From the NCBI GenBank assembly GCA_037951105.1, contig JBAMJV010001320.1:36001-100000 (forward strand): a DNA stretch of 64,000 nucleotides, in the 5' to 3' direction. This DNA comes from Echinarachnius parma. Its lineage: Eukaryota > Echinodermata > Echinoidea > Clypeasteroida > Echinarachniidae. Below are positions 1-64,000 of the stretch, one piece after another (the stretch's first letter is position 1; every line of letters begins with the position of its first letter). The notes under the pieces were generated by a model. It searched no databases. It saw only the letters and a program-made list of their open reading frames with translations, and had not been told where the DNA came from. Both the position numbers and the translations under genes were made by a program.

Positions 1-1392
1 GAACAAATAGAGCTTCCAATATGAAAGTTATCTATTAACTTCATGAGTCTTTTTAGTAAGTGAAGTTTGAATGCTGTGTGATAATTTAGTTTGATATAAA
101 AGGAAAACAAATGTTTAAAAAAAGACGTAATTCGCATGACCTCCTGCCCTTGTTTTTTTGGTTACCATAATCACAAAGCGTTACATAACGCGTTTCAATC
201 AAATCATAAATATATCAGTTATTAGGGAGACATTTCACAAATAAAGAGTCATTCTATAAACCATTCTGCTTCATTTGCCAAGGTACAAGACTGATGCTTT
301 TTTCACTTGCGCTTGTGCTAAACTTTGGTTTTCTTTAAACAGCAATTTTAACTTCCGTATACATGTATTTGATAGGTATGTTAGCATTAATTAAGTAAAC
401 TAATCTATTGAAGCAACTCATTGTTTTGTAAATCATGTACAGTTCGTATATATTTGACAAGGATAATGCAAGGATTGAGATTTATATTACTGGAAACTAT
501 CTTATCTTATAGTATCTAATAAGGTACTCACATTGTATGATTGTTGTCAATGCATCCATCTGCCTATCCACCTGGTCCTCATTATTCTTGAATTCTTAAA
601 TATTAATATTAATATATATATATAGTTTAGAACAATATGGCAGTAAATCCCCAAATAGATCATGTAGTTGAAAAGGCGAACGTGAGTTTCAAGTCCAATC
701 GACCAGTATGCTGGATGTGATGCATGCTATTATATATTCAGCGTGGAATATTGCAATGAATAGACGTAATATACCAAATCAATACATGCCATAATTTCAG
801 TGACATAATCATATCGCTGTATTAATTACATTTCATATCGAATTGCATGCACCGCGCACGTTTTGCCATGGTCATGATGGTAGTGCTAGTCTCAATTAAA
901 ACAAATATTTGACAACGTTGTTACTAAAAATTGTTGTTGTTTTTCATGTATATTTGTATGACACAAAGGAAAACAGTTTTATAAGTCATACTTATTTGTA
1001 TGTTTGTAGGCTATGATGTATATCTACGGGCATATGATATAACATTCGTTCATTCAGAAATAACACATTTCCCGAAACATCTATACTTAGTTACTAGGGC
1101 ACATAAATCTGAACGTGTCTGCGACAAAGACTACCATGGATGGCGGAGCGGACTTTGATTACACGTTGTCATGGTGTTCGTCGGATGATCGAGTCTCGTG
1201 TATGGAAGTATCATAATTTGTACAATCGGTCGAACAATAACGATTCACACAATCAACACGATCAATGAAAAGCTATCAACGGTTCGGCATTGAACCCGAA
1301 AATATTCGAGATGTATATTTTTGGATAATGCATGCAAAGGTACGCCAAAACCAAATAATTTGTTGGTAATAATACTAATAATAACGATATTG

Positions 1393-1574
1393 AAAATAAT
1401 ATCGCTAGTGATATTCGTTTGTCTCGCAATGTATGGTCAACAAGGAATCTAAAAGATCACGACGTTTCGTGTGCCGCTGCAACACTTTGTCAAGTTATAT
1501 AACGTCGTGATCTTTTAGATTCCTTGTTGACCATACATTGCGAGACAAAAGAATATCACTAGCGATATTATTTT
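1393..1574. repeat. Long near-perfect inverted repeat (hairpin)
   Basis: Arms of about 73 bp at 1393-1466 and 1501-1574 are almost exact reverse complements around a spacer of about 34 bp. The outer parts read aaaataatatcgctagtgat on the left and the complement on the right. The high identity suggests a recent foldback MITE. No coding potential is seen. Confidence 0.85.
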
Positions 1575-1790
1575 CGATACTTTATCCGCAATGAGTAATA
1601 TATTTATTATTAATAACGATAACTTCTACACATATTACAAATAAATTGTGTGGCATGAAACTTGTAGCGCCTCTCTCTAACCCTTTGTTGTTTTAAATTT
1701 GATGCCTTCTTTTGATCCGCTTGACAATCAAATAAATGTATGACAACATAATTAATTTTCATTGATAAAGTGGAATATCTTGCCTCACCC

Positions 1791-1830
1791 CCCCCCCCCC
1801 CCCCCCCCCCCCACACACACACATACGAAC
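1791..1830. repeat. Poly-C / CA microsatellite
   Basis: An uninterrupted C run of roughly 20 bases is followed by a CA-rich tract. Apparent Pro- or Gly-rich reading frames here are artefacts of the homopolymer. Confidence 0.85.
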
Positions 1831-2811
1831 ACACACTATCTGCAAATTTGTATGAATTTGTTTATGTTTCGCAATATTTTTTTCAACAACATGAACTTTA
1901 TAACGCCCTCTATAGAGCCATGTACATACCTGTTTTGGAAATCCGTTAAAGATAAATATCAGTTTTGGGAAAGTTACCAAAAACATCTATATTGGCCAAA
2001 CTATTTGATCAATATTGTTGAATAAGTATTCAAAATGGGCTTGTGTGGTAAAATCCGAACCTAAGCATCGTTAAATGCAGAAATATCAGAAGAAATCCAA
2101 AGATGTTTCGATGGTTTGCCCTGTTTGCCCACTACATTGCCCATGTTATGAAGGCCTAGATCTCACTGAAACCACCAGCCAAGGTATAGGACACCTCTGA
2201 TTAGTTTTGATTGTTTTTTGTTTCGTATGTTTTGGACATTTGCATGGTTGTTGAACTAACCCAGGAAGGATGGCATACAGGAAAATGAGTGTCATATTAC
2301 ATGTTGTTTCGGTTCCGTATACTCGATAAAAAACAGAAACAAATCCATACATTATGGATTTGTATTACATATAAGGCGGGGTGGTGTATGTTTGTTTGTG
2401 TGAGTGCGGGGGGGGGGGGGGTTAACACTAACCCCCCCCCCCCCTCTCCATTATTATTTTGTTAAACAAACCTATTTGGGAAGAAATCAACTATAATTTC
2501 GGACATATGCCTAGAACACCATTGTTTGTGGGTGTGTGGGGGGGGGGGGGGGGGGGGACCGGTGCCCATACGCCCATAGTAGCGTTTTGCATGACCTTGA
2601 ATTCCAATCTAGGTAAACCTAAATGGATACAGAGCATGTTTGGATACTTCGTCCAGCATACAACACACGGGCGAATGAATTGTGCTTTTCTGTTTGGGCT
2701 CAACACTTTTCCAGTAACTCGAATGATAACACATGGCAATGTTTTGACATTGCACACATTCTACCAACAAATACAAAAAAGTCAGAAGTATTGATCAGTC
2801 GTCATTCCAAT

Positions 2812-2887
2812 ATGGTCAAAATGGAGCTTCTACGCACCAAGCTTCTTTCCAGTTTGGCACTAGCATTCATCTTCACCATTCAAACAT
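2812..2887 (+). CDS. Exon 1: signal peptide of CCP/Ig/FIMAC gene
   Basis: ATG at 2812 opens a 25-codon leader: a short basic start (MVKMELLRTK), a hydrophobic core (LLSSLALAFIFT), then IQT and a cysteine split over the splice. A second in-frame ATG lies at 2821. The donor at 2888 is a full consensus GTAAGT and leaves phase 1. This phase matches the acceptor at 4953, where the joined codon is Cys. The leader looks like a cleavable secretion signal, so the product should be secreted or on the cell surface. The 5' UTR cannot be delimited. Alternative: an unrelated short ORF, but the signal-like composition, consensus donor and phase match argue against that. Confidence 0.7.
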
Positions 2888-4952
2888 GTAAGTAGCTCTC
2901 ATGGATTTCCAACATGCACGTAGGCTATGCAGTAATATCGGGTGGCCACTTCGACATGTATGATTGTGTTATAATGTTAGTAACGGAAATATCAACAATA
3001 GTCAACCAAGTAGTTGTGAATTTGTATTAGTTGTATTACTTTATATTGGTGCATTACAATCTGATTCACCCAATTACCCCATTCACCCAAACTAATAGCA
3101 TTGGCGTAACGTGGTCGGATTGATCGGGAGATTATCGGGAGCATATTTTTTCTCAACGGGGTATAGTTCACTTTCGGTTTAGAGCGGCTTAACAAAACAA
3201 TGTTGTTGTGAGGTGTAACTGAAAGTGTCAACATTAAAAAGGCATAACAATTTTAAAGACGGAATCTTTGTTTTTATCAAATTATGTTCAGAAACAGCTA
3301 AAATATCCATTTAAAAAATCTGATCGAAATCAATGTTGGGAACAAACTTTTATTTATCAATGTAAGACAATTTTTATAAATTCTACATGTTTCTAACAAT
3401 ATACCACAATGTTTCATGATCGTTGCTCTGTGTATTGAATAGTAAGTTTTTGCAAACATCACATTTGCATATTTTAATTGTTAAAATAGTTCAGATTTGA
3501 GATGTCTGGAGGGCGCCTTCTTGTTTCAATAGCTGTTTTTTTAAAATTAAAACAGCCCGGAAAATGTATGTTATATATTTTTTTCTATTATTCAATCATC
3601 ATTGAATTGTAACTGTTATTTTAATGATACCTCACAAGTTACTGGCGATTCTGTCTGACCAAAACTGTACCTTTAACTTTGTAAAATATGTTCTCTTTGT
3701 GTTTTTATTGATTTCCGCAAACAAATCTCCCTCTCCATACCTACGGGATTAAGACTACATGTATTAGCTATAACTCAATAATTTACTCAGCGGTAATGAT
3801 ACTTCCTAATCCTGTTCTAAAAACTTGTTTATTGTTTTCAATTACGAAAAAAGGCTCATACACTTCAAAGCAACATTGTCCAAATCCTTAAAACTTACAT
3901 GGAACTCTAGTGTTTTTCTCATACCTTTTCATATTCATATTAAAAATACAAGCACGGGATAGGTTTCGGTTTTTCAAATTTCCATTTCGTTCAAAAGGTA
4001 TTTACGATTGAACTGTTCAGATATGAAATTGTCTACGGGATAATTTCATGCCGTGTACAAAGTAAGTACAATGAGTTAATAAATATCACTTTGCATTTTG
4101 CTCATATCTCAGCAAAACAAACCCAACTATAGCTTGAAATGTTCACACATTACTTTGTGGACATATCAAATCACTCCAATACACATTTTATTAATTACTC
4201 ATCACTTTTGGCAACAAAGTAACTACATCTCTTTTACTCGACACGCAGGGTTAAATAGGCAACTAGGATATGAAGAAATTCCCATTCGTTAAATTTGCAT
4301 GGAACGGTTTTCTAGAACATATCATTATATATAAGTCATTCAATGTAAATACAGCTCGTAATTTGAATAACCAGGAACAAAACATTAAAGCAAGCTCGTC
4401 GCCAAAAACCTTTAAAAGGGCACCGATATTATATTTACACATTTCACTCTTGTATAATGGTTAACCCTTTCAGGTTTGGTTCGGAACATACTCGGGCTTT
4501 GGGCTTTGAAAAAGACACGTTGTATCAAATCAGTCCGTCCTGAAATGAAATAGTCCTTGCTACCTTATGTTTTGTATTTGTATGGTCTATAATTCCTTTA
4601 TATGTTTAGTTGTGGAAAAAAAGTCATATATTTCAAACTTGTTTTAATAATTGCTGTATTCATTGACTTTAAATGTGCGATTTTATTAAGCGATACCGAC
4701 CTTTGTTTTGGGCTGGCTGTTTTTGTATTGTCAATAAACCTGAAATATGTTGCGTAGTGTGGTAGAACACAAACTATTGGGAAACACACACCTTATATAA
4801 TTCTTTTTGTATCAATGATTTCCCCTTATGTTGTATTTTTTTCTTCAAATTGTTCTTCTTTTTTTTTTTGGGGGGGGGGGGGGTGGGGGGCACACGAAGA
4901 ATAAAACGTATGCGACGTGTTATTTATGCCATTTTTGTTTTATTTATTCAAG
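2888..4952 (+). other. Intron 1
   Basis: AT-rich intron. Positions about 3868-4245 belong to a dispersed repeat family also present near 5475-5860 (inverted), 22150-22534 and 45508-45893. A poly-G run near 4871-4890 sits just before the next exon. Nothing else is recognisable. Confidence 0.5.
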
Positions 4953-5168
4953 GTACTGGAACGGTGTGTTTTGGTTCGTCGACCGAGCATGGTTTATACA
5001 GTGTGCACGGGCGTAGTAGCGTTGTGGAAAGACTTTGGACAACTGGCGCACAACATGGCGGCAGGGTTGACGTCAGCGTGAGAAACTGCCCCAGTGGTTT
5101 TTATGCCCAGCAGCCAACCAGAAGCCAGTGTGAGAACGGAACGTGGACACCACCCTGGCCAACGTGTG
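4953..5168 (+). CDS. Exon 2: first sushi/CCP domain
   Basis: The acceptor after the T-rich stretch ending at 4952 and the consensus donor GTAAGT at 5169 bound a 216-bp phase 1-1 exon. The encoded module ends with a typical CCP second half: NCPSGFYAQQP, a QC, then NGTWTPPWPTCG, giving the last three of the four CCP cysteines and the conserved Trp before the final Cys. The first half, with TVCFGSS, is less conserved. This copy is clearly diverged from the A-F array further right. It directly follows the signal peptide, so it is the N-terminal domain. The family role is protein-protein recognition; the ligand is unknown. Confidence 0.75.
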
Positions 5169-5474
5169 GTAAGTACTATTTTATTAGCTGTATGACGATT
5201 TTACTATGAATATGGATAACTGTATATTTTGTGTATAGTACTAGTGTGTAGTACTATTAATAATCATAGTACTAATGATACTTTTGCCGTTAGTTTAAAG
5301 TGCTAGTTGGATATGTGTATAACTCATTGCCAATGTCCTAACCTGCAAACACCACATTAATTAAAAGGGCACAGCTAGGTAAACTACTATTTGGGGATTG
5401 AAACGGAATCTACTGAAAGGCAAATTTTGCCACATGCTTGAAGATTGGGTGTGCACTGAACAATTATATAGAGC

Positions 5475-5860
5475 TACTTGGGATCAGTAACTTTGTTGAC
5501 AAGTGCAAACAGTGATGGCTGGTTAATACAATGTGTATTGGGCATGTCATTTGATATGTCAAGAAAGTATTGTGTGAACACTTCAAGTTAGTTGGATGTT
5601 ATTTGGCCCCAAAAATGAGCGAAAATGCAAAGTGATATTCAGTTTACTCATTGCACTTAATTAGTACACGGCAGGAAAGATCCCGTAGATAATTTCATAA
5701 TCGAACGCTTCAATCTAAATATCTTTTGAACAAAATAGAAATTTGAAAACCAAAACCTATCCTTGCTTTTATTGTTAATACATATAAAACACGGAAGGAA
5801 CAGCTAAAATGCCAATTGGATGTTGAGGATTTGGATAATGTTACTAAGTCCCTTCAAGTA
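5475..5860 (-). repeat. Dispersed MITE-like repeat, family R, inverted copy
   Basis: Reading the minus strand, the copy begins with a start like GGGACTTAGTAACATT and ends with a TCAACAAAGTTACT-type end. It is related to the copies near 3868-4245, 22150-22534 and 45508-45893. No coding capacity. Confidence 0.55.
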
Positions 5861-7526
5861 TACAATGCCACTGCACAATCACACAATACAATGGACATGG
5901 TCAATTACTCTATTACCATTGCGTGCGTACATAGACTTGGCATGTTAGGGTTAGCTTGATGAGGGATCAAAAGCAGCTGACCAAGAGTATGAATGAAGGA
6001 ATGTACTTCGTACTTGGCACTTTATGTGTTGAGAAAAATATTTCGTCGGAATTATTTGTAATAATCCCTTATTTTGGTCAGTGATGCAAGTATTCGATTC
6101 GTACTGATTGTTATTTGTCTAGATTGAGGTGATCAGAGTATACTTAGGCAAAATAAAGAGACAAAACGGATCTACCAGTGAAGTACACTACATTGGAAAG
6201 GCTACGGGTGCAGTCTAAAGCCTACACTACAGTTTGGTGTTCAACACAAATCAGAATTAAATCAAAGACAGAACTATACAAGGTGCTCATTCTGTCAATG
6301 TTACTATACAGAACTAAAATCTGCATTTACCCTCCAAATTGAAGACGCGTAGAGAAGACTCCTTTACATTTGAAATTTTGGCATGTACGCTTTTGCAAAT
6401 TGTACACTCAGTTTGTCATTATCTCACAAAAACATTTTGTATGCAGCGCCCTCTATACCAAAACTGAACTACCCCTTTAAATCAAGAGATCATCAACAAC
6501 ATTACTATTTGAAACCTCCTTTGTAATTTGTTGAAAAAGTGTATGCATTTTCTTCTGTTTTTCTTAAATAATCGAATAAATGTAGGATCCCACATTTGTT
6601 CTGATTGGATATATATATATCTTTTTATATTTCAGATGTTTCTGAACCGATTTTGATCATTCTGTCATACAAATTGTATGATAATTCACATTTGACATTC
6701 AGTCTATCATGACCCGAAACTGCACGAGTATCATCATATATGTATCTAAAGAGCAGAGCTTGTATTCAGCCCCTTAAAGGGACTTAGTATACATTTCAGT
6801 TCTTAAACCCCTACAGAGCAAATTAGGTAGATTGTGGTCCTCCTGGGTTACTACAAAAGGAAAAGGCAAAAAGGCAAAGTTGCTTAATACATTTGAAACA
6901 TTTGAATACATGCAGGGGCGAGTAGCTCCACTGATGACAACGTTGATTACCTAATTTATATCATGGATTCGTGCTACGTCACAGATAATGGGTATCATGA
7001 AATTGCCCAACGCTACCCCTCTCTCCCAAGATTGTACAGGGTTATTTAACGCCGACATGAACTAAAACATCAGTTCAATATAAAAGAAATTCAAGGTATA
7101 TTTGAAGGCGTATAGAAATCGGTAACAGAGCACCTGACCTATATATTTTTAACATAACTCAATGCTGCCTGAAATGTAACAAAATTGTGAGCATTTTGTA
7201 TTACATGTATTGTCTCCGAGCAATTTGTGACTGTGTTGCGCTCCTCAAGCTACCAGATGTATTGGTGTGATATACAATTTAGTTATATAGATTTGTTTAA
7301 GGTCTGGTGTGAAGAGTTGGCAGTATATGCCTTTGAAAAATAAATTACTCGTTAAAATGTTATTATTGAATATACTTTTCTTATTTCATAATCTTTATGC
7401 CTGTGATAGGTTTGGGTACAGTCTGTGATTAGATTGATGTAGCCAGGGGAAATGAGACAACATGGTCTGGAAAAAAGGGCATTTGCCAACATGCAGGTCT
7501 GACTGGACTAATAACATCAAACTAGT

Positions 7527-7795
7527 CCAACTGGGCACCATCTGGACTAGCTTTAAGCTAGTCGAGCGACTATCTGATGCTAGTCCAGCATGCTGGACTA
7601 ACATAAAACTAGTCGACCGACTAACATAAAACTAGTCGACCGACTAACAAAATGCTAGTCAAGCGATTGGCGCACTGCTAGTCCAGCACGCTGGACTAAG
7701 ATAAGTTAGTCCGCCATGTTAGTCCAGCAATACGGACTAACTTAAAACTAGTCCAGATGGACACCATCTGGACTAGTTTTAAGTTAGTCCGGCTT
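7527..7795. repeat. CTAGTC palindromic tandem cluster
   Basis: The words CTAGTCCAGC, ACTAGTCGACCGACTAAC and their complements recur more than ten times, with self-complementary spacing. Two exact neighbours lie at about 7605-7645, and ATCTGGACTAG palindromes mark both ends. It looks like a foldback or satellite-like element made of short inverted words. Confidence 0.7.
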
Positions 7796-8334
7796 ACCAG
7801 TTTAGGTTACATTATATCAACCAATCATCTTGTTTGCACATGTCAACAAAGTTACTAGATCCCTTTAAAGGGATAAAACAGATACAACTAAATGTTAGTA
7901 TCCAAAACTTGCACCATGATATCTTTACAGTTATAATTTCACCATGCCCGAAAGGTAGACATTATTACAAACGGCTACGTTAAAATGCAGTTATCATTCA
8001 AAAGGTAGTCGTTGGAATACAGAGGGGGCTCTCTAAAAACATATTGGTTTTAATCATTTAACCAAAACAAATTTGAATGTGATGTTTTGATAATATTATG
8101 ATTCAATAGCGATATTTTTTGAAATTTGTTCGAAATAGTGTAGCCATCTGTCCAGAGAGAGCACAAGGCATCCGTACGGGGTCCCAACGACTTCGTCTTT
8201 AAAGTTACGTGTTGTATATCGCCAACGGAACTGCAAAGAATTTATTATAATTGGCCAACAAAGAAAGAATGCAAATTTCTATCCGTTACAAAATAACCTT
8301 TTCACTACATGTTTCGCTCCTGTTTCTTTTCAGA

Positions 8335-8803
8335 TCAATCAGAAATAGTACTAAACCCGTTCAATGTCCCATGGATCAGTTTCTAAGTTGTGTTTTATAT
8401 TTTGCCAACGGATCTGCAAATAAATCATATATGGTTAAACAATTTTATTTAATTAATAATTAAATTTCTACCGATCAAATTATCATTTTGTATCAACTCT
8501 GCCTCTTTATTTTCTAAAACGAAGCATAATACCCGTGATGTCCCATCAACTCCGTTTAGAAGTCTCACGCTGCAGTTCATCAACTGCTCTACCGAGTTGA
8601 CATCGGGATTATATCGGCGCCATTTTCCCCGATATGGCAAGTCCCATAAACCGGTCCCTTTTCCAGAGAGAGCACGGAACCCGTCCAATAACCCATCGAC
8701 TCCGTCTCGAAGTCATGTGCTTCATTGTATCACCATCACTGGCTCTGCGGTGCATGACACCGTTGACTTTAACGACGCGTCTGTGCCTGATGGCACGTGG
8801 ATT
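8335..8803 (+). pseudogene. Three truncated CCP half-exons (alpha, beta, gamma) upstream of CCP exon A
   Basis: Three successive copies of only the acceptor-proximal half of the CCP exon: about 8335-8440 (class alpha, with CCAACGGATCTGC), 8519-8640 (class beta, starting GAGCAT/GAAGCATAA.ACCCG) and 8668-8803 (class gamma, AGAGAGCACGGAACCC, ending at GATGGCACGTGG). Each aligns to the region encoding HPCDVP...FINGSAV...DGTW and then passes into the intron that precedes the next copy. The second CCP half and the donor are missing, so they cannot splice as CCP exons. Stops and frameshifts support decay. Confidence 0.75.
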
Positions 8804-8867
8804 AAGGAGAACCTACTAGCCCAGTACAGTGACCATACGAACCTCTCTTTGTATTTTGTTCTCCCAG

Positions 8868-9113
8868 AGAGACCGCGTCACCCGTGCGGGGTCCCACTCA
8901 CTGCCTACTACACTAAAACTAACGGTGCTCAATACGTGCAGCAGTTCATCAATGGTTCTGCGGGGCGCGACATCAGTGACTACAACGGCGCCACTTTGCC
9001 CGACGGCACGTGGCTGGTGGCACGGTGCGAAGATCCGGTGAGGTACCGACTGGTCGGGGAGTCTAGGAGGCTATGCACAGAGGGGGAGTGGTCTGCTCCA
9101 GAACCTACCTGTG
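8868..9113 (+). CDS. CCP exon A (subtype 1)
   Basis: Phase 1-1 exon of 246 bp, acceptor CTCCCAG at 8867 and donor GTAATT at 9114. It begins ERPRHPCGVPL and carries the four CCP cysteines (HPC, VARC, RRLC, PTC), the Trp in GEWSAPEPTC and the sequon NGS in FINGSAG. It is 18 bases longer than the sister exons B, C and E, from an insertion in the first third (near YYTKTNGAQYVQ). The ERPRHPC start defines subtype 1, shared with exons C and E. It follows three decayed half-exon copies and is followed by a partial copy of the unit's palindrome near 9307-9372, but by no Ig half-exon. Confidence 0.88.
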
Positions 9114-9306
9114 GTAATTATCGGAAATGTCGTCATGCATTGTTTTTGATGCAGTGTCATCGTAAGTATTGGTTAATAGGGTAACTTTATGAAAATTGCC
9201 AGAATTCTCAGCAGTGGCAACAACTTATCTCTGGGGTAAGAAGATATACATTGTGCATCATTTGTTATTGGCCCAGGGGATATTATAATTGTTCCTATTC
9301 ATTATC

Positions 9307-9372
9307 CAATCAGTCATAGCATAACCGGTCACCAGTAAAACTACGTCCTGACTGATCCAGAACGAATTGAAA
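9307..9372. repeat. Unit palindrome, partial copy (unit A)
   Basis: Left arm of the palindrome that follows each CCP exon: CAGTCATAGCATAACCGGTC and the following ACCAGTAA word. The right arm has decayed. Confidence 0.6.
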
Positions 9373-9728
9373 AGAAATCATTATACATGTTCAACTGTTA
9401 ATCTAGAACTTACATTTTTTTTTCAAATGGCCCTTTAGTATGACGATATCTTTCATTCAGCTCAAAAGCGTTAACAAACGGTCATAAACCTCATAAACGT
9501 CCGTTGTAAAAGCTGACGCATATTTTCGCCTTTTTAACCAGGAAAGCAGTGTTCTTTTTCAACAAAACTTCTACACATCATTTGGACATATCTTACAATG
9601 ATTTTGGTACAGGATTGAAGTCTCAAATGTCATTTTTGGCAATATCTGACACTTTACAGACCTCACTTCAACTTTCTACCGATCAAAATGACAATTTCAT
9701 ATCATCTCTACTCCCTCTTTGTTTTCCA

Positions 9729-10060
9729 TACAGAGCATAGAGCCCGCGTGATGTCACATCGACTCCGTTCGGAAGTCGCCTCTTAAGGTTCATCAACGGC
9801 TCTACAGTGGGTGACATCGAAAACAATGTCGGCCCACTTTTCCCAATATGGACATGTCAAGGTCTTATCTGTTTACCGTCCTATTACACTGACCATACAA
9901 ATCTCTCTTTGTATTTCTCTTTCCAGAGAAAGCACGGAACCCATCTGATGTCTCATTAACTACATTTGGAAGTCACGAGCTGTCAGTTCATCAACGGCTC
10001 TGCGGTGCGTGACACCATTAACTATGACCATGACAGCGCCTCTTTGCCCGATGACACGTT
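9729..10060 (+). pseudogene. Truncated CCP half-exons (beta, gamma) upstream of CCP exon B
   Basis: About 9729-9850 is a beta copy (GAGCATAGAGCCCGCGTGAT) and about 9929-10060 a gamma copy (AGAGAAAGCACGGAACCC, then a FINGSAV-like segment and GATGACACG). Both lack the second CCP half and a donor. They continue into the same acceptor-side intron sequence (accggcccatt.cagtga) that precedes full exons. Confidence 0.72.
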
Positions 10061-10130
10061 TCAGAGTCCAACCTTTATACCGGCCCATTGCAGTGATTAT
10101 ACATATCTGTCATTGTTTGTTTGTATTTAG

Positions 10131-10358
10131 AGAGACTACGGATCCCTTGCGATGTCCCGGTGACTCCTCCTCGAAGTCACGTGCTGCAGTTCATCAATGG
10201 TTCTACGGTGCGCGACATCAATGAATATGAAGGCGACATTTTGGCCGATGGCACGTGGTTGGTAGCACGGTGCGAAGATCCGGGGAGGTACCGACTGGTC
10301 GGGGAGTCTAGGAGGCTGTGCACAGCGGCGGAGTGGTCTGCTCCAGAACCTACCTGTG
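10131..10358 (+). CDS. CCP exon B (subtype 2)
   Basis: Phase 1-1 exon of 228 bp, acceptor TATTTAG at 10130 and donor GTATGT at 10359. It begins ERLRIPCDVPVTPP and has the four CCP cysteines, the DGTWLVARC motif and EWSAPEPTC. The acidic GEGE.. loop reads TAAEW here, unlike TEGEW in the sisters. The IPCDV start and the TPP segment group it with exons D and F (subtype 2). It carries the NGS sequon of FINGSTV. It is followed by the unit palindrome (10637-10717) and an intact Ig first-half exon, so this is one of two complete junctions from the CCP array into an Ig domain. Confidence 0.88.
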
Positions 10359-10636
10359 GTATGTATTGGAAGAATGTTCATGCATTGTATTTGTTGCAGT
10401 GTCATCGTAAGTATTGGTAATAATGGATATTGTGATAATTGCCCGAATTCGGATCAGTGACACAATTAAGTCAGGGCTAAGAAGACTTACATTTTACAAG
10501 AAACCGGTTTACTAGTTCCACACTTGTTTAATTTCATTATATTGACATTAGCCCATTACTGTTTATTGTGGAGATATTAAGTTGTTCACATTGATCATTT
10601 GATCACTCCCTCTAATTCTGTTTATATCAGGTTCGC

Positions 10637-10717
10637 TTGACATTTCAGTCACAGCATAACCAGTCACAAGTTATACTACGTCCAGAGCGTAGCATTACTC
10701 ATAAACTGGAATGTCAA
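10637..10717. repeat. Unit palindrome (unit B)
   Basis: Imperfect inverted repeat opening TTGACATTTCAG and closing CTGGAATGTCAA, with an ACTACG/CGTAGCATTAC core. The same palindrome follows exons C, D, E and F. Confidence 0.75.
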
Positions 10718-10895
10718 AAGTTGTTCAGGATGCCTTTCAAATGGGTTTGCATTTCTAATTGAAGAATAAGGGCTAGTCGAACTTCACAGGTGCGGTGTTA
10801 TTCAAATAGTACTGGCAATGTATGCAATATATATGCAGGGCTACGTCAGCACTATTCCTATCTTTACCATTGATATCATATCATTGTCCTTGTAG

Positions 10896-11080
10896 AACGT
10901 GTAAACACTTCCATCACTACCATTGGAATACCACACGTTGTAGCGAGCAACGGCACACTATTCATCTACCCACGGCCCTCTGAAGCACCAAATCAATATC
11001 AGTACATATCTTGCTATCTCGGGGGCGGAGTAGGAGGATCAGCGAATCTCACTGTGCCACAGAATGTCAGGAGCATTCCG
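10896..11080 (+). CDS. Ig-like domain 1, first-half exon
   Basis: Acceptor TTGTAG at 10895, donor GTAATC at 11081, 185 bp, phase 1 in and phase 0 out. It has no internal Met and so is easily missed. It reads through SITTIGIPHVVASNGT, then IYPRPSEAPNQ, YISCYLGGG and GSANLTVPQNV. The single Cys in YISC is the expected B-strand cysteine of an Ig fold, and NGT and NLT are N-glycosylation sequons. The exon has exactly the length and phase of the second intact copy at 32054-32238. The partner half with the F-strand cysteine is at 13472-13628. Assignment as Ig-like rests on the joined pattern C...W...YSC. Confidence 0.8.
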
Positions 11081-11456
11081 GTAATCACAGTGGCGTAGAG
11101 AGGTTTGACTTATTGGGAGGCACACAAATTAATTTGTAGGGGCATACTTTATTAGTATGTCTTAATTTCTTTAAAGATAGTCCTTGTTGTTTTTTGGTTG
11201 GACAAATTGTTTCATTTTGTTTTAGCCTGCTTGACAGGTGTGGCAAATATGAAACTGGTCGATCTGATTATACCCCAATGGGCTTTATATGAGTTAACTG
11301 CAGAATAGTTAAATTACCATACCATCATCGTAACCAATCAATAAATAATTATATTATTACAACAACAAAATAGTAAACCAACAGTCAAATTATAGAAAAA
11401 ATTGTATTGAGAAATGTTTGGATAAAATTATACCCAAGTCAGGATGATCACCACAT

Positions 11457-12060
11457 TTAAAGGGATAGTTGAGTTGTGGTATAGTGGGCGCTGCACAAAA
11501 TAATATATTTGTGAGATAATGAAATAGTGAGTGTCGAATTTAAAAGACCATACAATTTAATGACAGAATAAACTTCATTTGATCAAAATCGGTTCAGAAA
11601 TGGCTGAAATATCCATTAACATAACCATATTAATTGTGGGTCCCCACTAAAATTTGATAACTTTAAACCAGCCGTTAAAAATATTGAAAAAGCTTCCTCT
11701 TTTTAAAAATGTACATGAGAGGTTCTTATAAATAGTTGTTAATTATCTCTCTATCTAATCACTATTTCAATAAAACATGACATGCACAATTTGTTATTTA
11801 AATGGTTCGAAACCAATCATTTGTTTCAGAAAGCGCTCTTATAAGTTGTAACGACTCTTTTTGAATGATGAAAGGGTTTTTATTTAGTCCTTGTAATTTT
11901 GTATTCCTTTCGAGCATGGTGAAGTTATAACTTAAAGTTTTATTACGGATTTTGGAAACACTCGCCTTCCACTCGCCTTCCCCCTCTCTCTTTTAAGCAT
12001 CGCCCTCTCTCTGTGTCCACAATGCTGATTCTATTTCTAAAACTCAACTACCCCTTTATA
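11457..12060. mobile_element. TTAA MITE, AGGGATAG family
   Basis: About 600 bp. It begins TTAA AGGGATAGTTGAGT and ends ACTCAACTACCCCTTTA, so the ends are inverted copies. Internal landmarks (GAGATAATGAAA, ATCAAAATCGGTTCAGAAA, CGAGCATGGTGAAGTTA) recur in the copies at 40521-41612 and 42245-42752. Non-coding. The TTAA target suggests mobilisation by a piggyBac- or Kolobok-type transposase. Confidence 0.8.
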
Positions 12061-12563
12061 GATCGCCCTGTATCTAGGTGCCCTATTCAGAGGCGCATTA
12101 TTACCCTTGGTCATAACGTACATTGCAAACCTACACGATCATCTTGTGCACCATCACAACTCTTAGGTGAGCATACTAGCCAAAGCTGCCCTATGATGTA
12201 GAGTGCTACATGCTAATTTAACACCCGACCAAATAAAAGCCGCTATTTGTAAATGATTAATGATAGCTTTCAGATGAAAAATAGCTATTTAAAATTGAGA
12301 AAGTTAAGTTTTGTTTTGTTTTTATCTTAGTCCTTTTTCAATACATACGTCAGCTCAATCCAAGTCTTTTCCCAAAGGATAGGATTGATTCTGTTTACAG
12401 AATCAATTATGAATGAGTTCACCATCACAATAAGCCTATTCAGCACGTATTCTTCTTTATTGAGTACCGAAGCTGTGACAGCATAACAATCTATTTTTGT
12501 ATTACTTAATTTAAACTTAATTTTCCGAAAGAGCATAAAACATAATGTCCCAAAGTATTGGGT

Positions 12564-12697
12564 GAGATATGCCCATCCGAATGGTTTCTCTCAATAGGGA
12601 ATCAGTGTTATTGTGCTCTGGTTCATAATGTTACGAACCAGAACAATAGAACACTGATTCCCTATTAAACAAAACTTAATTCGGATGGGCATACCTC
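12564..12697. repeat. Large hairpin, copy 1
   Basis: Arms starting GAGATATGCCCATCCGAAT and ending in its complement fold around GGTTCATAATGTTACGAACC. The same hairpin occurs at 58661-58797 in unrelated flanks. It lies about 0.8 kb before the acceptor of the Ig second-half exon. Confidence 0.85.
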
Positions 12698-12757
12698 AGC
12701 CATTGCTTACCATACTTAATTGAATTTCATTATCTGGATATTTATATAATATTGACT

Positions 12758-12882
12758 GGCCTTGAGGGGGATACGACATAATATTGCCTGAACTAGATTC
12801 ATATTGTCCGAGTCGAAGACGAGGGCAATATGGATTCTAGTGAAGGCAATATATGTCGTATCCCCCGAAAGAGCCAGTCTAT
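12758..12882. repeat. Hairpin element with GGGGGATACGAC arms
   Basis: The left arm CTGGCCTTGAGGGGGATACG and the right arm at about 12860-12882 are complementary, with ATATTGCC/GGCAATAT words inside. A wider inverted pair (CCCATATCAGACATC at 12897 and GATGTCTGATATGGG near 13250) suggests one foldback element of about 0.5 kb nested in this intron. Confidence 0.7.
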
Positions 12883-13471
12883 ATCATTATTATTACCCAT
12901 ATCAGACATCTTGAGCAGTAACGGAAATTAGTAAAATGTAAACTTTGTATTAAACTTACCAAAACCAAGTCTCTGCTTGATAAAATGTCACAAGTACGGC
13001 TGCGGCTTGTTTCGTGTCACCGTGTACACACCAATGGCAAATCACTATCGCGAGATTTTTCCCGCGGGCCAGTTCACTTTGTAAAATTTCGACTACGACT
13101 CGTGAAGTGCCCGGATGTCATATTCCCCTCTTTTTTAACACGTACATCCCATAGGATTTTGTGAAAGAGGGGAATATGGGAAATATTCCCCTATTTCACC
13201 TGCTGGCACTTGAAACGAAGGGAATATGATTTTGTAAAACCACAGCTCAGATGTCTGATATGGGTAATAATGTTTTTATGCTCTTTTAGAAAATGAAGTT
13301 CAATGACGTCACACACCCCCAATATTTTGTTTGTTGAGATAAAGACCAATTATTAAGGATACGCAGGCAAAAGGTCAATGTTACAAGCAGCTAAAAGGGT
13401 GGAATAATTCATAATACTCTTTAATAAATCATCTAAACGAAATATAGTTTTGTATTGTTGTGTCTCTGTAG

Positions 13472-13628
13472 AAGAAGCAACATCGAGGTCGGAGTTGGCT
13501 TGGTCAGGGTCAAATAACTCGTGAGTACATCCTCTTAAGCCCGATTTTACCAGAACACTCTGGGAACTACTCATGCAGCACATCCAACATTACCACGCCC
13601 TCGCATACAGTGGAAATTATCATCAAAG
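13472..13628 (+). CDS. Ig-like domain 1, second-half exon
   Basis: Acceptor TCTGTAG at 13471, donor GTAGTA at 13629, 157 bp, phase 0 in and phase 1 out, exactly complementary to the 10896-11080 exon. It encodes SWLGQGQITREYILL, then PILPEHSGNYSCSTSN and HTVEIIIK. The W and the Y-x-C in NYSC fit the C-strand Trp and F-strand Cys of an Ig domain. It is the paralogue of 43045-43210, with which it shares ILPEHSGNYSCST and HTVEIIIK. It is nine bases shorter than that copy, in the loop after the F strand and near the start. An in-frame scan shows no stop. Confidence 0.82.
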
Positions 13629-13823
13629 GTAGTATTATTCGTCTTTTCATAGTAGCAATAAAAGCAGTATCGGATCGCGATTCAAAGATACATATTTATT
13701 CATCCATTTTTATGTGGGGTTGAGCACATTTCGAATCATAATTCATATTCATAATTCAAAGTTTCAATAAAAGTATTTAAATTTGTATGTGAATAACATA
13801 TATTAGTGTCGTTTGCGAATAAA

Positions 13824-14044
13824 GCCCGGCGCAGATAGAGCCGACTCGACCCAATCCGACTGGTTTTCAGTCAGGCTAGAGTCAGTTTCGCTCAGTCGGA
13901 GCCGCTCCAACATGTTGAATCGGCCTTTAATGACCTCCAACTGGCACTTGACTGGAAAAAAAACAGAGTCCTGAGGCAGCGCATACTGAGTTAATCAGGC
14001 TGAAAACCAGTCGGTTCGGGTCGAGTCGGCTCTGTTTGCGGGGC
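13824..14044. mobile_element. MITE of about 221 bp, GCCCGGCGC family, copy 1
   Basis: TIRs of about 50 bp (left GCCCGGCGCAGATAGAGCCG, right its degenerate complement ending GGCTCTGTTTGCGGGGC). It is almost identical in layout to 54360-54580, which has clean TTAA flanks. Here the flanks are TAAA and ATAA. Confidence 0.82.
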
Positions 14045-14257
14045 ATAAAATGTATGTTAAAATTGGTGATTTATTTACAGCGTCATTAGAATAAATCAAA
14101 AAGAGCAAGGGACCTAAAATAGAGCCTTGTGCCACTCCACATTAAATGGTTGAAGTTAACGACGAATTAAATTGAAATCAACAAATTGTCGTCTATCATC
14201 TAAATAGTCTTTACCCCAAGAAAGAACAGTTTTTCTGATTCCATAAGCTTTTAATTT

Positions 14258-14580
14258 TTAAAGCAATATTTTAACATATCCGCTTAATTTATTACACTTT
14301 AATGACTGTGTATTTTCCAACATTTCATTAATAATTGTTGAGTTAAAAAATAAAGATGGTTCATTATTATATTGTATATATTCTGAATAGTGGTGTCTTG
14401 TATGTGGTATCTGAGAAGCTAATTCTGGACCAACATTTACAAAATAATTATTCAAAGCATTTGCCATTTGGCCAGGTTCTTTTATAGTTTGCCAATTTTC
14501 AGATTTTGCACATTTTGTTTAGGATCAAGAATTGAGTTTATACTTTGCCACAATAAATTACTCTTATTCCCATTAATATT
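14258..14580 (-). mobile_element. Possible LINE fragment (pre-RT region)
   Basis: The minus-strand frame from 14467 downward reads ANALNNYFVNVGPELASQIP and later SIINEML. The pattern A..FN.YF.NVGP.LA is characteristic of the segment just before the RT domain in many non-LTR retrotransposons. No RT core follows, so this is a short remnant. Confidence 0.55.
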
Positions 14581-14814
14581 ACTGATTTTCATTTGAGGGG
14601 TGTCGTAATGATTTCTTACATAAACAATTTCGAGTAGATATCGATTTCAATATGAATGAATGAATGAAAGAATCACTTTATTACCAATAATATATTCCAA
14701 GATAACAAGATAACAATCATAGATGTATATACTAATAAATAATAATAAAACTCAAGTGTCTAGAGATCAAAATGACGATTTTATATCATTTATTATCAAC
14801 TCTCCTTTTTTCCA

Positions 14815-15085
14815 TACGGAGCATAAAGTCTGCGTGATGTCACACCGACTCCGTTTATAAGTCGCGTGCTGCAGTTCATCAACTGCTCTACGATGGGTGA
14901 CATCGGGGACTATGTCGGCGCTATTTTCCCCGATATGGCACGTGTCAGGGTCTCACCTGTATACCGGACGGTCCATTACGTTTTTTTTCCAGAGAGGGCA
15001 CGAAACCCATGTGATGTCTCATCGACTCCGTCTTGAAATCACATGATGCCTTCTAATAAATGGTTCTGCGGTGCACGATATCCAC
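14815..15085 (+). pseudogene. Truncated CCP half-exons (beta, gamma) of unit C, left part
   Basis: About 14815-14940 is a beta copy (GAGCATAAAGTCTGCGTGAT) and 14991-15085 a gamma copy (AGAGAGGGCACGAAACCC) that breaks off within the segment equivalent to GSAVHDI. Its remainder reappears at about 17770-17830, so about 2.7 kb has been inserted into it. Confidence 0.68.
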
Positions 15086-15582
15086 TGTTGGAAGAAAAAC
15101 AAAAATCGTGATTTTTTCTGTTTTTCTTTTCAAAATGCATTGAATACGTTTGCGATTGAATTATCTGCTATCATGTATACTGTACAGTGCACAAGAACTA
15201 TTACAAGAATGGACAGTGATACAAAAAACAACACAATTTATGGATTCTGGGACAATTTATATATTATTATTATTTATTTTTGTTTGTGTGTGTGTTAGTG
15301 TTGTGTGATTTTTGTTATTTCTTACGAAAACGTTTGGGTAAAAAACATAAGTTCAATTTAACTTCAGTCTAAGCGCAGGGTGGGGGAAATCATGAATTAG
15401 CGATGTTTATGTTTGTTTTTTGTATTTTTTTTTTTTACTAAAGGCGATTTTCCTAAACCTAAAAGCGGTTTGTATGATTTGTTTCAGCCTCCAAACTAGC
15501 TCTTTTCTCTACCGTCTCGACCATGAAAGTAAAATGATATATTTTGCAATCGTACTTGCCAGAAACAATTGTACTTGCCCTT

Positions 15583-17409
15583 AGGGGAGGCGTCAAAATG
15601 TTCACTGCCGTCCTACCGCGGGATCCCGCTTGGGCCGGAGCCTGGCCGATCGGCGGGGCGCGGTATACCGCAGAACGCTTGAAACAGATTTGTTTCCCCC
15701 AGTCCCCTGCAGGAGGACGAGAATGTACATTCATAGTCTTACCACGGGGGAACGATATCGTTCCGCCGCGGGAGGCCGCATGATGATGACATCGACGGAC
15801 GCGTATGAAAAGAAATGTCAGGGTACGGTATAGGTAGTATTATATTGTATACGTTCAATAATGTTCATGCGTTAGACGTGACACTTTGTCTAGTTCATGC
15901 ATTGGCGCCTAGCAGCTGACGCAACTAACTCTGGCCAATTGTCAGCCTATTTTTTAAATAAGGTATGACTACGCTACCCAGATTTGTTTGTATTGAGTTT
16001 GTGTAAAAAAACAAAAAACTTTCATGCACAAAAGTTGACGCGACTGCAGTTTCGTACCCCCTTTCTTTGTTTGTCATCACTTTAAAAATCTACTAAATTT
16101 GTTCGTATTACTCAATGCATTTTTTCCTCATCACTGGATAGTCTGTTGTAATATTTGGTAACTGTTTATGACATTTTTTACCACTTTAATCGATGGTTTG
16201 GATGCGTCGTCGCGACCCATGACATTCGCAGTAAATAGCGGACTACGGTAACTTGAATTGCGAGTGGAGATTATAGCTAGAGTAACATGATTACAGTACT
16301 CCGGATCCTGCGATACGGTGCACATGCGAGACGTACCGGTTACATCCGTAGTTCGAGTGGATATACGGTGGCTCTAAAACTGAAACTGAAAAAAACCGAT
16401 CATACGGCCACCCACTTGATCGATTGATTACGTTTCACATTTATAGCAACCATACATCTGGACGTAGCCGGTACGGCGCGCGCGCGCGAATATTACCGCG
16501 ACGCAACCAAAACCACCAATTAAAGTAGTAGAACATGCCTCAAATTTTGATCAAAATATTATAACAGACCATCGAGGAAAAAGGAAAGAGTGTCGTGAGT
16601 AATACGAACCAATTTTAGTTGAGTTTGAAGTGATGCAAATGAAAACAAAACAGGGGTAGGCCTACGAAACTGCATTAGCGCAGCTCTCCCCGCCCTCCTT
16701 TTATTGTGAATTCCGGTCCAACTACGTGGCTTACGCTTAAATTGGTGTAACGTCTAGCCAAGATATGTCGGCTCAGATCAGTGCAAGGGGAATATTGTCG
16801 GATTGCGGATGGAGCTGGACACACGTTCTTTCGATCGCATGATGCGATGATGAGATAGATCGATCTGATCATGTCCCCGCACTCCCGCAGAGACTAGCGT
16901 ATAGCATGCAGGCATGCAGATCAGAGTACGAGTACGATTTGCTCGCTCAATTCAAGTAGATCATATCCTAGTCCTAGGCCGGGCTACTCTTTTTCATCAC
17001 ACCAAGGATAGAAGTAAGGTAAATGATGTACGGTACGTACACATACGTACGTACATAGGCTATACAACGGCAGTTAAGTTGGTGTCATGGCTAGGCCTAG
17101 CTATAGGCGGGGCATACATGCAGTGGGCGTGTGTGTATGTAAAGCATATGTACGTGTACGGTACGTGTTTTCTAGCGTAATGCGGCAATGCGCGCACAAG
17201 GATCGGGACGCCGCGGCGTCGCCCGCGCCCGCTTTGAGGTCCGCTGCGTCGGGACGAATTCCTCTCCACAGCGGTTGATAGCTGATCGGGAGGCTGCGGC
17301 GTACCGCTAGGAACGATCTAACCCGCAGATTCGAATACGAATACGCGCTCTAATCGTTCCAAGCGGGATCCCGTGGTAGGACGGTAGTGATAGTATTGAC
17401 GCCACCCTT
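15583..17409. mobile_element. GC-rich DNA transposon-like element with TIRs
   Basis: The left end GGGGAGGCGTCAAAATG, followed by ACTGCCGTCCTACCGCGGGA, is mirrored at 17355-17409 by TCCCGTGGTAGGACGGTAGT and GACGCCACCC. TTA lies just outside both ends, compatible with a 3-bp target duplication of the PIF/Harbinger type. The interior is CpG-rich and GC-rich compared with its AT-rich surroundings and has no transposase frame. It splits a decayed CCP half-exon. Confidence 0.65.
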
Positions 17410-17769
17410 TATTCTTGTAGATGAGATTTTAACAGGAATTACAGTTTTCCCTCATATTTGATCACTTTAGCTACCCTATCAGCATCCGGGCAACCAATTA
17501 TACCATTTATGTAGTTTTACTTGCTCAACATGAAATTGTATTTGCCCTGGGCAAGCGGGCAAGTGCAAGTGCCAATTATTGAGTCATATTTCAATGAATT
17601 GTAGTACATGTACTTTAAGCATAATTGGAGGTCAAATGTATAACAATGTATATAATTTGATATATTTGTTAACATAATACATACAAACAAAACAAAACAA
17701 AACAAAACACACAAGTCTATGGAGGTGATCAGCGATTGATTAGAAGGAAAATCGAGGCGATTTAAATCG

Positions 17770-17832
17770 CGTCAACCATGGCAACATCAGTGCCAATGAC
17801 GACGCCTCTTTGTTCGATAGCACGTATTTAAG
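17770..17832 (+). pseudogene. CCP gamma half-exon of unit C, right part
   Basis: Short continuation of the interrupted half-exon: a segment equivalent to NDYDGA.LFDST (GACGCCTCTTTGTTCGATAG) followed by the usual acceptor-side intron (agcccattacagt) leading into exon C. Confidence 0.6.
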
Positions 17833-17911
17833 AGTCTCACCATTAAACCCCCATTAAACCAGCCCATTACAGTACAAATACAAATCGCTCTTTGTTTGTT
17901 TTGTTTATCAG

Positions 17912-18139
17912 AAAGACCACGTCACCCATGTGATGTCCTGCTCACTACATTTGGAAATCACGTGATGCAGTTCATCAATGGTTCTGCGGTGCGCAACATC
18001 AATGACTATGACGGCGCCACTTTGCTCGATGGCACGTGGCTGGTGGCACGGTGCGAAGATCCAGCGAGGTACCGATTGGTCGGGGAATCTAGGAGGCTAT
18101 GCATAGACGGGGAGTGGTCTTCTCCAGAACCTACCTGCG
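17912..18139 (+). CDS. CCP exon C (subtype 1)
   Basis: Phase 1-1 exon of 228 bp, acceptor TTATCAG at 17911 and donor GTAATT at 18140. It starts ERPRHPCDVLLTTFG (subtype 1, with A and E) and keeps all four CCP cysteines, the NGS sequon, DGTWLVARCEDP, and GEWSSPEPTC. One variant is a LLDGTW in place of LPDGTW. It is followed by the palindrome at 18194-18292 and a decayed Ig first-half exon at 19858. In the predicted transcript it follows the Ig second half at 13472-13628 in phase 1. Confidence 0.87.
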
Positions 18140-18193
18140 GTAATTATTAGCGAAATGGTCATGCATTGACTATTAGGCATCAGGACGAAGATT

Positions 18194-18292
18194 GCTTGAC
18201 ATTTCAGTCATAGCATAACCATAACCAGTCACCAGTAATACTACGTCCTGGACGATCCAGAATGTAGTATTACTGATGCAATGGAATGTCAA
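18194..18292. repeat. Unit palindrome (unit C)
   Basis: Opens TTGACATTTCAGTCATAGC and closes ATGGAATGTCAA. The core ACCAGTAATACTACGTCC pairs with GTAGTATTACTGATG. It holds a duplicated ATAACC relative to the copy in unit E. Confidence 0.8.
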
Positions 18293-18791
18293 GAGTTCGT
18301 CTGGATGCCTTTGCAAATGGATTTGCATTTTTAATTGAAGAATAAAGGCTAGTCGAATTTCAGAGGTGCAACATGATTTAAACAGCATTATACAATGGGT
18401 TTCATAATCTCCGCAATCGGATTGGTCCAGTTACTAATGCACACAGTATAAATAGCCACACATACCGCCCACGTACACACTGGTTAGCGTGTTCTTAATT
18501 CGACTACTGAAATGGCGACTACTCTTCGCTCTTCGTTCTAAAAAAAATAATTATGATACAGACGTGGTGTGATCTCCATCCCTTTTTCATGGCTACCCCA
18601 TGTTTTTTTTTGTTTTTTGGTGAAACTTCATTCCTGATCGGCGTTCTACTTCTGGTTCAGCGTTCGTCTTTCTGTTAATCGACATCGTTTGTAAGTTAAA
18701 CTACACTGTATATTACATACGTACAAGAGTGAATTAGGACACTTTAACATGTAGTAATAACTGAATAATGTCTCAATTCTCTTCTAAGTTC

Positions 18792-19264
18792 TAGAAAAGT
18801 TATGGATCTACTTCTTACCGACCCACGAAATATGCCTATGGCTGTGCAGCATTTGTTTTATAACATGGGTGCGAAAATTGTGAAATAAAAATTTTTCCCG
18901 TGCCGCATTTGTTTAATAAAATAGCTACAAAAAAAATGTGAAAATCAAATTTGTTCCCAGTCATGCGTCGGTAAATTTACAGGCACGCGTCGGTAAGTTT
19001 AGCCATGCGTCGGTAAATTTCCAGGCATACGTCAGTAAATTTACAGGCATGCGTCGGTAAATTTAGCCAGAATTTAGCCATTACCGGGAAAAAGGTTTGA
19101 TTTTCACATTTTCTTGCGCCCATTTTACAAACAAATGCTGCACAGGCATATGTCGTGGATCGGTAAGAATTAGATGCACTCTTTTAACTTTGAAAATGGT
19201 CTAAAACCATTCCAAAGTTAAACTCGTGCATCCAATTCTTACCGATCCACTCATGCCTGTGCAT
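18792..19264. repeat. Foldback element with tandem GCGTCGGTAAATTTACAGGCA core
   Basis: About five copies of a unit of 20-23 bp (GCGTCGGTAAATTTACAGGC and variants) at 18965-19075 lie between inverted arms carrying ATGCCT.TG.CTGTGCAGCATTTG at 18830-18860 and its complement at 19130-19155. A further hairpin (GATCGGTAAGAATTAGATGC and complement) closes at about 19155-19264. Confidence 0.7.
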
Positions 19265-19857
19265 CATTTGTATACTGACAATGTCTGTCTTTTAGCCTGA
19301 AGTAAAGCTGAGCAAGAGCTCATATTTATGTAAATTTAGGCCACTCGTTTTAATTCAGTTGGTAGGATTTTCGAAGAGATTGTTTGCACTACGCCAAAAG
19401 CGCAATTTGTTAATAAGCGAGTAAACAGTAAAACTAGGCGCTTCATTAATTGTGTTCTATCAGCATGATCCGGAGAACATTTGTACCATCTCGTCTTGGA
19501 AAACATGAGGTCCCTAGACTTAACCCAGAGTATGCCCATCGTGTTTTTCCTTCATCAAGAAAACGTGCACTTCGTGTGCTGGATTGTTGCAGAATGTATC
19601 AGATGACCGGGGTAATAATACAATTGTAAAGCGCTTAGAGATAATTATCAATCGTGTTAGGTGCTTTATAAATTGAGGATATTATTATTATTATATAATG
19701 TCTTAAGTGAAAATAGAGCCCCCAACCTTGACGAATAGGACCTTAGTTGACTACTGACTAGTTATGATTAATACAATGTAGTCATGTATTTAGGTCTACA
19801 GATCTACGTCAGCACTATTTCATCTTTACCACTCATATTATAATTATTATCCTTTAG

Positions 19858-20020
19858 ACCATGTATCCACTACCGTTACTTCAACTGGCGTACCACACGT
19901 GAAAGCTAGCACAATATTCATCTACCCCCTGCCCTCTGAATCATCGGATCGATATCGAAAATATTATTATTATTATTGGGAGGATCAGCGAAACTCACGG
20001 TGCTATATACAGTGTACCGT
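19858..20020 (+). pseudogene. Decayed Ig first-half exon (unit C)
   Basis: Aligns to the intact Ig first-half exons (STTVTSTGVPHVKAS, then FIYPLPSE) with its acceptor TTTAG present. It lacks the six bases encoding NG before T, and the segment with the B-strand Cys has been replaced by an ATT microsatellite. The frame then shifts before the GGSAKLTV segment and no donor is kept. No second-half exon follows. Confidence 0.75.
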
Positions 20021-20389
20021 TTGTCCCAAACAAAATTACAATCGGAATCTCTGCAACGATAACTTTCCCTCCAGGTTGTCTAATATTGTGTTCACGCCTT
20101 ACAAATACAAAGTTGTTCATTATGTTCTCGCACAAAAATATCTTTTGAGAAGGTGAATGCTTGTTTCCTTGCATTTTCAACTAAATTAAATCATTAACTC
20201 ATGGAAGACTTGATTTAAGCTCTCTTCTTTCATGGCTTACTCTTATCTTTTTTTTCTGAGAGATTAATACATATTTCAACAACAAAACCTCACACGAGTA
20301 CACACCATTGATATAAAGGTATGCACAGGATTTGAATTAATTTGTTAGTTGCCCTGACAATTGTGAGCAGAATATTCTCCCATTTTGTT

Positions 20390-20705
20390 TTCCATACGGA
20401 TCATAAAGCCAGGGATGTCCAACCGACTCCGTTTGAAGGTCGCATGATAGAGCTCATCAACGGCTCTACGCGGTGGGTGATATCGAAGAATATTTCGGCC
20501 CCACTTTTCCCGATATGACACATGCCAAGGTCTCATCATTTTACCATTCTATTACACTGACCACAACAATATATTTGTATTTCTCTTCCAAGAGAAAGCA
20601 CGGAACCCATCCGATGTCTCATTAACTACATTAGGAAGTCACGAGCTGTCAGCTCTTCAACGGATCTGCATTTACTATGACAGCGCCTCTTTGCCCGATT
20701 ACACG
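20390..20705 (+). pseudogene. Truncated CCP half-exons (beta, gamma) upstream of CCP exon D
   Basis: Beta at about 20390-20515 (GGATCATAAAGCCAGGGATG) and gamma at about 20594-20705 (AGAAAGCACGGAACCCATCC). Both lack the second CCP half. The same pair, with few differences, lies upstream of exon F at 28870-29175. Confidence 0.72.
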
Positions 20706-20787
20706 TGTAAAGTCGTGTAAGGGTCCCGCCTATAAACCGGCCCATTGCAATGATCATACAAATCTGTAATTGTTTGTATGTTTTCAG

Positions 20788-21012
20788 ATGCACGGATCCC
20801 TTGCGATGTCCAAGTGACTCCTCCTGGAAGTCACGTGCTGCATTTCATCAATGGTTCTGCGGTGCGCGACGTCAATGATTACGAAGGCGCCATTTTGCCC
20901 GATGGCACGTGGCTGGTGGCACGGTGCGATGATCCGGGGAGGTACCGACTGGTCGGGGAGTCTAGGAGGCTATGCACAGAGGGGGAGTGGTCTTCTCCAG
21001 AACCTACCTGTG
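20788..21012 (+). CDS. CCP exon D (subtype 2)
   Basis: Phase 1-1 exon of 225 bp, acceptor TTTTCAG at 20787 and donor GTAATT at 21013. It starts DARIPCDVQVTPPGS (subtype 2), with four CCP cysteines, NGS sequon, DGTWLVARCDDP and GEWSSPEPTC. It differs from exon F at only a few codons, for example NDYEGAIL against SDYEESIL and SS against SA near the end. The near-identity with F is explained by the segmental duplication, in which flanking introns are also shared. Confidence 0.88.
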
Positions 21013-21138
21013 GTAATTATTAGAGAATGTTCATGCATTTGATTTGCTGCATTGTATCGTAAGTATTTGGGTCTGGAGTAACTTATGATAAAAGCCCGAA
21101 TTCTCATCAGTAGCACAACTAATTAGTCCGGGCTAAAA

Positions 21139-22130
21139 TATACTCCGCACAATAAGAAACAGGACACTCATTTAAGACAATATATCTCATATTTTTTAAC
21201 GATAAAATATATGTTATTGTATATCAAATTAAAGATAAAACTACCCTCTTCGATATTAGCATAGAATCCAGGAGAAATCATTCATGCATGACTTGTCACG
21301 GTCAATTAACCACCGCAAGGTCTGTTTTCAAAAATAGCAAAAATTGAACATCCATTCAACCATTTAAATGTTGACAAGCATGATATAAACGCTATATTCA
21401 TGACATGGCATAATTATTTAATTACAAATGTGATCATTTTTAGTTTCATCTCAATAGAAAAAGTGTAAATGAAGACAAATTGTGAACGTTGTAGGTTTTA
21501 TTTTTATCCAAATGTAACACAGTGGGGAATTCCATGGCTACGGTTTATTCGTCGAAACTACAGTTTATTGTGCCCTTATTTCAGCATGAATCTTGGTATA
21601 AATTATTCTCAAGAATTCTACCGTAGTCCAAAGATCTTCAAAATCTGATGTCACCCTTGGTCAGCCATTTGGGCAGTCTCTAACATATCACTTCTCTCGG
21701 TAAATATGGTTGAAATTACAAGGGACACATGAAACAAACAAGCTTTGTGCCTCAAAAACAGACCAATGTGTTGATGTTCTCATAACTTGGCCCTGTTTTA
21801 TTGGAAAATGTGTATTTTTGGAGTTTGTTCATGACAATAAGGTTGAATGGTGTCATAAAAGACTTGCCCCGCACATCTTGTTTCAAGCAAGACGCTTACT
21901 CATTGAAGTCGAATGGTGCGGTCATCCATTGTTTTTGCTATTTTTGACCTTGCTATTGTTAATTGATCATGGCATTTCCTGCACGAACGATTACATTTTT
22001 AATTTATATTCTGCCTGTAGATGACTAAATTTCCTTTAATTTGATATATGATAATGTACACTCTGTCGTACATAAATATTAAATAATTCAACTTAAACAA
22101 ATGTCCTGTTTCTTTTTTTTGCGGAATATA
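21139..22130. mobile_element. TIR element, TACTCCGC family (copy in unit D)
   Basis: Begins TATACTCCGCACAATAAG with AAACAGGACAC and ends GTCCTGTTTC...GCGGAATATA. TA repeats at the ends suggest a Tc1/mariner-type TA target. The interior forms long imperfect arms (CATGCATGACTTGTCACGGT near 21284 and its complement near 21965) and has no transposase. The orthologous copy at 29618-30615 predates the segmental duplication. Confidence 0.8.
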
Positions 22131-22149
22131 CATACATTATACAAGTAAC

Positions 22150-22534
22150 CGGGGGACTTAGTAACATTGTCCAAATCCTCAAAATAAAATTTTAATTCTA
22201 GCGGTTCCCTTATACCTTGTTGTATTCGTATTAACAATAAAATCATGGGACAGGTTTCGGTTTTTCAAATTTCCCTTTCGTTACAAAGATATGTATGATT
22301 GAAGTATTCAGATAAGAAAAACTCCGGGCGAGATTTTATTCCGTGTACAAAGTGAGTGCAGTGAGTTACTGAATATCACTTTGCATTTTCGCTCATTACT
22401 TGGCCATACAATGCCCATTTGACTTGAAATTCTCACACAATACCCTGTGGACATATGAGATAACAACAATATACATTGCATCAACCATTCATCACTTTTT
22501 GCACATGTCAACAAAGTTACTAGATCCCTTTAAG
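22150..22534 (+). mobile_element. MITE, family R, present in copy 1 only
   Basis: Begins GGGACTTAGTAACATTGTCC and ends AAAGTTACTAGATCCCTTTAA. The duplicate locus at about 30632-30645 reads straight through (GTAACCGGTTAAGCCG), an empty site with TTAA. Non-coding; other family members lie near 5475 and 45508. Confidence 0.85.
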
Positions 22535-22617
22535 CCGTTCCAAAACATTGACATTTCTATTAATGGTTCGTATGTGCCACCGGATATATTCTTATTGTTC
22601 CTGTCCGTTATCTAATC

Positions 22618-23354
22618 GGTTACAGTCCGTTATTCCGAAGGTTCGTTATTCCGAAGGTTCGTTATTCCGAAGGTTCGTTATTCCGAAGGTTCGTTATTCC
22701 GAAGGTTCGTTATTCCGAAGGTTCATTATTCCGAAGGTTCGTTATTCCGAAGGTTCGTTGATCCGAAAATAAAATCGGGTTCGTTATTCCGAAGGTTCGT
22801 TATTTCTAAGGTTCGTTATTCCGAAGGTTCGTTGATCCGAAAATAAAATCGGGTTCGTTATTCCGAAAATTAAATCGGGCTTGTTATAATACTATAGTTT
22901 GTGTTTTGTTTATTTAATTTACAGCCTGCATTAAGCATACCCCTCCCCCTTTCCCTCCCTTGGCCAGACCAATCAAACATTTAAGTTCATTTATCTCTTT
23001 ATATGAAATTATAGCATTATAACAAACCTAAATTCATTTTCGGATTAACGAACCCGATTTCATTTTAGGAATAGCGAACCTTCGGAATAACGAACCCTCG
23101 GAATAACGGACCTTCGGAATAACGAACCTTCGGAATAACGAACCCGATTTCATTTTAGGAATAGCGAACCTTCGGAATAACGAACCTTCGGAATAACGAA
23201 CCTTCGGAATAATGCAACAAATGTTCGGATTAACGAACCCTATTTCATTTTCGGATTAACGAACACTCAGGTATAGGAAATTTGCGTGTTCGGAATAACG
23301 AACCTTCGGAATAACGAACCTTCGGAATAACGAACCTTCGGAATAACGAACCGC
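22618..23354. repeat. Inverted minisatellite: GTTCGTTATTCCGAAG arms
   Basis: About ten direct copies of a 16-bp unit (GTTCGTTATTCCGAAG) occupy 22625-22880, and a similar number of complementary copies occupy 23035-23354. A non-repetitive AT-rich centre separates them. Variants carry GATCCGAAAATAAAATCGGG. The duplicate locus near 30718 lacks the whole block. Confidence 0.9.
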
Positions 23355-23411
23355 ACCCATCCAATCAATCCCTATCTGACTATAGTTATGCTTAGGCGTC
23401 ATGTTTATGGT

Positions 23412-23515
23412 CGCCTGACATTCCAGTAAATACAACCGGTCACCAGTAATATTACCCTTGGATTATCCAGGACCTAGTGTTTTTGGTGATCGGTTATACT
23501 GGGTGGTATCATTCA
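23412..23515. repeat. Unit palindrome (unit D)
   Basis: Diverged copy opening TGACATTCCAGTAAATAC with ACCGGTCACCAGTAATATTA and GGTGATCGGTTATACTGG as the pairing arm. It matches the copy at 30773-30876 almost exactly. Confidence 0.75.
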
Positions 23516-23850
23516 AGAGACATTTTGTCCATAAGCCTTTGCAGAATGATTTCCACTGATAATGAATATAACGGCTAGTAAAATTTAACCAGTGCGACAT
23601 GCCTGAGATGACCAGTTACTGATTATTTCTTACATTTTAGCCGGGACTAAAGTTCTGCCAATTATGAGAATTTGGGCAAAAAGTTATAGTTAACACACTG
23701 TTAAATGTAGGTTTAAAATTCTAACCATAATTGTGCAAAATGCTGCTACAAGAGTAGCTTATTTAACCACATTAAGGCCGGGGTCATTGTGCCTATTATG
23801 CTCCGCGATGTTTTCGAATGCCCATTCATATTATATTTATTATCCTTTAG

Positions 23851-24030
23851 ACCATGTATCCACTACCGTTACTTCAACTGGCGTACCACACGTGAAAGCT
23901 AGCACAATATTCATCTACCCCCTGCCCTCTGAATCATCGGATCGATATCGAAAATATTATTATTATTATTGGGAGGATCAGCGAAACTCACGGTGCTACA
24001 GTGTACCGTTTGTCCCAAACAAAATTACAA
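23851..24030 (+). pseudogene. Decayed Ig first-half exon (unit D)
   Basis: Carries the same defects as the copy at 19858: loss of the NG codons, an ATT microsatellite in place of the cysteine segment, and frame loss. The two copies with their downstream 300-400 bp are a duplication. No donor or partner exon follows. Confidence 0.75.
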
Positions 24031-24740
24031 TCGGAATCTCTGCAACGATAACTATAAAGATAGTAGATCAATCATAATTATTTTTCAGAGTATGAAACTA
24101 TAACTTATGACCTACATCTTGCAGAAAACCCTATTTGATATGCTTCACTGGTCATGGAGAATGGGGATCTTGGTAAATCATGTCAGATGTCCTTTCCCTC
24201 CAGGTTGTCTAATATTGTGTTCACGCCTTACAAATACGAAGTTGTTTATTATGTTCTCGCACAAAAATATCTTTTGAGAAGGTGAATGCTTGTTTCCTTG
24301 CATTTTCAACTAAATTAAATCATTAACTCATGGAAGACTTGATTTAAGCTCTCTTCTTTCATGGCTTACTCTTATCTTTTTTTCTGAGAGATTAATACAT
24401 ATTTCAACAACAAAACCTCACACGAGTACACACCATTGATATAAAGGTATGCACAGGATTTGAATTAATTTGTTAGTTGCCCTGACAATTGTGAGCAGAA
24501 TATTTCCATTCATATAGGTGCCAAGAGCACCCAAGTGTCAAACTTGGAAGAAACGGACCCATGACATGATTGAAAAAGATCCCCATTCTCCATGACTACT
24601 GAAGCAAATCGAATAGGGTTTTCTGCAAGATGTAGGTAATAAGTTATAGTTTCATACCCTGAACTAGCATTATGATTGATCTATTATCTTTAAAGTTATC
24701 GTTGCAGAAAGTCCGATTGTAATTTTGTTGGGACATACGG
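24000..24740. repeat. Inverted duplication around decayed Ig exon, with a CCP-like tail
   Basis: About 24010-24175 reappears inverted at about 24555-24730 (AATTACAATCGGAAT against its complement). Each copy contains CATCTTGCAG followed by a frame with ICF..HGEWGS, which looks like the end of a CCP module (C..GEW). It could be a lost second-half CCP exon. Neither copy has the closing P.C and donor in frame. Confidence 0.5.
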
Positions 24741-24879
24741 TATATATTTCACTAACGGATCTGCAAAGAAATCATTATAATTGTCCATAACAAAGATTTG
24801 GTATCTAAAAATTGCAAATTTCTATCCGTCAAAATAATTATTCCCTTGTATCTCCCCTTTCTGTTTCTTTCCAGAACAT

Positions 24880-27200
24880 GCAGAAAGATCACTGAACCCG
24901 TCTGATGTTCCATGGATTCAGTTTTTAAGTTACGTAATATACTCCGCAAAAAAAGAAACTGGACACTTGTATGAGACCAAATATTTCATATTCATTAAAG
25001 GGATAGTTGAGTATTGGTCAAACTTAACTTTAGTAACCAAAACCTGCACGATTACGATACAAACTAATAGTTATAACTTCACCATGCTCGAAAAGTATAC
25101 ACAATTACAAACGACAAAGTAAAACCCCTGTTATCATTCAAAAAGAGCCGTTACAACTCGAAGTGTCAAATTAACTCGGCGCGAAGCACTAGCGTTGTAG
25201 GTCCTAATACGGGACTGTATAGTGCAGTGTGCGGTAATACGGGACTGTAGTGCAGTCACTGTGTGCGGTAATACTATACAGTAGTACGTGTATATTATGT
25301 ATCGCAACCATAGAAGTATGACTCCAACACTGCCGTTGACGCAACTCGCAAGCCCCATTCGCATTTGTTCGCCTTTCGTTCACAGTCGCGCTAACACACG
25401 GAGAGACTGGTCCATGAGGCGCATATATCACTGATTTTTTGCGGAATGGAAGGGAAAATCATAATCTTAATCCACCCGGTAGTTGGATCACATATTGGAG
25501 AGTAAATTGCTGGTAAGTACCGTATCATATGTATAGTTTTAAGCACAATTAGCGTGCACACAAATATTTGGTTTCAGTCTTTTATTAGGAGAACATAGAA
25601 CGCTAGTGCCTCGCACTAGCGGTTCTAAAAAGTGATACCCGGGCGTCAACCACTTTTATATGATATTTTGAAAGCAAATTTCACAACAATTAGAGCATTT
25701 GAATGGAAATTATTATTATTTCCCATGTTTTTTTCGATGATCTTTCATATGGAATTGAAATCAACCAAATCCATTACAATCGATGTTGGGGGGGCACTTT
25801 GGAAATTACCAAAACTCAACTTGGCCTTTAAGGATAAAATATATGATATTGATATCAAATTAAAGATAAAATGACCCTCTTCAATATTGGCATGAAAGTC
25901 AGATGAAATCATTCATGCATGACTTGTCACGGTCAATTAACCACACCAAGGTCTGTTTTCAAAAATAGCAAAAATGGAACATCCACTCAACCATATAAAT
26001 GTTGATAAGCATAATCTAAAATGCTATATTCATGACATGGCTTATTTTTTCATCACAAATTTGACCTTTTCTATCTTCATCTCAATAAAAAGTATAAATG
26101 AAGACAAATTGTGAACGTTATAGGTTTTATTTTCATCCAAAAGTAACAAAATGGGGAATTCTATGGCAAAGGTTTATTAGTCGAAACTACAGTTTGTGCT
26201 CTTATTTCAGCATGAAAAATGGTATAAATTCTTCTCAAGAATTCTACCGTATATTTTAATCCAAAGATCTTCAAAAGCTGATGTCCCTCTTGGTCAAACA
26301 GTTGGGCAGTCTTTAACATGACATTTCCCTAGGTAACTATGGTTAAAATTGCAGGGTACACTTGAAACAGACAAGCTTCATGCCTCTAATACAGACCAGT
26401 ATGATGATGCTCTCATAACCTGGCCCTGTTTTATTGACAAATTTGAATTTTCAGAGTTTGTTCATAGCAATAAGTTGAATAATTTCATAATTTACTTGCC
26501 CTGCACATCTTCTTTTGAGTGAAACGCTTACTATCATTTCAGTCGAATGGTGTGTTCCTCCATTGTTTTTGCTATTTTTGAAAACAGACCTTGCTATTGT
26601 TAATTGACCATGGCATTTCATGCATGAACGATTGCACATTTAATTTATACCCTGCATGTAGAGGACTAAATTCCCTTTAATTTGATATATGATAATGTAC
26701 ACTTTATCATACATTAATATGAAATATTTCAACTTATACAAGTGTCCAGTTTCTTTTTTTGCGGAGTATACATATCGCCAACGAGACTGCACATACAGTA
26801 AACAGTTTGTTATATTCAAACTCAACTTTATACCGATCAAAATGCCGATTTATATCAACTCACCTTCTTGAATTGCAAACGGAGCATAAAGCCCGCGTGA
26901 TATCCCCACCAACTCTGTTTAGACGTAAAATTCTGTAGTTCATCAACTGCTCTACCGATGGTGACATCGGAGAAGGTCGGCGCCATTTTCCCGATATGTC
27001 ACTTATCAGGGTCTCACCTCTATACCGGTCCATTACAGTGACCGAACAAGCTTCTGTGTGTTTTGTTTTCTTCCCAGATATTTCAAGGAACCCAGGTAAT
27101 CTCTTTTCGACTCCGTCTCGAATTCGCGCACTGCAGTTGATCAATGGTTCTGCGGTGCACGACATCAGTGACATGGACGAGGCCAATTTATTCGATATCA
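24880..27200 (+). pseudogene. Truncated CCP half-exons (alpha, beta, gamma) upstream of CCP exon E
   Basis: Alpha starts at about 24880 (AACATGCAGAAAGATCACTG) and is cut by a TIR element at 24938; its tail CGCCAACGAGACTGC resumes at about 26775. Beta lies at about 26880-27000 (GAGCATAAAGCCCGCGTGAT) and gamma at about 27079-27200 (TTCGACTCCGTCTCGAATTC, with FINGSAVHDI-like coding). All lack the second CCP half. Confidence 0.7.
24938..26770. mobile_element. TIR element, TACTCCGC family, with internal insertion
   Basis: Starts TATACTCCGCAAAAAAAGAA and ends TTCTTTTTTTGCGGAGTATA, with ACTGGACAC/GTGTCCAGT just inside. Its outer 0.9 kb matches the 21139-22130 element. The extra central DNA begins at 24995 with a TTAA AGGGATAG MITE end, then unrelated sequence to about 25770, including TAATACGGGACTGTA repeats near 25205-25270. 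It interrupts a CCP alpha half-exon. Confidence 0.78.
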
Positions 27201-27269
27201 CGTATCAGATCTCAACTTTATACCAGAACATTACCGAAAACATACACATTGTTTTCTTTTTTTCCACAG

Positions 27270-27497
27270 AGAGACCACGTCACCCGTGTGATGTCCCGCT
27301 CACTACATTTGGGAGTTACGTGCTGCAGTTCATCAATGGTTCTGCGGTGCGTGGCATCAGTGACTATAACGAGGAAACTTTGCCTGATGGCACGTGGCTG
27401 GTTGCACGGTGCGATGACCCGGGAAGGTACCGACTGGTCGGGGAGTCTAGAAGGCTATGCACAGAGGGGGAGTGGTCTGCTCCAGACCCTATCTGTG
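27270..27497 (+). CDS. CCP exon E (subtype 1)
   Basis: Phase 1-1 exon of 228 bp, acceptor TCCACAG at 27269 and donor GTAATT at 27498. It starts ERPRHPCDVPLTTFGS (subtype 1). It has the four CCP cysteines, NGS sequon, DGTWLVARCDDP and GEWSAPDPICG, where the last loop has PIC in place of PTC. It also has NEETL in place of the usual acidic DGATL loop. It is followed by the best-preserved unit palindrome and a decayed Ig first-half exon. All CCP framework positions are kept, so it is likely functional. Confidence 0.87.
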
Positions 27498-27748
27498 GTA
27501 ATTATTGGCGCAATGTCCATGCATTGTCATCTTTAGTATTGGCTTTTGGATTAATTTATGATAATGACCCGAATTCCCATCAGTGGCGCAGTTTTAGTCC
27601 GGGCTATGAGGAAAACATACATTATACAAGAAACCGGTAAAAAAGTTCCACACCTGTTAAATTTCACTAGCCCCTTGACGTTTCTATTCATTATCCAATT
27701 AATCCCTCTCATTATGCTGACTATATATGCATCAGGACAAAGGGTGGC

Positions 27749-27839
27749 TTGACATTCTATTCATAGCATAACCGGTCACCAGTAATACTACGTCCTGGAC
27801 GATCCAGAACGTAGTATTACTGGTGCACTGGAATATCAA
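27749..27839. repeat. Unit palindrome (unit E, best preserved)
   Basis: TTGACATTC at the start and GAATATCAA at the end. The centre ACCAGTAATACTACGTCC / GAACGTAGTATTACTGGT is almost perfectly self-complementary around TGGACGATCCA. It is probably an old MITE carried along by every exon duplication. Confidence 0.85.
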
Positions 27840-28342
27840 GAGTTCGTTTGGATGCCTTTGCATATGGATTTGCATGGCTAATGACAAATAAGGGCTAGTC
27901 ACATTTTAAAGGTGCGACATGATTTAATTAGTACTGGTAATGTCTGTCTCTTAGCCTAAAGTAAAACTGAGCAAGAGATCACACTGATAATAATTTGGGC
28001 CACTCGTTTGAATTTAGGTGGTAGGATTCTCGATTAACTCTTACGTTTATCGTGAAAAGAGATGGATTTCGCGAAGCCAATTTATTGATTAACCTTTAAA
28101 CAATTAAACTAGGCAATTAATTTAATGTGCTCTATCCGAAGAACACATTTACCATCTCGTACTGGAAAATAAGTTTATAAATTGTGAAGTGAAAATCGAG
28201 CCCATAATCTTGACGAATAGTACAAGTTAGAAAACTACTGACTAGTTATATTTGATACAATCTAGTCTCGTATTAATGTATACAGATCAATGTCAGCGCT
28301 ATTTGTATCTTTACAATTGCGATCATAATTATTTTCATTTAG

Positions 28343-28520
28343 ACCATGTATCCACCACCGTTGCTTCAACTGGCGTACCACACGTGAAAGCTAGCAATGG
28401 CACAATATTCATCTACCCCCGGCCCTCTGACATGTCTGAAGCATCGGATCGATATTAGTGCATCAGTATGCCAACCCGAGGGTAGATTCGGAGGATCAGC
28501 GAAACTCACGGTGCCACAGT
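28343..28520 (+). pseudogene. Decayed Ig first-half exon (unit E)
   Basis: Keeps the acceptor and STTVASTGVPHVKASNGT plus FIYPRPS, closer to the intact copies than the 19858 and 23851 copies. It ends in a stop (GATATTAG, near 28453-28458) before the cysteine segment. Its AKLTV segment runs straight into a CCP alpha fragment (CGCCAACGGATTTGC), so the donor is gone. Confidence 0.78.
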
Positions 28521-28524
28521 GCAC

Positions 28525-29180
28525 ATATTTCGCCAACGGATTTGCAAAGAAATCAATATAATTTTTCATAACAAAGAATTGTTTTCATAACAAAGATTTG
28601 GTATCTACCAAATGCAAATTCATGTCCGTCAGAAGAACTATTTAATCTCATCTCTCCGTGCCGATTTATTTTTCTCAGAACATGCAGAAATAGCACTGAA
28701 CCGTTGTAATGTTCCATGGATTTAGTTTGAAAGTTTATGTGCTACATTTTGTCAATGGATCAGCAAAGAAATCATTATAAAATAAGGGTCAAATATTTTG
28801 TTTGTATAAATAACTCAACCTTCTACCTATAAATATGACGATTTTATATCAACTCTCCCATTTTGTTTTCCATACGGATCATAAAGCCAGGGATGTCCAA
28901 CCGACTCCGTTTGAAGGTCGCATGATAGAGCTCATCAACGGCTCTACGCGGTGGGTGATATCGAAGAATATTTCGGCCCCACTTTTCCCGATATGACACA
29001 TGCCAAGGTCTCATCATTTTACCATTCTATTACACTGACCACAACAATACATTTGTATTTCTCTTCCAAGAGAGAGCACGGAACCCATCCGATGTCTCAT
29101 TAACTACATTAGGAAGTCACGAGCTGTCAGCTCTTCAACGGATCTGCATTTAATATGACAGCGCCTCTTTGCCCGATTAC
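28525..29180 (+). pseudogene. Truncated CCP half-exons (alpha, beta, gamma) upstream of CCP exon F
   Basis: Alpha pieces at about 28525-28560 and 28678-28780 (AACATGCAGAAATAGCACTG), beta at about 28870-28990 and gamma at about 29072-29180. Beta and gamma are near copies of those upstream of exon D. Confidence 0.72.
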
Positions 29181-29265
29181 ACGTGTAAAGTCGTGTAAGG
29201 GTCCCGCCTATAAACAGGCCCATTGCAATGATCATACAAATCTGTAATTGTTTGTATGTTTTCAG

Positions 29266-29490
29266 ATGCACGGATCCCTTGCGATGTCCAAGTGACTCCT
29301 CCTGGAAGTCACGTGCTGCATTTCATCAATGGTTCTGCGGTGCGCGACGTCAGTGATTACGAAGAATCCATTTTGCCCGATGGCACGTGGCTGGTGGCAC
29401 GGTGCGATGATCCGGGGAGGTACCGACTGGTCGGGGAGTCTAGGAGGCTATGCACAGAGGGGGAGTGGTCTGCGCCAGAACCTACCTGTG
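29266..29490 (+). CDS. CCP exon F (subtype 2)
   Basis: Phase 1-1 exon of 225 bp, acceptor TTTTCAG at 29265 and donor GTAATT at 29491. It starts DARIPCDVQVTPPGS and carries the four CCP cysteines, the sequon in FINGSAV, and GEWSAPEPTCG. It is nearly identical to exon D and lies in the same duplicated block. In the predicted transcript it is the last A-F type CCP and is spliced in phase 1 to the intact Ig first-half exon at 32054. Confidence 0.88.
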
Positions 29491-29617
29491 GTAATTATTG
29501 GAAGAATGTTCATGCATTGTATTTGTTGCATTGTATCGTAAGTATTTGGGTCTGGAGTAACTTATGATAAAAGTCCGAATTCTCATCAGTAGCACAACTA
29601 ATTAGTCCGGGCTAAAA

Positions 29618-30615
29618 TATACTCCGCACAAAAAGAAACAGGACACTTATTTAAGACAACATATCTCATATTTTTTAACGATAAAATATATGTTATCGTA
29701 TATCAAATTAAAGATAAAACTACCCTCTTCGATATTAGCATAGAATCCAGGAAAAATCATTCATGCATGACTTGTCACGGTCAATTAACCACCGCAAGGT
29801 CTGTTTTCAAAAATAGCAAGAATGGAACATCCATTCAACCATTTAAATGTTGACAAGCATGATATAAACGCTATATTCATGACAAGGCATAATTATTTAA
29901 TTACAAATGTGATCTTTTTTAGTTTCATCTCAATAGAAAAAGTGTAAATGAAGACATATTGTGAACGTTGTAGGTTTTATTTTTATCTAAATGTAACACA
30001 GTGGGGAATTCTATGGCTACGGTTTATTCGTCGAAACTACAGTTTATTGTGCCGTTATTTCAGCATGAAACTTGGTATAAATTCTTCTCAAGAATTCTAC
30101 CGTAGTCCAAAGATCTTCAAAATCTGATGTCACCCTTGGTCAACCATTTGGGCAGTCTCTAACATGTCACTTCTCTCTGTAAATATGGTTGAAATTGCAA
30201 GAGACACATGAAACAAACAAGCTTTGTGCCTCAAAAACAGACCAATATGTTGATGTTCTCATAACTTGGCCCTGTTTTATTGGAAAATGTGTATTTTTGG
30301 AGTTTGTTCATGACAATAAGGTTGAATGGTGTCATAAAAGACTTGCCCCGCACATCTTGTTTCAAGCAAGACGCTTACTCATTGAAGTCGAATGGTGCGG
30401 TCATCCATTGTTTTGGCTATTTTTGAAAACAGACCTTACTATTGTTAATTGATCATGGCATTTTCTGCACGAACGATTACATTTTTAATTTATATTCTGC
30501 CAGTAGATAACTAAATTTCCTTTAATTTGATATATGATAATGTACACTCTGTCGTACATAAATATTAAATAATTCACCTTAAACAAGTGTCCTGTTTCTT
30601 TTTTTGTGGAGTATA
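29618..30615. mobile_element. TIR element, TACTCCGC family (copy in unit F)
   Basis: Starts TATACTCCGCACAAAAAGAA and ends TTTTTGTGGAGTATA. It corresponds base for base, with few differences, to the 21139-22130 element. Non-coding. Confidence 0.8.
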
Positions 30616-30772
30616 CATACATTATACAAGTAACCGGTTAAGCCGTTCCAAAACATTGACATTTCTATCAATGGTTCGTATGTGCCACCGGATATATTCT
30701 TATTGTTCCTGTCCGTTATCCAATCAATCCCTATCTGACTATAGTTATGCTTAGGCGTCATGTTTATGGTCG

Positions 30773-30876
30773 CCTGACATTCCAGTAAATACAACCGGTC
30801 ACCAGTAATATTACCTCTGGATTATCCAGGACCCAGTGTTTTTGGTGATCGGTTATACTGGGTGGTATCATTCAAG
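30773..30876. repeat. Unit palindrome (unit F)
   Basis: Matches the copy at 23412-23515, with TGACATTCCAGTAAATAC and GGTGATCGGTTATACTGG arms. Confidence 0.75.
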
Positions 30877-31384
30877 AGACATTTTGTCCATATACCTTTG
30901 CAGAATGATTTCCACTAATAATGAATATAACGGCTAGTAAAATTTAACCAGTGCGACATGCCTGAGATGACAAGTTACTGATTATTTCTTACATTTTAGC
31001 CGGGACTAAAGTTCTGCCAATTATGAGAATTTGGGCAAAAAGTTATAGTTAACACACTGTTAAATGTAGGTTTAAAATTCTAACCTTAATTGTGCAAAAT
31101 GCTGCTACAATAGTAGCACATTTAACCACATTAAGGCCGGGGTCATTGTGCCTATTGTGCTCCGCGATGTTTTCGAATGCTCGAGAGCGCGTAAAGATGA
31201 AGTCCAGCTGCATGGTGACTTTTTTTTCTCGAAATTCGGACCTCCCGTTACATAGTCACTTGACCATGTCAGCCCCGAAATCGCTAATGTTCGTGTTTGG
31301 CCTGGTGTACAAAACAAATATAATTAATATCAGTTTTCCTAAAAAGAGGTAAAACATTGGTTATTTGTTCTTGTTTACATTTAA

Positions 31385-31446
31385 GGAGTGTGTGTGTGTG
31401 TGTTTTTTTGGTGTTTTTTTTTTTTGGGGGGGGGGGGGGGGGCGGG
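31385..31446. repeat. GT / poly-T / poly-G tract
   Basis: A GTGTGT run, then about 11 T and a run of G with a single C. Low-complexity DNA between unit F and the intact Ig exon. Confidence 0.8.
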
Positions 31447-32053
31447 GCAAATAGTTATATCATAGTTAGAAATAAAATGAAACAACAATACAATGATATA
31501 CTGTTTAAAAAACAAATACATACATAAATTATCGAAACAATAGAAAAGATAAGGAATAACCTGGCTCTTCCAAATTTGTGTATTGTATTATTATTCCAAA
31601 TGGTCTTGCGAACATATGTAGTGAAATCCGATGTTTGATTATGAAGAATATATGATTCATGGGTAGAAATATGAATGTTATTACCTTATTTGCAATAATT
31701 ACCGTAAATATGCAAATTATTTAATGATCAAAAATACCCATTTTATTTTATCCACTCGTGACATGTGTGCAACTTTTTGCGGCGATCGGCCGTTTCACGG
31801 CCGAGATCGTAGGGGTGGGGCCATACTGCCCCCACCCCCCACCCCGGCCGTAGAACGACCTAAAATAGCCCTTCCTTTTTAGGGTTACGGGTGCAGTTTT
31901 GCACAAAAAAGTTGGGTTTTCACTTTACAATGCCTATTGGGCTCAATTCAATTCAAATTTAATTATACAGATGTACGTCTACTATGTGCGATTGCTAGCA
32001 TTATTATTGTGAATAATAAGTATTAATGCATCATAATTATTTACCCCTTGTAG

Positions 32054-32238
32054 TCAGTGTATCTACTACCATTACTTACGATGGCGTACCACACGTATTA
32101 GCGAGCAATGGCACAATAATCATCTACCCACGGCCCCGGCACGCAGCACTTCGGCATCAGACAATCACATGTGAACTTGGGAGTGACATACGAGGATCAG
32201 CGAAACTTACAGTGCCACATAATGTTAGCCATGTCAGG
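32054..32238 (+). CDS. Ig-like domain 2, first-half exon
   Basis: Acceptor CTTGTAG at 32053, donor GTAATT at 32239, 185 bp, phase 1 in and phase 0 out, the same length and phases as 10896-11080. It encodes STTITYDGVPHVLASNGT, then IIYPRPRHAALRHQ, TITCELGSD and GSAKLTVPHNVSHVR. The Cys in TITC is the B-strand cysteine, and NGT and NVS are sequons. It is the only intact copy among the four Ig first-half exons lying downstream of exon C. Its partner is 43045-43210, 10.8 kb away. Family assignment is Ig-like; the subtype is not resolved. Confidence 0.85.
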
Positions 32239-32282
32239 GTAATTATTTTTTCAAATGCACATATTTATTTGTTATCTCGTAT

Positions 32283-32630
32283 TATTATACAAATAGTGCT
32301 TGGTTTGGGATTAAGTATACCAACATACACCGATACATTTTTAATTTATCGGGAGCCTTTATATTATCGAGGCCGTAGGCCGTGTGCAATACACGAGTAA
32401 AATTCAAAATCAAGAGGTGTGGAATATTCAACGACATGAAGGTTGTTATACCCGTGTGTCTTAAAAAAAAACTATACACTTTTGAAATGGCTGCCGAATA
32501 AAAAATCACCCTTAATTCTCAAAAACATCCTCTGAATTTTACTCGTGTATTGCACACGGCCTACGGCCTCGATAATATAAAGGCTCCCGATAAATTAAAA
32601 ATGTATCGGTGTATATTTTGTAAGCTCCAA
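32283..32630. repeat. Inverted repeat with GAGGCCGTAGGCCGTGTGCA arms
   Basis: The arm at about 32325-32403 (TTATCGGGAGCC, GAGGCCGTAGGCCGTGTGCA) is inverted at about 32535-32615. A second inverted pair (GTGTGTC...ACTATACACTTTTGAAATGG) links 32452-32495 with 32818-32867, so two hairpins interlock. A third, direct, diverged copy lies at 33095-33245. Confidence 0.8.
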
Positions 32631-33094
32631 AGGACTTACCTCTCACAAATTGGAAGGCTAATTCCTGCCGCAACCTAATTTTCACACCCTTTACAAAAGT
32701 GAGCAGTGCTCATCCAAGCATGAATTATTTTCGGACTTGTTGGAGTCATATGAAAGTTGAGTCCATAAGCTATCCATACACTATAAACCTTTTCCCCCAG
32801 AATCATATATTTTTATTCAGGCAGCCATTTCAAAAGTGTATAGTTTTTTTTGAGACACACGGTATAAGAGGATGTTTTGAGAACCGAGCTGATTTTAGGA
32901 ATTGATGACCCATTGTGAGACTTCGATTAGTGAATATTCCCTCCATTCATCTTGTGATCTTGTTCAAGCGCCAGCGCGCGGTTAAAAATACCATGCCATC
33001 ATGTGAATGGCTCCTATCTTCCGGCCCTGTATATGGGATGTTTGTTCACACTTCCCATTCAATAAACACTGTTCTATTGCACGTAACGTGTACT

Positions 33095-33245
33095 ATTATA
33101 CAAATAGTGTAGGGTTTGGAGTTGAATATACCAGAATAGACACCGATACATTTTGAATTTCTCGAGTGCATTTACATATTTGCATCGAGGCCGCAGGCCG
33201 AGTGCAATATATTTGCACGAGTGAATTTAAAAATGTAGAGGTGTG
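33095..33245 (+). repeat. Diverged copy of the GAGGCCG repeat
   Basis: ATTATACAAATAGTG, CACCGATACATTTT and GAGGCCGCAGGCCGAGTGCA follow in the same order as at 32283-32403. Confidence 0.7.
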
Positions 33246-33378
33246 TATTGGTGAAATATTTAACGACAAGAAGCATGTACTATTTGTTATATAAGATGAT
33301 TATTTGAGGTACTGATTTTGTTATCACATTTGATAAACCCAAATTGACCTTGCTTACACTATGAGTGTTCCCTCCAAA

Positions 33379-33406
<28 letters not shown>
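33379..33406. repeat. Poly-G run
   Basis: About 26 consecutive G. Low complexity. Confidence 0.9.
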
Positions 33407-33409
<3 letters not shown>

Positions 33410-33956
33410 TGCATAGACGTATGTGCAAACGAGGGTGTCAAATTTGAAGCGATTTATTTAGGTCTTGAATATTCATGAGCTGTTCGCTTGCCCTCCCTCA
33501 TATCTCTTAACCTGTTAATCCAACATTTTTTGTAGGGAAGAGCGAAAGTTCATCGGCACTATGCGCAGAAGAATACATTTTGATGAATATTCATAAAGAA
33601 TTTCGTCATGAAAATACCAACGAATTGGCTCCGCTAGGAACGAATTGGCTCCGCTAGGGGCAACACTCCGGCAAGAGTTAGCCCATAAAGTCACAATTAG
33701 TAAATGTCCAAGTAAGTATTTAACAATTTAGCAGGTTAGTTATCCACACTCGTCATCAGCAGCCAGGGGTGTGGTTGATAATAAAAAGTATAGAAGAAAA
33801 ATTGTTTCTGAAGCAGATGTAAGCGAATTTACCTTATTAGTCAAGTTTTACCATGCTTAATGTCTATGAAATTATCAGTAATGAATAATAAGTATCGATA
33901 ATATAGCGAAGTATCGCAAATCAGCTGGTCCACACGAATTAATAGTGCGACAGTAC

Positions 33957-34403
33957 AACCAAAGATGGTAGAGCGCTTTAGGTACGAACTGGGCCGGAAA
34001 CGGCCGCCATGTTGGTGAGCAAGATAACCCCCTCGCGCGTACGTACGTACGTGCCGCGTGCATTATCCTATTGTAAATACCGCGTAGCACTGTCGTTGAA
34101 AAAGAAATAGATAATAAAATTATGTGCATGCAGTTTCTTTTCTGAGTTACCTTTCTTTGACTTTTGGGAATTTTAGAAAGAGAGATCAGGCTCTTGCTTT
34201 GACGATTTGTACAATTTATTGCTGAGCAATGGGCTGATGAACGAGACTTCGACGCCATAGTGCAATACAACACTAGCTGTGTACTTCCGGGTCGGGACTT
34301 GCTCACTAACATGGGGCGGCGGTCGGATGCCCCATTTGCGTACATCACGAATTACGAGAGTAAGCCATCTTGCGCCTACGGCGCTCTACCATCTTTGGTA
34401 CAA
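33957..34403. mobile_element. TIR element carrying a THAP-like exon
   Basis: The left end ACCAAAGATGGTAGAGCGC at about 33957 is mirrored by GCGCTCTACCATCTTTGGT ending at about 34403. Further inside, CCATGTTGGTGAGCAAG pairs with the CTCACTAACATGG region. The interior contains the minus-strand THAP-like exon at 34151-34258. Short length and a single exon suggest a deletion derivative of a P-element-like transposon, or a duplicated promoter region of a THAP gene. Confidence 0.65.
34151..34258 (-). CDS. THAP zinc-finger domain, N-terminal exon (orphan or transposase remnant)
   Basis: On the minus strand an ATG at 34258 opens 36 codons ending exactly at a consensus donor (AAAG then GTAACT, at 34150). 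The product reads MASKSRSSAHCSAINCTNRQ and continues with SLISLSKIPKSQRK. This matches the start of a THAP domain: C-x4-C near the N-terminus, then a basic patch and an I-P-K close to the usual F-P position. The rest of the domain (C-x2-H) should be in a further exon to the left, which I could not find. THAP domains bind DNA and occur in P-element transposases and host THAP proteins. The exon sits between inverted repeats, so a transposon origin is preferred. It is antisense to the main gene's intron. Confidence 0.6.
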
Positions 34404-34857
34404 CTTTCTCAACCCATCATCGGAATTTGAAATCATTTTGTGGCGCAAAGCGGCATTTTGAATGCCCTAATTTCATGATCATCGGGTCCAGAATATTGAG
34501 TGGAACGGAACGCAGTATTTGAACCATCAAGAGTTTACAGCAATATCGGTAAGTGTGCCTAAAATCCTCATAAGGTTTTACGTTTTAGTCAGTTAACCCT
34601 TCCACTGTCGCGAAGGTCGTTATCTACGGTAGATAGCGATATTTAGTGTTTTGCTGGGCCACCAACCACGGGGACAAATTGTATACATTTAGGACCGTAC
34701 CTAGAGTCTACGTACGTTTTGCTGCTGCATTCAGGCAACTTAATAATAAGCGAAAGTTTCATTACGTTTCACTAAGTTAGCCAGTTGATCTCCACCACGG
34801 TGGAAATCAACTCAACATTTTAATAGCTTTCGTCAACATTCCATGCCCTGTTAACTG

Positions 34858-34887
34858 CCCCCCCCCCCCCCCCCCACCCCCCCCCCG
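34858..34887. repeat. Poly-C run
   Basis: Nearly pure C for about 29 bases with a single A. Low complexity. Confidence 0.9.
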
Positions 34888-35922
34888 AGACCTAGTGGTA
34901 TTATAGAGATAATCTCCCTCCGTTTACACGCAGTAAACCGATAAGAACGGTGTAAACGGTGATAAAATTCTACTAGAGGCACGAATCTCTCAACCTCTCC
35001 TCAGGCCTGAGAAGCGGATATTTTCTAACTTGGGTGAAACGTAATGGATTTTGTAGAAACAAAAACGAATGGTCAGGCCATTAAATGTTGGTTTCGAGAG
35101 TCTAAATAAAGATCAGTATCATCATGTCAAGTCTCAAGATCAATTTAATTGAGGAATTAGTCAGAAATTATTGAAGAAACATTACTATTACTAGTTTTCA
35201 AATCTAACTAAAATTGAATGAAGTTTGATACGAGTCTGTAACTTCCGAGCCAGCTACCAAAACCTAAGGCTAAGCCTTGGCTTTTAAAAGGCAAAGTTGG
35301 TCTAGGAATTAGGGTAGGACTAGGATTATAGGCCGGGTATACCTCGGTCCTCTCAGGCTCAGACTCGGGCTCTCATTCTAATATCTGGAAACACTGGAAC
35401 ACAGACTGATTTTAGTAACTGAAGTGATTAAAACTTTTAAAAAAGAAATCCAAATCACACTAGACAGTCATTAGACAATGAAAATCAATGCCAGCGGTTG
35501 TGGCCCAAGACTTAACTTGGTTACTTGGTCTTGCATGGCCTTGCCCTTGGCCTTGGGTGGTGCATTACGGTCATTCATAAACCAATTGTGTACATATTAC
35601 GTACGTGTACGTACTACGTAAGGCCTAATTAGATTAGGGCCATATCAAAATAGTGGCTGGACCTGTCTAGTCAGAAATAACCAATCGTTGTGTGGTTTAT
35701 TATGTGTTGTTGTTTTTTTTAAATAAAAACTTATACTGTACTACCCCTAATTGAAGCGGTCAGTGGAGCAACTGTCGGAATATAATATAGAGACTGTTTT
35801 TCTGGTCTAGAGACAATGAATGGTGGTACAATTTCTGCTTGTGCAGGGTCCAGAAACTGCCGAGCTAGATGTTGATGATAGATGATTTTTAAAATGATTG
35901 ATAATTTTGCATGAATCTATGT

Positions 35923-36165
35923 TTATTGTGGTAGTACTACTACTAGTAGGATTCTATGTGAAATTATGAATGTAGATAGTAGGTCTTGGGCATTCTGAAG
36001 ATATTTTGCTATTAAGGCGATGTCATCTGCATAGTCAAGGTCTGCCAAGTACTTGTCTTTGTCACGGTTAGTTCTTTCTGGTTTGATATGGGCAATTCCG
36101 CGGTAACGGAATTGGGCAAGTCCAAGATAAGGTGTTGAAATTTCATCTTGATTTACTGATGACAT
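35923..36165 (-). mobile_element. LINE reverse transcriptase fragment (YADD box)
   Basis: The minus-strand frame contains KYLADLDYADDIALIAKYLQ followed by NAQDLLSTF, the catalytic YADD box and following helix of non-LTR reverse transcriptases. It is only about 80 residues, truncated on both sides. The endonuclease fragment on the same strand at 39749-40408 could be the 5' part of the same element, with most of the RT lost and replaced by the repeat-rich block at 36100-37873. Confidence 0.85.
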
Positions 36166-37873
36166 GTTTCACATCATATTGAAGCCCATGAGTTGAAGTT
36201 TTGAATTCCATAAAAATAAATTCAAATTTATGTAAATTTATGCAAATTTTAAGGGCCTCGTTTGCATAAATGTGAAATAGAGCGTTACGTATGGGACAAT
36301 TATAAAAATTCATAAAAAATCAAAGGGAATGATATGATACTGTATTCATATATAGACATGACCAGTCAATCATCCGTATAAATTTTACATAAACATTAAG
36401 TCATGACCTAATTAAGTATGCAAATTAGGTCATGTCTTAGCATGAAATGTCCCATACGTAACAAAATGAGGAACCCTTTTTCATTTTTTTCAAATAATTT
36501 AATACTTATTCTAGTGCAACTTTGGGAAGTTCTAATTTAAGCATTTTAAAAGTATAATACTATAATAAGCTGGGAAATTTGTATTAGTCCTTTGTTTTAT
36601 AAGAAACAATTTTATAAGAGAATGTATAGAAAGTATTACGTATGGGACAATGTGTTACGTATGGGACAATGTGTTACGTATGGGACAATCATATTATACA
36701 AAGTCAATGTACATGTAGCTGCCCAGAGCCTCTGTGGCAGATAGGTAAATATTTATTTTGGGAGTGTTATTGTCATGATATATCAATGTAAATGAGTATA
36801 TATAGAGGAAGTAATTAGGTCCATAAACTCTTTTTTAGAAGTGGAGCTATTTAAATAAAACAATATTTTAGGCTCGGCAGCCATTTTTAAAGATAATTAG
36901 CTAATTTTCATATTCATGAATTAGAGCAAGATGGCTATTTGTATTCAGAAAATGTAGTGTAAAATGTTCCAACATTTCATTTAAGGAGGTTGGGGCAATT
37001 GAAGCCATTTCTGCTTCTCATTTGCATGTATTGCTTGAGCAAAGCCCTGAAATCCAAGATGGCTGCCCCTAATTTGCATATATATGAATATTACTGTTAA
37101 ACAGCAGCTTACAAACACACAAAATGTATTAATTTGAGTTAATCATGTCCTAGTATGTATGTAAGATTTGTTAACTTACTTTTACTCCAAAAACATTATA
37201 CAAAGCATATGATTTGCATTTAGATATTTACCTAATTTACATATTCCCAAATTCCTGTAAAACTGTATAGATTCTGATCTAGGAATGCCAAATTAATGAG
37301 TGATACCTCTTTTATAGGGTTTTAAGGGATGACAAAACCATTCCTGATACTTATTTACACCAATCACCATGGCAACTCGTTATTTTTTACCAAATACCCT
37401 CAATTTGCCTTAAATATTGATTTCCCTACATTAAACGAATGGGGACAAAATGTCCCATACGTAACTGTCCCATTCGTAACACGTCTTTACCAAAATTAGT
37501 TAGAGCCTGCAAGAAAAGCGTTCTTCGTAATGAAATGAAACTATGCCTTAATAAACCTGAGTAATGTACCCTCTACCACACTGAATTACAACTTGTCCTC
37601 TAAATTACTTTCACAGAGTTTTCAACTTAAACATTATTTATAAAAAATCTCATTTCTTCTGGTCCCATACGTAACGCCATGCATTTTATCTAATAAAATA
37701 TTATTGCAAAGGTCAAAGGTCACCATCTTTACCAAGGTTATTCTTCTCATAGATACCAGTAATGGAGATGGTAAAATAATAAAATCAAAGTCCTTCTACA
37801 TTATTTTTTAGGGGGTGAAAGTCTCTGAAATGTCCCATACGTAACACGCGCGTTATCTTGGACTTGCCCAATT
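36102..37873. repeat. Block with dispersed GTTACGTATGGGAC motifs and inverted ends
   Basis: The 14-mer GTTACGTATGGGAC or its complement occurs at about 36284, 36449, 36654, 36673, 37452, 37662 and 37832, with close variants at 36634 and 37466. AATTGGGCAAGTCCAAGATA at 36108 is exactly inverted at 37854-37873. Non-coding. It looks like a DNA transposon whose short motif is repeated internally. Confidence 0.7.
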
Positions 37874-38034
37874 ACAATTCAGAGAAATTTTGATCATACT
37901 TTATCATAATATGGATTAGTCCTATGACCTAAAGGTTTATCAACACTTTAATAAGTTCTGGAGATATACCTGCTGTCATATAGAAACAAAAATATGGAAA
38001 TTTCATACATGAGAAAAGAGTTAGCACGTATGAT

Positions 38035-38620
38035 ACGTCGGTAACGGAATTTAGCCACGGCAGAGAATGGGCCTTTTTTCCCACCTTCAACTTTCACACG
38101 AATTCCTCTGAAATTTAAAAGACATTTTGTGTAGATTTACTTTAAAGTTCATTGCTTGTGGTGTCAACTTTATGTTAGCATTAGTTTTGTCCTTTATGTT
38201 CATCTTGTTTTGTCGTAACCGACCATGTTTCCAAAAATCGCAGCGGTAACGGAATTACGAAAATGGTAACGGAATTACGCCTTCTGAAATGTACCTTTAA
38301 AAAAATTCTTGAACACCAGATAAGCTGAAATCCCTTCAAAATGTTATTTTGATGTTCAAACATTTATAACAACCAAAATGCAAGATACTTTTATGTCAAA
38401 TTATAAAGTATTTTATGAATACACCTGCTTAATTTGGTAATTTGGTAACGCAATGTGAAATTTCTAAAAAAATAATTATTTGTGTTTGCGAAATTCAAGT
38501 CAGTGTTTGTTTACCTAGTCCTTGTTATCAAACTCTGTAGTCCTGGCTCAAATCAATGGTCACATATTTCTCAATTTATACTAGAAAACTGTCTAATAAA
38601 CATGGTAACGGAATTACACT
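38035..38620. repeat. Cluster of GGTAACGGAATTA motifs
   Basis: GGTAACGGAATT occurs at about 38039, 38245, 38265 and 38604, and also at 36102 in the neighbouring block. All are on the plus strand within AT-rich sequence. No coding sequence is seen. Confidence 0.65.
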
Positions 38621-39748
38621 AATTACACTGCTTTGTCAATTGTCCACAAATTCTTCTAAATTACAGTATCCATTGGATAAAAAATCACTGCCATCAAAGT
38701 ATTTCATACACACATACTACCAAAAGAATTTTTTGATCATGTACACTTCCTTATTTTATGCAATTTGGACAAACAGATTGGGATGCAAGTGCATAGCAGA
38801 ACAATAATTCAAAGTCAGATGTCAAGTGATGCATGTATCAAGGATACCAGGAATTGCTTGTATCATGCAATGCACAATGTGTACAATTTGATGTTAGAAT
38901 TCAGAAAAACCCTCTAGACTTATTTACATTGGACATGTTCTAACAAAGTATGTAACCATGCTGGCAAGTTAAATGGCCAGCAAGGATAGGGTTCAATCCT
39001 ATTGTCTGAATTGTAATACCTACCAATTAAGCCATCACAATAATTCTGGGAAGTTAAAAGCCAGTGAGGGAACTAATTAGCATGCTACAAGTATTTATAT
39101 GAAGAAAAGTGTATCTCTTCTGTCTGTTTGTGGCTCATTGAGGATATCTATATAATATTTGCTATTAGACCAATTGATGCCAATGCCATAGATCTACTAA
39201 AATGTTCTAAATTAAACCCATCCATTTGACCAAAATCACTGCCACTGAAAATACTACCAAGACACTTTTTTGATCATGTACACGTCACATACTTTTTGCA
39301 ATTTGGACATAATAAATTGGCAAGCATAACATGTACAAGAACATTAATTCATAGTCAGAGATCAACTTGATACATGTATCACTGATACAATTAAAGGAAC
39401 TACAGCGTGTAGATGGCCTAATTTTCACAATTTGGCTCTCTACATGTAATTTTTCCCGAAGAAAAAGAATTTGGTAGTCATTTCTAATGAAATCAATCAA
39501 TTTTGGGGTAATAAGTAAATATCTAATTGTCCTGGGCACGCCTCTTTTAAATTGCCAAAATGTGATGTCATCTAAAGAACGGACTAATGAAGTTAATTCT
39601 GTAGATGACGCGTCATGACGTAAGCCAATAAATTGTCAATCACATGGCAATCACGCTGCCGATTCCGGACCCTAAATGTGGGTGGGGCGTAAACTGGCTG
39701 CTAAGTGAGATTTGGCATCAGGAAATTAGTCTCAAATCACTACTGTGT

Positions 39749-40408
39749 TTATTTATTATTGTGCTTCTCTGATGCTTTCTTCAGGTTTTCTCTTGCAGAA
39801 TGAACTTTGTCATCTGCGGCAGCTTCAACTATGTTCCTTTTCTTCTTCTTGGGGAGCATTTCGACTGCAATTTCTCTATTGGCAGTGATTAAGGTGTTGT
39901 ATACCGCTGTAGTGGTTTTATCTTCTAGTTCATCACGGAGGGAACAGAATCTGTTATGAACAGCTACAGTAAATTGCTGAGAGAGGTTGGGATCCCTCAC
40001 AACCCTTCCCCAATCTATACTCTTCATCGGTACTTTGGGTGGGAGCTTGGTTTTCCGGTAGCTGATCTGGCATCTACAGGAGACAATGCGATGATCTGAC
40101 TGAATACCTTCAAAGTAGTTGTAAGATCTGGAGTTCTTAACAGAGTTGATCCATTTCTTCCTTAGGCCTACCAGTATGTAGTCAAGTTGGACAAGGTGAC
40201 CAGTTGGACGGCGATGGGTCCAAAGTCTGTTCTTGCAGTGCTGAAACCTTGTGTTGGTGGCAATAAGGTTGTGTTGCTCCATGAAGTCTATCATGTACCT
40301 TCCATTTCTGTTGGTTTCATCTGCACATGTAAATAGTGCCTCCGTAGGTCCTAGTTGGGCATTAAGATCTGCCCCTATAATTAGTAAATTATGAGCAGGA
40401 AAACTCAA
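39749..40408 (-). mobile_element. LINE apurinic-type endonuclease domain fragment
   Basis: An open minus-strand frame of 219 residues. It carries hallmarks of the APE-like endonuclease of non-LTR retrotransposons: LIIGADLNAQLG near the start, TH.RPTGHLVQLDYILVG in the middle, and IQSDHRIV, the catalytic S-D-H, about residue 110. Then comes the linker SIDWGRVVRDPN with a basic tail PKKKKRN. It starts abruptly after a solo MITE end (actatccctttaa at about 40406) and stops before any RT domain. The type is RTE/jockey-like; the clade cannot be fixed here. It lies antisense in the long intron between Ig exons. Confidence 0.88.
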
Positions 40409-40520
40409 CTATCCCTTTAAAGATGGTTTTTGTTAAACAATATATTGATGCAATATTTATCATACAGTAGCAAAGGGGTTAGTAATATTCTCATTTATTT
40501 CAGAATACTTTTGCACAGAC

Positions 40521-41612
40521 TTAAAGGGATAGTTTTGGTATAGAGGGCACTACAACAAATATTTTTCTGTGAGATAATGAAAAACTGAGTGTCAAATTCG
40601 AAAGAGCATACAATTTTAATCACAGAATAAACTTAAAGGGGTAGTTTAGTTTTGGTAAGGCTGAACTTTAGTAACCAAACCTGGACAGTAACACTATAAA
40701 CTAATGGTTATAACTCCACCATGCTCAAAATGTATACAAAATTACAAACGACTAAGTAAACAGCCCGTTATCATTCAAAAAGAGCCATTAAAACTCAAGA
40801 GGGCGCTTTCGTAAAAGGCATTGATTTCAACCATTTTTCACACACAATTATGTATGTGATGTTTTATTGAAATAATGATTAAATAACTATTTTAAAAAAG
40901 CTTTTGAAAATTTTTGAAAAAGTTCAAGCATTTTTTACATTTTTTGAAAAAATCATCTAATTATTTGGGCCCCAAATAATTATAAGATCCGACATATTTA
41001 TTGATATTTCAGCCGTTTCTGGGTCGATTTTGACCAAATAAAGTTTATTCTGCCATTAAAATTGCATGTTCTCTCAAATTCGACACTCAGTTTTTCATTA
41101 CCTCACAAAAAAATTGTGATGTGCAGCGCCCTCTCTACCAAAACTAAACTACCCCTTTAAGTTGATCAAAATCTGTTCAGAAATGGCTGAAATATCCATA
41201 AACATAACCATTTGTAATAAATGTGGGGCCCCACAATTATTAGACAATTTTGAATCAGCCGTTAGAAAATTTTAAAACTGCTTCCTCTTTTCAACAATTA
41301 TCACGAAATAGGTTTTTAGATAGTTGTTGATTATCCCTCTATCTAATCACTATTTCAACAAAACATCACATGCACAATATTTTATTTAAAATGGTTGAAA
41401 CCGATGAGTGTTTAGAGAGCGCCCTCTTGAGTTTTAACGGCTCCTTTTGAATGATAACAAACGTTTTACTTAGTTATTTGTAATGTTTTATTCATTTCGA
41501 GCATGGTGGAGTTAAAATTATTAGTTTGTAATGTAATGGTGGAGGATTGCTTACTAAAATTCAGTTTGACCAAAACTGTACTCTCTTTACCAGTACTCAA
41601 CTATCCCTTTAA
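40521..41612. mobile_element. TTAA MITE (AGGGATAG family) interrupted by a relative
   Basis: Outer ends TTAAAGGGATAGTTTTGG at 40521 and CTCAACTATCCCTTTAA at 41612. The body (GAGATAATGAAAAACTGAGT, ACAGAATAAAC) is broken at 40633 and resumes at 41161 with GTTGATCAAAATC. The sister copy at 42245-42752 is unbroken there. Confidence 0.85.
40633..41160. mobile_element. Inner TTAA MITE nested in the same family
   Basis: Begins TTAAAGGGGTAGTTTAGTTT and ends AACTAAACTACCCCTTTAA, with TTAA at both borders. Its interior is an inverted relative of the host element: it carries the complement of the GAGATAATG and ATCAAAATCGG landmarks. Confidence 0.85.
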
Positions 41613-42244
41613 TACATCAGGATTTATGGTGTTAATATTTCAAACAGTATAGCTATAATGAATCAATAATTTGATATATTAGTTACTTTAGAAACATTTT
41701 CTAAGTAAACTTAATTAACCAAAATAAATTTCTTGCATTGCCCCATCCATCTTGTGTAATCTATATTTTGATTATATGAACCCATTTTGGTAAATTTCAA
41801 TATGACTATAGTTTTGAATTTGTCAATTTTTCCCTACCATAACTCATATTATATAATCTGGTGCATACCTAGGCTTATTCAGGCTTAAGATTAATTGTAT
41901 CTTGGAAAGCGTGTTATGATTTGATATATTTTTGACGAAGAAAGCAACTTTGACGCACTTATAAATATGCACCCAAACTCAGACATAAATATTGTATTTG
42001 GTGTCATACACAGTTCCAACATAAACCATATGGCGCATGTATGATCCAACAACATGACCTACAGCCAATAATGAATCCCGAGGGAGCGAAGCGACCGAGG
42101 GCTTGGGCAGAGGCAGAGGGGGAGGGTTTGGGAGGGGGTTTGGGAGGGGGTATCCCCCCCCCCCCCCCGACCATTGGTTATGATGGCGAGACAAACCCCC
42201 TCCCCTGGGTACGCCTATGAAACAAAGTATCCAACAATACAAAC

Positions 42245-42752
42245 TTAAAGGTCGTGTTGAGTATTGGTATTTCCCGAATTGGCCCCCCATATTTTTTTGT
42301 GAGATAATGAAAAACTGACTGTCAAATTCGAAAGAACATACAATTTTAATGACAGAATAAACTTTATTTGATCAAAATCGGTTCAGAAACGGCTAAAATA
42401 TCCATAAATATACTTTTATTCAAAATAGTTCACACCGGACATATTCACCGGGCGATATTTAGACTTTTAGGTTTTTAAAAAGTCGTTGATGATATCTCTA
42501 TTGAATCATTATTTTAACCAACATTAAATGCACAATTTTGTATGAAAAAAGGCTAAAACCAATGATTTGTTTTTAAATAGCGCCCTCTTGAGTTTTAACG
42601 GCTCTTTTTGAATGATAACAGGGGTTTTACTTAGTCGTTTGTAATTGTGTATACTTTTCGAGCATGGTGAAGTTAACTATTACTTTGTACCGTAATGGTG
42701 CAGGTTTTGGTTACTAAAGTTAAGTTTGACCAATACTCAACTATCCCTTTAA
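42245..42752. mobile_element. TTAA MITE, AGGGATAG family
   Basis: TTAA at 42245 with a degenerate left end (TTAAAGGTCGTGTTGAGTAT) and a good right end (ATACTCAACTATCCCTTTAA). The middle holds TTTGATCAAAATCGGTTCAG and TTTCGAGCATGGTGAAGTTA, as in the other members. Confidence 0.82.
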
Positions 42753-42849
42753 TTCATGAACAACGATAACAGAGCGTGCAACAAACTCGGCAAACGATTT
42801 GAGTTGTATACGGCATGCTCTCGTAAATATCCCAGCACCACTTTACCTT

Positions 42850-42969
42850 GACAGAAATAACCGTCTCTTCATGGGATTTATTATATATCGGATTTTTTAC
42901 ACTATCGTCATGGGGTAGGGTAAAAAATCCGATTATAACAAATCCCATGAAGAGACGGTTATTTCTGTC
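42850..42969. repeat. Hairpin just upstream of Ig second-half exon 2
   Basis: GACAGAAATAACCGTCTCTT at 42850 pairs with AAGAGACGGTTATTTCTGTC ending at 42969. Arms are about 50 bp with a loop of about 19 bases. It ends 75 bases before the acceptor at 43044. Confidence 0.88.
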
Positions 42970-43044
42970 TACGCTTTACTCTGTTTATAGCGCCACCTGA
43001 ACTTGATGGAAATAGTTTTACTTATTGTTTGTGCTTCCCTGCAG

Positions 43045-43210
43045 AAGCAGACAGAGGCTACTTGGCGATGGGTCTGGGGCAATTGGAGACAAATCACAAG
43101 TGAGTCCATCCTCGTTGACCCGATCCTACCAGAACACTCGGGGAACTATTCATGCAGCACAACCAACTCCAGTGATGAGCGCTCGCACACAGTGGAGATT
43201 ATCATCAAAG
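43045..43210 (+). CDS. Ig-like domain 2, second-half exon
   Basis: Acceptor CCCTGCAG at 43044, donor GTAGTA at 43211, 166 bp, phase 0 in and phase 1 out. It encodes KQTEATWRWVWGNWRQI, then ILPEHSGNYSCSTTNSSDE and HTVEIIIK. The Trp cluster and the NYSC motif match the C and F strands of an Ig domain, pairing with the B-strand Cys in exon 32054-32238. NYS and NSS are sequons. It is the paralogue of 13472-13628. The next compatible exon is the CCP at 54706 (phase 1). Confidence 0.87.
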
Positions 43211-43328
43211 GTAGTATTATTGTTTTTCTCATAATAGCAATAGAGGCAGTTTTGCGTTTCAAAAATAAATCTGTATTCATCCATTTTGCGATCTCCATTA
43301 TGTTCGGCATATGGTCTCCATATGGTCG

Positions 43329-43655
43329 GCATTTTCCTGGACTTCTCCAAGGCCTTCGACACGATTAACCACGATATTCTACTTTATAATCTTTCACATT
43401 ATGGTGTACGTGGGATGGCCTTGGAGTGGTTCAGGAGCTATATCTTTCATATAGAAAACAGTATGTATTTTTAAATGATAACTCTTCAGATTTCCGTAAT
43501 ATAAATTGTGGTGTTCCACAAGGTAGTATATTAGGCCCACTTTTATTTATTTGATACATTAATGACTTGGTGAATGTGTCGATCATATGATATATTGTCT
43601 TTTGTACTTTTTGCTGATGACACACATTTATTTTTTTCTCACAATGATCCTTATA
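43329..43655 (+). mobile_element. LINE reverse transcriptase fragment, frameshifted
   Basis: Reads [20 protein letters not shown] and [15 protein letters not shown], then after a frameshift GVPQGSILGPLLFI, YINDL and finally FADDTHLFF. These are ordered RT motifs of the CR1/jockey type. An in-frame stop follows LLFI, and the sequence breaks at about 43655 where TATACTCCGCACAAAAAG, the end of a TIR family, begins. Confidence 0.88.
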
Positions 43656-45080
43656 TACTCCGCACAAAAAGTTCCGCAATCGAGGTTTGCGCATTAATAA
43701 GTTTTCTATTAGGTTATTACCATTGATAAATTTGGTATCATTGGAAAGCGTGATTTCCCCCCTTTACATTGATATAACATTTGCTATAAGTATTTCATCA
43801 TGGAAGGTGCATTGCATCCAAATGTAGGGCAAAGTCAAAAGTGAAATGTTGCAAAATGCACAGATTCTGCCAACAAAGGGCCTTCCTTTTGTTTGAAGAT
43901 TAAAATGTGGCTTGAATGCCTATTACGTTATTACTGTCGTGGTGCGGTGAATGAGGCCGAAAGGACACACAGGAGACAGTTTGTTAGATTGCTCTGGTAT
44001 TTATTTGCCAGCCACAGTATCCACCATATATTTTGAAGATTTTTTCATGTCGATAGATGCCCAATCGTCTCATCTATCAAGTGCCACTAACAACACAAAT
44101 TTTCGTCCACGCTTGGGCGAACACTGTCCGTTTTTGTCCAGAGTGTGAAAAATGACTTGCGCCAAAAAGAAGAGGGAAAATTAAACCACCAGTCCGTATA
44201 AGTACTACCATTAAAACAAATTGCTCCTTTCCATACATTTAGGATTATGTTATGATCATAGGCGTATCCAGGGGGGAGGGGTCACCCCCCTTAGACCAAA
44301 CAATTTTGGGGGGGGGGGTTAACCCCCCCCCCCCCCCCCATTTCAAATTTTAACTGTTCTCGAGACCCAATGTCAATGGTCTCGAGCGTCATTTTTGATG
44401 GTCTGTCTCGACCTCGAAAAGTATGAAAAACTGTGGTCCCGGCCTCGAAAATGTCAAATTTTCCACGACCACCACCCCCCCCCCCCCCCCCCCCCGCCCT
44501 CGTTTACAGGATTCTCAACCACTTGGTCTTGTGGCCGGACCTGGCCTCGGTTCCGAAAATGCCAAAAATTCGCGGTCTCGCCTGCGAACATTTTCTTAAC
44601 AACTGGGTCTTGGTATCGGCCTTGAAAATTGTGCACTGGACCTGGTCTTGGTCTTGACAATTTTGCAGGTACTTCGTCTCGGCTTTGAAAATTTTCTACG
44701 ACTCCACCCCCCTCCCGCTGACAGAATTTTTTTCTGAACCCCCCCCCCCCCCCCCCCCTTGAAAAATCCTGGGTACGCCACTGGTACCAACTGGTTATGC
44801 TAGTCTAGGAATTATCTGGCAAAGAGCAATTTATTTGAATGGGAGTACTTATTCGGACTGCTGGTTAATTTTCCCTCTTCTTTCAATTTTGCGCAAGTCA
44901 TTTTTCACACTCTGGACAAAAACAGTCAGTGTTCGCCCAAGCGTGAATGAAAATTTGCTTTGTTAGTGGCACTTGATAGATGAGACCATTGGGCATCTAT
45001 CGACATGAAAAAATCTTCAAAATATTTTGAAATGAAATTTTGACAGATTTTTCAAAAGTGTAACGCTTTTTTTGATACGC
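43655..45080. mobile_element. Composite TIR element with long inverted arms
   Basis: About 44030-44230 (AAGATTTTTTCATGTCGATA, AAAATGACTTGCGCCAAAAA) is inverted at about 44815-45035. Between them lies an inserted block at about 44262-44785 that begins GGCGTATCCAGGGGGG and ends CCTGGGTACGCCACTGG. That block is full of poly-G/C tracts and CTCGAAAATG-type tandem words. Confidence 0.65.
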
Positions 45081-45507
45081 CCTGTACATAGTGCAATGTA
45101 CACATTACATGTGTTATCCTATGCAAAATGTATACAGTGCTACAAACATTTTGCAAGCCAAGTGGGATGTCGGGAAAAGTTGAACGATACGGTTATTCAG
45201 CAATATAAACTGGGAAATGATTTGTTCTTAGCATAACTTAGGTATGCTGAATACGATAAGCCTTGTTTCCAAGTTAAATTTTTAGCTTTTGACCCCCTAA
45301 TTTGCATAAACAAAATGGCCGCCGAAATTGTGATTTACAAACATTCTCATAACGCATGCCTGTTATCATGAAGAGATTACAAATTGAATATTTCTACCTA
45401 TTTAATGATAGTCATGCAAATAATACAGACCTTATATCGGAGTAAGTTATATTTACTCTTACGAATATGGAAATTAATGACTGGCATTAAAACAAATCAC
45501 ATTTTCG

Positions 45508-45893
45508 AAGGGATCTATAGTATATAACATTGTCAAAATCCTCAAAATTTACAATACTTGGGTCTCTAGCGGGTCTTATAACATACCTGATTGTATTCAT
45601 ACGTATTATCAACATAAGCATGGAATATATATATATATTTTTTTTCTTTTGTTATGAAGATATTTATGATTAAAGTGTTAAGGTATATAACTATATATAT
45701 ATATATATAACGTCAGTGCAAGCAATGCTATAGCGAATTTCACTTTGCCTTTTCGCTCACTACTCGACCATATAACATCCATTAAACATGACATTGTCAC
45801 ACATTAATAACACATTAAAAATATACCTTTGATCAACTATTTGCCAGTTATTGTACATTTTAAAACTGAGAGTTACTAGTTCCTTTTAAATGA
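45508..45893 (+). repeat. Family R MITE copy
   Basis: AACATTGTCAAAATCCTCAA, then a TTTTCGCTCACTACTCGACC-like middle and GTTACTAGTTCC near the end, in the same order as at 22150-22534. An AT microsatellite at 45692-45709 has grown inside it. Confidence 0.6.
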
Positions 45894-46539
45894 TTAGTTG
45901 TCTTTTGTTCAAGTTACTCAAGCGCACACTGAAGTGTCTTAATGCCGAGTATGAGGGTTTGGTAAATGAATAAGGACATTTCTAAAACAATCAGACTGCA
46001 GAAGTATAGAACACTCACAATAAATTAAAACCCTCTATTTGCATATAAACAAAATGGCCGCTAGATATCATGACAGTCATTACACAAAGAAAATGTATTA
46101 TATAATTTATCTAAATTCATTTTACCAGCTACTCTAGAGGCAGTTCTGTTTCGAACACTGATTGTCAAAATTATGTCAAGAACATTTTAGATGATAAGTA
46201 GCACAGACATGAACAAAATAATGCTTATAATTTCAGAATTATTCGTACATCAAGACGGTTACAGCTCGTTGATATGTTTTATTGTGCCCTCCCATGCATA
46301 TCTCCTCTCGTAAGCGCAATTCTTCTTCCCCAGCTTCTTCTCAACCCCACATGCAGCTCATCCTTTTGTACTATTTTTTTACCCCCGATATCTCATTTTT
46401 CTCTTATTTTTCTGTTTTTCTTCTTTTTTTGCAGTGTCTATTTTGTGTATCGTCACCGTCTTCTTCTATCTTTGTCATGTAATGTTCTCTCTTGTCCCAT
46501 TTTCGTCTCTGTTGGCATCCCCTTTTTCCTATATTTTAG

Positions 46540-47645
46540 TTCGTTTGTAGTAATGAATTCATTATTATCTGAGGGGTCCACATTTGTACAAGTATTGCTT
46601 TTTAGTGGACCCCTCTTTTTCCAATATATATACCTTAATCTTTGTAAAGGCCCAGTCCCATACTGACGATTTTCACGGCGACTCGCAACGACTCGCAGCG
46701 ATTTACTAGAACGAATCGACTCGATTTAGCCACGATTTAACAACGAATTGGGAAGAATTGTACGGCGACTCAAGACGAATATTCGTTCTTCGTCGTTGTT
46801 CGACGAATCAGCTCGTCCTTCTTTTGTCTTTAACCATTGCGGTAGAAAAATCGTGGCAGAAAAAAAGTTGTGGTCCCATAGTGGCGATTTTTGCGGCGAC
46901 TCGCAACGAATTATCATTCGTGGAGAAAATCGCTTGAGTTGTCGCGAGTCGTTGTAGTTCGTTGCGAGTCGTTGTAATTCGTTCTGCGAACCGTTGCGCA
47001 TCGCGAAGAACGCCATGAACCGTGTAAGCACAACGAATGTTTTGGGACTGTTCAAAACTATCGCCATGTCGCGACGATTTCCTTTCATTCTTTTTATGGA
47101 ACAATAGGGCAGTCTGGCAGTGCACCATGTGAACAATCGGACTTGTTTGAGTCAGTTCCACGGGCGTAGATCTGTCATCGATACCTTTCAACAGGGGGAT
47201 GATCTATTCATTCACCCCCCCCCCCCCCCCCCCTCGTGATGAATAGGTATTACGTAAGTCTCTACACCCATGGTCAGTTAAAAAACGGACAGCGGCGATC
47301 TTCACAACGAAGCGATACGACTCGCAACGAATTGCAACGATGTGGAACGACTTGACACGAAAATGCAACGGTAAATGATTTTTGGTGAAAATCGTCGTGG
47401 CCTGGCGATTGTTTTGAACATTTGAAGACGGCGATTTTCACGATTTTCTTCACGATGCGCGACGGTTTTGGGGGAAGAACCGATACGATGTAACACGACG
47501 CAACACGACCTAAGCGATTTTCTCGACGAATGTCAAATCGTTGCGATTCGCCGTGAAAATCGTCAGTATGGGACTGGGCCTTAAATGATTATAATTGATT
47601 TGAAATGTTTTGTTGGAAACAAATAAAATTGAAATTGAAATAGTA
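46540..47645 (+). mobile_element. LINE 3' end split by a TIR element
   Basis: GAGGGGTCCACATTTGTAC with its inverted partner GTGGACCCCTC, then TACCTTAATCTTTGTAA, forms a typical LINE 3' UTR with a stem-loop. The sequence resumes after the element at 46648-47580 with ATGATTATAATTGATTTG and an AAATTGAAATTGAAAT tail. No ORF. Confidence 0.6.
46648..47580. mobile_element. TIR element with CGACTCGCAACGA subrepeats
   Basis: AGGCCCAGTCCCATACTGAC followed by GATTTTCACGGCGA at the left is exactly inverted at 47535-47581. TAA abuts both ends, fitting a 3-bp PIF/Harbinger-like target duplication. The interior consists largely of words like CGACTCGCAACGAAT in both orientations, plus a poly-C run near 47214-47233. 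Non-coding. Confidence 0.75.
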
Positions 47646-47707
47646 TGTTCTAATGATGTGTATTCAGCTATCACCGAGAAGGCGCTAAATTCATACTGCA
47701 GTTTTAA

Positions 47708-49191
47708 ACTCTGTCATATTTACAGTAGTGGAAGTAGTTGAACGTAGGCCTAGTGGAGGCTAACGTAGTTGAACGTAACGGCATCCGTACGGTAGTTGTC
47801 CGTAATGCTAACTTGGTATTAACTCGGCGGAGCCGTGATCTTCGATCTTCAATTTTTGAACATGTTCAAAAGAACAGTGCGATAGAGACGTCTAACGTAT
47901 TCTAACGTAGTCTAACGTAATCCTTATCGTACTTTAATGTGCTTTACCGTGCACAAAAGTAGCATCAGCGCTATTCTTAGAATTCTTAAGGGCCGGTCAC
48001 ATTTACGGTAGTGGACGTAGTTGAACGTAGTGGAGTATAACGTAGTTGAAGGTAGTTGAACGTACCGGCATCCGCACCGTACCGTAGTTGTCCGTGATGC
48101 TAACTTGGTATTAACTCGGGGGAGCCGTGATCTTCGATTTAATTTTTGAACATGTTCAAAAGAGCGGTACGTTAGAGGCGTCCGTGATGCTAACGTACTA
48201 AATCGAAGTCTAACGTAGTCTAACGAAGTCTAACGTAGTCTAACGTACTTCTTAACGTACTAAAACGTACCCTAGCGTACTCTAACGTATTTTACCGTGC
48301 ACAAAACCAGCATCAGCACTCTTGGTCCAGACATGTTTCAGCAAAAAAAATAGACAAATTTCACAAAACTGCTCTGTTTGAAAAACAAGCGAACAATGGC
48401 CGTACCACACCGCGGGTTGGCTGCATACTCCGTGCGGAGTTGGTAAATATACCGTAGTGACGTTCTTTAGCGTAGTCTAGCGTAGTGGCTATGGTAGTAT
48501 ACCTTACTCAAGCGTAGTCAGACGTACCACTCCGTACCTGTCCGTGAGCGAGCTGCACCCGCATTAGCGTAGTCTAGCGTAGTTGATCGTACTTGAACGT
48601 ACTTATCTGTACTCTTCTGTGGCTCATCACCGTATCTTAACGTAGTTCAACGTAATTTAACCTAGTTTAACGTACTTACACCACGTCTGACCCACATTGA
48701 ATTACCCTACGGATCACTACGTCCACTACCGTAAATGTGACCGGCCCTTAAGACCTCCTTGGTCCAGGCATGTTTCAGCAAAACAAAATTAGACAAATTG
48801 TACAGACTTGCTCTGTTTTGAAAACAATCGCACACTGGCCGTACCACACCGCCGGCTGGCTGTTATACTCCGTGAGGAGTCGCTATTTACCGTAGTCCAG
48901 TGTAGTGGCTACCGTAATCTTCCGTACTAAAGCGTAGTCAAACGTACCACTCCGTACCAATGGTACCTGTCCATGAGCAAGCTGCACCCATATTAGCGTA
49001 GTCTAGCGTAGTTTATCGTATACATGAACGTATACATGAACATGAAAGAGTACGCATGTTATGTGGCTCATCACCGTACCTGAACGTAGTTCAATGTAGT
49101 TTAACCTAGTTTAACGTACTTACACCACGTCTGACCCACGGTAAGTTACCCTACGGACCGCTGCGTCCACTACCGTAAATGTGACCGGCCC
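47708..49191. mobile_element. Outer TIR element with TAACGTAGTC subrepeats, hosting a copy of itself
   Basis: The left end near 47708 (degraded; GTCATATTTACAGTAGTGGA) follows a TTAA. The right end CCACTACCGTAAATGTGACC then GGCCC closes at 49191. Body words TAACGTAGTC / GACTACGTTA are repeated dozens of times. A relative is inserted at 47990-48747. Confidence 0.75.
47990..48747. mobile_element. Inner TIR element with perfect TTAA target duplication
   Basis: GGGCCGGTCACATTTACGGT begins right after TTAA (47986-47989), and ACCGTAAATGTGACCGGCCC ends right before TTAA (48748-48751). It is 758 bp, non-coding, and inserted in a member of its own family. Confidence 0.85.
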
Positions 49192-49469
49192 TTTAGAGAC
49201 TTGTTATTTGTCAGTAAGCTTCAGTGTTATTTCATTGCATTTTGTTACGGCAAGAGGGATATGAAATTGGGGCAAAAGCATGCAACATATGGGCGGACGC
49301 ATGATTGTGCTTTTTTAAAACTAAATTATCAACTTCATGTCATTTTTGTTCTCAGTCAGCTAATCTTCTGCTTAAACTATGTTTTATTGTATCCCCAGCA
49401 GCAGTATGCTGCAGAGGGATACTTTGGATTCAGCAGCGTTACGCCGCCGCCCCCGCTGCCGCCGCGTCA

Positions 49470-50400
49470 TATTCTTGTGTGCGCCCTAACTGTCATATTC
49501 CTTGACGGATTTCTTTCAAATTTTGTATGGAGCTGTATCTTGGTATAATCTAGACACCAACCAGTTTTGTTGATGCTGCCCCTAGTGTTCCGTCTTTTAT
49601 AGTGTAAAAGGCCATATTTTTGTGGATGGTTTGTGTGCGCTCTATAGGTCACATTTCTCAAAGGATTTTGTTCAAATTTTCAATGAAGGTGTATCTTGAT
49701 ATAATCTACAAGCCTATATATTTTGGTGATGCTGCCTCCAGTGTTCCGTCTTTTATAGGGTCAAAGGTCATACTTTGATGAATGTCTTGTGTGCATTATC
49801 GTGTGCGGTCTAACTGCCATCTACACACCTTTAATTGTTGGTGATGCTGCCCCCGGTGTTTCGTCCTTTATAGGGTCAAAGATCGTTTGTCTTTTGTGCG
49901 CTCTTACTGCCACATTTCTTGACAGATTTCTTTCAAATTTTGTATGGAGGTGTATCTTTCTAAAATCAACACATCTTTAGTGTGTGGTGATGCTGCCACC
50001 CATCTTCCATCTTTTATAGTGTAAAAGGTCATTGTCTGGTGGGTGTCTATATAGTGTGCGCTCTGCAGGTCATATTTCCTGACAGATTTCTTTCAAATTT
50101 TGTATGGAAATATATCTTGGTACAATCTTCAAATTTATATTTATTGATGTTGCTGCCCTCGTTGTTTCGTCCTTTATAGTGTCAAAGGTCATATGTAAGT
50201 TGTGCGATCTAACTGCCCAATTTCTTCATGGATTTCTTTCAGATTTTGTTTGGAGGTGTGTCTTAGTAAAATCTACACATTGTAAGTGTTTGGTGATGAT
50301 GTCACCTGTGTTCCGTCTGTTATAAGGTCAAAGGTCATATTTTGGTGGCTGTCTTGTGTGCCCTCAGCAGGCTCTGCAGGTCACATTTCTTGACAGATTT
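49470..50400 (+). repeat. Tandem repeat of about 150-165 bp containing AAAGGTCA
   Basis: Six to seven units start with a GTGTGCGCTCTAACTG-like word, then TTTCTTTCAAATTTTGTATG, GGTGATGCTGCC, TTCCGTCTTTTATAG and GTCAAAGGTCAT. Frames through the units give similar short peptides (FLSNFVWRC), but units vary in length and stops recur. Confidence 0.75.
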
Positions 50401-50867
50401 CTTTGTCCCTCCTTCGATCATAAGAATGACGCAAAATTCGCTGCCAGTGCTGGGGGATACATTCGCATTGCGCGGCAATGGAAATTTATAGTTGGCATGT
50501 AAATTGGGAAAAAGGCCCCTTCTGGAAAAAAAAAGGTGATTATTCGCGCATAACTGTATGTTGTCCTTGTGTCCTCCAATAAGCGAGTTCACAGTTACAT
50601 TCTACGCATGCGCGAAAACCCGACGATCGTTTCCGGGTCATCGGTCAAATAAGAAGTTGGTTTGTTTACAAAATGTACTTCACGTGTTATGTATATAGGA
50701 AGAATCGACGGGTTCTCCTTCATATCGAGAAAACTACCGTATACAAGACGAATACATCGTAGTTTCACCTTTCCATCAACATGTACATTATCGGTGTTGT
50801 TATTATGCTTGCTATAAATTACATAAGTTAGTCAAAGTTTCTAAATCCGTCAAAAAACTTGCCAAAA

Positions 50868-51000
50868 AAAAAAAAATAGCGGCAACGCCGTGCGCCTGCC
50901 TGATTCGAGACCCAGGCTTCGATCTTCGGGCCGGCGAGCTGATGAACTGTAGCGTGCGACCAACCTAACCAGGCGCTGTGCGCGCCGTGCGCAGCACGGC
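50868..51000 (-). repeat. Possible tRNA-derived SINE head
   Basis: The minus strand has TGGTTAGGTTGG followed about 45 bases later by GGTCTCGAATC, resembling pol III A and B boxes, and ends in a run of T at about 50867-50880 on that strand. Stems are poor. Confidence 0.35.
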
Positions 51001-51180
51001 GCCTGATATACTCGCATTCAACATTTTTGAATGTCACTGGTAGGATGATACAAAATCCCCCTAAATGAACAAATGATAAAATATATGGGTTTGAACTCAC
51101 CTAATTTCAAATTCGTGGACTGCTAGTTAATAGTTTTCCTCCTCCAAAATACATGATACGATTAATAAATACCCTTTTGT

Positions 51181-52755
51181 AGTCCAGTCAATCTAGCAAA
51201 TATTAGAGGGGTAACCTCGGCAAAATTGCAGCATGGGATTTTTCTTCGGAATTTTGTTCAGGATACTCCCTTGAACAACATACTAAAAGTCCTAAGAATT
51301 CGAAGCTGGGGAAAGTGGTTTAATTTGCATAATAAATAATGAGCTAATTTGCATAATTGTGAATTAAGGTCAGGGGTCATTTTCTATCTAGGAATAGTAC
51401 ACTAGTATTTAAAACAAATAGTATAAGGTATTTTGGAATCCATTTCCGGTGCTCGTTTGCAAGTGCCATATGGGAAAAACCCTGAAATCCAAGATGGCTG
51501 CTCCTAATTTGCATATTTATGAATATTATTGGTTTTTAGTGGCTACAGCCTCTAATAAGCAATAATTACAGGGTTTTTTCTTCAATCATGTTCTAAATGT
51601 GTATTAAAGATACTTCAGCTTGGTTGCCGCCTTGGCAACCTCTAGCAATGCATATAATTGGCATAATTCGATTATTTTCACAATTTGCATATTCCCAGAA
51701 ATCAGGTAAAATCGTGGTTAGTGTAAACCCAGAAGGTAAAAAAAGACGAGAAATACCACTTTTCCAAGGTTTTGGGGGGCAGGAAATCCATTTATGATAC
51801 CTAATTCGACGTTTCACCTTGGCAACCCACATGAATCTAAGATGGCCGCCTATGGCATTTTAAAGGAGATAATTATATTTGCTACTTTAACAGCATTTAT
51901 TCTATGAGAGTATAATTTGTTTATTGTTAGCAACCAACTACATTTAAATTTAAGTATTCTAATTGCTAATTCCAATAATTGAGAGTCCAAAAATTGTAAT
52001 ATCGTTCTAATATAACCAAAAGAATGAAGTCGTGTATCATTACATGTGTAATTTGGGGAGCAGCCATTTTGGATTTTAAAAGGTTGCCATGGTGCTATAT
52101 GGAAATAAGTATAAAATGGACTTGTTGCCCCCCAAAACCTTGGAAAAGTGGTATAACTTGTCATTTTTACTTTCCGGGTTCCCAATATACTCAATTTAGG
52201 GGAATATGCAAATTAGGTAAATAACCCAATTATGCAAATTATATGCATTGCTAGAGGTTGCCAATTTCAATTTTTCAATTTCAATCTATTCTTGCTTCCA
52301 ACAAGGTGGCAACTTATCTGAAATATCTTCACTACATATTTAGAACATGAATGAAAAATAATAATCTGGAATTATTGCTTATTAGAGGCTGTAACCACTG
52401 AAAACCAATAATATTCAGAAATATGCAACTTAGGGGCAGCCATCTTGGTTTTTAGGGCGTTGCCTATACGGCACATGCAAATGAGCACCGTTAATGAATT
52501 CCTTGCCCTAAATTACCCCAGAATAATCGTTTTTATCAATATTGTACTATTCCTAGATAGAAAATGACCCCTGACAACATTTCAGAAATATGCAAATTAG
52601 CTAATTATCTTTATAATGCAAATTAAACCACTTTCCCTAGCTTCGATTTCTTAGGACTTTTATTATGTTGTTCAGGGGAGTTTCCTGAACAGAATTCCGA
52701 AGAAAATTCCCATGTTGCAATTTTACCGAGGTCAAGACCCTATATTGACTGGACT
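51181..52755. mobile_element. Foldback element with arms of about 0.7 kb
   Basis: AGTCCAGTCAATCTAGCAAA at the left is mirrored by TATATTGACTGGACT at the right. The arms stay alignable through AAACCACTTTCC, AATCCAAGATGGCTGC and CCAAGGTTTTGGGG towards the centre at about 51950. It truncates the SAP-like exon at its right edge. No transposase. Confidence 0.85.
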
Positions 52756-53048
52756 ATTGGGTCAGGTAAAGTGCCGCCTGGTATAAGCAGTAAGTCCTCA
52801 TAGTCATACACCGACTTCTTCGCGACCGCTGCTTCGGCTGCGCTGGGGTACGGGTAGTGGATAGCGCTAGCGGAGCGAGGTCCGGCATTAGCTTCGCTGC
52901 AAAAAACGAGTGCCACTAGCTCATCTTTCCGGCGTGTTATTTTAAGATTTCTGCTTCGCAGAAAATCCTTCAAAGCGGCAACTGTCCAGAGCCGAATCTC
53001 ATCGATACAAACGCCTGGTTCCTGCTGCATGATTTCCTCAAATTTCAA
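52740..53048 (-). pseudogene. SAP-like N-terminal exon of a transposon or host protein, truncated
   Basis: Open minus-strand frame from an ATG at 53048: MKFEEIMQQEPGVCIDEIRL, then WTVAALKDFLRSRNLKITRR, KDELVALVF and a linker ending LLLIPGG. The segment VAALKDFLRSRNL..RRKDELVALV fits the helix-turn-helix SAP pattern (LK..L...GL...G.K.ELV). Similar N-termini precede YqaJ-like nuclease domains in repetitive invertebrate genes; that link is from memory of the family and not shown here. The last few codons run into the foldback element, so the downstream gene was cut off. A hAT-like element sits 14 bp upstream of the ATG. Confidence 0.6.
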
Positions 53049-53069
53049 TGAAATTTATAAACAAAGAAG

Positions 53070-54164
53070 CAGGGGTGTCGATCCGTTTTTGAGATTGGGG
53101 GGGCGAAATTTGAAAAAATTTTCCAGAGTGACTGACCACTGAGAGAGCTAAAAGCCCCACATTGGCATGCCCGGAAGTTTTATTATGCGCTCATTGAAAG
53201 TGTCTTGATGGCTCGAAGACCTGACTTTGGGGGGCACCCACATTTGGGGACAATAATGGGGGTCCAGGGGGCGGAGCCCCCGGAAGCTTTTAGATTTCAG
53301 ACATTTGCTCCTAGCATGGGTGTTAAAATTGTATAAAATAGTGAACCTACTCATAACATATTTTTAAAGGGCATAGCGAAAAGACTGAGCCTTGCATGAG
53401 ATGGATCCACATGATCATGTATACTATAGAGCCATCGATATAGTCTAGGGCATTGGGCTCCCATGAAACTAAGCAAGGGCGTCAACAATTTCTCCAAAGT
53501 GTAGGGGAGACATTGCGAGGAAGCGAAGCGACCGAGCGGGGGAGGGGGTGTCCCCCTCCCACAGTAGGGAGCTTTTGTATTTTGGGGCGTGAAATTGTGC
53601 GATTTGGTGCACACCTGAGACAGAAACTTCACGTAATATGAAGTATATAGGTATGGAACCAAACATACATAATGACAAAGGGAGGGTTAGGAAAATCTGC
53701 TCCTTTTTCAAATGTGGGGGGACATGATATTCCAATTTGATTTGCGTTCAGCGCATATGTACCGAGATTATTTTATTTTCTGTGACGGTGTGCTATCTAT
53801 AGATGAGGGTTTAATAAACTTCGTTTGAGTTGTGCGTTTGAAAAATTACGCTGCCCAACACATTTCAAAAGGTGAGTTCCCGCAACCCAAATGAAACTTG
53901 CAATATGAGAAACTGTATATATATGCGCGCGAAGCGCGCGGCAAAAAAAGAGATTTACAGTCCTTTTCAAACTAAAAAACGGCTATTTTGAAGATTAATT
54001 ATTGATAAATGTGTCTTTCCCCTCTTTGGCATTATATCACTCGATTTTTTTCTTCCTCATTTTCGGAATTATTGGGGGGGCGAAATGATATGTTCGCCCC
54101 CCCAATATTTTCATTGGGGGGGCGACCGCCCCCCCCCCCTGCCCCCCCAGGATCGACACCCCTG
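53070..54164. mobile_element. hAT-like element with perfect 8-bp target duplication
   Basis: The TIR CAGGGGTGTCGATC at 53070 is exactly inverted as GATCGACACCCCTG ending at 54164. CAAAGAAG flanks both sides (53062-53069 and 54165-54172). An 8-bp duplication with a CAGGG-type end is the hAT signature. The interior is 1.1 kb with G-rich tracts and no transposase, so it is non-autonomous. Confidence 0.9.
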
Positions 54165-54224
54165 CAAAGAAGAATAGTCGTGTGTGTGAATATTTCGCTA
54201 AAAAAGTTGCATTGACAACACATG

Positions 54225-54690
54225 CGCTATGCGCTCATTTCAATAATTTCTCTTCTCACCTAACCTTTGACATGTGACGTCTCACAGCTCCGTGGGCTAA
54301 CTGTGAACTGGCTTATAGTGGTTCGGATTTGTGCGAACGCCTTGCGCACGGTGTCTTAAGCCCGGCGCAGAGAGAGCCGACTCGACCCGATCCGACTGGT
54401 TTTCAGTCAGGCTAGAGTCGGTTTCGCTCAGTCGGAGCCGATTCAACACGTTAAATTGGCCTCGGATGATCTCCGACTGGCTCTTGACCGGCAAAACAGG
54501 AGTCCTGAGGCAATGTATACTGAGTTTAACCGACTGAAAACCAGTCGGATCGGGTCGAGTCGGCTCTGTCTGCGCGGGGCTTAATACACACGAAATCAGT
54601 GTTAAAATGCAGAGCACGCAAACTAGCCTAGTTCAAAATAGCGAACTGCGGTGTAGCATCCATCCCCACGCCTGATGAGATCCAATATCC
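54225..54690. mobile_element. MITE of the 61718 family, interrupted by a 221-bp MITE
   Basis: GAACGCCTTGCGCACGGTG at about 54333 and AACTAGCCTAGTTCAAAATA plus ATCCATCCCCACGCCTGATG at 54620-54678 match the complement of 61718-61875. The gap between is exactly the TTAA MITE at 54360-54580. The element ends within 20 bases of the acceptor of the next CCP exon. Confidence 0.6.
54360..54580. mobile_element. MITE of 221 bp, GCCCGGCGC family, copy 2, TTAA flanked
   Basis: TTAA at 54356-54359 and 54581-54584. TIRs GCCCGGCGCAGAGAGAGCCG / CGGCTCTGTCTGCGCGGGGC, extending to about 50 bp (TCCGACTGGTTTTCAGT and complement). The sister copy is at 13824-14044. Confidence 0.9.
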
Positions 54691-54705
54691 ACATTCATGT
54701 TGTAG

Positions 54706-54897
54706 ATATCACATGCCCAACCCCCGTACACCCGGCTAATGGAATCTTCATTGACCGGCAACACCCGTGGATCAAGGGACACTGGACGGTCTCCAAGAGG
54801 ATTCATTTCGAATGCAATGCTGGCTTTCGCCTGGTCGGGGCTTCACAGGTTGACTGTACGGTCGATGGCTGGTCAAAGTCCAATCCGACGTGTACCC
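54706..54897 (+). CDS. CCP domain 8 exon
   Basis: Acceptor TGTTGTAG at 54705 and consensus donor GTAAGT at 54898 bound a 192-bp phase 1-1 exon. It encodes a textbook sushi domain: ITCPTPVHPANG, then HFECNAGFRLVGAS, VDCTVDGWSKSNPTC, with four cysteines, the hydrophobic F.C..GF.L.G core and the Trp before the last Cys. It is not close to the A-F array and more like complement control protein modules in general. It follows the second Ig domain after an 11.5-kb intron. Confidence 0.9.
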
Positions 54898-55966
54898 GTA
54901 AGTAAAGAGTTAAAGGAGTATCATTGTCTGGTTGAAATGGCGCCTCAATAATTTCTTTTTGTTTGGATAGCAGAAAACTGAGTGCAATTACTGGTATTGA
55001 TTATATATGATTTTCATAGCAAAACAAACATATTTTGGTCGTTATCTAATATCAATCTATACAAGTGAAATGCTTACACATTAGTTATTGTAATATTGCT
55101 CATCCTTTTTTATATGAACAGTTTACTGAATTGGTATCAGAGAATGTTGTGTATGTGGTTCTGAAAGAAACTTTCATGTCACACCCGTACGAGTATTGGT
55201 AAAATTATACACAGTACAATATATTATTCCATGTGTCCGAATCATCATTATGTGTTAAAGGGACTGTCCCTCTTTTACAAAACGTCTGAACAGTTTCCAG
55301 TTGACGGATGGGGATGAATGTAACACACACAAAAATCAGATCGAACAGCCCTGTAATTTGGATTATACGGATAAAAAACGAATGCGTCCCTCCATCAAAC
55401 TATATATCGGTCAATAAAAGAGTTTAACTGATTTAGCATAATATTACAACAATATTGTACTTATTCTTATAAAGGTATTGTGAAGCCGACATTTGTAAAG
55501 GTATGTCACGGAAAAAATCTCAAAAATGAAGAATATGTAATTACATGTAGTCAGATTAAGCGATGTTTGGTTATTTTGTTTAATATTCGGTCATGCTATT
55601 ATTATGTGTGTGCGGGTCACGTAGCTAGCGCGGGTCACGTAGGGGTCACGCAAAACGTTGTGGTACTTCGTGGAATCCGTGTACGAACTTCCTCACTGGG
55701 TGAATACACGTAAATGCACAATTAACCGTTGGTTGTCGTTTTATTAGTTTTAGGTCTATAACTGCACGAAAAAGATATTTCAAGCCCTAATTTGTTCAAG
55801 CATGCTATTAAATGACATTTTCTTTCATATAAGACAATAACCTCGCAACTTGGATTAAACATTTCTGTATGTAAATCATTAGAGCATAATTATATTATAG
55901 ATGTATTACATGAATAATAATGTCTCACACTTGTACATTTTTCTCACTGCTACCGGCTATATAAAG
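54898..55966 (+). other. Intron between CCP 8 and CCP 9
   Basis: AT-rich, with no repeat I can name and no exon. A short GTCACGTAG-type duplication lies near 55617-55650 (CGGGTCACGTAG twice). Confidence 0.45.
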
Positions 55967-56158
55967 CAACCCAATGCCGCGAGATAAGCACACCCGATAA
56001 TGCCCGGATGGTCGGTGTCTATGGCTACGGGAGGAACATCGGTGACGAACGAGCATTCTACTGCAATCCCGGGTACATGCGAAATGGCTCTACCAACCTA
56101 CTGCGGTGCAACGAAGGAGGCGAGTGGTCGGCCCCGGTGCCTACATGCGAACGGCTAC
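55967..56158 (+). CDS. CCP domain 9 exon
   Basis: The acceptor ATATAAAG at 55966 has a weak pyrimidine tract just before it, with better pyrimidines further up. The donor GTAAGT at 56159 is consensus. 192 bp, phase 1-1, the same length as the previous CCP exon. It encodes TQCREISTPDNARMVGV, then DERAFYCNPGYMRNGSTNLL, RCNEGGEWSAPVPTC, with all four cysteines and the GEW motif. NGS is a sequon. It lies directly before the FIMAC exons, the same CCP-CCP-FIMAC order as the C-terminus of C6 and C7. Confidence 0.87.
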
Positions 56159-56956
56159 GTAAGTATCTGAAGGCAAACCTTAAAACTCACGAACGAACCC
56201 GAAAACTTCCATATTATTTTACTAAAAGAAAGGATTTATTCCTCTAAGAGTCTAGTATTTAAACAAAGATTATACGTAAATTGATTCGTAAAACGCTCAA
56301 CGTCTCCGGTTCCCGATGCATAAGAACCCGGAAATGATCGTAACATGACCGAAATGTCACGATAACGCCTGATGCTGGGTAACGAAGTTTGCGAAAACAG
56401 TCGAAGTGCCGGATTTACAAAAGGAACTTTAAAAAGGCCAAATGTTGCAATCGAATTAGTTATTAGCAAACACTATTAACTATTAATGAATGTAAAATAA
56501 TCTCTATATTAATGTATATCTCCTATCTTTGTGGCGTCTAAATCCATAATGCGCTCCTTAAAAGGAACGTTTAGACGAATTCAAGTTGAAGTCTAGGTCA
56601 CTAAACACAATTTTGTATGAAAAAGTATGATTGTGGGTTCTTATAATTGGTTTTGAAATTCTAATGACACGAATTCGCGAGCGAGCTCAATCTCCCACAA
56701 TCTTTTGATCGGACCAATACAATTCTCGAATCTCGATCATGAATAGTTTAGTCCTCGCAGCGCCACTTTATTTATTTGATGTAGTCTAATGACAATTTCG
56801 ACGTTCTCATGATTCTACAACTGTATCATGTGTATGTTATCTCATCATGTATACCATGTATACGGTATCACTCTTGCCTACGGGACCGGAACTGGGTCCT
56901 GTACTATAGCTCTATTAGGATCATTGTAACATCTAGTAGGCTTGGTCAGTAGCTTA

Positions 56957-57467
56957 GATACACTGTTAATACGCTGTGTAAACAACATTTGTTGACAATT
57001 TTCTACAACCGCTGTTTAACATATGAACCATCCAAGTCTTGTTGCAAACATTCAAGTTGTTCCAGTTGTTCCAGTTGTTTAAAGTTTACACAACTGTTGG
57101 TTTAATTTTTATACAACCGTTGTTTAGAATAAATTTTAAACAAACCTGTTGTTGAAATAGCAAATACAAAAAATGATTGTACTATAAAATGGCAAAGTCG
57201 GAATCGAACCGGGGACCTTTGGGTTATGAGACTCACACGCTACCTCATCGCTATCTCGTTTCGCTTGGTTTGCAGTGGGACAAAAAGGGTTTTGTCGCGA
57301 TGATTTCGCGGTCGAAACAATCACGTGATTTAACACGTTTAATCAACGCTTGAACAATGGCCGCATTACACAACCCTTCTTTCTACAACTAATCATGCTA
57401 CACCTAAGGTTGTATAAAAAGATTCAACAACTATTTTTACACAGCGTTTCAACAGTGTACAATCTGC
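56957..57467. mobile_element. TIR element enclosing a tRNA-Met-like sequence
   Basis: ACACTGTTAATACGCTGTGT with AAACAAC at the left pairs with TTTTTACACAGCGTTTCAAC and AGTGT at 57440-57464; TA borders are likely. GTTGTTCCAGTTG-type words and AACAACC/GGTTGT pairs continue inward. Confidence 0.65.
57187..57262 (-). tRNA. tRNA-Met(CAT)-like pseudogene or SINE head
   Basis: The minus strand has TAGCGATGAGGTAGCGTG (A-box and D-arm like), a loop CTCATAA giving a CAU anticodon, and GGTTCGATTCC (perfect B box). The acceptor arms do not pair (AACGAGA against TTTGCCA) and the T stem has two mismatches, so it is probably not a functional tRNA. It may be a SINE head or a tRNA pseudogene. Confidence 0.55.
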
Positions 57468-57754
57468 GCTAAATCCACTCTCCATAAAAATTGAGTTAAC
57501 GCTATAACATTATATTCAGTAACAAAATCGACATGTACGAAGTTTGCTAGAAATCCAAAATTTCGGCCAAATTACGTAGCTAAAAAGCAAAATATGGAGC
57601 GTTCCATTTTCATATTTCCACAGCCATATGTATACCAATGCGAACAGATATAAAACCCTTTTCTCCAAGGTTGAACAAGTGGATTTATCGGCTTTTAGAA
57701 TGCAATCTCTGTACTGATGAAATTAAAATAAATTGTATCGATTTGAATTTTCAG

Positions 57755-57888
57755 ACCAGATTGCCACACTATGCATGCGTGGTGATGAATGCCAGTCGTG
57801 GGAAAAATGCGTCATCACAGACCCGGATGCAAACCTGTACGATTGCTTTTGCATCAACCCGTTCCAGTGCCGCACGACCGGCCCTCAG
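57755..57888 (+). CDS. FIMAC module, first-half exon
   Basis: Acceptor TTTTCAG at 57754, donor GTATTT at 57889, 134 bp, phase 1 in and phase 0 out. It encodes QIATLCMRGDECQSWEKC, then YDCFCINPFQCRTTGPQ. The spacing C-x5-C-x2-W-x2-C and then C-x-C-x4-C matches the follistatin-like head of the FIMAC module of factor I and C6/C7 (pattern C.PW..C and C.C..P..C). The Kazal-like half is in the next exon. The expected fold is disulphide-rich, extracellular. Confidence 0.85.
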
Positions 57889-60217
57889 GTATTTATTTTC
57901 CATATACAAAAATAATGGGACAGCCCTTACCTAGTGGCCTATCAGGGGGGGGGGGGGGGGGGGCGCACGAGGTACGGGGTTTAATTCCCCCCCCCCCCCC
58001 TTAACAAAATTGGTTTAAAAAATAACACATACAAAATTAATGAAATAAAAATAATGAATATAGAAAAATAATGTACCATCTGTGAAAAATAAAGAATTGT
58101 GTGCCCCTCCCCCATGGTACGCCACTGCCCTATTCAAAACCATCGTGTGATCTCGTAATCAGGATGTTCATGGGTTCGATCATCACCCATGTCAACTTGT
58201 TATGTATTGCCTTTGGTTCACAGCGAGTCAAGCTTGCATTGAACATCCATTGTTAAAACAAATAGGTCAGTGTATCAGGTTCAAATCCAGATTCATTATT
58301 ATTATAAAATGTATTTGATTGGATTTATTTAGAACAGGTTTATTAAATATCTTGTTTTCTAGATCCAGCAATAAACACGCGTATAGTCAGTCGGTCTATT
58401 ACAGTATTATAAATCAACTATTAAAGGCTGAATCAACCAAACTGAGAAAGTAAACAACATAATTGTGCGGGTCTGAAATGTACCAAAAGACCAGGCAGGA
58501 TAATAATATTGAAAGCGCCTATAGAGTGGTGAAGTGTGATGTCATCAATGATGTCATAAACATCTTTTTTAGAATTTTCAAATTTGGACTTCATTTTCAG
58601 AAAGAGCATAACAAATAATGTCCAAATACCGAAAGTCAATTGAATAGGTGAGTATTGGCTGAGATATGCCCATCCGAATAATTTGTTTTGTCAATGGGCA
58701 ATCAGTGTTATAGTGCACTGGTTCATAACTTTATGAACCAGTGCACTATAACACTGATTGCCCATTGAAGTAAAATTCATTCGGATGGGCATATCTCAGC
58801 TAATACGTAATATATTCAATTGATTTTTGGTATTTGGACACTATTATTGATGTTCTTACTGAAAATGGAGTTCAAATTTTAAAATTCGAAAAAAATGTGT
58901 TTATGACGTCATGGCTTCTGTACTCTATAGAAGCTGCTCTGCATTAGGCGCTATACAAATTAGTTTTTTTTTATAAACCCCTCTAAAAAAGTTCCGCAAT
59001 TAACTTTTAGCGTAATGGTTATATAAGTATGGAATGTGCTTACATCTGGGTCCGGAAGAGGGGAGGGGGGGGGGGGGGGGGGGTGGGGTGTTACATAAAG
59101 AGTTGCGATTAAACGCAAGTCAGTAAACACGTCGCGCTCTTGAGCCAATCAGATTTGCGCATTATGTGCATTTTCTGACTTGCGATTAATCGCACCTCTT
59201 GATGCAAAACCTCCAGTCATGATTGAAATGTTGCAAAATGCATGGTTATTGTGTATTCGCTGGTATCATTGATTTAAAACAGTCCATCTCCAATCAAAAT
59301 GGAAAATGCAAATTGACAATCAACGCTGATTTAAATGGATAGGTCAGTTTTGGTATAGAGGGCATTTCAAGAAATACTTGTTTAAGGTAATGACAAATTT
59401 AGTGTATTAACAGATATCAAGTCTATATTATGAAATATAAGTATATCGCATTGGTATACATGTGTGGGACCAACAAGATACATTGTACATGTTGTAGATA
59501 TACGGCAAATCTATTGCAATTGCGTATGAAAGGCGTCCACCACACACAGAACAACATTATGGTTATTTGTTTGGTACCGTTGTTTGATACATGTATTAGT
59601 AAGATGGCCAACACTGCGCAAAGGGTTCTGAAAATCGTAAATAATGTAATATCAAAACCCACAGAAACAATAGGGCCGATGGTTGTGTAAGCGCCAAACG
59701 TTTGCGAGTTTGTCAATTATATGCACGCGTACGTTTGGAGACAATAGCATCACAGAATTCTCGTACGTCTTAGACGATGGAATAGTTACCGTCTGGAGAC
59801 CCAGGAACACTTAATATGGTGATGAGTTTTGAAAGTATATAAATTGCCTGGAAACCTTTTTTCAGAACTTGCTGGTGAAATGGACTACTAAAACTATTAT
59901 CTTTTATATATGAACTGTAGAGTGATTGTGACCGACGATGATGTTCATATCACTTTTGAAAGCCGTACGTTTTATTGAGCTAAACTGCTCTGGACAAAGC
60001 AAAATTACATAATACTTTGTTTTAGGGAACATCAAATAATGTTCCCTCGGGATTATAACTGCTAATTCGTGAAGACAATTTATCCCTCGACTATACGTTT
60101 CGTGACTTAGAATATTTACTCAATATTATTTAAAATCTCTGGAAGAGAAACATTCTGTGATATTCCCCCAACCACCAGTTGACATAATGTAAAATAAATT
60201 TAATTTGTTTAAACCAG
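57889..60217 (+). other. Intron within FIMAC module
   Basis: Contains poly-G/poly-C runs at about 57946-57963 and 57988-57999, the hairpin element around 58661, and a poly-G run near 59065-59082. The rest is AT-rich, with a left end of the AGGGATAG-type MITE family (GGTCAGTTTTGGTATAGAGG) near 59341. Confidence 0.5.
58470..58935. mobile_element. Foldback element containing the second large hairpin
   Basis: The outer arms (GATGTCATAAACATCTTTTT, TTTCAAATTTGGACTTCATT) are mirrored at 58855-58910 around the central hairpin at 58661-58797 (GAGATATGCCCATCCGAAT arms, GTGCACTGGTTCATAA / TTATGAACCAGTGCAC). It shares that hairpin and the AAAGAGCATAA word with 12490-12700. Confidence 0.8.
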
Positions 60218-60329
60218 GTGTGCGGGACGGATGGGAGGAACTACACCAGTGAATGCTTCCTCAAGGCTCTAGCATGTATTCTAGACACTGATGTTGACAT
60301 CGCACCTGACCCAGACGCATGCCTTCTCG
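60218..60329 (+). CDS. FIMAC module, Kazal-like second-half exon
   Basis: Acceptor AAACCAG at 60217, donor GTTAGC at 60330 (weaker than GTAAGT), 112 bp, phase 0 in and phase 1 out. It encodes VCGTDGRNYTSECFLKALAC and ends APDPDACLLG. VCGTDGR.Y.SEC...AC is the classical Kazal signature. With the previous exon it makes ten cysteines, as in FIMAC. NYT is a sequon. The phase 1 exit shows that further exons lie to the right. Kazal folds often inhibit serine proteases, but the FIMAC copies in complement bind partner proteins instead; which applies here is open. Confidence 0.87.
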
Positions 60330-60344
60330 GTTAGCATTAGCATA

Positions 60345-60465
60345 AACTGATGAATGAATAAATGGATGGATTAATAAATGAGTGAATGAATAGCTGAATG
60401 AATGAATGATGGATGGATGGATATGGATGGATGAATGGATTGATGAATGAGTGAATGTACAGCCT
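60345..60465. repeat. Tetranucleotide (TGAA/TGGA)n tract
   Basis: Irregular GAATGAATGGATGGAT repeats end at the TIR element. A similar tract resumes at about 63125-63470, on the other side of that element. Confidence 0.8.
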
Positions 60466-61372
60466 TGGACAAAATTATTAGACCAAGCACTTTTTGCTAA
60501 ATTTATGAGATTATGTACACTATTTTGTCAATTTAATTGCATTTTAAAGAAACTAAAGTTCACATAATATCAAAGAGGGTATATTCAATGGGATTAGGAA
60601 TACCTGCAACATATTTCTTAATAATAATGATAATAATAATAATACGAACATTTGTATAGCGCAGCTACTATAAATATATACTCTACTGCGCTTATAAAAA
60701 GTTCCTTTTTAAGTAAACAAAAACAAACAAAACCAGAAAGTACAAACAAACAGTCTTATGGAAAGGCCTGCTTAAACAAATGGGTTTTTAACGTAGACTT
60801 AAATGTATCAATAGTTTCAATTGTTCTCAAATAAAATGGTAAGCTGTTCCATAGCTTCGGGGCGACACAAATAAATGCATGGTCTCCTAAAGTTATCTTT
60901 GTTTTGGCAGAAAATTTGGTTAACTCCAAGATGAGTGTATTACGTGAGCTTCTCAAATTGTAACGAGAACGTGATTGCAACGAAAGTAATTCAATTATAT
61001 AACTTGGGGCTTGACCATGCATTGCTTTATACACAATCAACAACATTTTAAAAATAATACGTTGTTCAACAGGCAACCAATGTAATGTTTTCAACAAAGG
61101 AGTAATATGACAAAACTTTGACGAATTACAAACAAGTCTGGCACATGCATTTTGTACCCGCTGCAGTTTCATTAATTGCGTATCGGGCAGACCAAACAAC
61201 AAACTATTACAATAATAAATTGTACTACTTATAAATGCATGTATAAGTGTTTCGGCACTTTTCTGGTCCAAGTATTTTCGTATACGACGAATATTATATA
61301 TCATAAAAAGGCTGCTTTGCATGTATTTGAAATATGTTGTTCCATGCTCAGACCTTCTTCTTCTTCTTCTTA

Positions 61373-61640
61373 GTACTGTCCAACGCCCCAATGAAGGAGC
61401 CAACCGGGCAGGTGCACTGTTTATTATGCACACTAATTATTATATTAATTTGGTTGTGATGTGCAGGATTTTGATACTAGTCAACCGGGTTAACACCTTA
61501 CTCTTTTAGAGAAGTAGACTAGGTTATTGACGTATATGAGGTGTGACTGTCTCATATACGGGACCTCCATTTATCGTCCTATCCGAGGGACGGAGTGTTT
61601 TGCGTGAATCCTTTCCTGCATAGGAAACACAGGGGAGCCC
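61373..61640 (-). mobile_element. SINE-like insertion in LINE, with GAA-repeat tail
   Basis: The minus strand begins near GGTGTTATCGGGCTCC and contains GGTCCCGTATATGAGACAGT and CTCTAAAAGAGTAAGGTGTT. It ends GTTGGACAGTACTAAGAAGA with four to five GAA repeats. The short length, microsatellite tail and precise interruption of RT coding suggest a retroposed non-autonomous element. Confidence 0.6.
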
Positions 61641-61717
61641 GATAACACCTGTATCAAACCACACACCTAAATTTCTCACCTTGTTAGATAAACTAACGAC
61701 ATAATTTCCAACATTAA

Positions 61718-61875
61718 AGGGCATCAAGCGTGGGGATGCTACATAGCGGGTCGCCATTTTGAACTGGGTTAGTTTGCGCGCACCGCATGACACTGAGCTA
61801 ACGTGCATTACGCACCGTGCGCAACGCGTATGCAAGATGGCGCCGCGCATCTCATTTGACGAATCTGAACTACCT
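61718..61875. mobile_element. TTAA MITE of 158 bp inside LINE
   Basis: Flanked by TTAA (61714-61717 and 61876-61879). Ends AGGGCATCAAGC and GAACTACCT. Removing it restores the LINE reading frame from NISNI to VGNYVV. Related to the element at 54225-54690. Confidence 0.82.
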
Positions 61876-62168
61876 TTAATATTACTAATATTTAATTTTG
61901 AAACCTGTCTGGGTGTTCCAACAATCAAAACAATTTTATGTCTTGAATTTAAAGAAAACATGATGTGGATTATACACACATTTTAATGCATAATGGAACA
62001 TTTTATGATTATTTTTGTTAAGTAGTGCTTATATCATAGAAATGTCTTTCCATTCTTTGTGGGGCTTGTTTATGAGTAAATTGATTCTTGATTAGAGTTG
62101 CCAAGAGTGATAGTCAATTGCTCTTACCAAACAAGTAAGACCAGGTGAACATGGGCCCTATCCTTGTA

Positions 62169-62704
62169 CACTGGGCTCCAAAAGAAACTTATCACTTCTT
62201 CAGAGCGACACAAATTAAAATCCAAAGCATAAACAATAATCATAATTGGGCATAGAATAGATATAATACTCCTTAGCAAGCTCATCTAAAAACATTATGT
62301 TTGCTTTAGTCAACAAAGAATGAAATAAGGTGAAATCGCAAGAGGTCATTTTCCAAAAATCAAAGAAACTGCTCGCTTTCCGGGCACAGAGCTCGGTACG
62401 GACAATAGCCAGTCTAGTGGTTACATAACCCGCTTTGAAGTTGAATGAATAGCTATTGAAAGTTCTGAATAGACCGCCTTTCGTGGAGGTTCGCAGCGAG
62501 CAGTTTCTGTGATTTTTGAAAAGTGACCTGTAGTGATTCCATGACATTTTTCTCTTTTTTGGTAAAAGCAAACTTGTAATTTTTGAGATATGCTTCATAA
62601 GGAGAATAATAGCTTATCTGTGTCTAAATATGAATCAATTTGGTGCTATGGATTTTAGTGAGCGTCGCTCTGAAAAAGTGATAAGTTTCTTTTGGAGCCC
62701 AGTT
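62169..62704. mobile_element. TIR MITE of about 535 bp, CTGGGCTCCAAAAG family
   Basis: CTGGGCTCCAAAAGAAACTT with ATCACTTCTTCAGAGCGAC at the left and GTCGCTCTGAAAAAGTGATA with AGTTTCTTTTGGAGCCCAG at the right. An inner pair (AAACTGCTCGCTTTCCGG near 62366 and GCGAGCAGTTTCTGTG near 62496) makes a second stem. A minus-strand frame spans it but matches no transposase. Confidence 0.8.
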
Positions 62705-63124
62705 TATATACTGCCAAGCACAGGCAGTCGGCATCCACATATTATTTGCTTCTCTAAGAGAGTTTAATGCCACTTGGCACCTCTCACCAATAATCAAAGC
62801 GCTAATACAAGTCACACTAGGAACTGGAGAGACCTTTCTGTGGTATAATAATAACGTAAAGGGAAAACAATCAACACATTTTTGCACTTTTTATTTAAAA
62901 ATGTATATAAGACCAATGCCTTTAATGCACATGTAAGGAATGGACAAAATTTAACAATTTAACAAACGTCGAAAAAATTAATCAAAAAGTGCTTGGTCTA
63001 ATAATTATTGTTTCCAAGACTGCATATAATTATAGATGCACTCATTCATTTTGCATCGCGCCTGGCCCGGACACGTAATTACGGTTGGCCTCAGTACCAT
63101 GAATTAAAACAAAAAAAACGAATT

Positions 63125-63470
63125 ATATGAATACATGGGTAAATGAGTGAACAAATAGATGGATAGATGGGTGGATGGATTACTGAAGAAATGGATGGAT
63201 GAATATATGATAGAATGATGGATGAATGCACGCACGAACGAATTTAGTGTGATTTCCTAGAAGACTGACTGAATGAGTAATGAAATGAAATTATTATTGA
63301 ACAACCAAATATGGATAATTAATATATTGATGGAATAATTGATATGCCTATTGTTTCATTTGCCGTCTTATTCGACTAATTTATTGGTTGGTTAGTTAAT
63401 TTGCTGACTGATTGATCAATCCATTGATTGGTTGGTTGATTCACAAAATGATTGATTGATAGAATACTGT
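63125..63470. repeat. Tetranucleotide (TGAA/TGGA/TTGA)n tract
   Basis: Degenerate ATGGATGGAT, GAATGAATGA and TTGATTGGTTGG words. It probably continues the 60345-60465 tract split by the TIR element. Confidence 0.7.
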
Positions 63471-64000
63471 ACTCTTTTACAAAGGTTCAACTTTTGAAAC
63501 TTTTGGAGACTGTCGCACATTAATGCTCACTCAATTTGCTAAATCTATGTTGGTATCTGAGCGTTATCGCCATTTCTTGTCCAAGACTCGTGTTGTTCTA
63601 ACTGGGCGTAATTTACAGAACTCACAATTCCTTCACATGCCTTAGACTTGGACTCAACGATACAGGCAATCCACAATAACATCTCTTATTCAATTACTCA
63701 GTACTCAATCATCAATAGAAACACTAGCTGTCTTCGTGACTGTTTTCACTTAAATTGTTCTGGCATATGCCTTGATATTCTTCCTACTCGTCTTTCAAGA
63801 TTTCGGCAATTATTTAACCCAAATTCGGTTCATGGTTTTAATTTAACAATTTCACACTTTTGTGCTGTTAATCGTCGAAATCTTAGTAGATATATTGTAT
63901 TAATTTACTCTTTTATATCACATTTGATAATTAGATACATGTGTTTTTGAATACGATCACTAACAACTATGTTAATAAACATTAAAAGTGGGATTTGATA

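Follow-up and report, generated by a model that had tools for sequence, protein, structure and literature searches.

Does this locus, a 64,000-nucleotide stretch of the Echinarachnius parma genome (hereafter the window; contig JBAMJV010001320.1, positions 36,001 to 100,000), hold a single gene that combines CCP, Ig and FIMAC domains, and what kind of protein would such a gene encode? A sequence-only reading had placed 16 exons on the plus strand between 2812 and 60329. All were present, with splice sites and phases in agreement (Table 1). The domain order is signal peptide, three CCPs, Ig, four CCPs, Ig, two CCPs and FIMAC. When joined in silico, the exons were open throughout, as claimed, with a frame of 989 codons in the present model rather than the earlier estimate of about 998. 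The mitochondrial code of this genome identifies the host as an echinoderm.

Table 1. Exons of the window gene and decayed exon copies (window coordinates).
Feature	Position	Strand	Remark
Exon 1, signal peptide (MVKMELLRTKLLSSLALAFIFTIQT)	2812..2887	+	by inspection; phase 1 out
Exon 2, CCPα (CCP1)	4953..5168	+	Sushi 22.2 bits, cut-off 20.7
Exon 3, CCPβ (CCP2)	8868..9113	+	
Exon 4, CCPβ (CCP3)	10131..10358	+	
Exon 5, Ig 1 first half	10896..11065	+	type-1 lineage
Exon 6, Ig 1 second half	13472..13628	+	
Exon 7, CCPβ (CCP4)	17912..18139	+	
Ig first-half exon copy	19863..19958 (contig 55863-55958)	+	decayed
Exon 8, CCPβ (CCP5)	20788..21012	+	near-copy of exon 10
Ig first-half exon copy	23856..24008	+	decayed
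Exon 9, CCPβ (CCP6)	27270..27497	+	Sushi 20.0 bits alone, slightly below cut-off 20.7
Ig first-half exon copy	28348..28519	+	decayed: stop and frame break
Exon 10, CCPβ (CCP7)	29266..29490	+	
Exon 11, Ig 2 first half	32054..32223	+	type-2 lineage
Exon 12, Ig 2 second half	43045..43210	+	
Exon 13, CCPγ (CCP8)	54706..54897	+	
Exon 14, CCPδ (CCP9)	55967..56158	+	
Exon 15, FIMAC first half	57755..57888	+	
Exon 16, FIMAC Kazal half	60218..60329	+	phase-1 donor G/GTTAGC, or in-frame TAG immediately next

Phases matched at all 15 junctions of the window gene, and the AG acceptors and GT donors were intact. Phase agreement alone is weak evidence, because splice sites were picked partly by phase. Independent support came from gene D, which shares the contig of the window gene, and from a copy on another contig (C5717), both of which have AG and GT at the corresponding junctions with identical phases; the FIMAC acceptor lies a few residues farther out in these two copies than in the window gene. 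The constraint on CCPβ, CCPγ and type-1 Ig exons described below likewise supports the exon model independently of phase. Exon 1 resembles the start of gene D (C1319:162481-162556, C1319 being the window's own contig) and is 91% identical over 22 residues to C1319:107621. Its match to contig position 192088 was weak, extending over 13 residues only (E 0.038).

The Pfam comparison that the sequence-only reading had proposed gave matches to Sushi, to Ig and, for the Kazal portion of FIMAC, to the factor I type. For the joined protein, Sushi matched at E 2.1e-37 (eight stretches passing alone, versus nine CCPs in the model), Ig_2 at E 1.9e-9 (two stretches) and Kazal_CFAI at E 1.1e-7. Ig 2 alone exceeded the 'ig' cut-off (29.1 versus 21.8 bits). 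Ig 1 alone was below the cut-offs (Ig_2, 19.5 versus 27 bits; ig, 17 versus 21.8 bits) and is called an Ig domain because it is homologous to Ig 2. The FIMAC domain scored 36.4 bits with Kazal_CFAI (cut-off 27.7), ahead of Kazal_2 (33.1) and Kazal_1 (22.2). Among the five alignments to solved structures listed, factor I (9b3h) was the top single-copy match at 24.1 bits, a narrow lead over follistatin-related protein 1 (23.5) and 7kbu (23.4), which are likewise single-stretch matches. Agrin and follistatin had the highest summed structure scores because their repeats add up, their best single repeats reaching 18.6 and 19.1 bits, respectively, among the alignments listed. The name FIMAC therefore fits, given a Kazal_CFAI score above the cut-off and the narrow first place of factor I. 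With so narrow a lead, a follistatin or agrin module is kept as a possible alternative identity.

Relatives of the window gene were found on its 193-kb contig and on seven other contigs, in a genome search in which 150 of 234 candidates were scored. Gene D is a complete short form of about 492 residues, in the order signal peptide, CCPα, CCPβ, Ig, CCPγ, CCPδ, FIMAC. The C5717 copy runs from CCPα through FIMAC with the same order and junctions; its signal peptide was not found. Thus this order with equal junction phases is shared by the window gene and gene D and, except for the signal peptide, by the C5717 copy. Nine of ten full-length CCPγ exons are preceded on their own strand by both Ig exons, at distances of 0.6-11.5 kb; the tenth (on C12252) is 2.4 kb from the end of its contig. 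Since the order recurs in relatives, it is not a splicing guess. Together with the Pfam matches, this recurrence indicates that the CCP/Ig/FIMAC mosaic of the sequence-only reading is real. Since the entire order is found again in relatives, the misjoining of two separate genes is ruled out as the general explanation. The basic family form, as predicted from these copies, is a signal peptide, CCPα, CCPβ, one two-exon Ig, CCPγ, CCPδ and FIMAC, that is, four CCPs and one Ig. The picture of a lone gene has to be given up: the window gene is a member, enlarged and chimeric, of a tandem family.

Other copies were less complete. With 150 of 234 candidates scored, C13291, a contig of 26 kb, had a CCPδ and lacked a FIMAC match, and C7651 had neither a CCPδ nor a FIMAC match. 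A copy at 144-149 kb on the window's contig has CCPγ followed by CCPβ. In gene B (107.6-120.5 kb) the only parts seen are a signal peptide, a truncated CCPγ in inverted orientation and the FIMAC halves, the first of them cut short. The same genome holds a second FIMAC family, with the order CCP-CCP-FIMAC, a single-exon FIMAC and 55-59% identity over FIMAC; no match to the window-family Ig was found in it. The CCP-CCP-FIMAC ending, occurring there without an Ig match, therefore looks like an older module.

A tree of ten Ig copies split them into type 1 and type 2 (support 1.000 / 100). Ig 1 of the window gene clustered with C7651 (0.988 / 97) in the type-1 lineage, and Ig 2 fell within type 2. 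The CCPγ of the window gene clustered with C5717 and C14127 (0.981 / 99). The window gene is a chimera, with a type-1 Ig front part and a type-2 Ig back part. CCPβ exons have multiplied in it and three Ig half-exons have decayed; its CCPβ and Ig exons were copied in blocks. Among copies, the CCPβ, CCPγ and type-1 Ig exons were constrained (pN/pS 0.34-0.56, codon-bootstrap intervals below 1). Constraint was not significant for CCPα and the first half of FIMAC (intervals reaching 1.63 and 1.45), nor for either half of the type-2 Ig, the lineage of Ig 2 (3.16 and 1.63). For the type-2 first half, pN/pS was 1.35 with an interval of 0.72-3.16, and no positive selection is therefore claimed.

The 3' end was assessed from the donor site after FIMAC. 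Six copies were compared: the window gene, B, D, C5717, and C2496 and C12412 of the second FIMAC family. The site at 60329 reads GGTTAGC in the window gene versus GGTAAGC in all five others. Since those five keep GGTAAGC, a further exon after the FIMAC of the window gene is likely; exon 16 as a terminal exon ending at the TAG is the alternative retained. As a candidate terminal exon, we considered and rejected a conserved block that lies 1.6 kb ahead of three signal-peptide sites; it is more likely non-coding, because many gaps flank its 39-base identical core. The sequence-only reading had suggested a search downstream for the remaining parts of factor I. In the 11.3 kb from the window gene to the next signal peptide, a scan with simple patterns for LDLa, trypsin and Kazal (regular expressions rather than profiles) detected neither of the first two and no further Kazal pattern.

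These results bear on whether the window gene works. The most probable rival holds that it is broken, with a 5' portion from a type-1 gene and a 3' portion from a type-2 gene brought side by side through assembly or recombination and giving no single message; the family would be real and its 989-codon member not working. This would accord with the different lineages of the two Ig domains and a CCPγ that tracks type 2, with decayed exons interspersed among intact ones, with the incompleteness of several other copies, with a donor unlike those of the five copies compared, and with a type-2 Ig lineage that lacks significant constraint. Against it, all 16 exons are open with AG/GT intact and phases in agreement, which is improbable for two dead halves. 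Nor did the stretch between the halves within the window yield another signal peptide or CCPα match that was convincing, as expected if the second half is read from the first. We consider a broken gene unlikely.

We favour, at a probability of about 50%, the reading in which the window gene belongs to a clustered echinoderm multigene family of predicted secreted, complement-linked recognition or regulatory proteins, acting by the following mechanism. The protein would be secreted into the coelomic fluid, where its CCPβ-Ig arm may bind a ligand on microbial or host surfaces. Its terminal CCP-CCP-FIMAC part may dock on a C3/C5-type thioester protein; vertebrate C7 and factor I, which bear FIMAC domains, dock on proteins of this type. 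As no protease part was seen, the protein would steer or limit opsonin deposition rather than cut the opsonin. Complement-linked recognition or regulation is thus the putative function of the family, and it is reasonable to hypothesise that these are immune proteins of a new class. A bolder version is tentative and somewhat doubtful: a secreted Ig-CCP-FIMAC family would have expanded within echinoderms, its CCPβ-Ig recognition arm remade by exon-block copying and fusion of two Ig lineages, its slower-changing CCPδ-FIMAC end coupling to a complement opsonin, and exon shuffling producing an antibody-like pairing of variable arm and constant effector end.

A role outside immunity, in the matrix or the synaptic cleft after the manner of Drosophila Hikaru genki (Hig), seems quite improbable. 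Families that turn over in tandem and copy their exons in blocks are commoner among immune than among synaptic genes, which counts against such a role, as does the Kazal_CFAI ranking. In its favour, the matches of agrin and of follistatin-type proteins to the FIMAC region are about as good as that of factor I, and FIMAC/Kazal modules occur, according to part of a published account, in agrin, a matrix protein. Hig shares the Ig and CCP make-up of the window family: in the portion of PMC9083331 available, it is a synaptic-cleft protein with a single Ig-like and five CCP domains, and no FIMAC is described in that portion. The window gene has two Ig domains, nine CCPs and a FIMAC, and gene D one Ig, four CCPs and a FIMAC.

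Searches for described relatives were consistent with the claim that this domain order is undescribed. In searches of about 5.8 billion proteins, the full model (the 7995 candidates with most shared words being scored) gave 20 matches, all with Sushi and at 22-32% identity, and no near relative. The FIMAC region alone gave three candidates, all with E values above 0.01, and the family alignment eight matches among 3384 candidates, again with no near relative. These searches require shared exact words and limit length, and a missing orthologue is therefore not proof of absence. In the literature, judged by title or abstract opening among the matches listed, no Ig-CCP-FIMAC protein was described. 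We could not find the combination described, and it may be new relative to the literature and proteins searched.

That the family merely represents the sea urchin Sp5/Sp5013 mosaics in a local form, with Ig domains overlooked or added, draws on the same phylum and a similar CCP-FIMAC pairing, and is less probable again, as the protein search returned no near relative and the second CCP-CCP-FIMAC family, without a match to the window-family Ig, may be the better Sp5-type candidate.

If the favoured reading, a clustered complement-linked family, is true, an Ig ahead of CCP-FIMAC would represent a separate invertebrate route joining Ig recognition to complement. The window gene would also be a tractable case of remodelling through exon copying, because intact, duplicated and decaying exons co-occur in one 64-kb window.

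Complement regulators are CCP strings, and C6 and C7 are MACPF proteins with a CCP and FIMAC ending. Factor H and the regulators of complement activation resemble the window gene in their CCP strings and differ, to our knowledge, in having neither Ig nor FIMAC. Multerer and Smith in 2004 reportedly described Sp5 and Sp5013 as mosaics that combine factor H, factor I, C6 and C7 domains. Compared by description only, they share the echinoderm pairing of CCP (SCR) with FIMAC (FIM); we know of no Ig domains in them, whereas the window family has Ig. Neither was returned by protein searches with the full model, the FIMAC region or the family alignment. Factor I shares the FIMAC domain and, in the portion of PMC9127439 available, opens with it, followed by SRCR, LDLR domains and protease. 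In the window model FIMAC comes last, with no LDLa or trypsin pattern before the next gene and no SRCR when the joined exons were compared with Pfam. Vertebrate C6 and C7 end in CCP and FIMAC, according to the part of PMC11312191 available, and the window model has the same CCP-CCP-FIMAC C-terminus, beyond which a further exon is possible. C6 and C7 carry TSP1, LDLa, MACPF and EGF, none of which the joined window protein matched in Pfam; the window gene has Ig domains instead.

Exon candidates were identified in the raw window DNA from domain reading frames and then bounded by an AG acceptor and a GT donor. The mosaic noted in the sequence-only reading was recovered in the joined exons. The 16 exons of the window gene gave a 989-codon frame with phases in agreement at all 15 junctions, an agreement that is not independent evidence alone because phase had helped in the choice of splice sites. 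CCP exons were of phase 1-1, each two-exon Ig was 1-0 then 0-1, and FIMAC was 1-0 then 0. The joined protein matched Pfam Sushi (2.1e-37), Ig_2 (1.9e-9), Kazal_CFAI (1.1e-7) and Kazal_2 (5.1e-7). When domains were scored singly, Ig 2 (exons 11-12) exceeded the Pfam 'ig' cut-off and Ig 1 (exons 5-6) did not; CCPα passed Sushi, and one CCPβ exon fell slightly below the cut-off (20.0 vs 20.7).

The final two exons encode ten cysteines, as is usual for FIMAC. The best Pfam fit of this domain was Kazal_CFAI (36.4 bits, cut-off 27.7), followed by Kazal_2 (33.1). Against solved structures, agrin and follistatin gave the top totals because their repeats sum; as a single match, complement factor I (9b3h) came first at 24.1 bits, in an alignment spanning WxKC in the first half of FIMAC through the Kazal half, with follistatin-related protein 1 (23.5 bits) and 7kbu (23.4) close to it. 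An additional Kazal_CFAI match lies on C899, a contig not among the CCPγ-CCPδ-FIMAC or Ig matches listed; it may represent a genuine factor I or a gene of C6/C7 type.

Searches of the 1.2 Gb genome (14,790 contigs) gave at least 58 matches with CCPγ-CCPδ-FIMAC (150 of 234 candidates scored) and 24 with Ig (34 of 34 scored). Full-length CCPγ exons at ≥68% identity numbered ten among the matches listed, and at nine of these both Ig exons lay 0.6-11.5 kb upstream on the same strand. No Ig exons were found at the C12252 CCPγ, where the contig ends 2.4 kb away, and the three truncated CCPγ matches among those listed (57 residues, 70%) lacked any Ig match within 10 kb. On the window's own contig (C1319, of which the window is 36001-100000), the relative called gene D is complete to the extent of the window model. 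For the C5717 copy, an open-frame and donor scan of the preceding 9.8 kb revealed no signal peptide. In gene D and C5717 alike, splice dinucleotides and phases match the window gene at each junction except the FIMAC acceptor, which lies a few residues further out than in the window gene. Several other family copies are incomplete. Certain family contigs may be alternative haplotypes, the equal-scoring matches at C1319:120378 and C9030:13154 being an example of a possible pair. The next gene in the array looks rearranged.

Locations of family members and other elements (window positions where no contig is named)
Feature	Location	Content
Gene D	C1319:162481-182489	SP, CCPα, CCPβ, Ig, CCPγ, CCPδ, FIMAC; ~492 residues
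C5717 copy	C5717:121794-144446	all parts from CCPα onward
Next gene in array	C1319:107621-120494	only signal peptide, inverted truncated CCPγ, FIMAC halves (first shortened)
Full-length CCPγ exons	C1319 (window, 148 kb, 178 kb)	three
Full-length CCPγ exons	C5717, C14127, C5703, C13291, C9030, C7651, C12252	one each
Exon 8 flanks	20376-20675, 21024-21323	
Exon 10 flanks	28854-29153, 29503-29802	
Type 2 Ig first half	32056-32223	
Second-family FIMAC exons	C2943:165080, C2943:26168	
Kazal_CFAI match	C899:13955-14053	
39-base block	C1319 about 105990, 160879, 190432	intergenic
Long open frames	39752-40408, 60759-61436	minus strand
Tandem repeat	22628-22841, 23039-23352	16-base unit, 90-base higher-order form
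Repeat array	49474-50354	~156-base unit

The window gene carries the CCPβ exon six times (exons 3, 4, 7-10). Exons 8 and 10 are near-copies with 95% amino-acid identity and flanks 97-99% identical, and among the CCPβ exons lie more CCPβ exon fragments and three decayed Ig first-half exons. Nucleotide trees of ten Ig copies, both halves, separated two lineages (support 1.000 in FastTree, 100 in IQ-TREE). Ig 1 grouped with C7651 in type 1, Ig 2 fell in type 2 together with C5717, C1319 144 kb and C14127, and the window CCPγ grouped with C14127 and C5717. The front and back of the window gene therefore resemble different kinds of family member, a mismatch that we read as a putative fusion or unequal exchange.

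Constraint was assessed as pooled pN/pS with codon-bootstrap intervals for each exon set of family copies, and was observed on CCPβ (0.52; 0.35-0.76; 13 exons), CCPγ (0.55; 0.35-0.80; 10 exons), CCPδ (0.46; 0.22-0.99; 7 exons) and the first (0.56; 0.35-0.93; 6 exons) and second (0.34; 0.19-0.60; 6 exons) halves of type 1 Ig. Values were not significant for CCPα (0.76; 0.42-1.63; 4 exons), the FIMAC first half (0.48; 0.19-1.45; 5 exons) and the type 2 Ig second half (0.63; 0.30-1.63; 4 exons). Amino-acid change exceeded silent change in the type 2 Ig first halves of the window gene and its relatives, again not significantly (1.35; 0.72-3.16; 4 copies). The lowest pN values were those of CCPδ (0.057) and the FIMAC first half (0.062); CCPα, CCPβ, CCPγ and Ig had larger ones (0.084-0.148). 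These and the pN/pS figures are rough because the sets vary in members, the Igb alignment covers the alignable part only and pairs are non-independent.

Directly after FIMAC, genes B (also on C1319) and D, C5717 and two members of a second FIMAC family share GGTAAGC, which makes a good phase-1 donor. The window gene has GGTTAGC at this point, a sequence that also gives an in-frame TAG. An unrecognised last exon likely follows the FIMAC exons. The suggestion of a second FIMAC or LDLa/trypsin downstream was not borne out: a pattern scan of the 11.3 kb to the next signal peptide (C1319:107621) picked up none of the patterns for LDLa, trypsin, a second Kazal, CCP or Ig. The corresponding stretch after gene D gave a single CCP pattern, within a frame of 32 residues and probably due to chance.

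A 39-base block is identical at three intergenic sites, with flanks less similar than the block, 1602-1656 bases ahead of the C1319 signal-peptide sites 107621, 162481 and 192088 (the last a partial match only). It includes TTTCCGGAA, which we take to be like ETS/STAT sites, and was not found with up to nine substitutions in the window or the searched stretch ahead of the window gene. The window also holds two kinds of repeat and two long open frames that resemble LINE-type endonuclease and reverse-transcriptase ends and had no Pfam match at E 0.01.

The mitochondrial COX1 frame of the host has 14 TGA and two TGG codons; its four AGA codons and ATA (14 of 18 looked at) stand mostly at positions usually occupied by Ser and Ile, and the sole in-gene AAA is the second Asn in FPRMNN. 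The code is of echinoderm type. Large ribosomal RNA lies immediately ahead of COX1 on the same strand, with ND4L- and COX2-like frames after, an order that, with the COX1/COX2 sequences, we take to be that of a sea urchin.

What was observed comprises the architecture, the gene family, the mixing of lineages, copied and decayed exons, and constraint on several exons; to this a functional picture may be added. The protein would be secreted, with CCPβ and Ig as a binding arm. C7 and factor I offer the analogy by which the CCP-FIMAC end might dock on a C3/C5-type protein, and the protein may act in regulation or targeting without proteolysis, since no protease part was seen.

In the second FIMAC family, C2496 and C12412 each carry a pair of CCPs and a FIMAC encoded by one exon (8 kb of each, by eye), with matching FIMAC exons on C2943. 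Neither C2496 nor C12412 matched the window-family Ig in the genome search (34 of 34 candidates scored). Because this family has CCPs and FIMAC without an Ig match, the sequences suggest that the CCP-CCP-FIMAC ending is an older module, and the family may be the counterpart of the sea urchin Sp5-type genes (Sp5/Sp5013). The order had been noted as one not known from complement proteins. In protein searches based on shared words, nothing closely related to the window protein came up, and no literature title or abstract opening among the matches listed described an Ig-CCP-FIMAC order. In the literature, factor I domains are treated in PMC9127439, agrin contains FIMAC (PMC10381214), amphioxus has a TSP1-FIMAC protein and vertebrate C6 and C7 carry CCP and FIMAC at the end (PMC11312191), and Drosophila Hikaru genki combines one Ig-like domain with five CCPs (PMC9083331).
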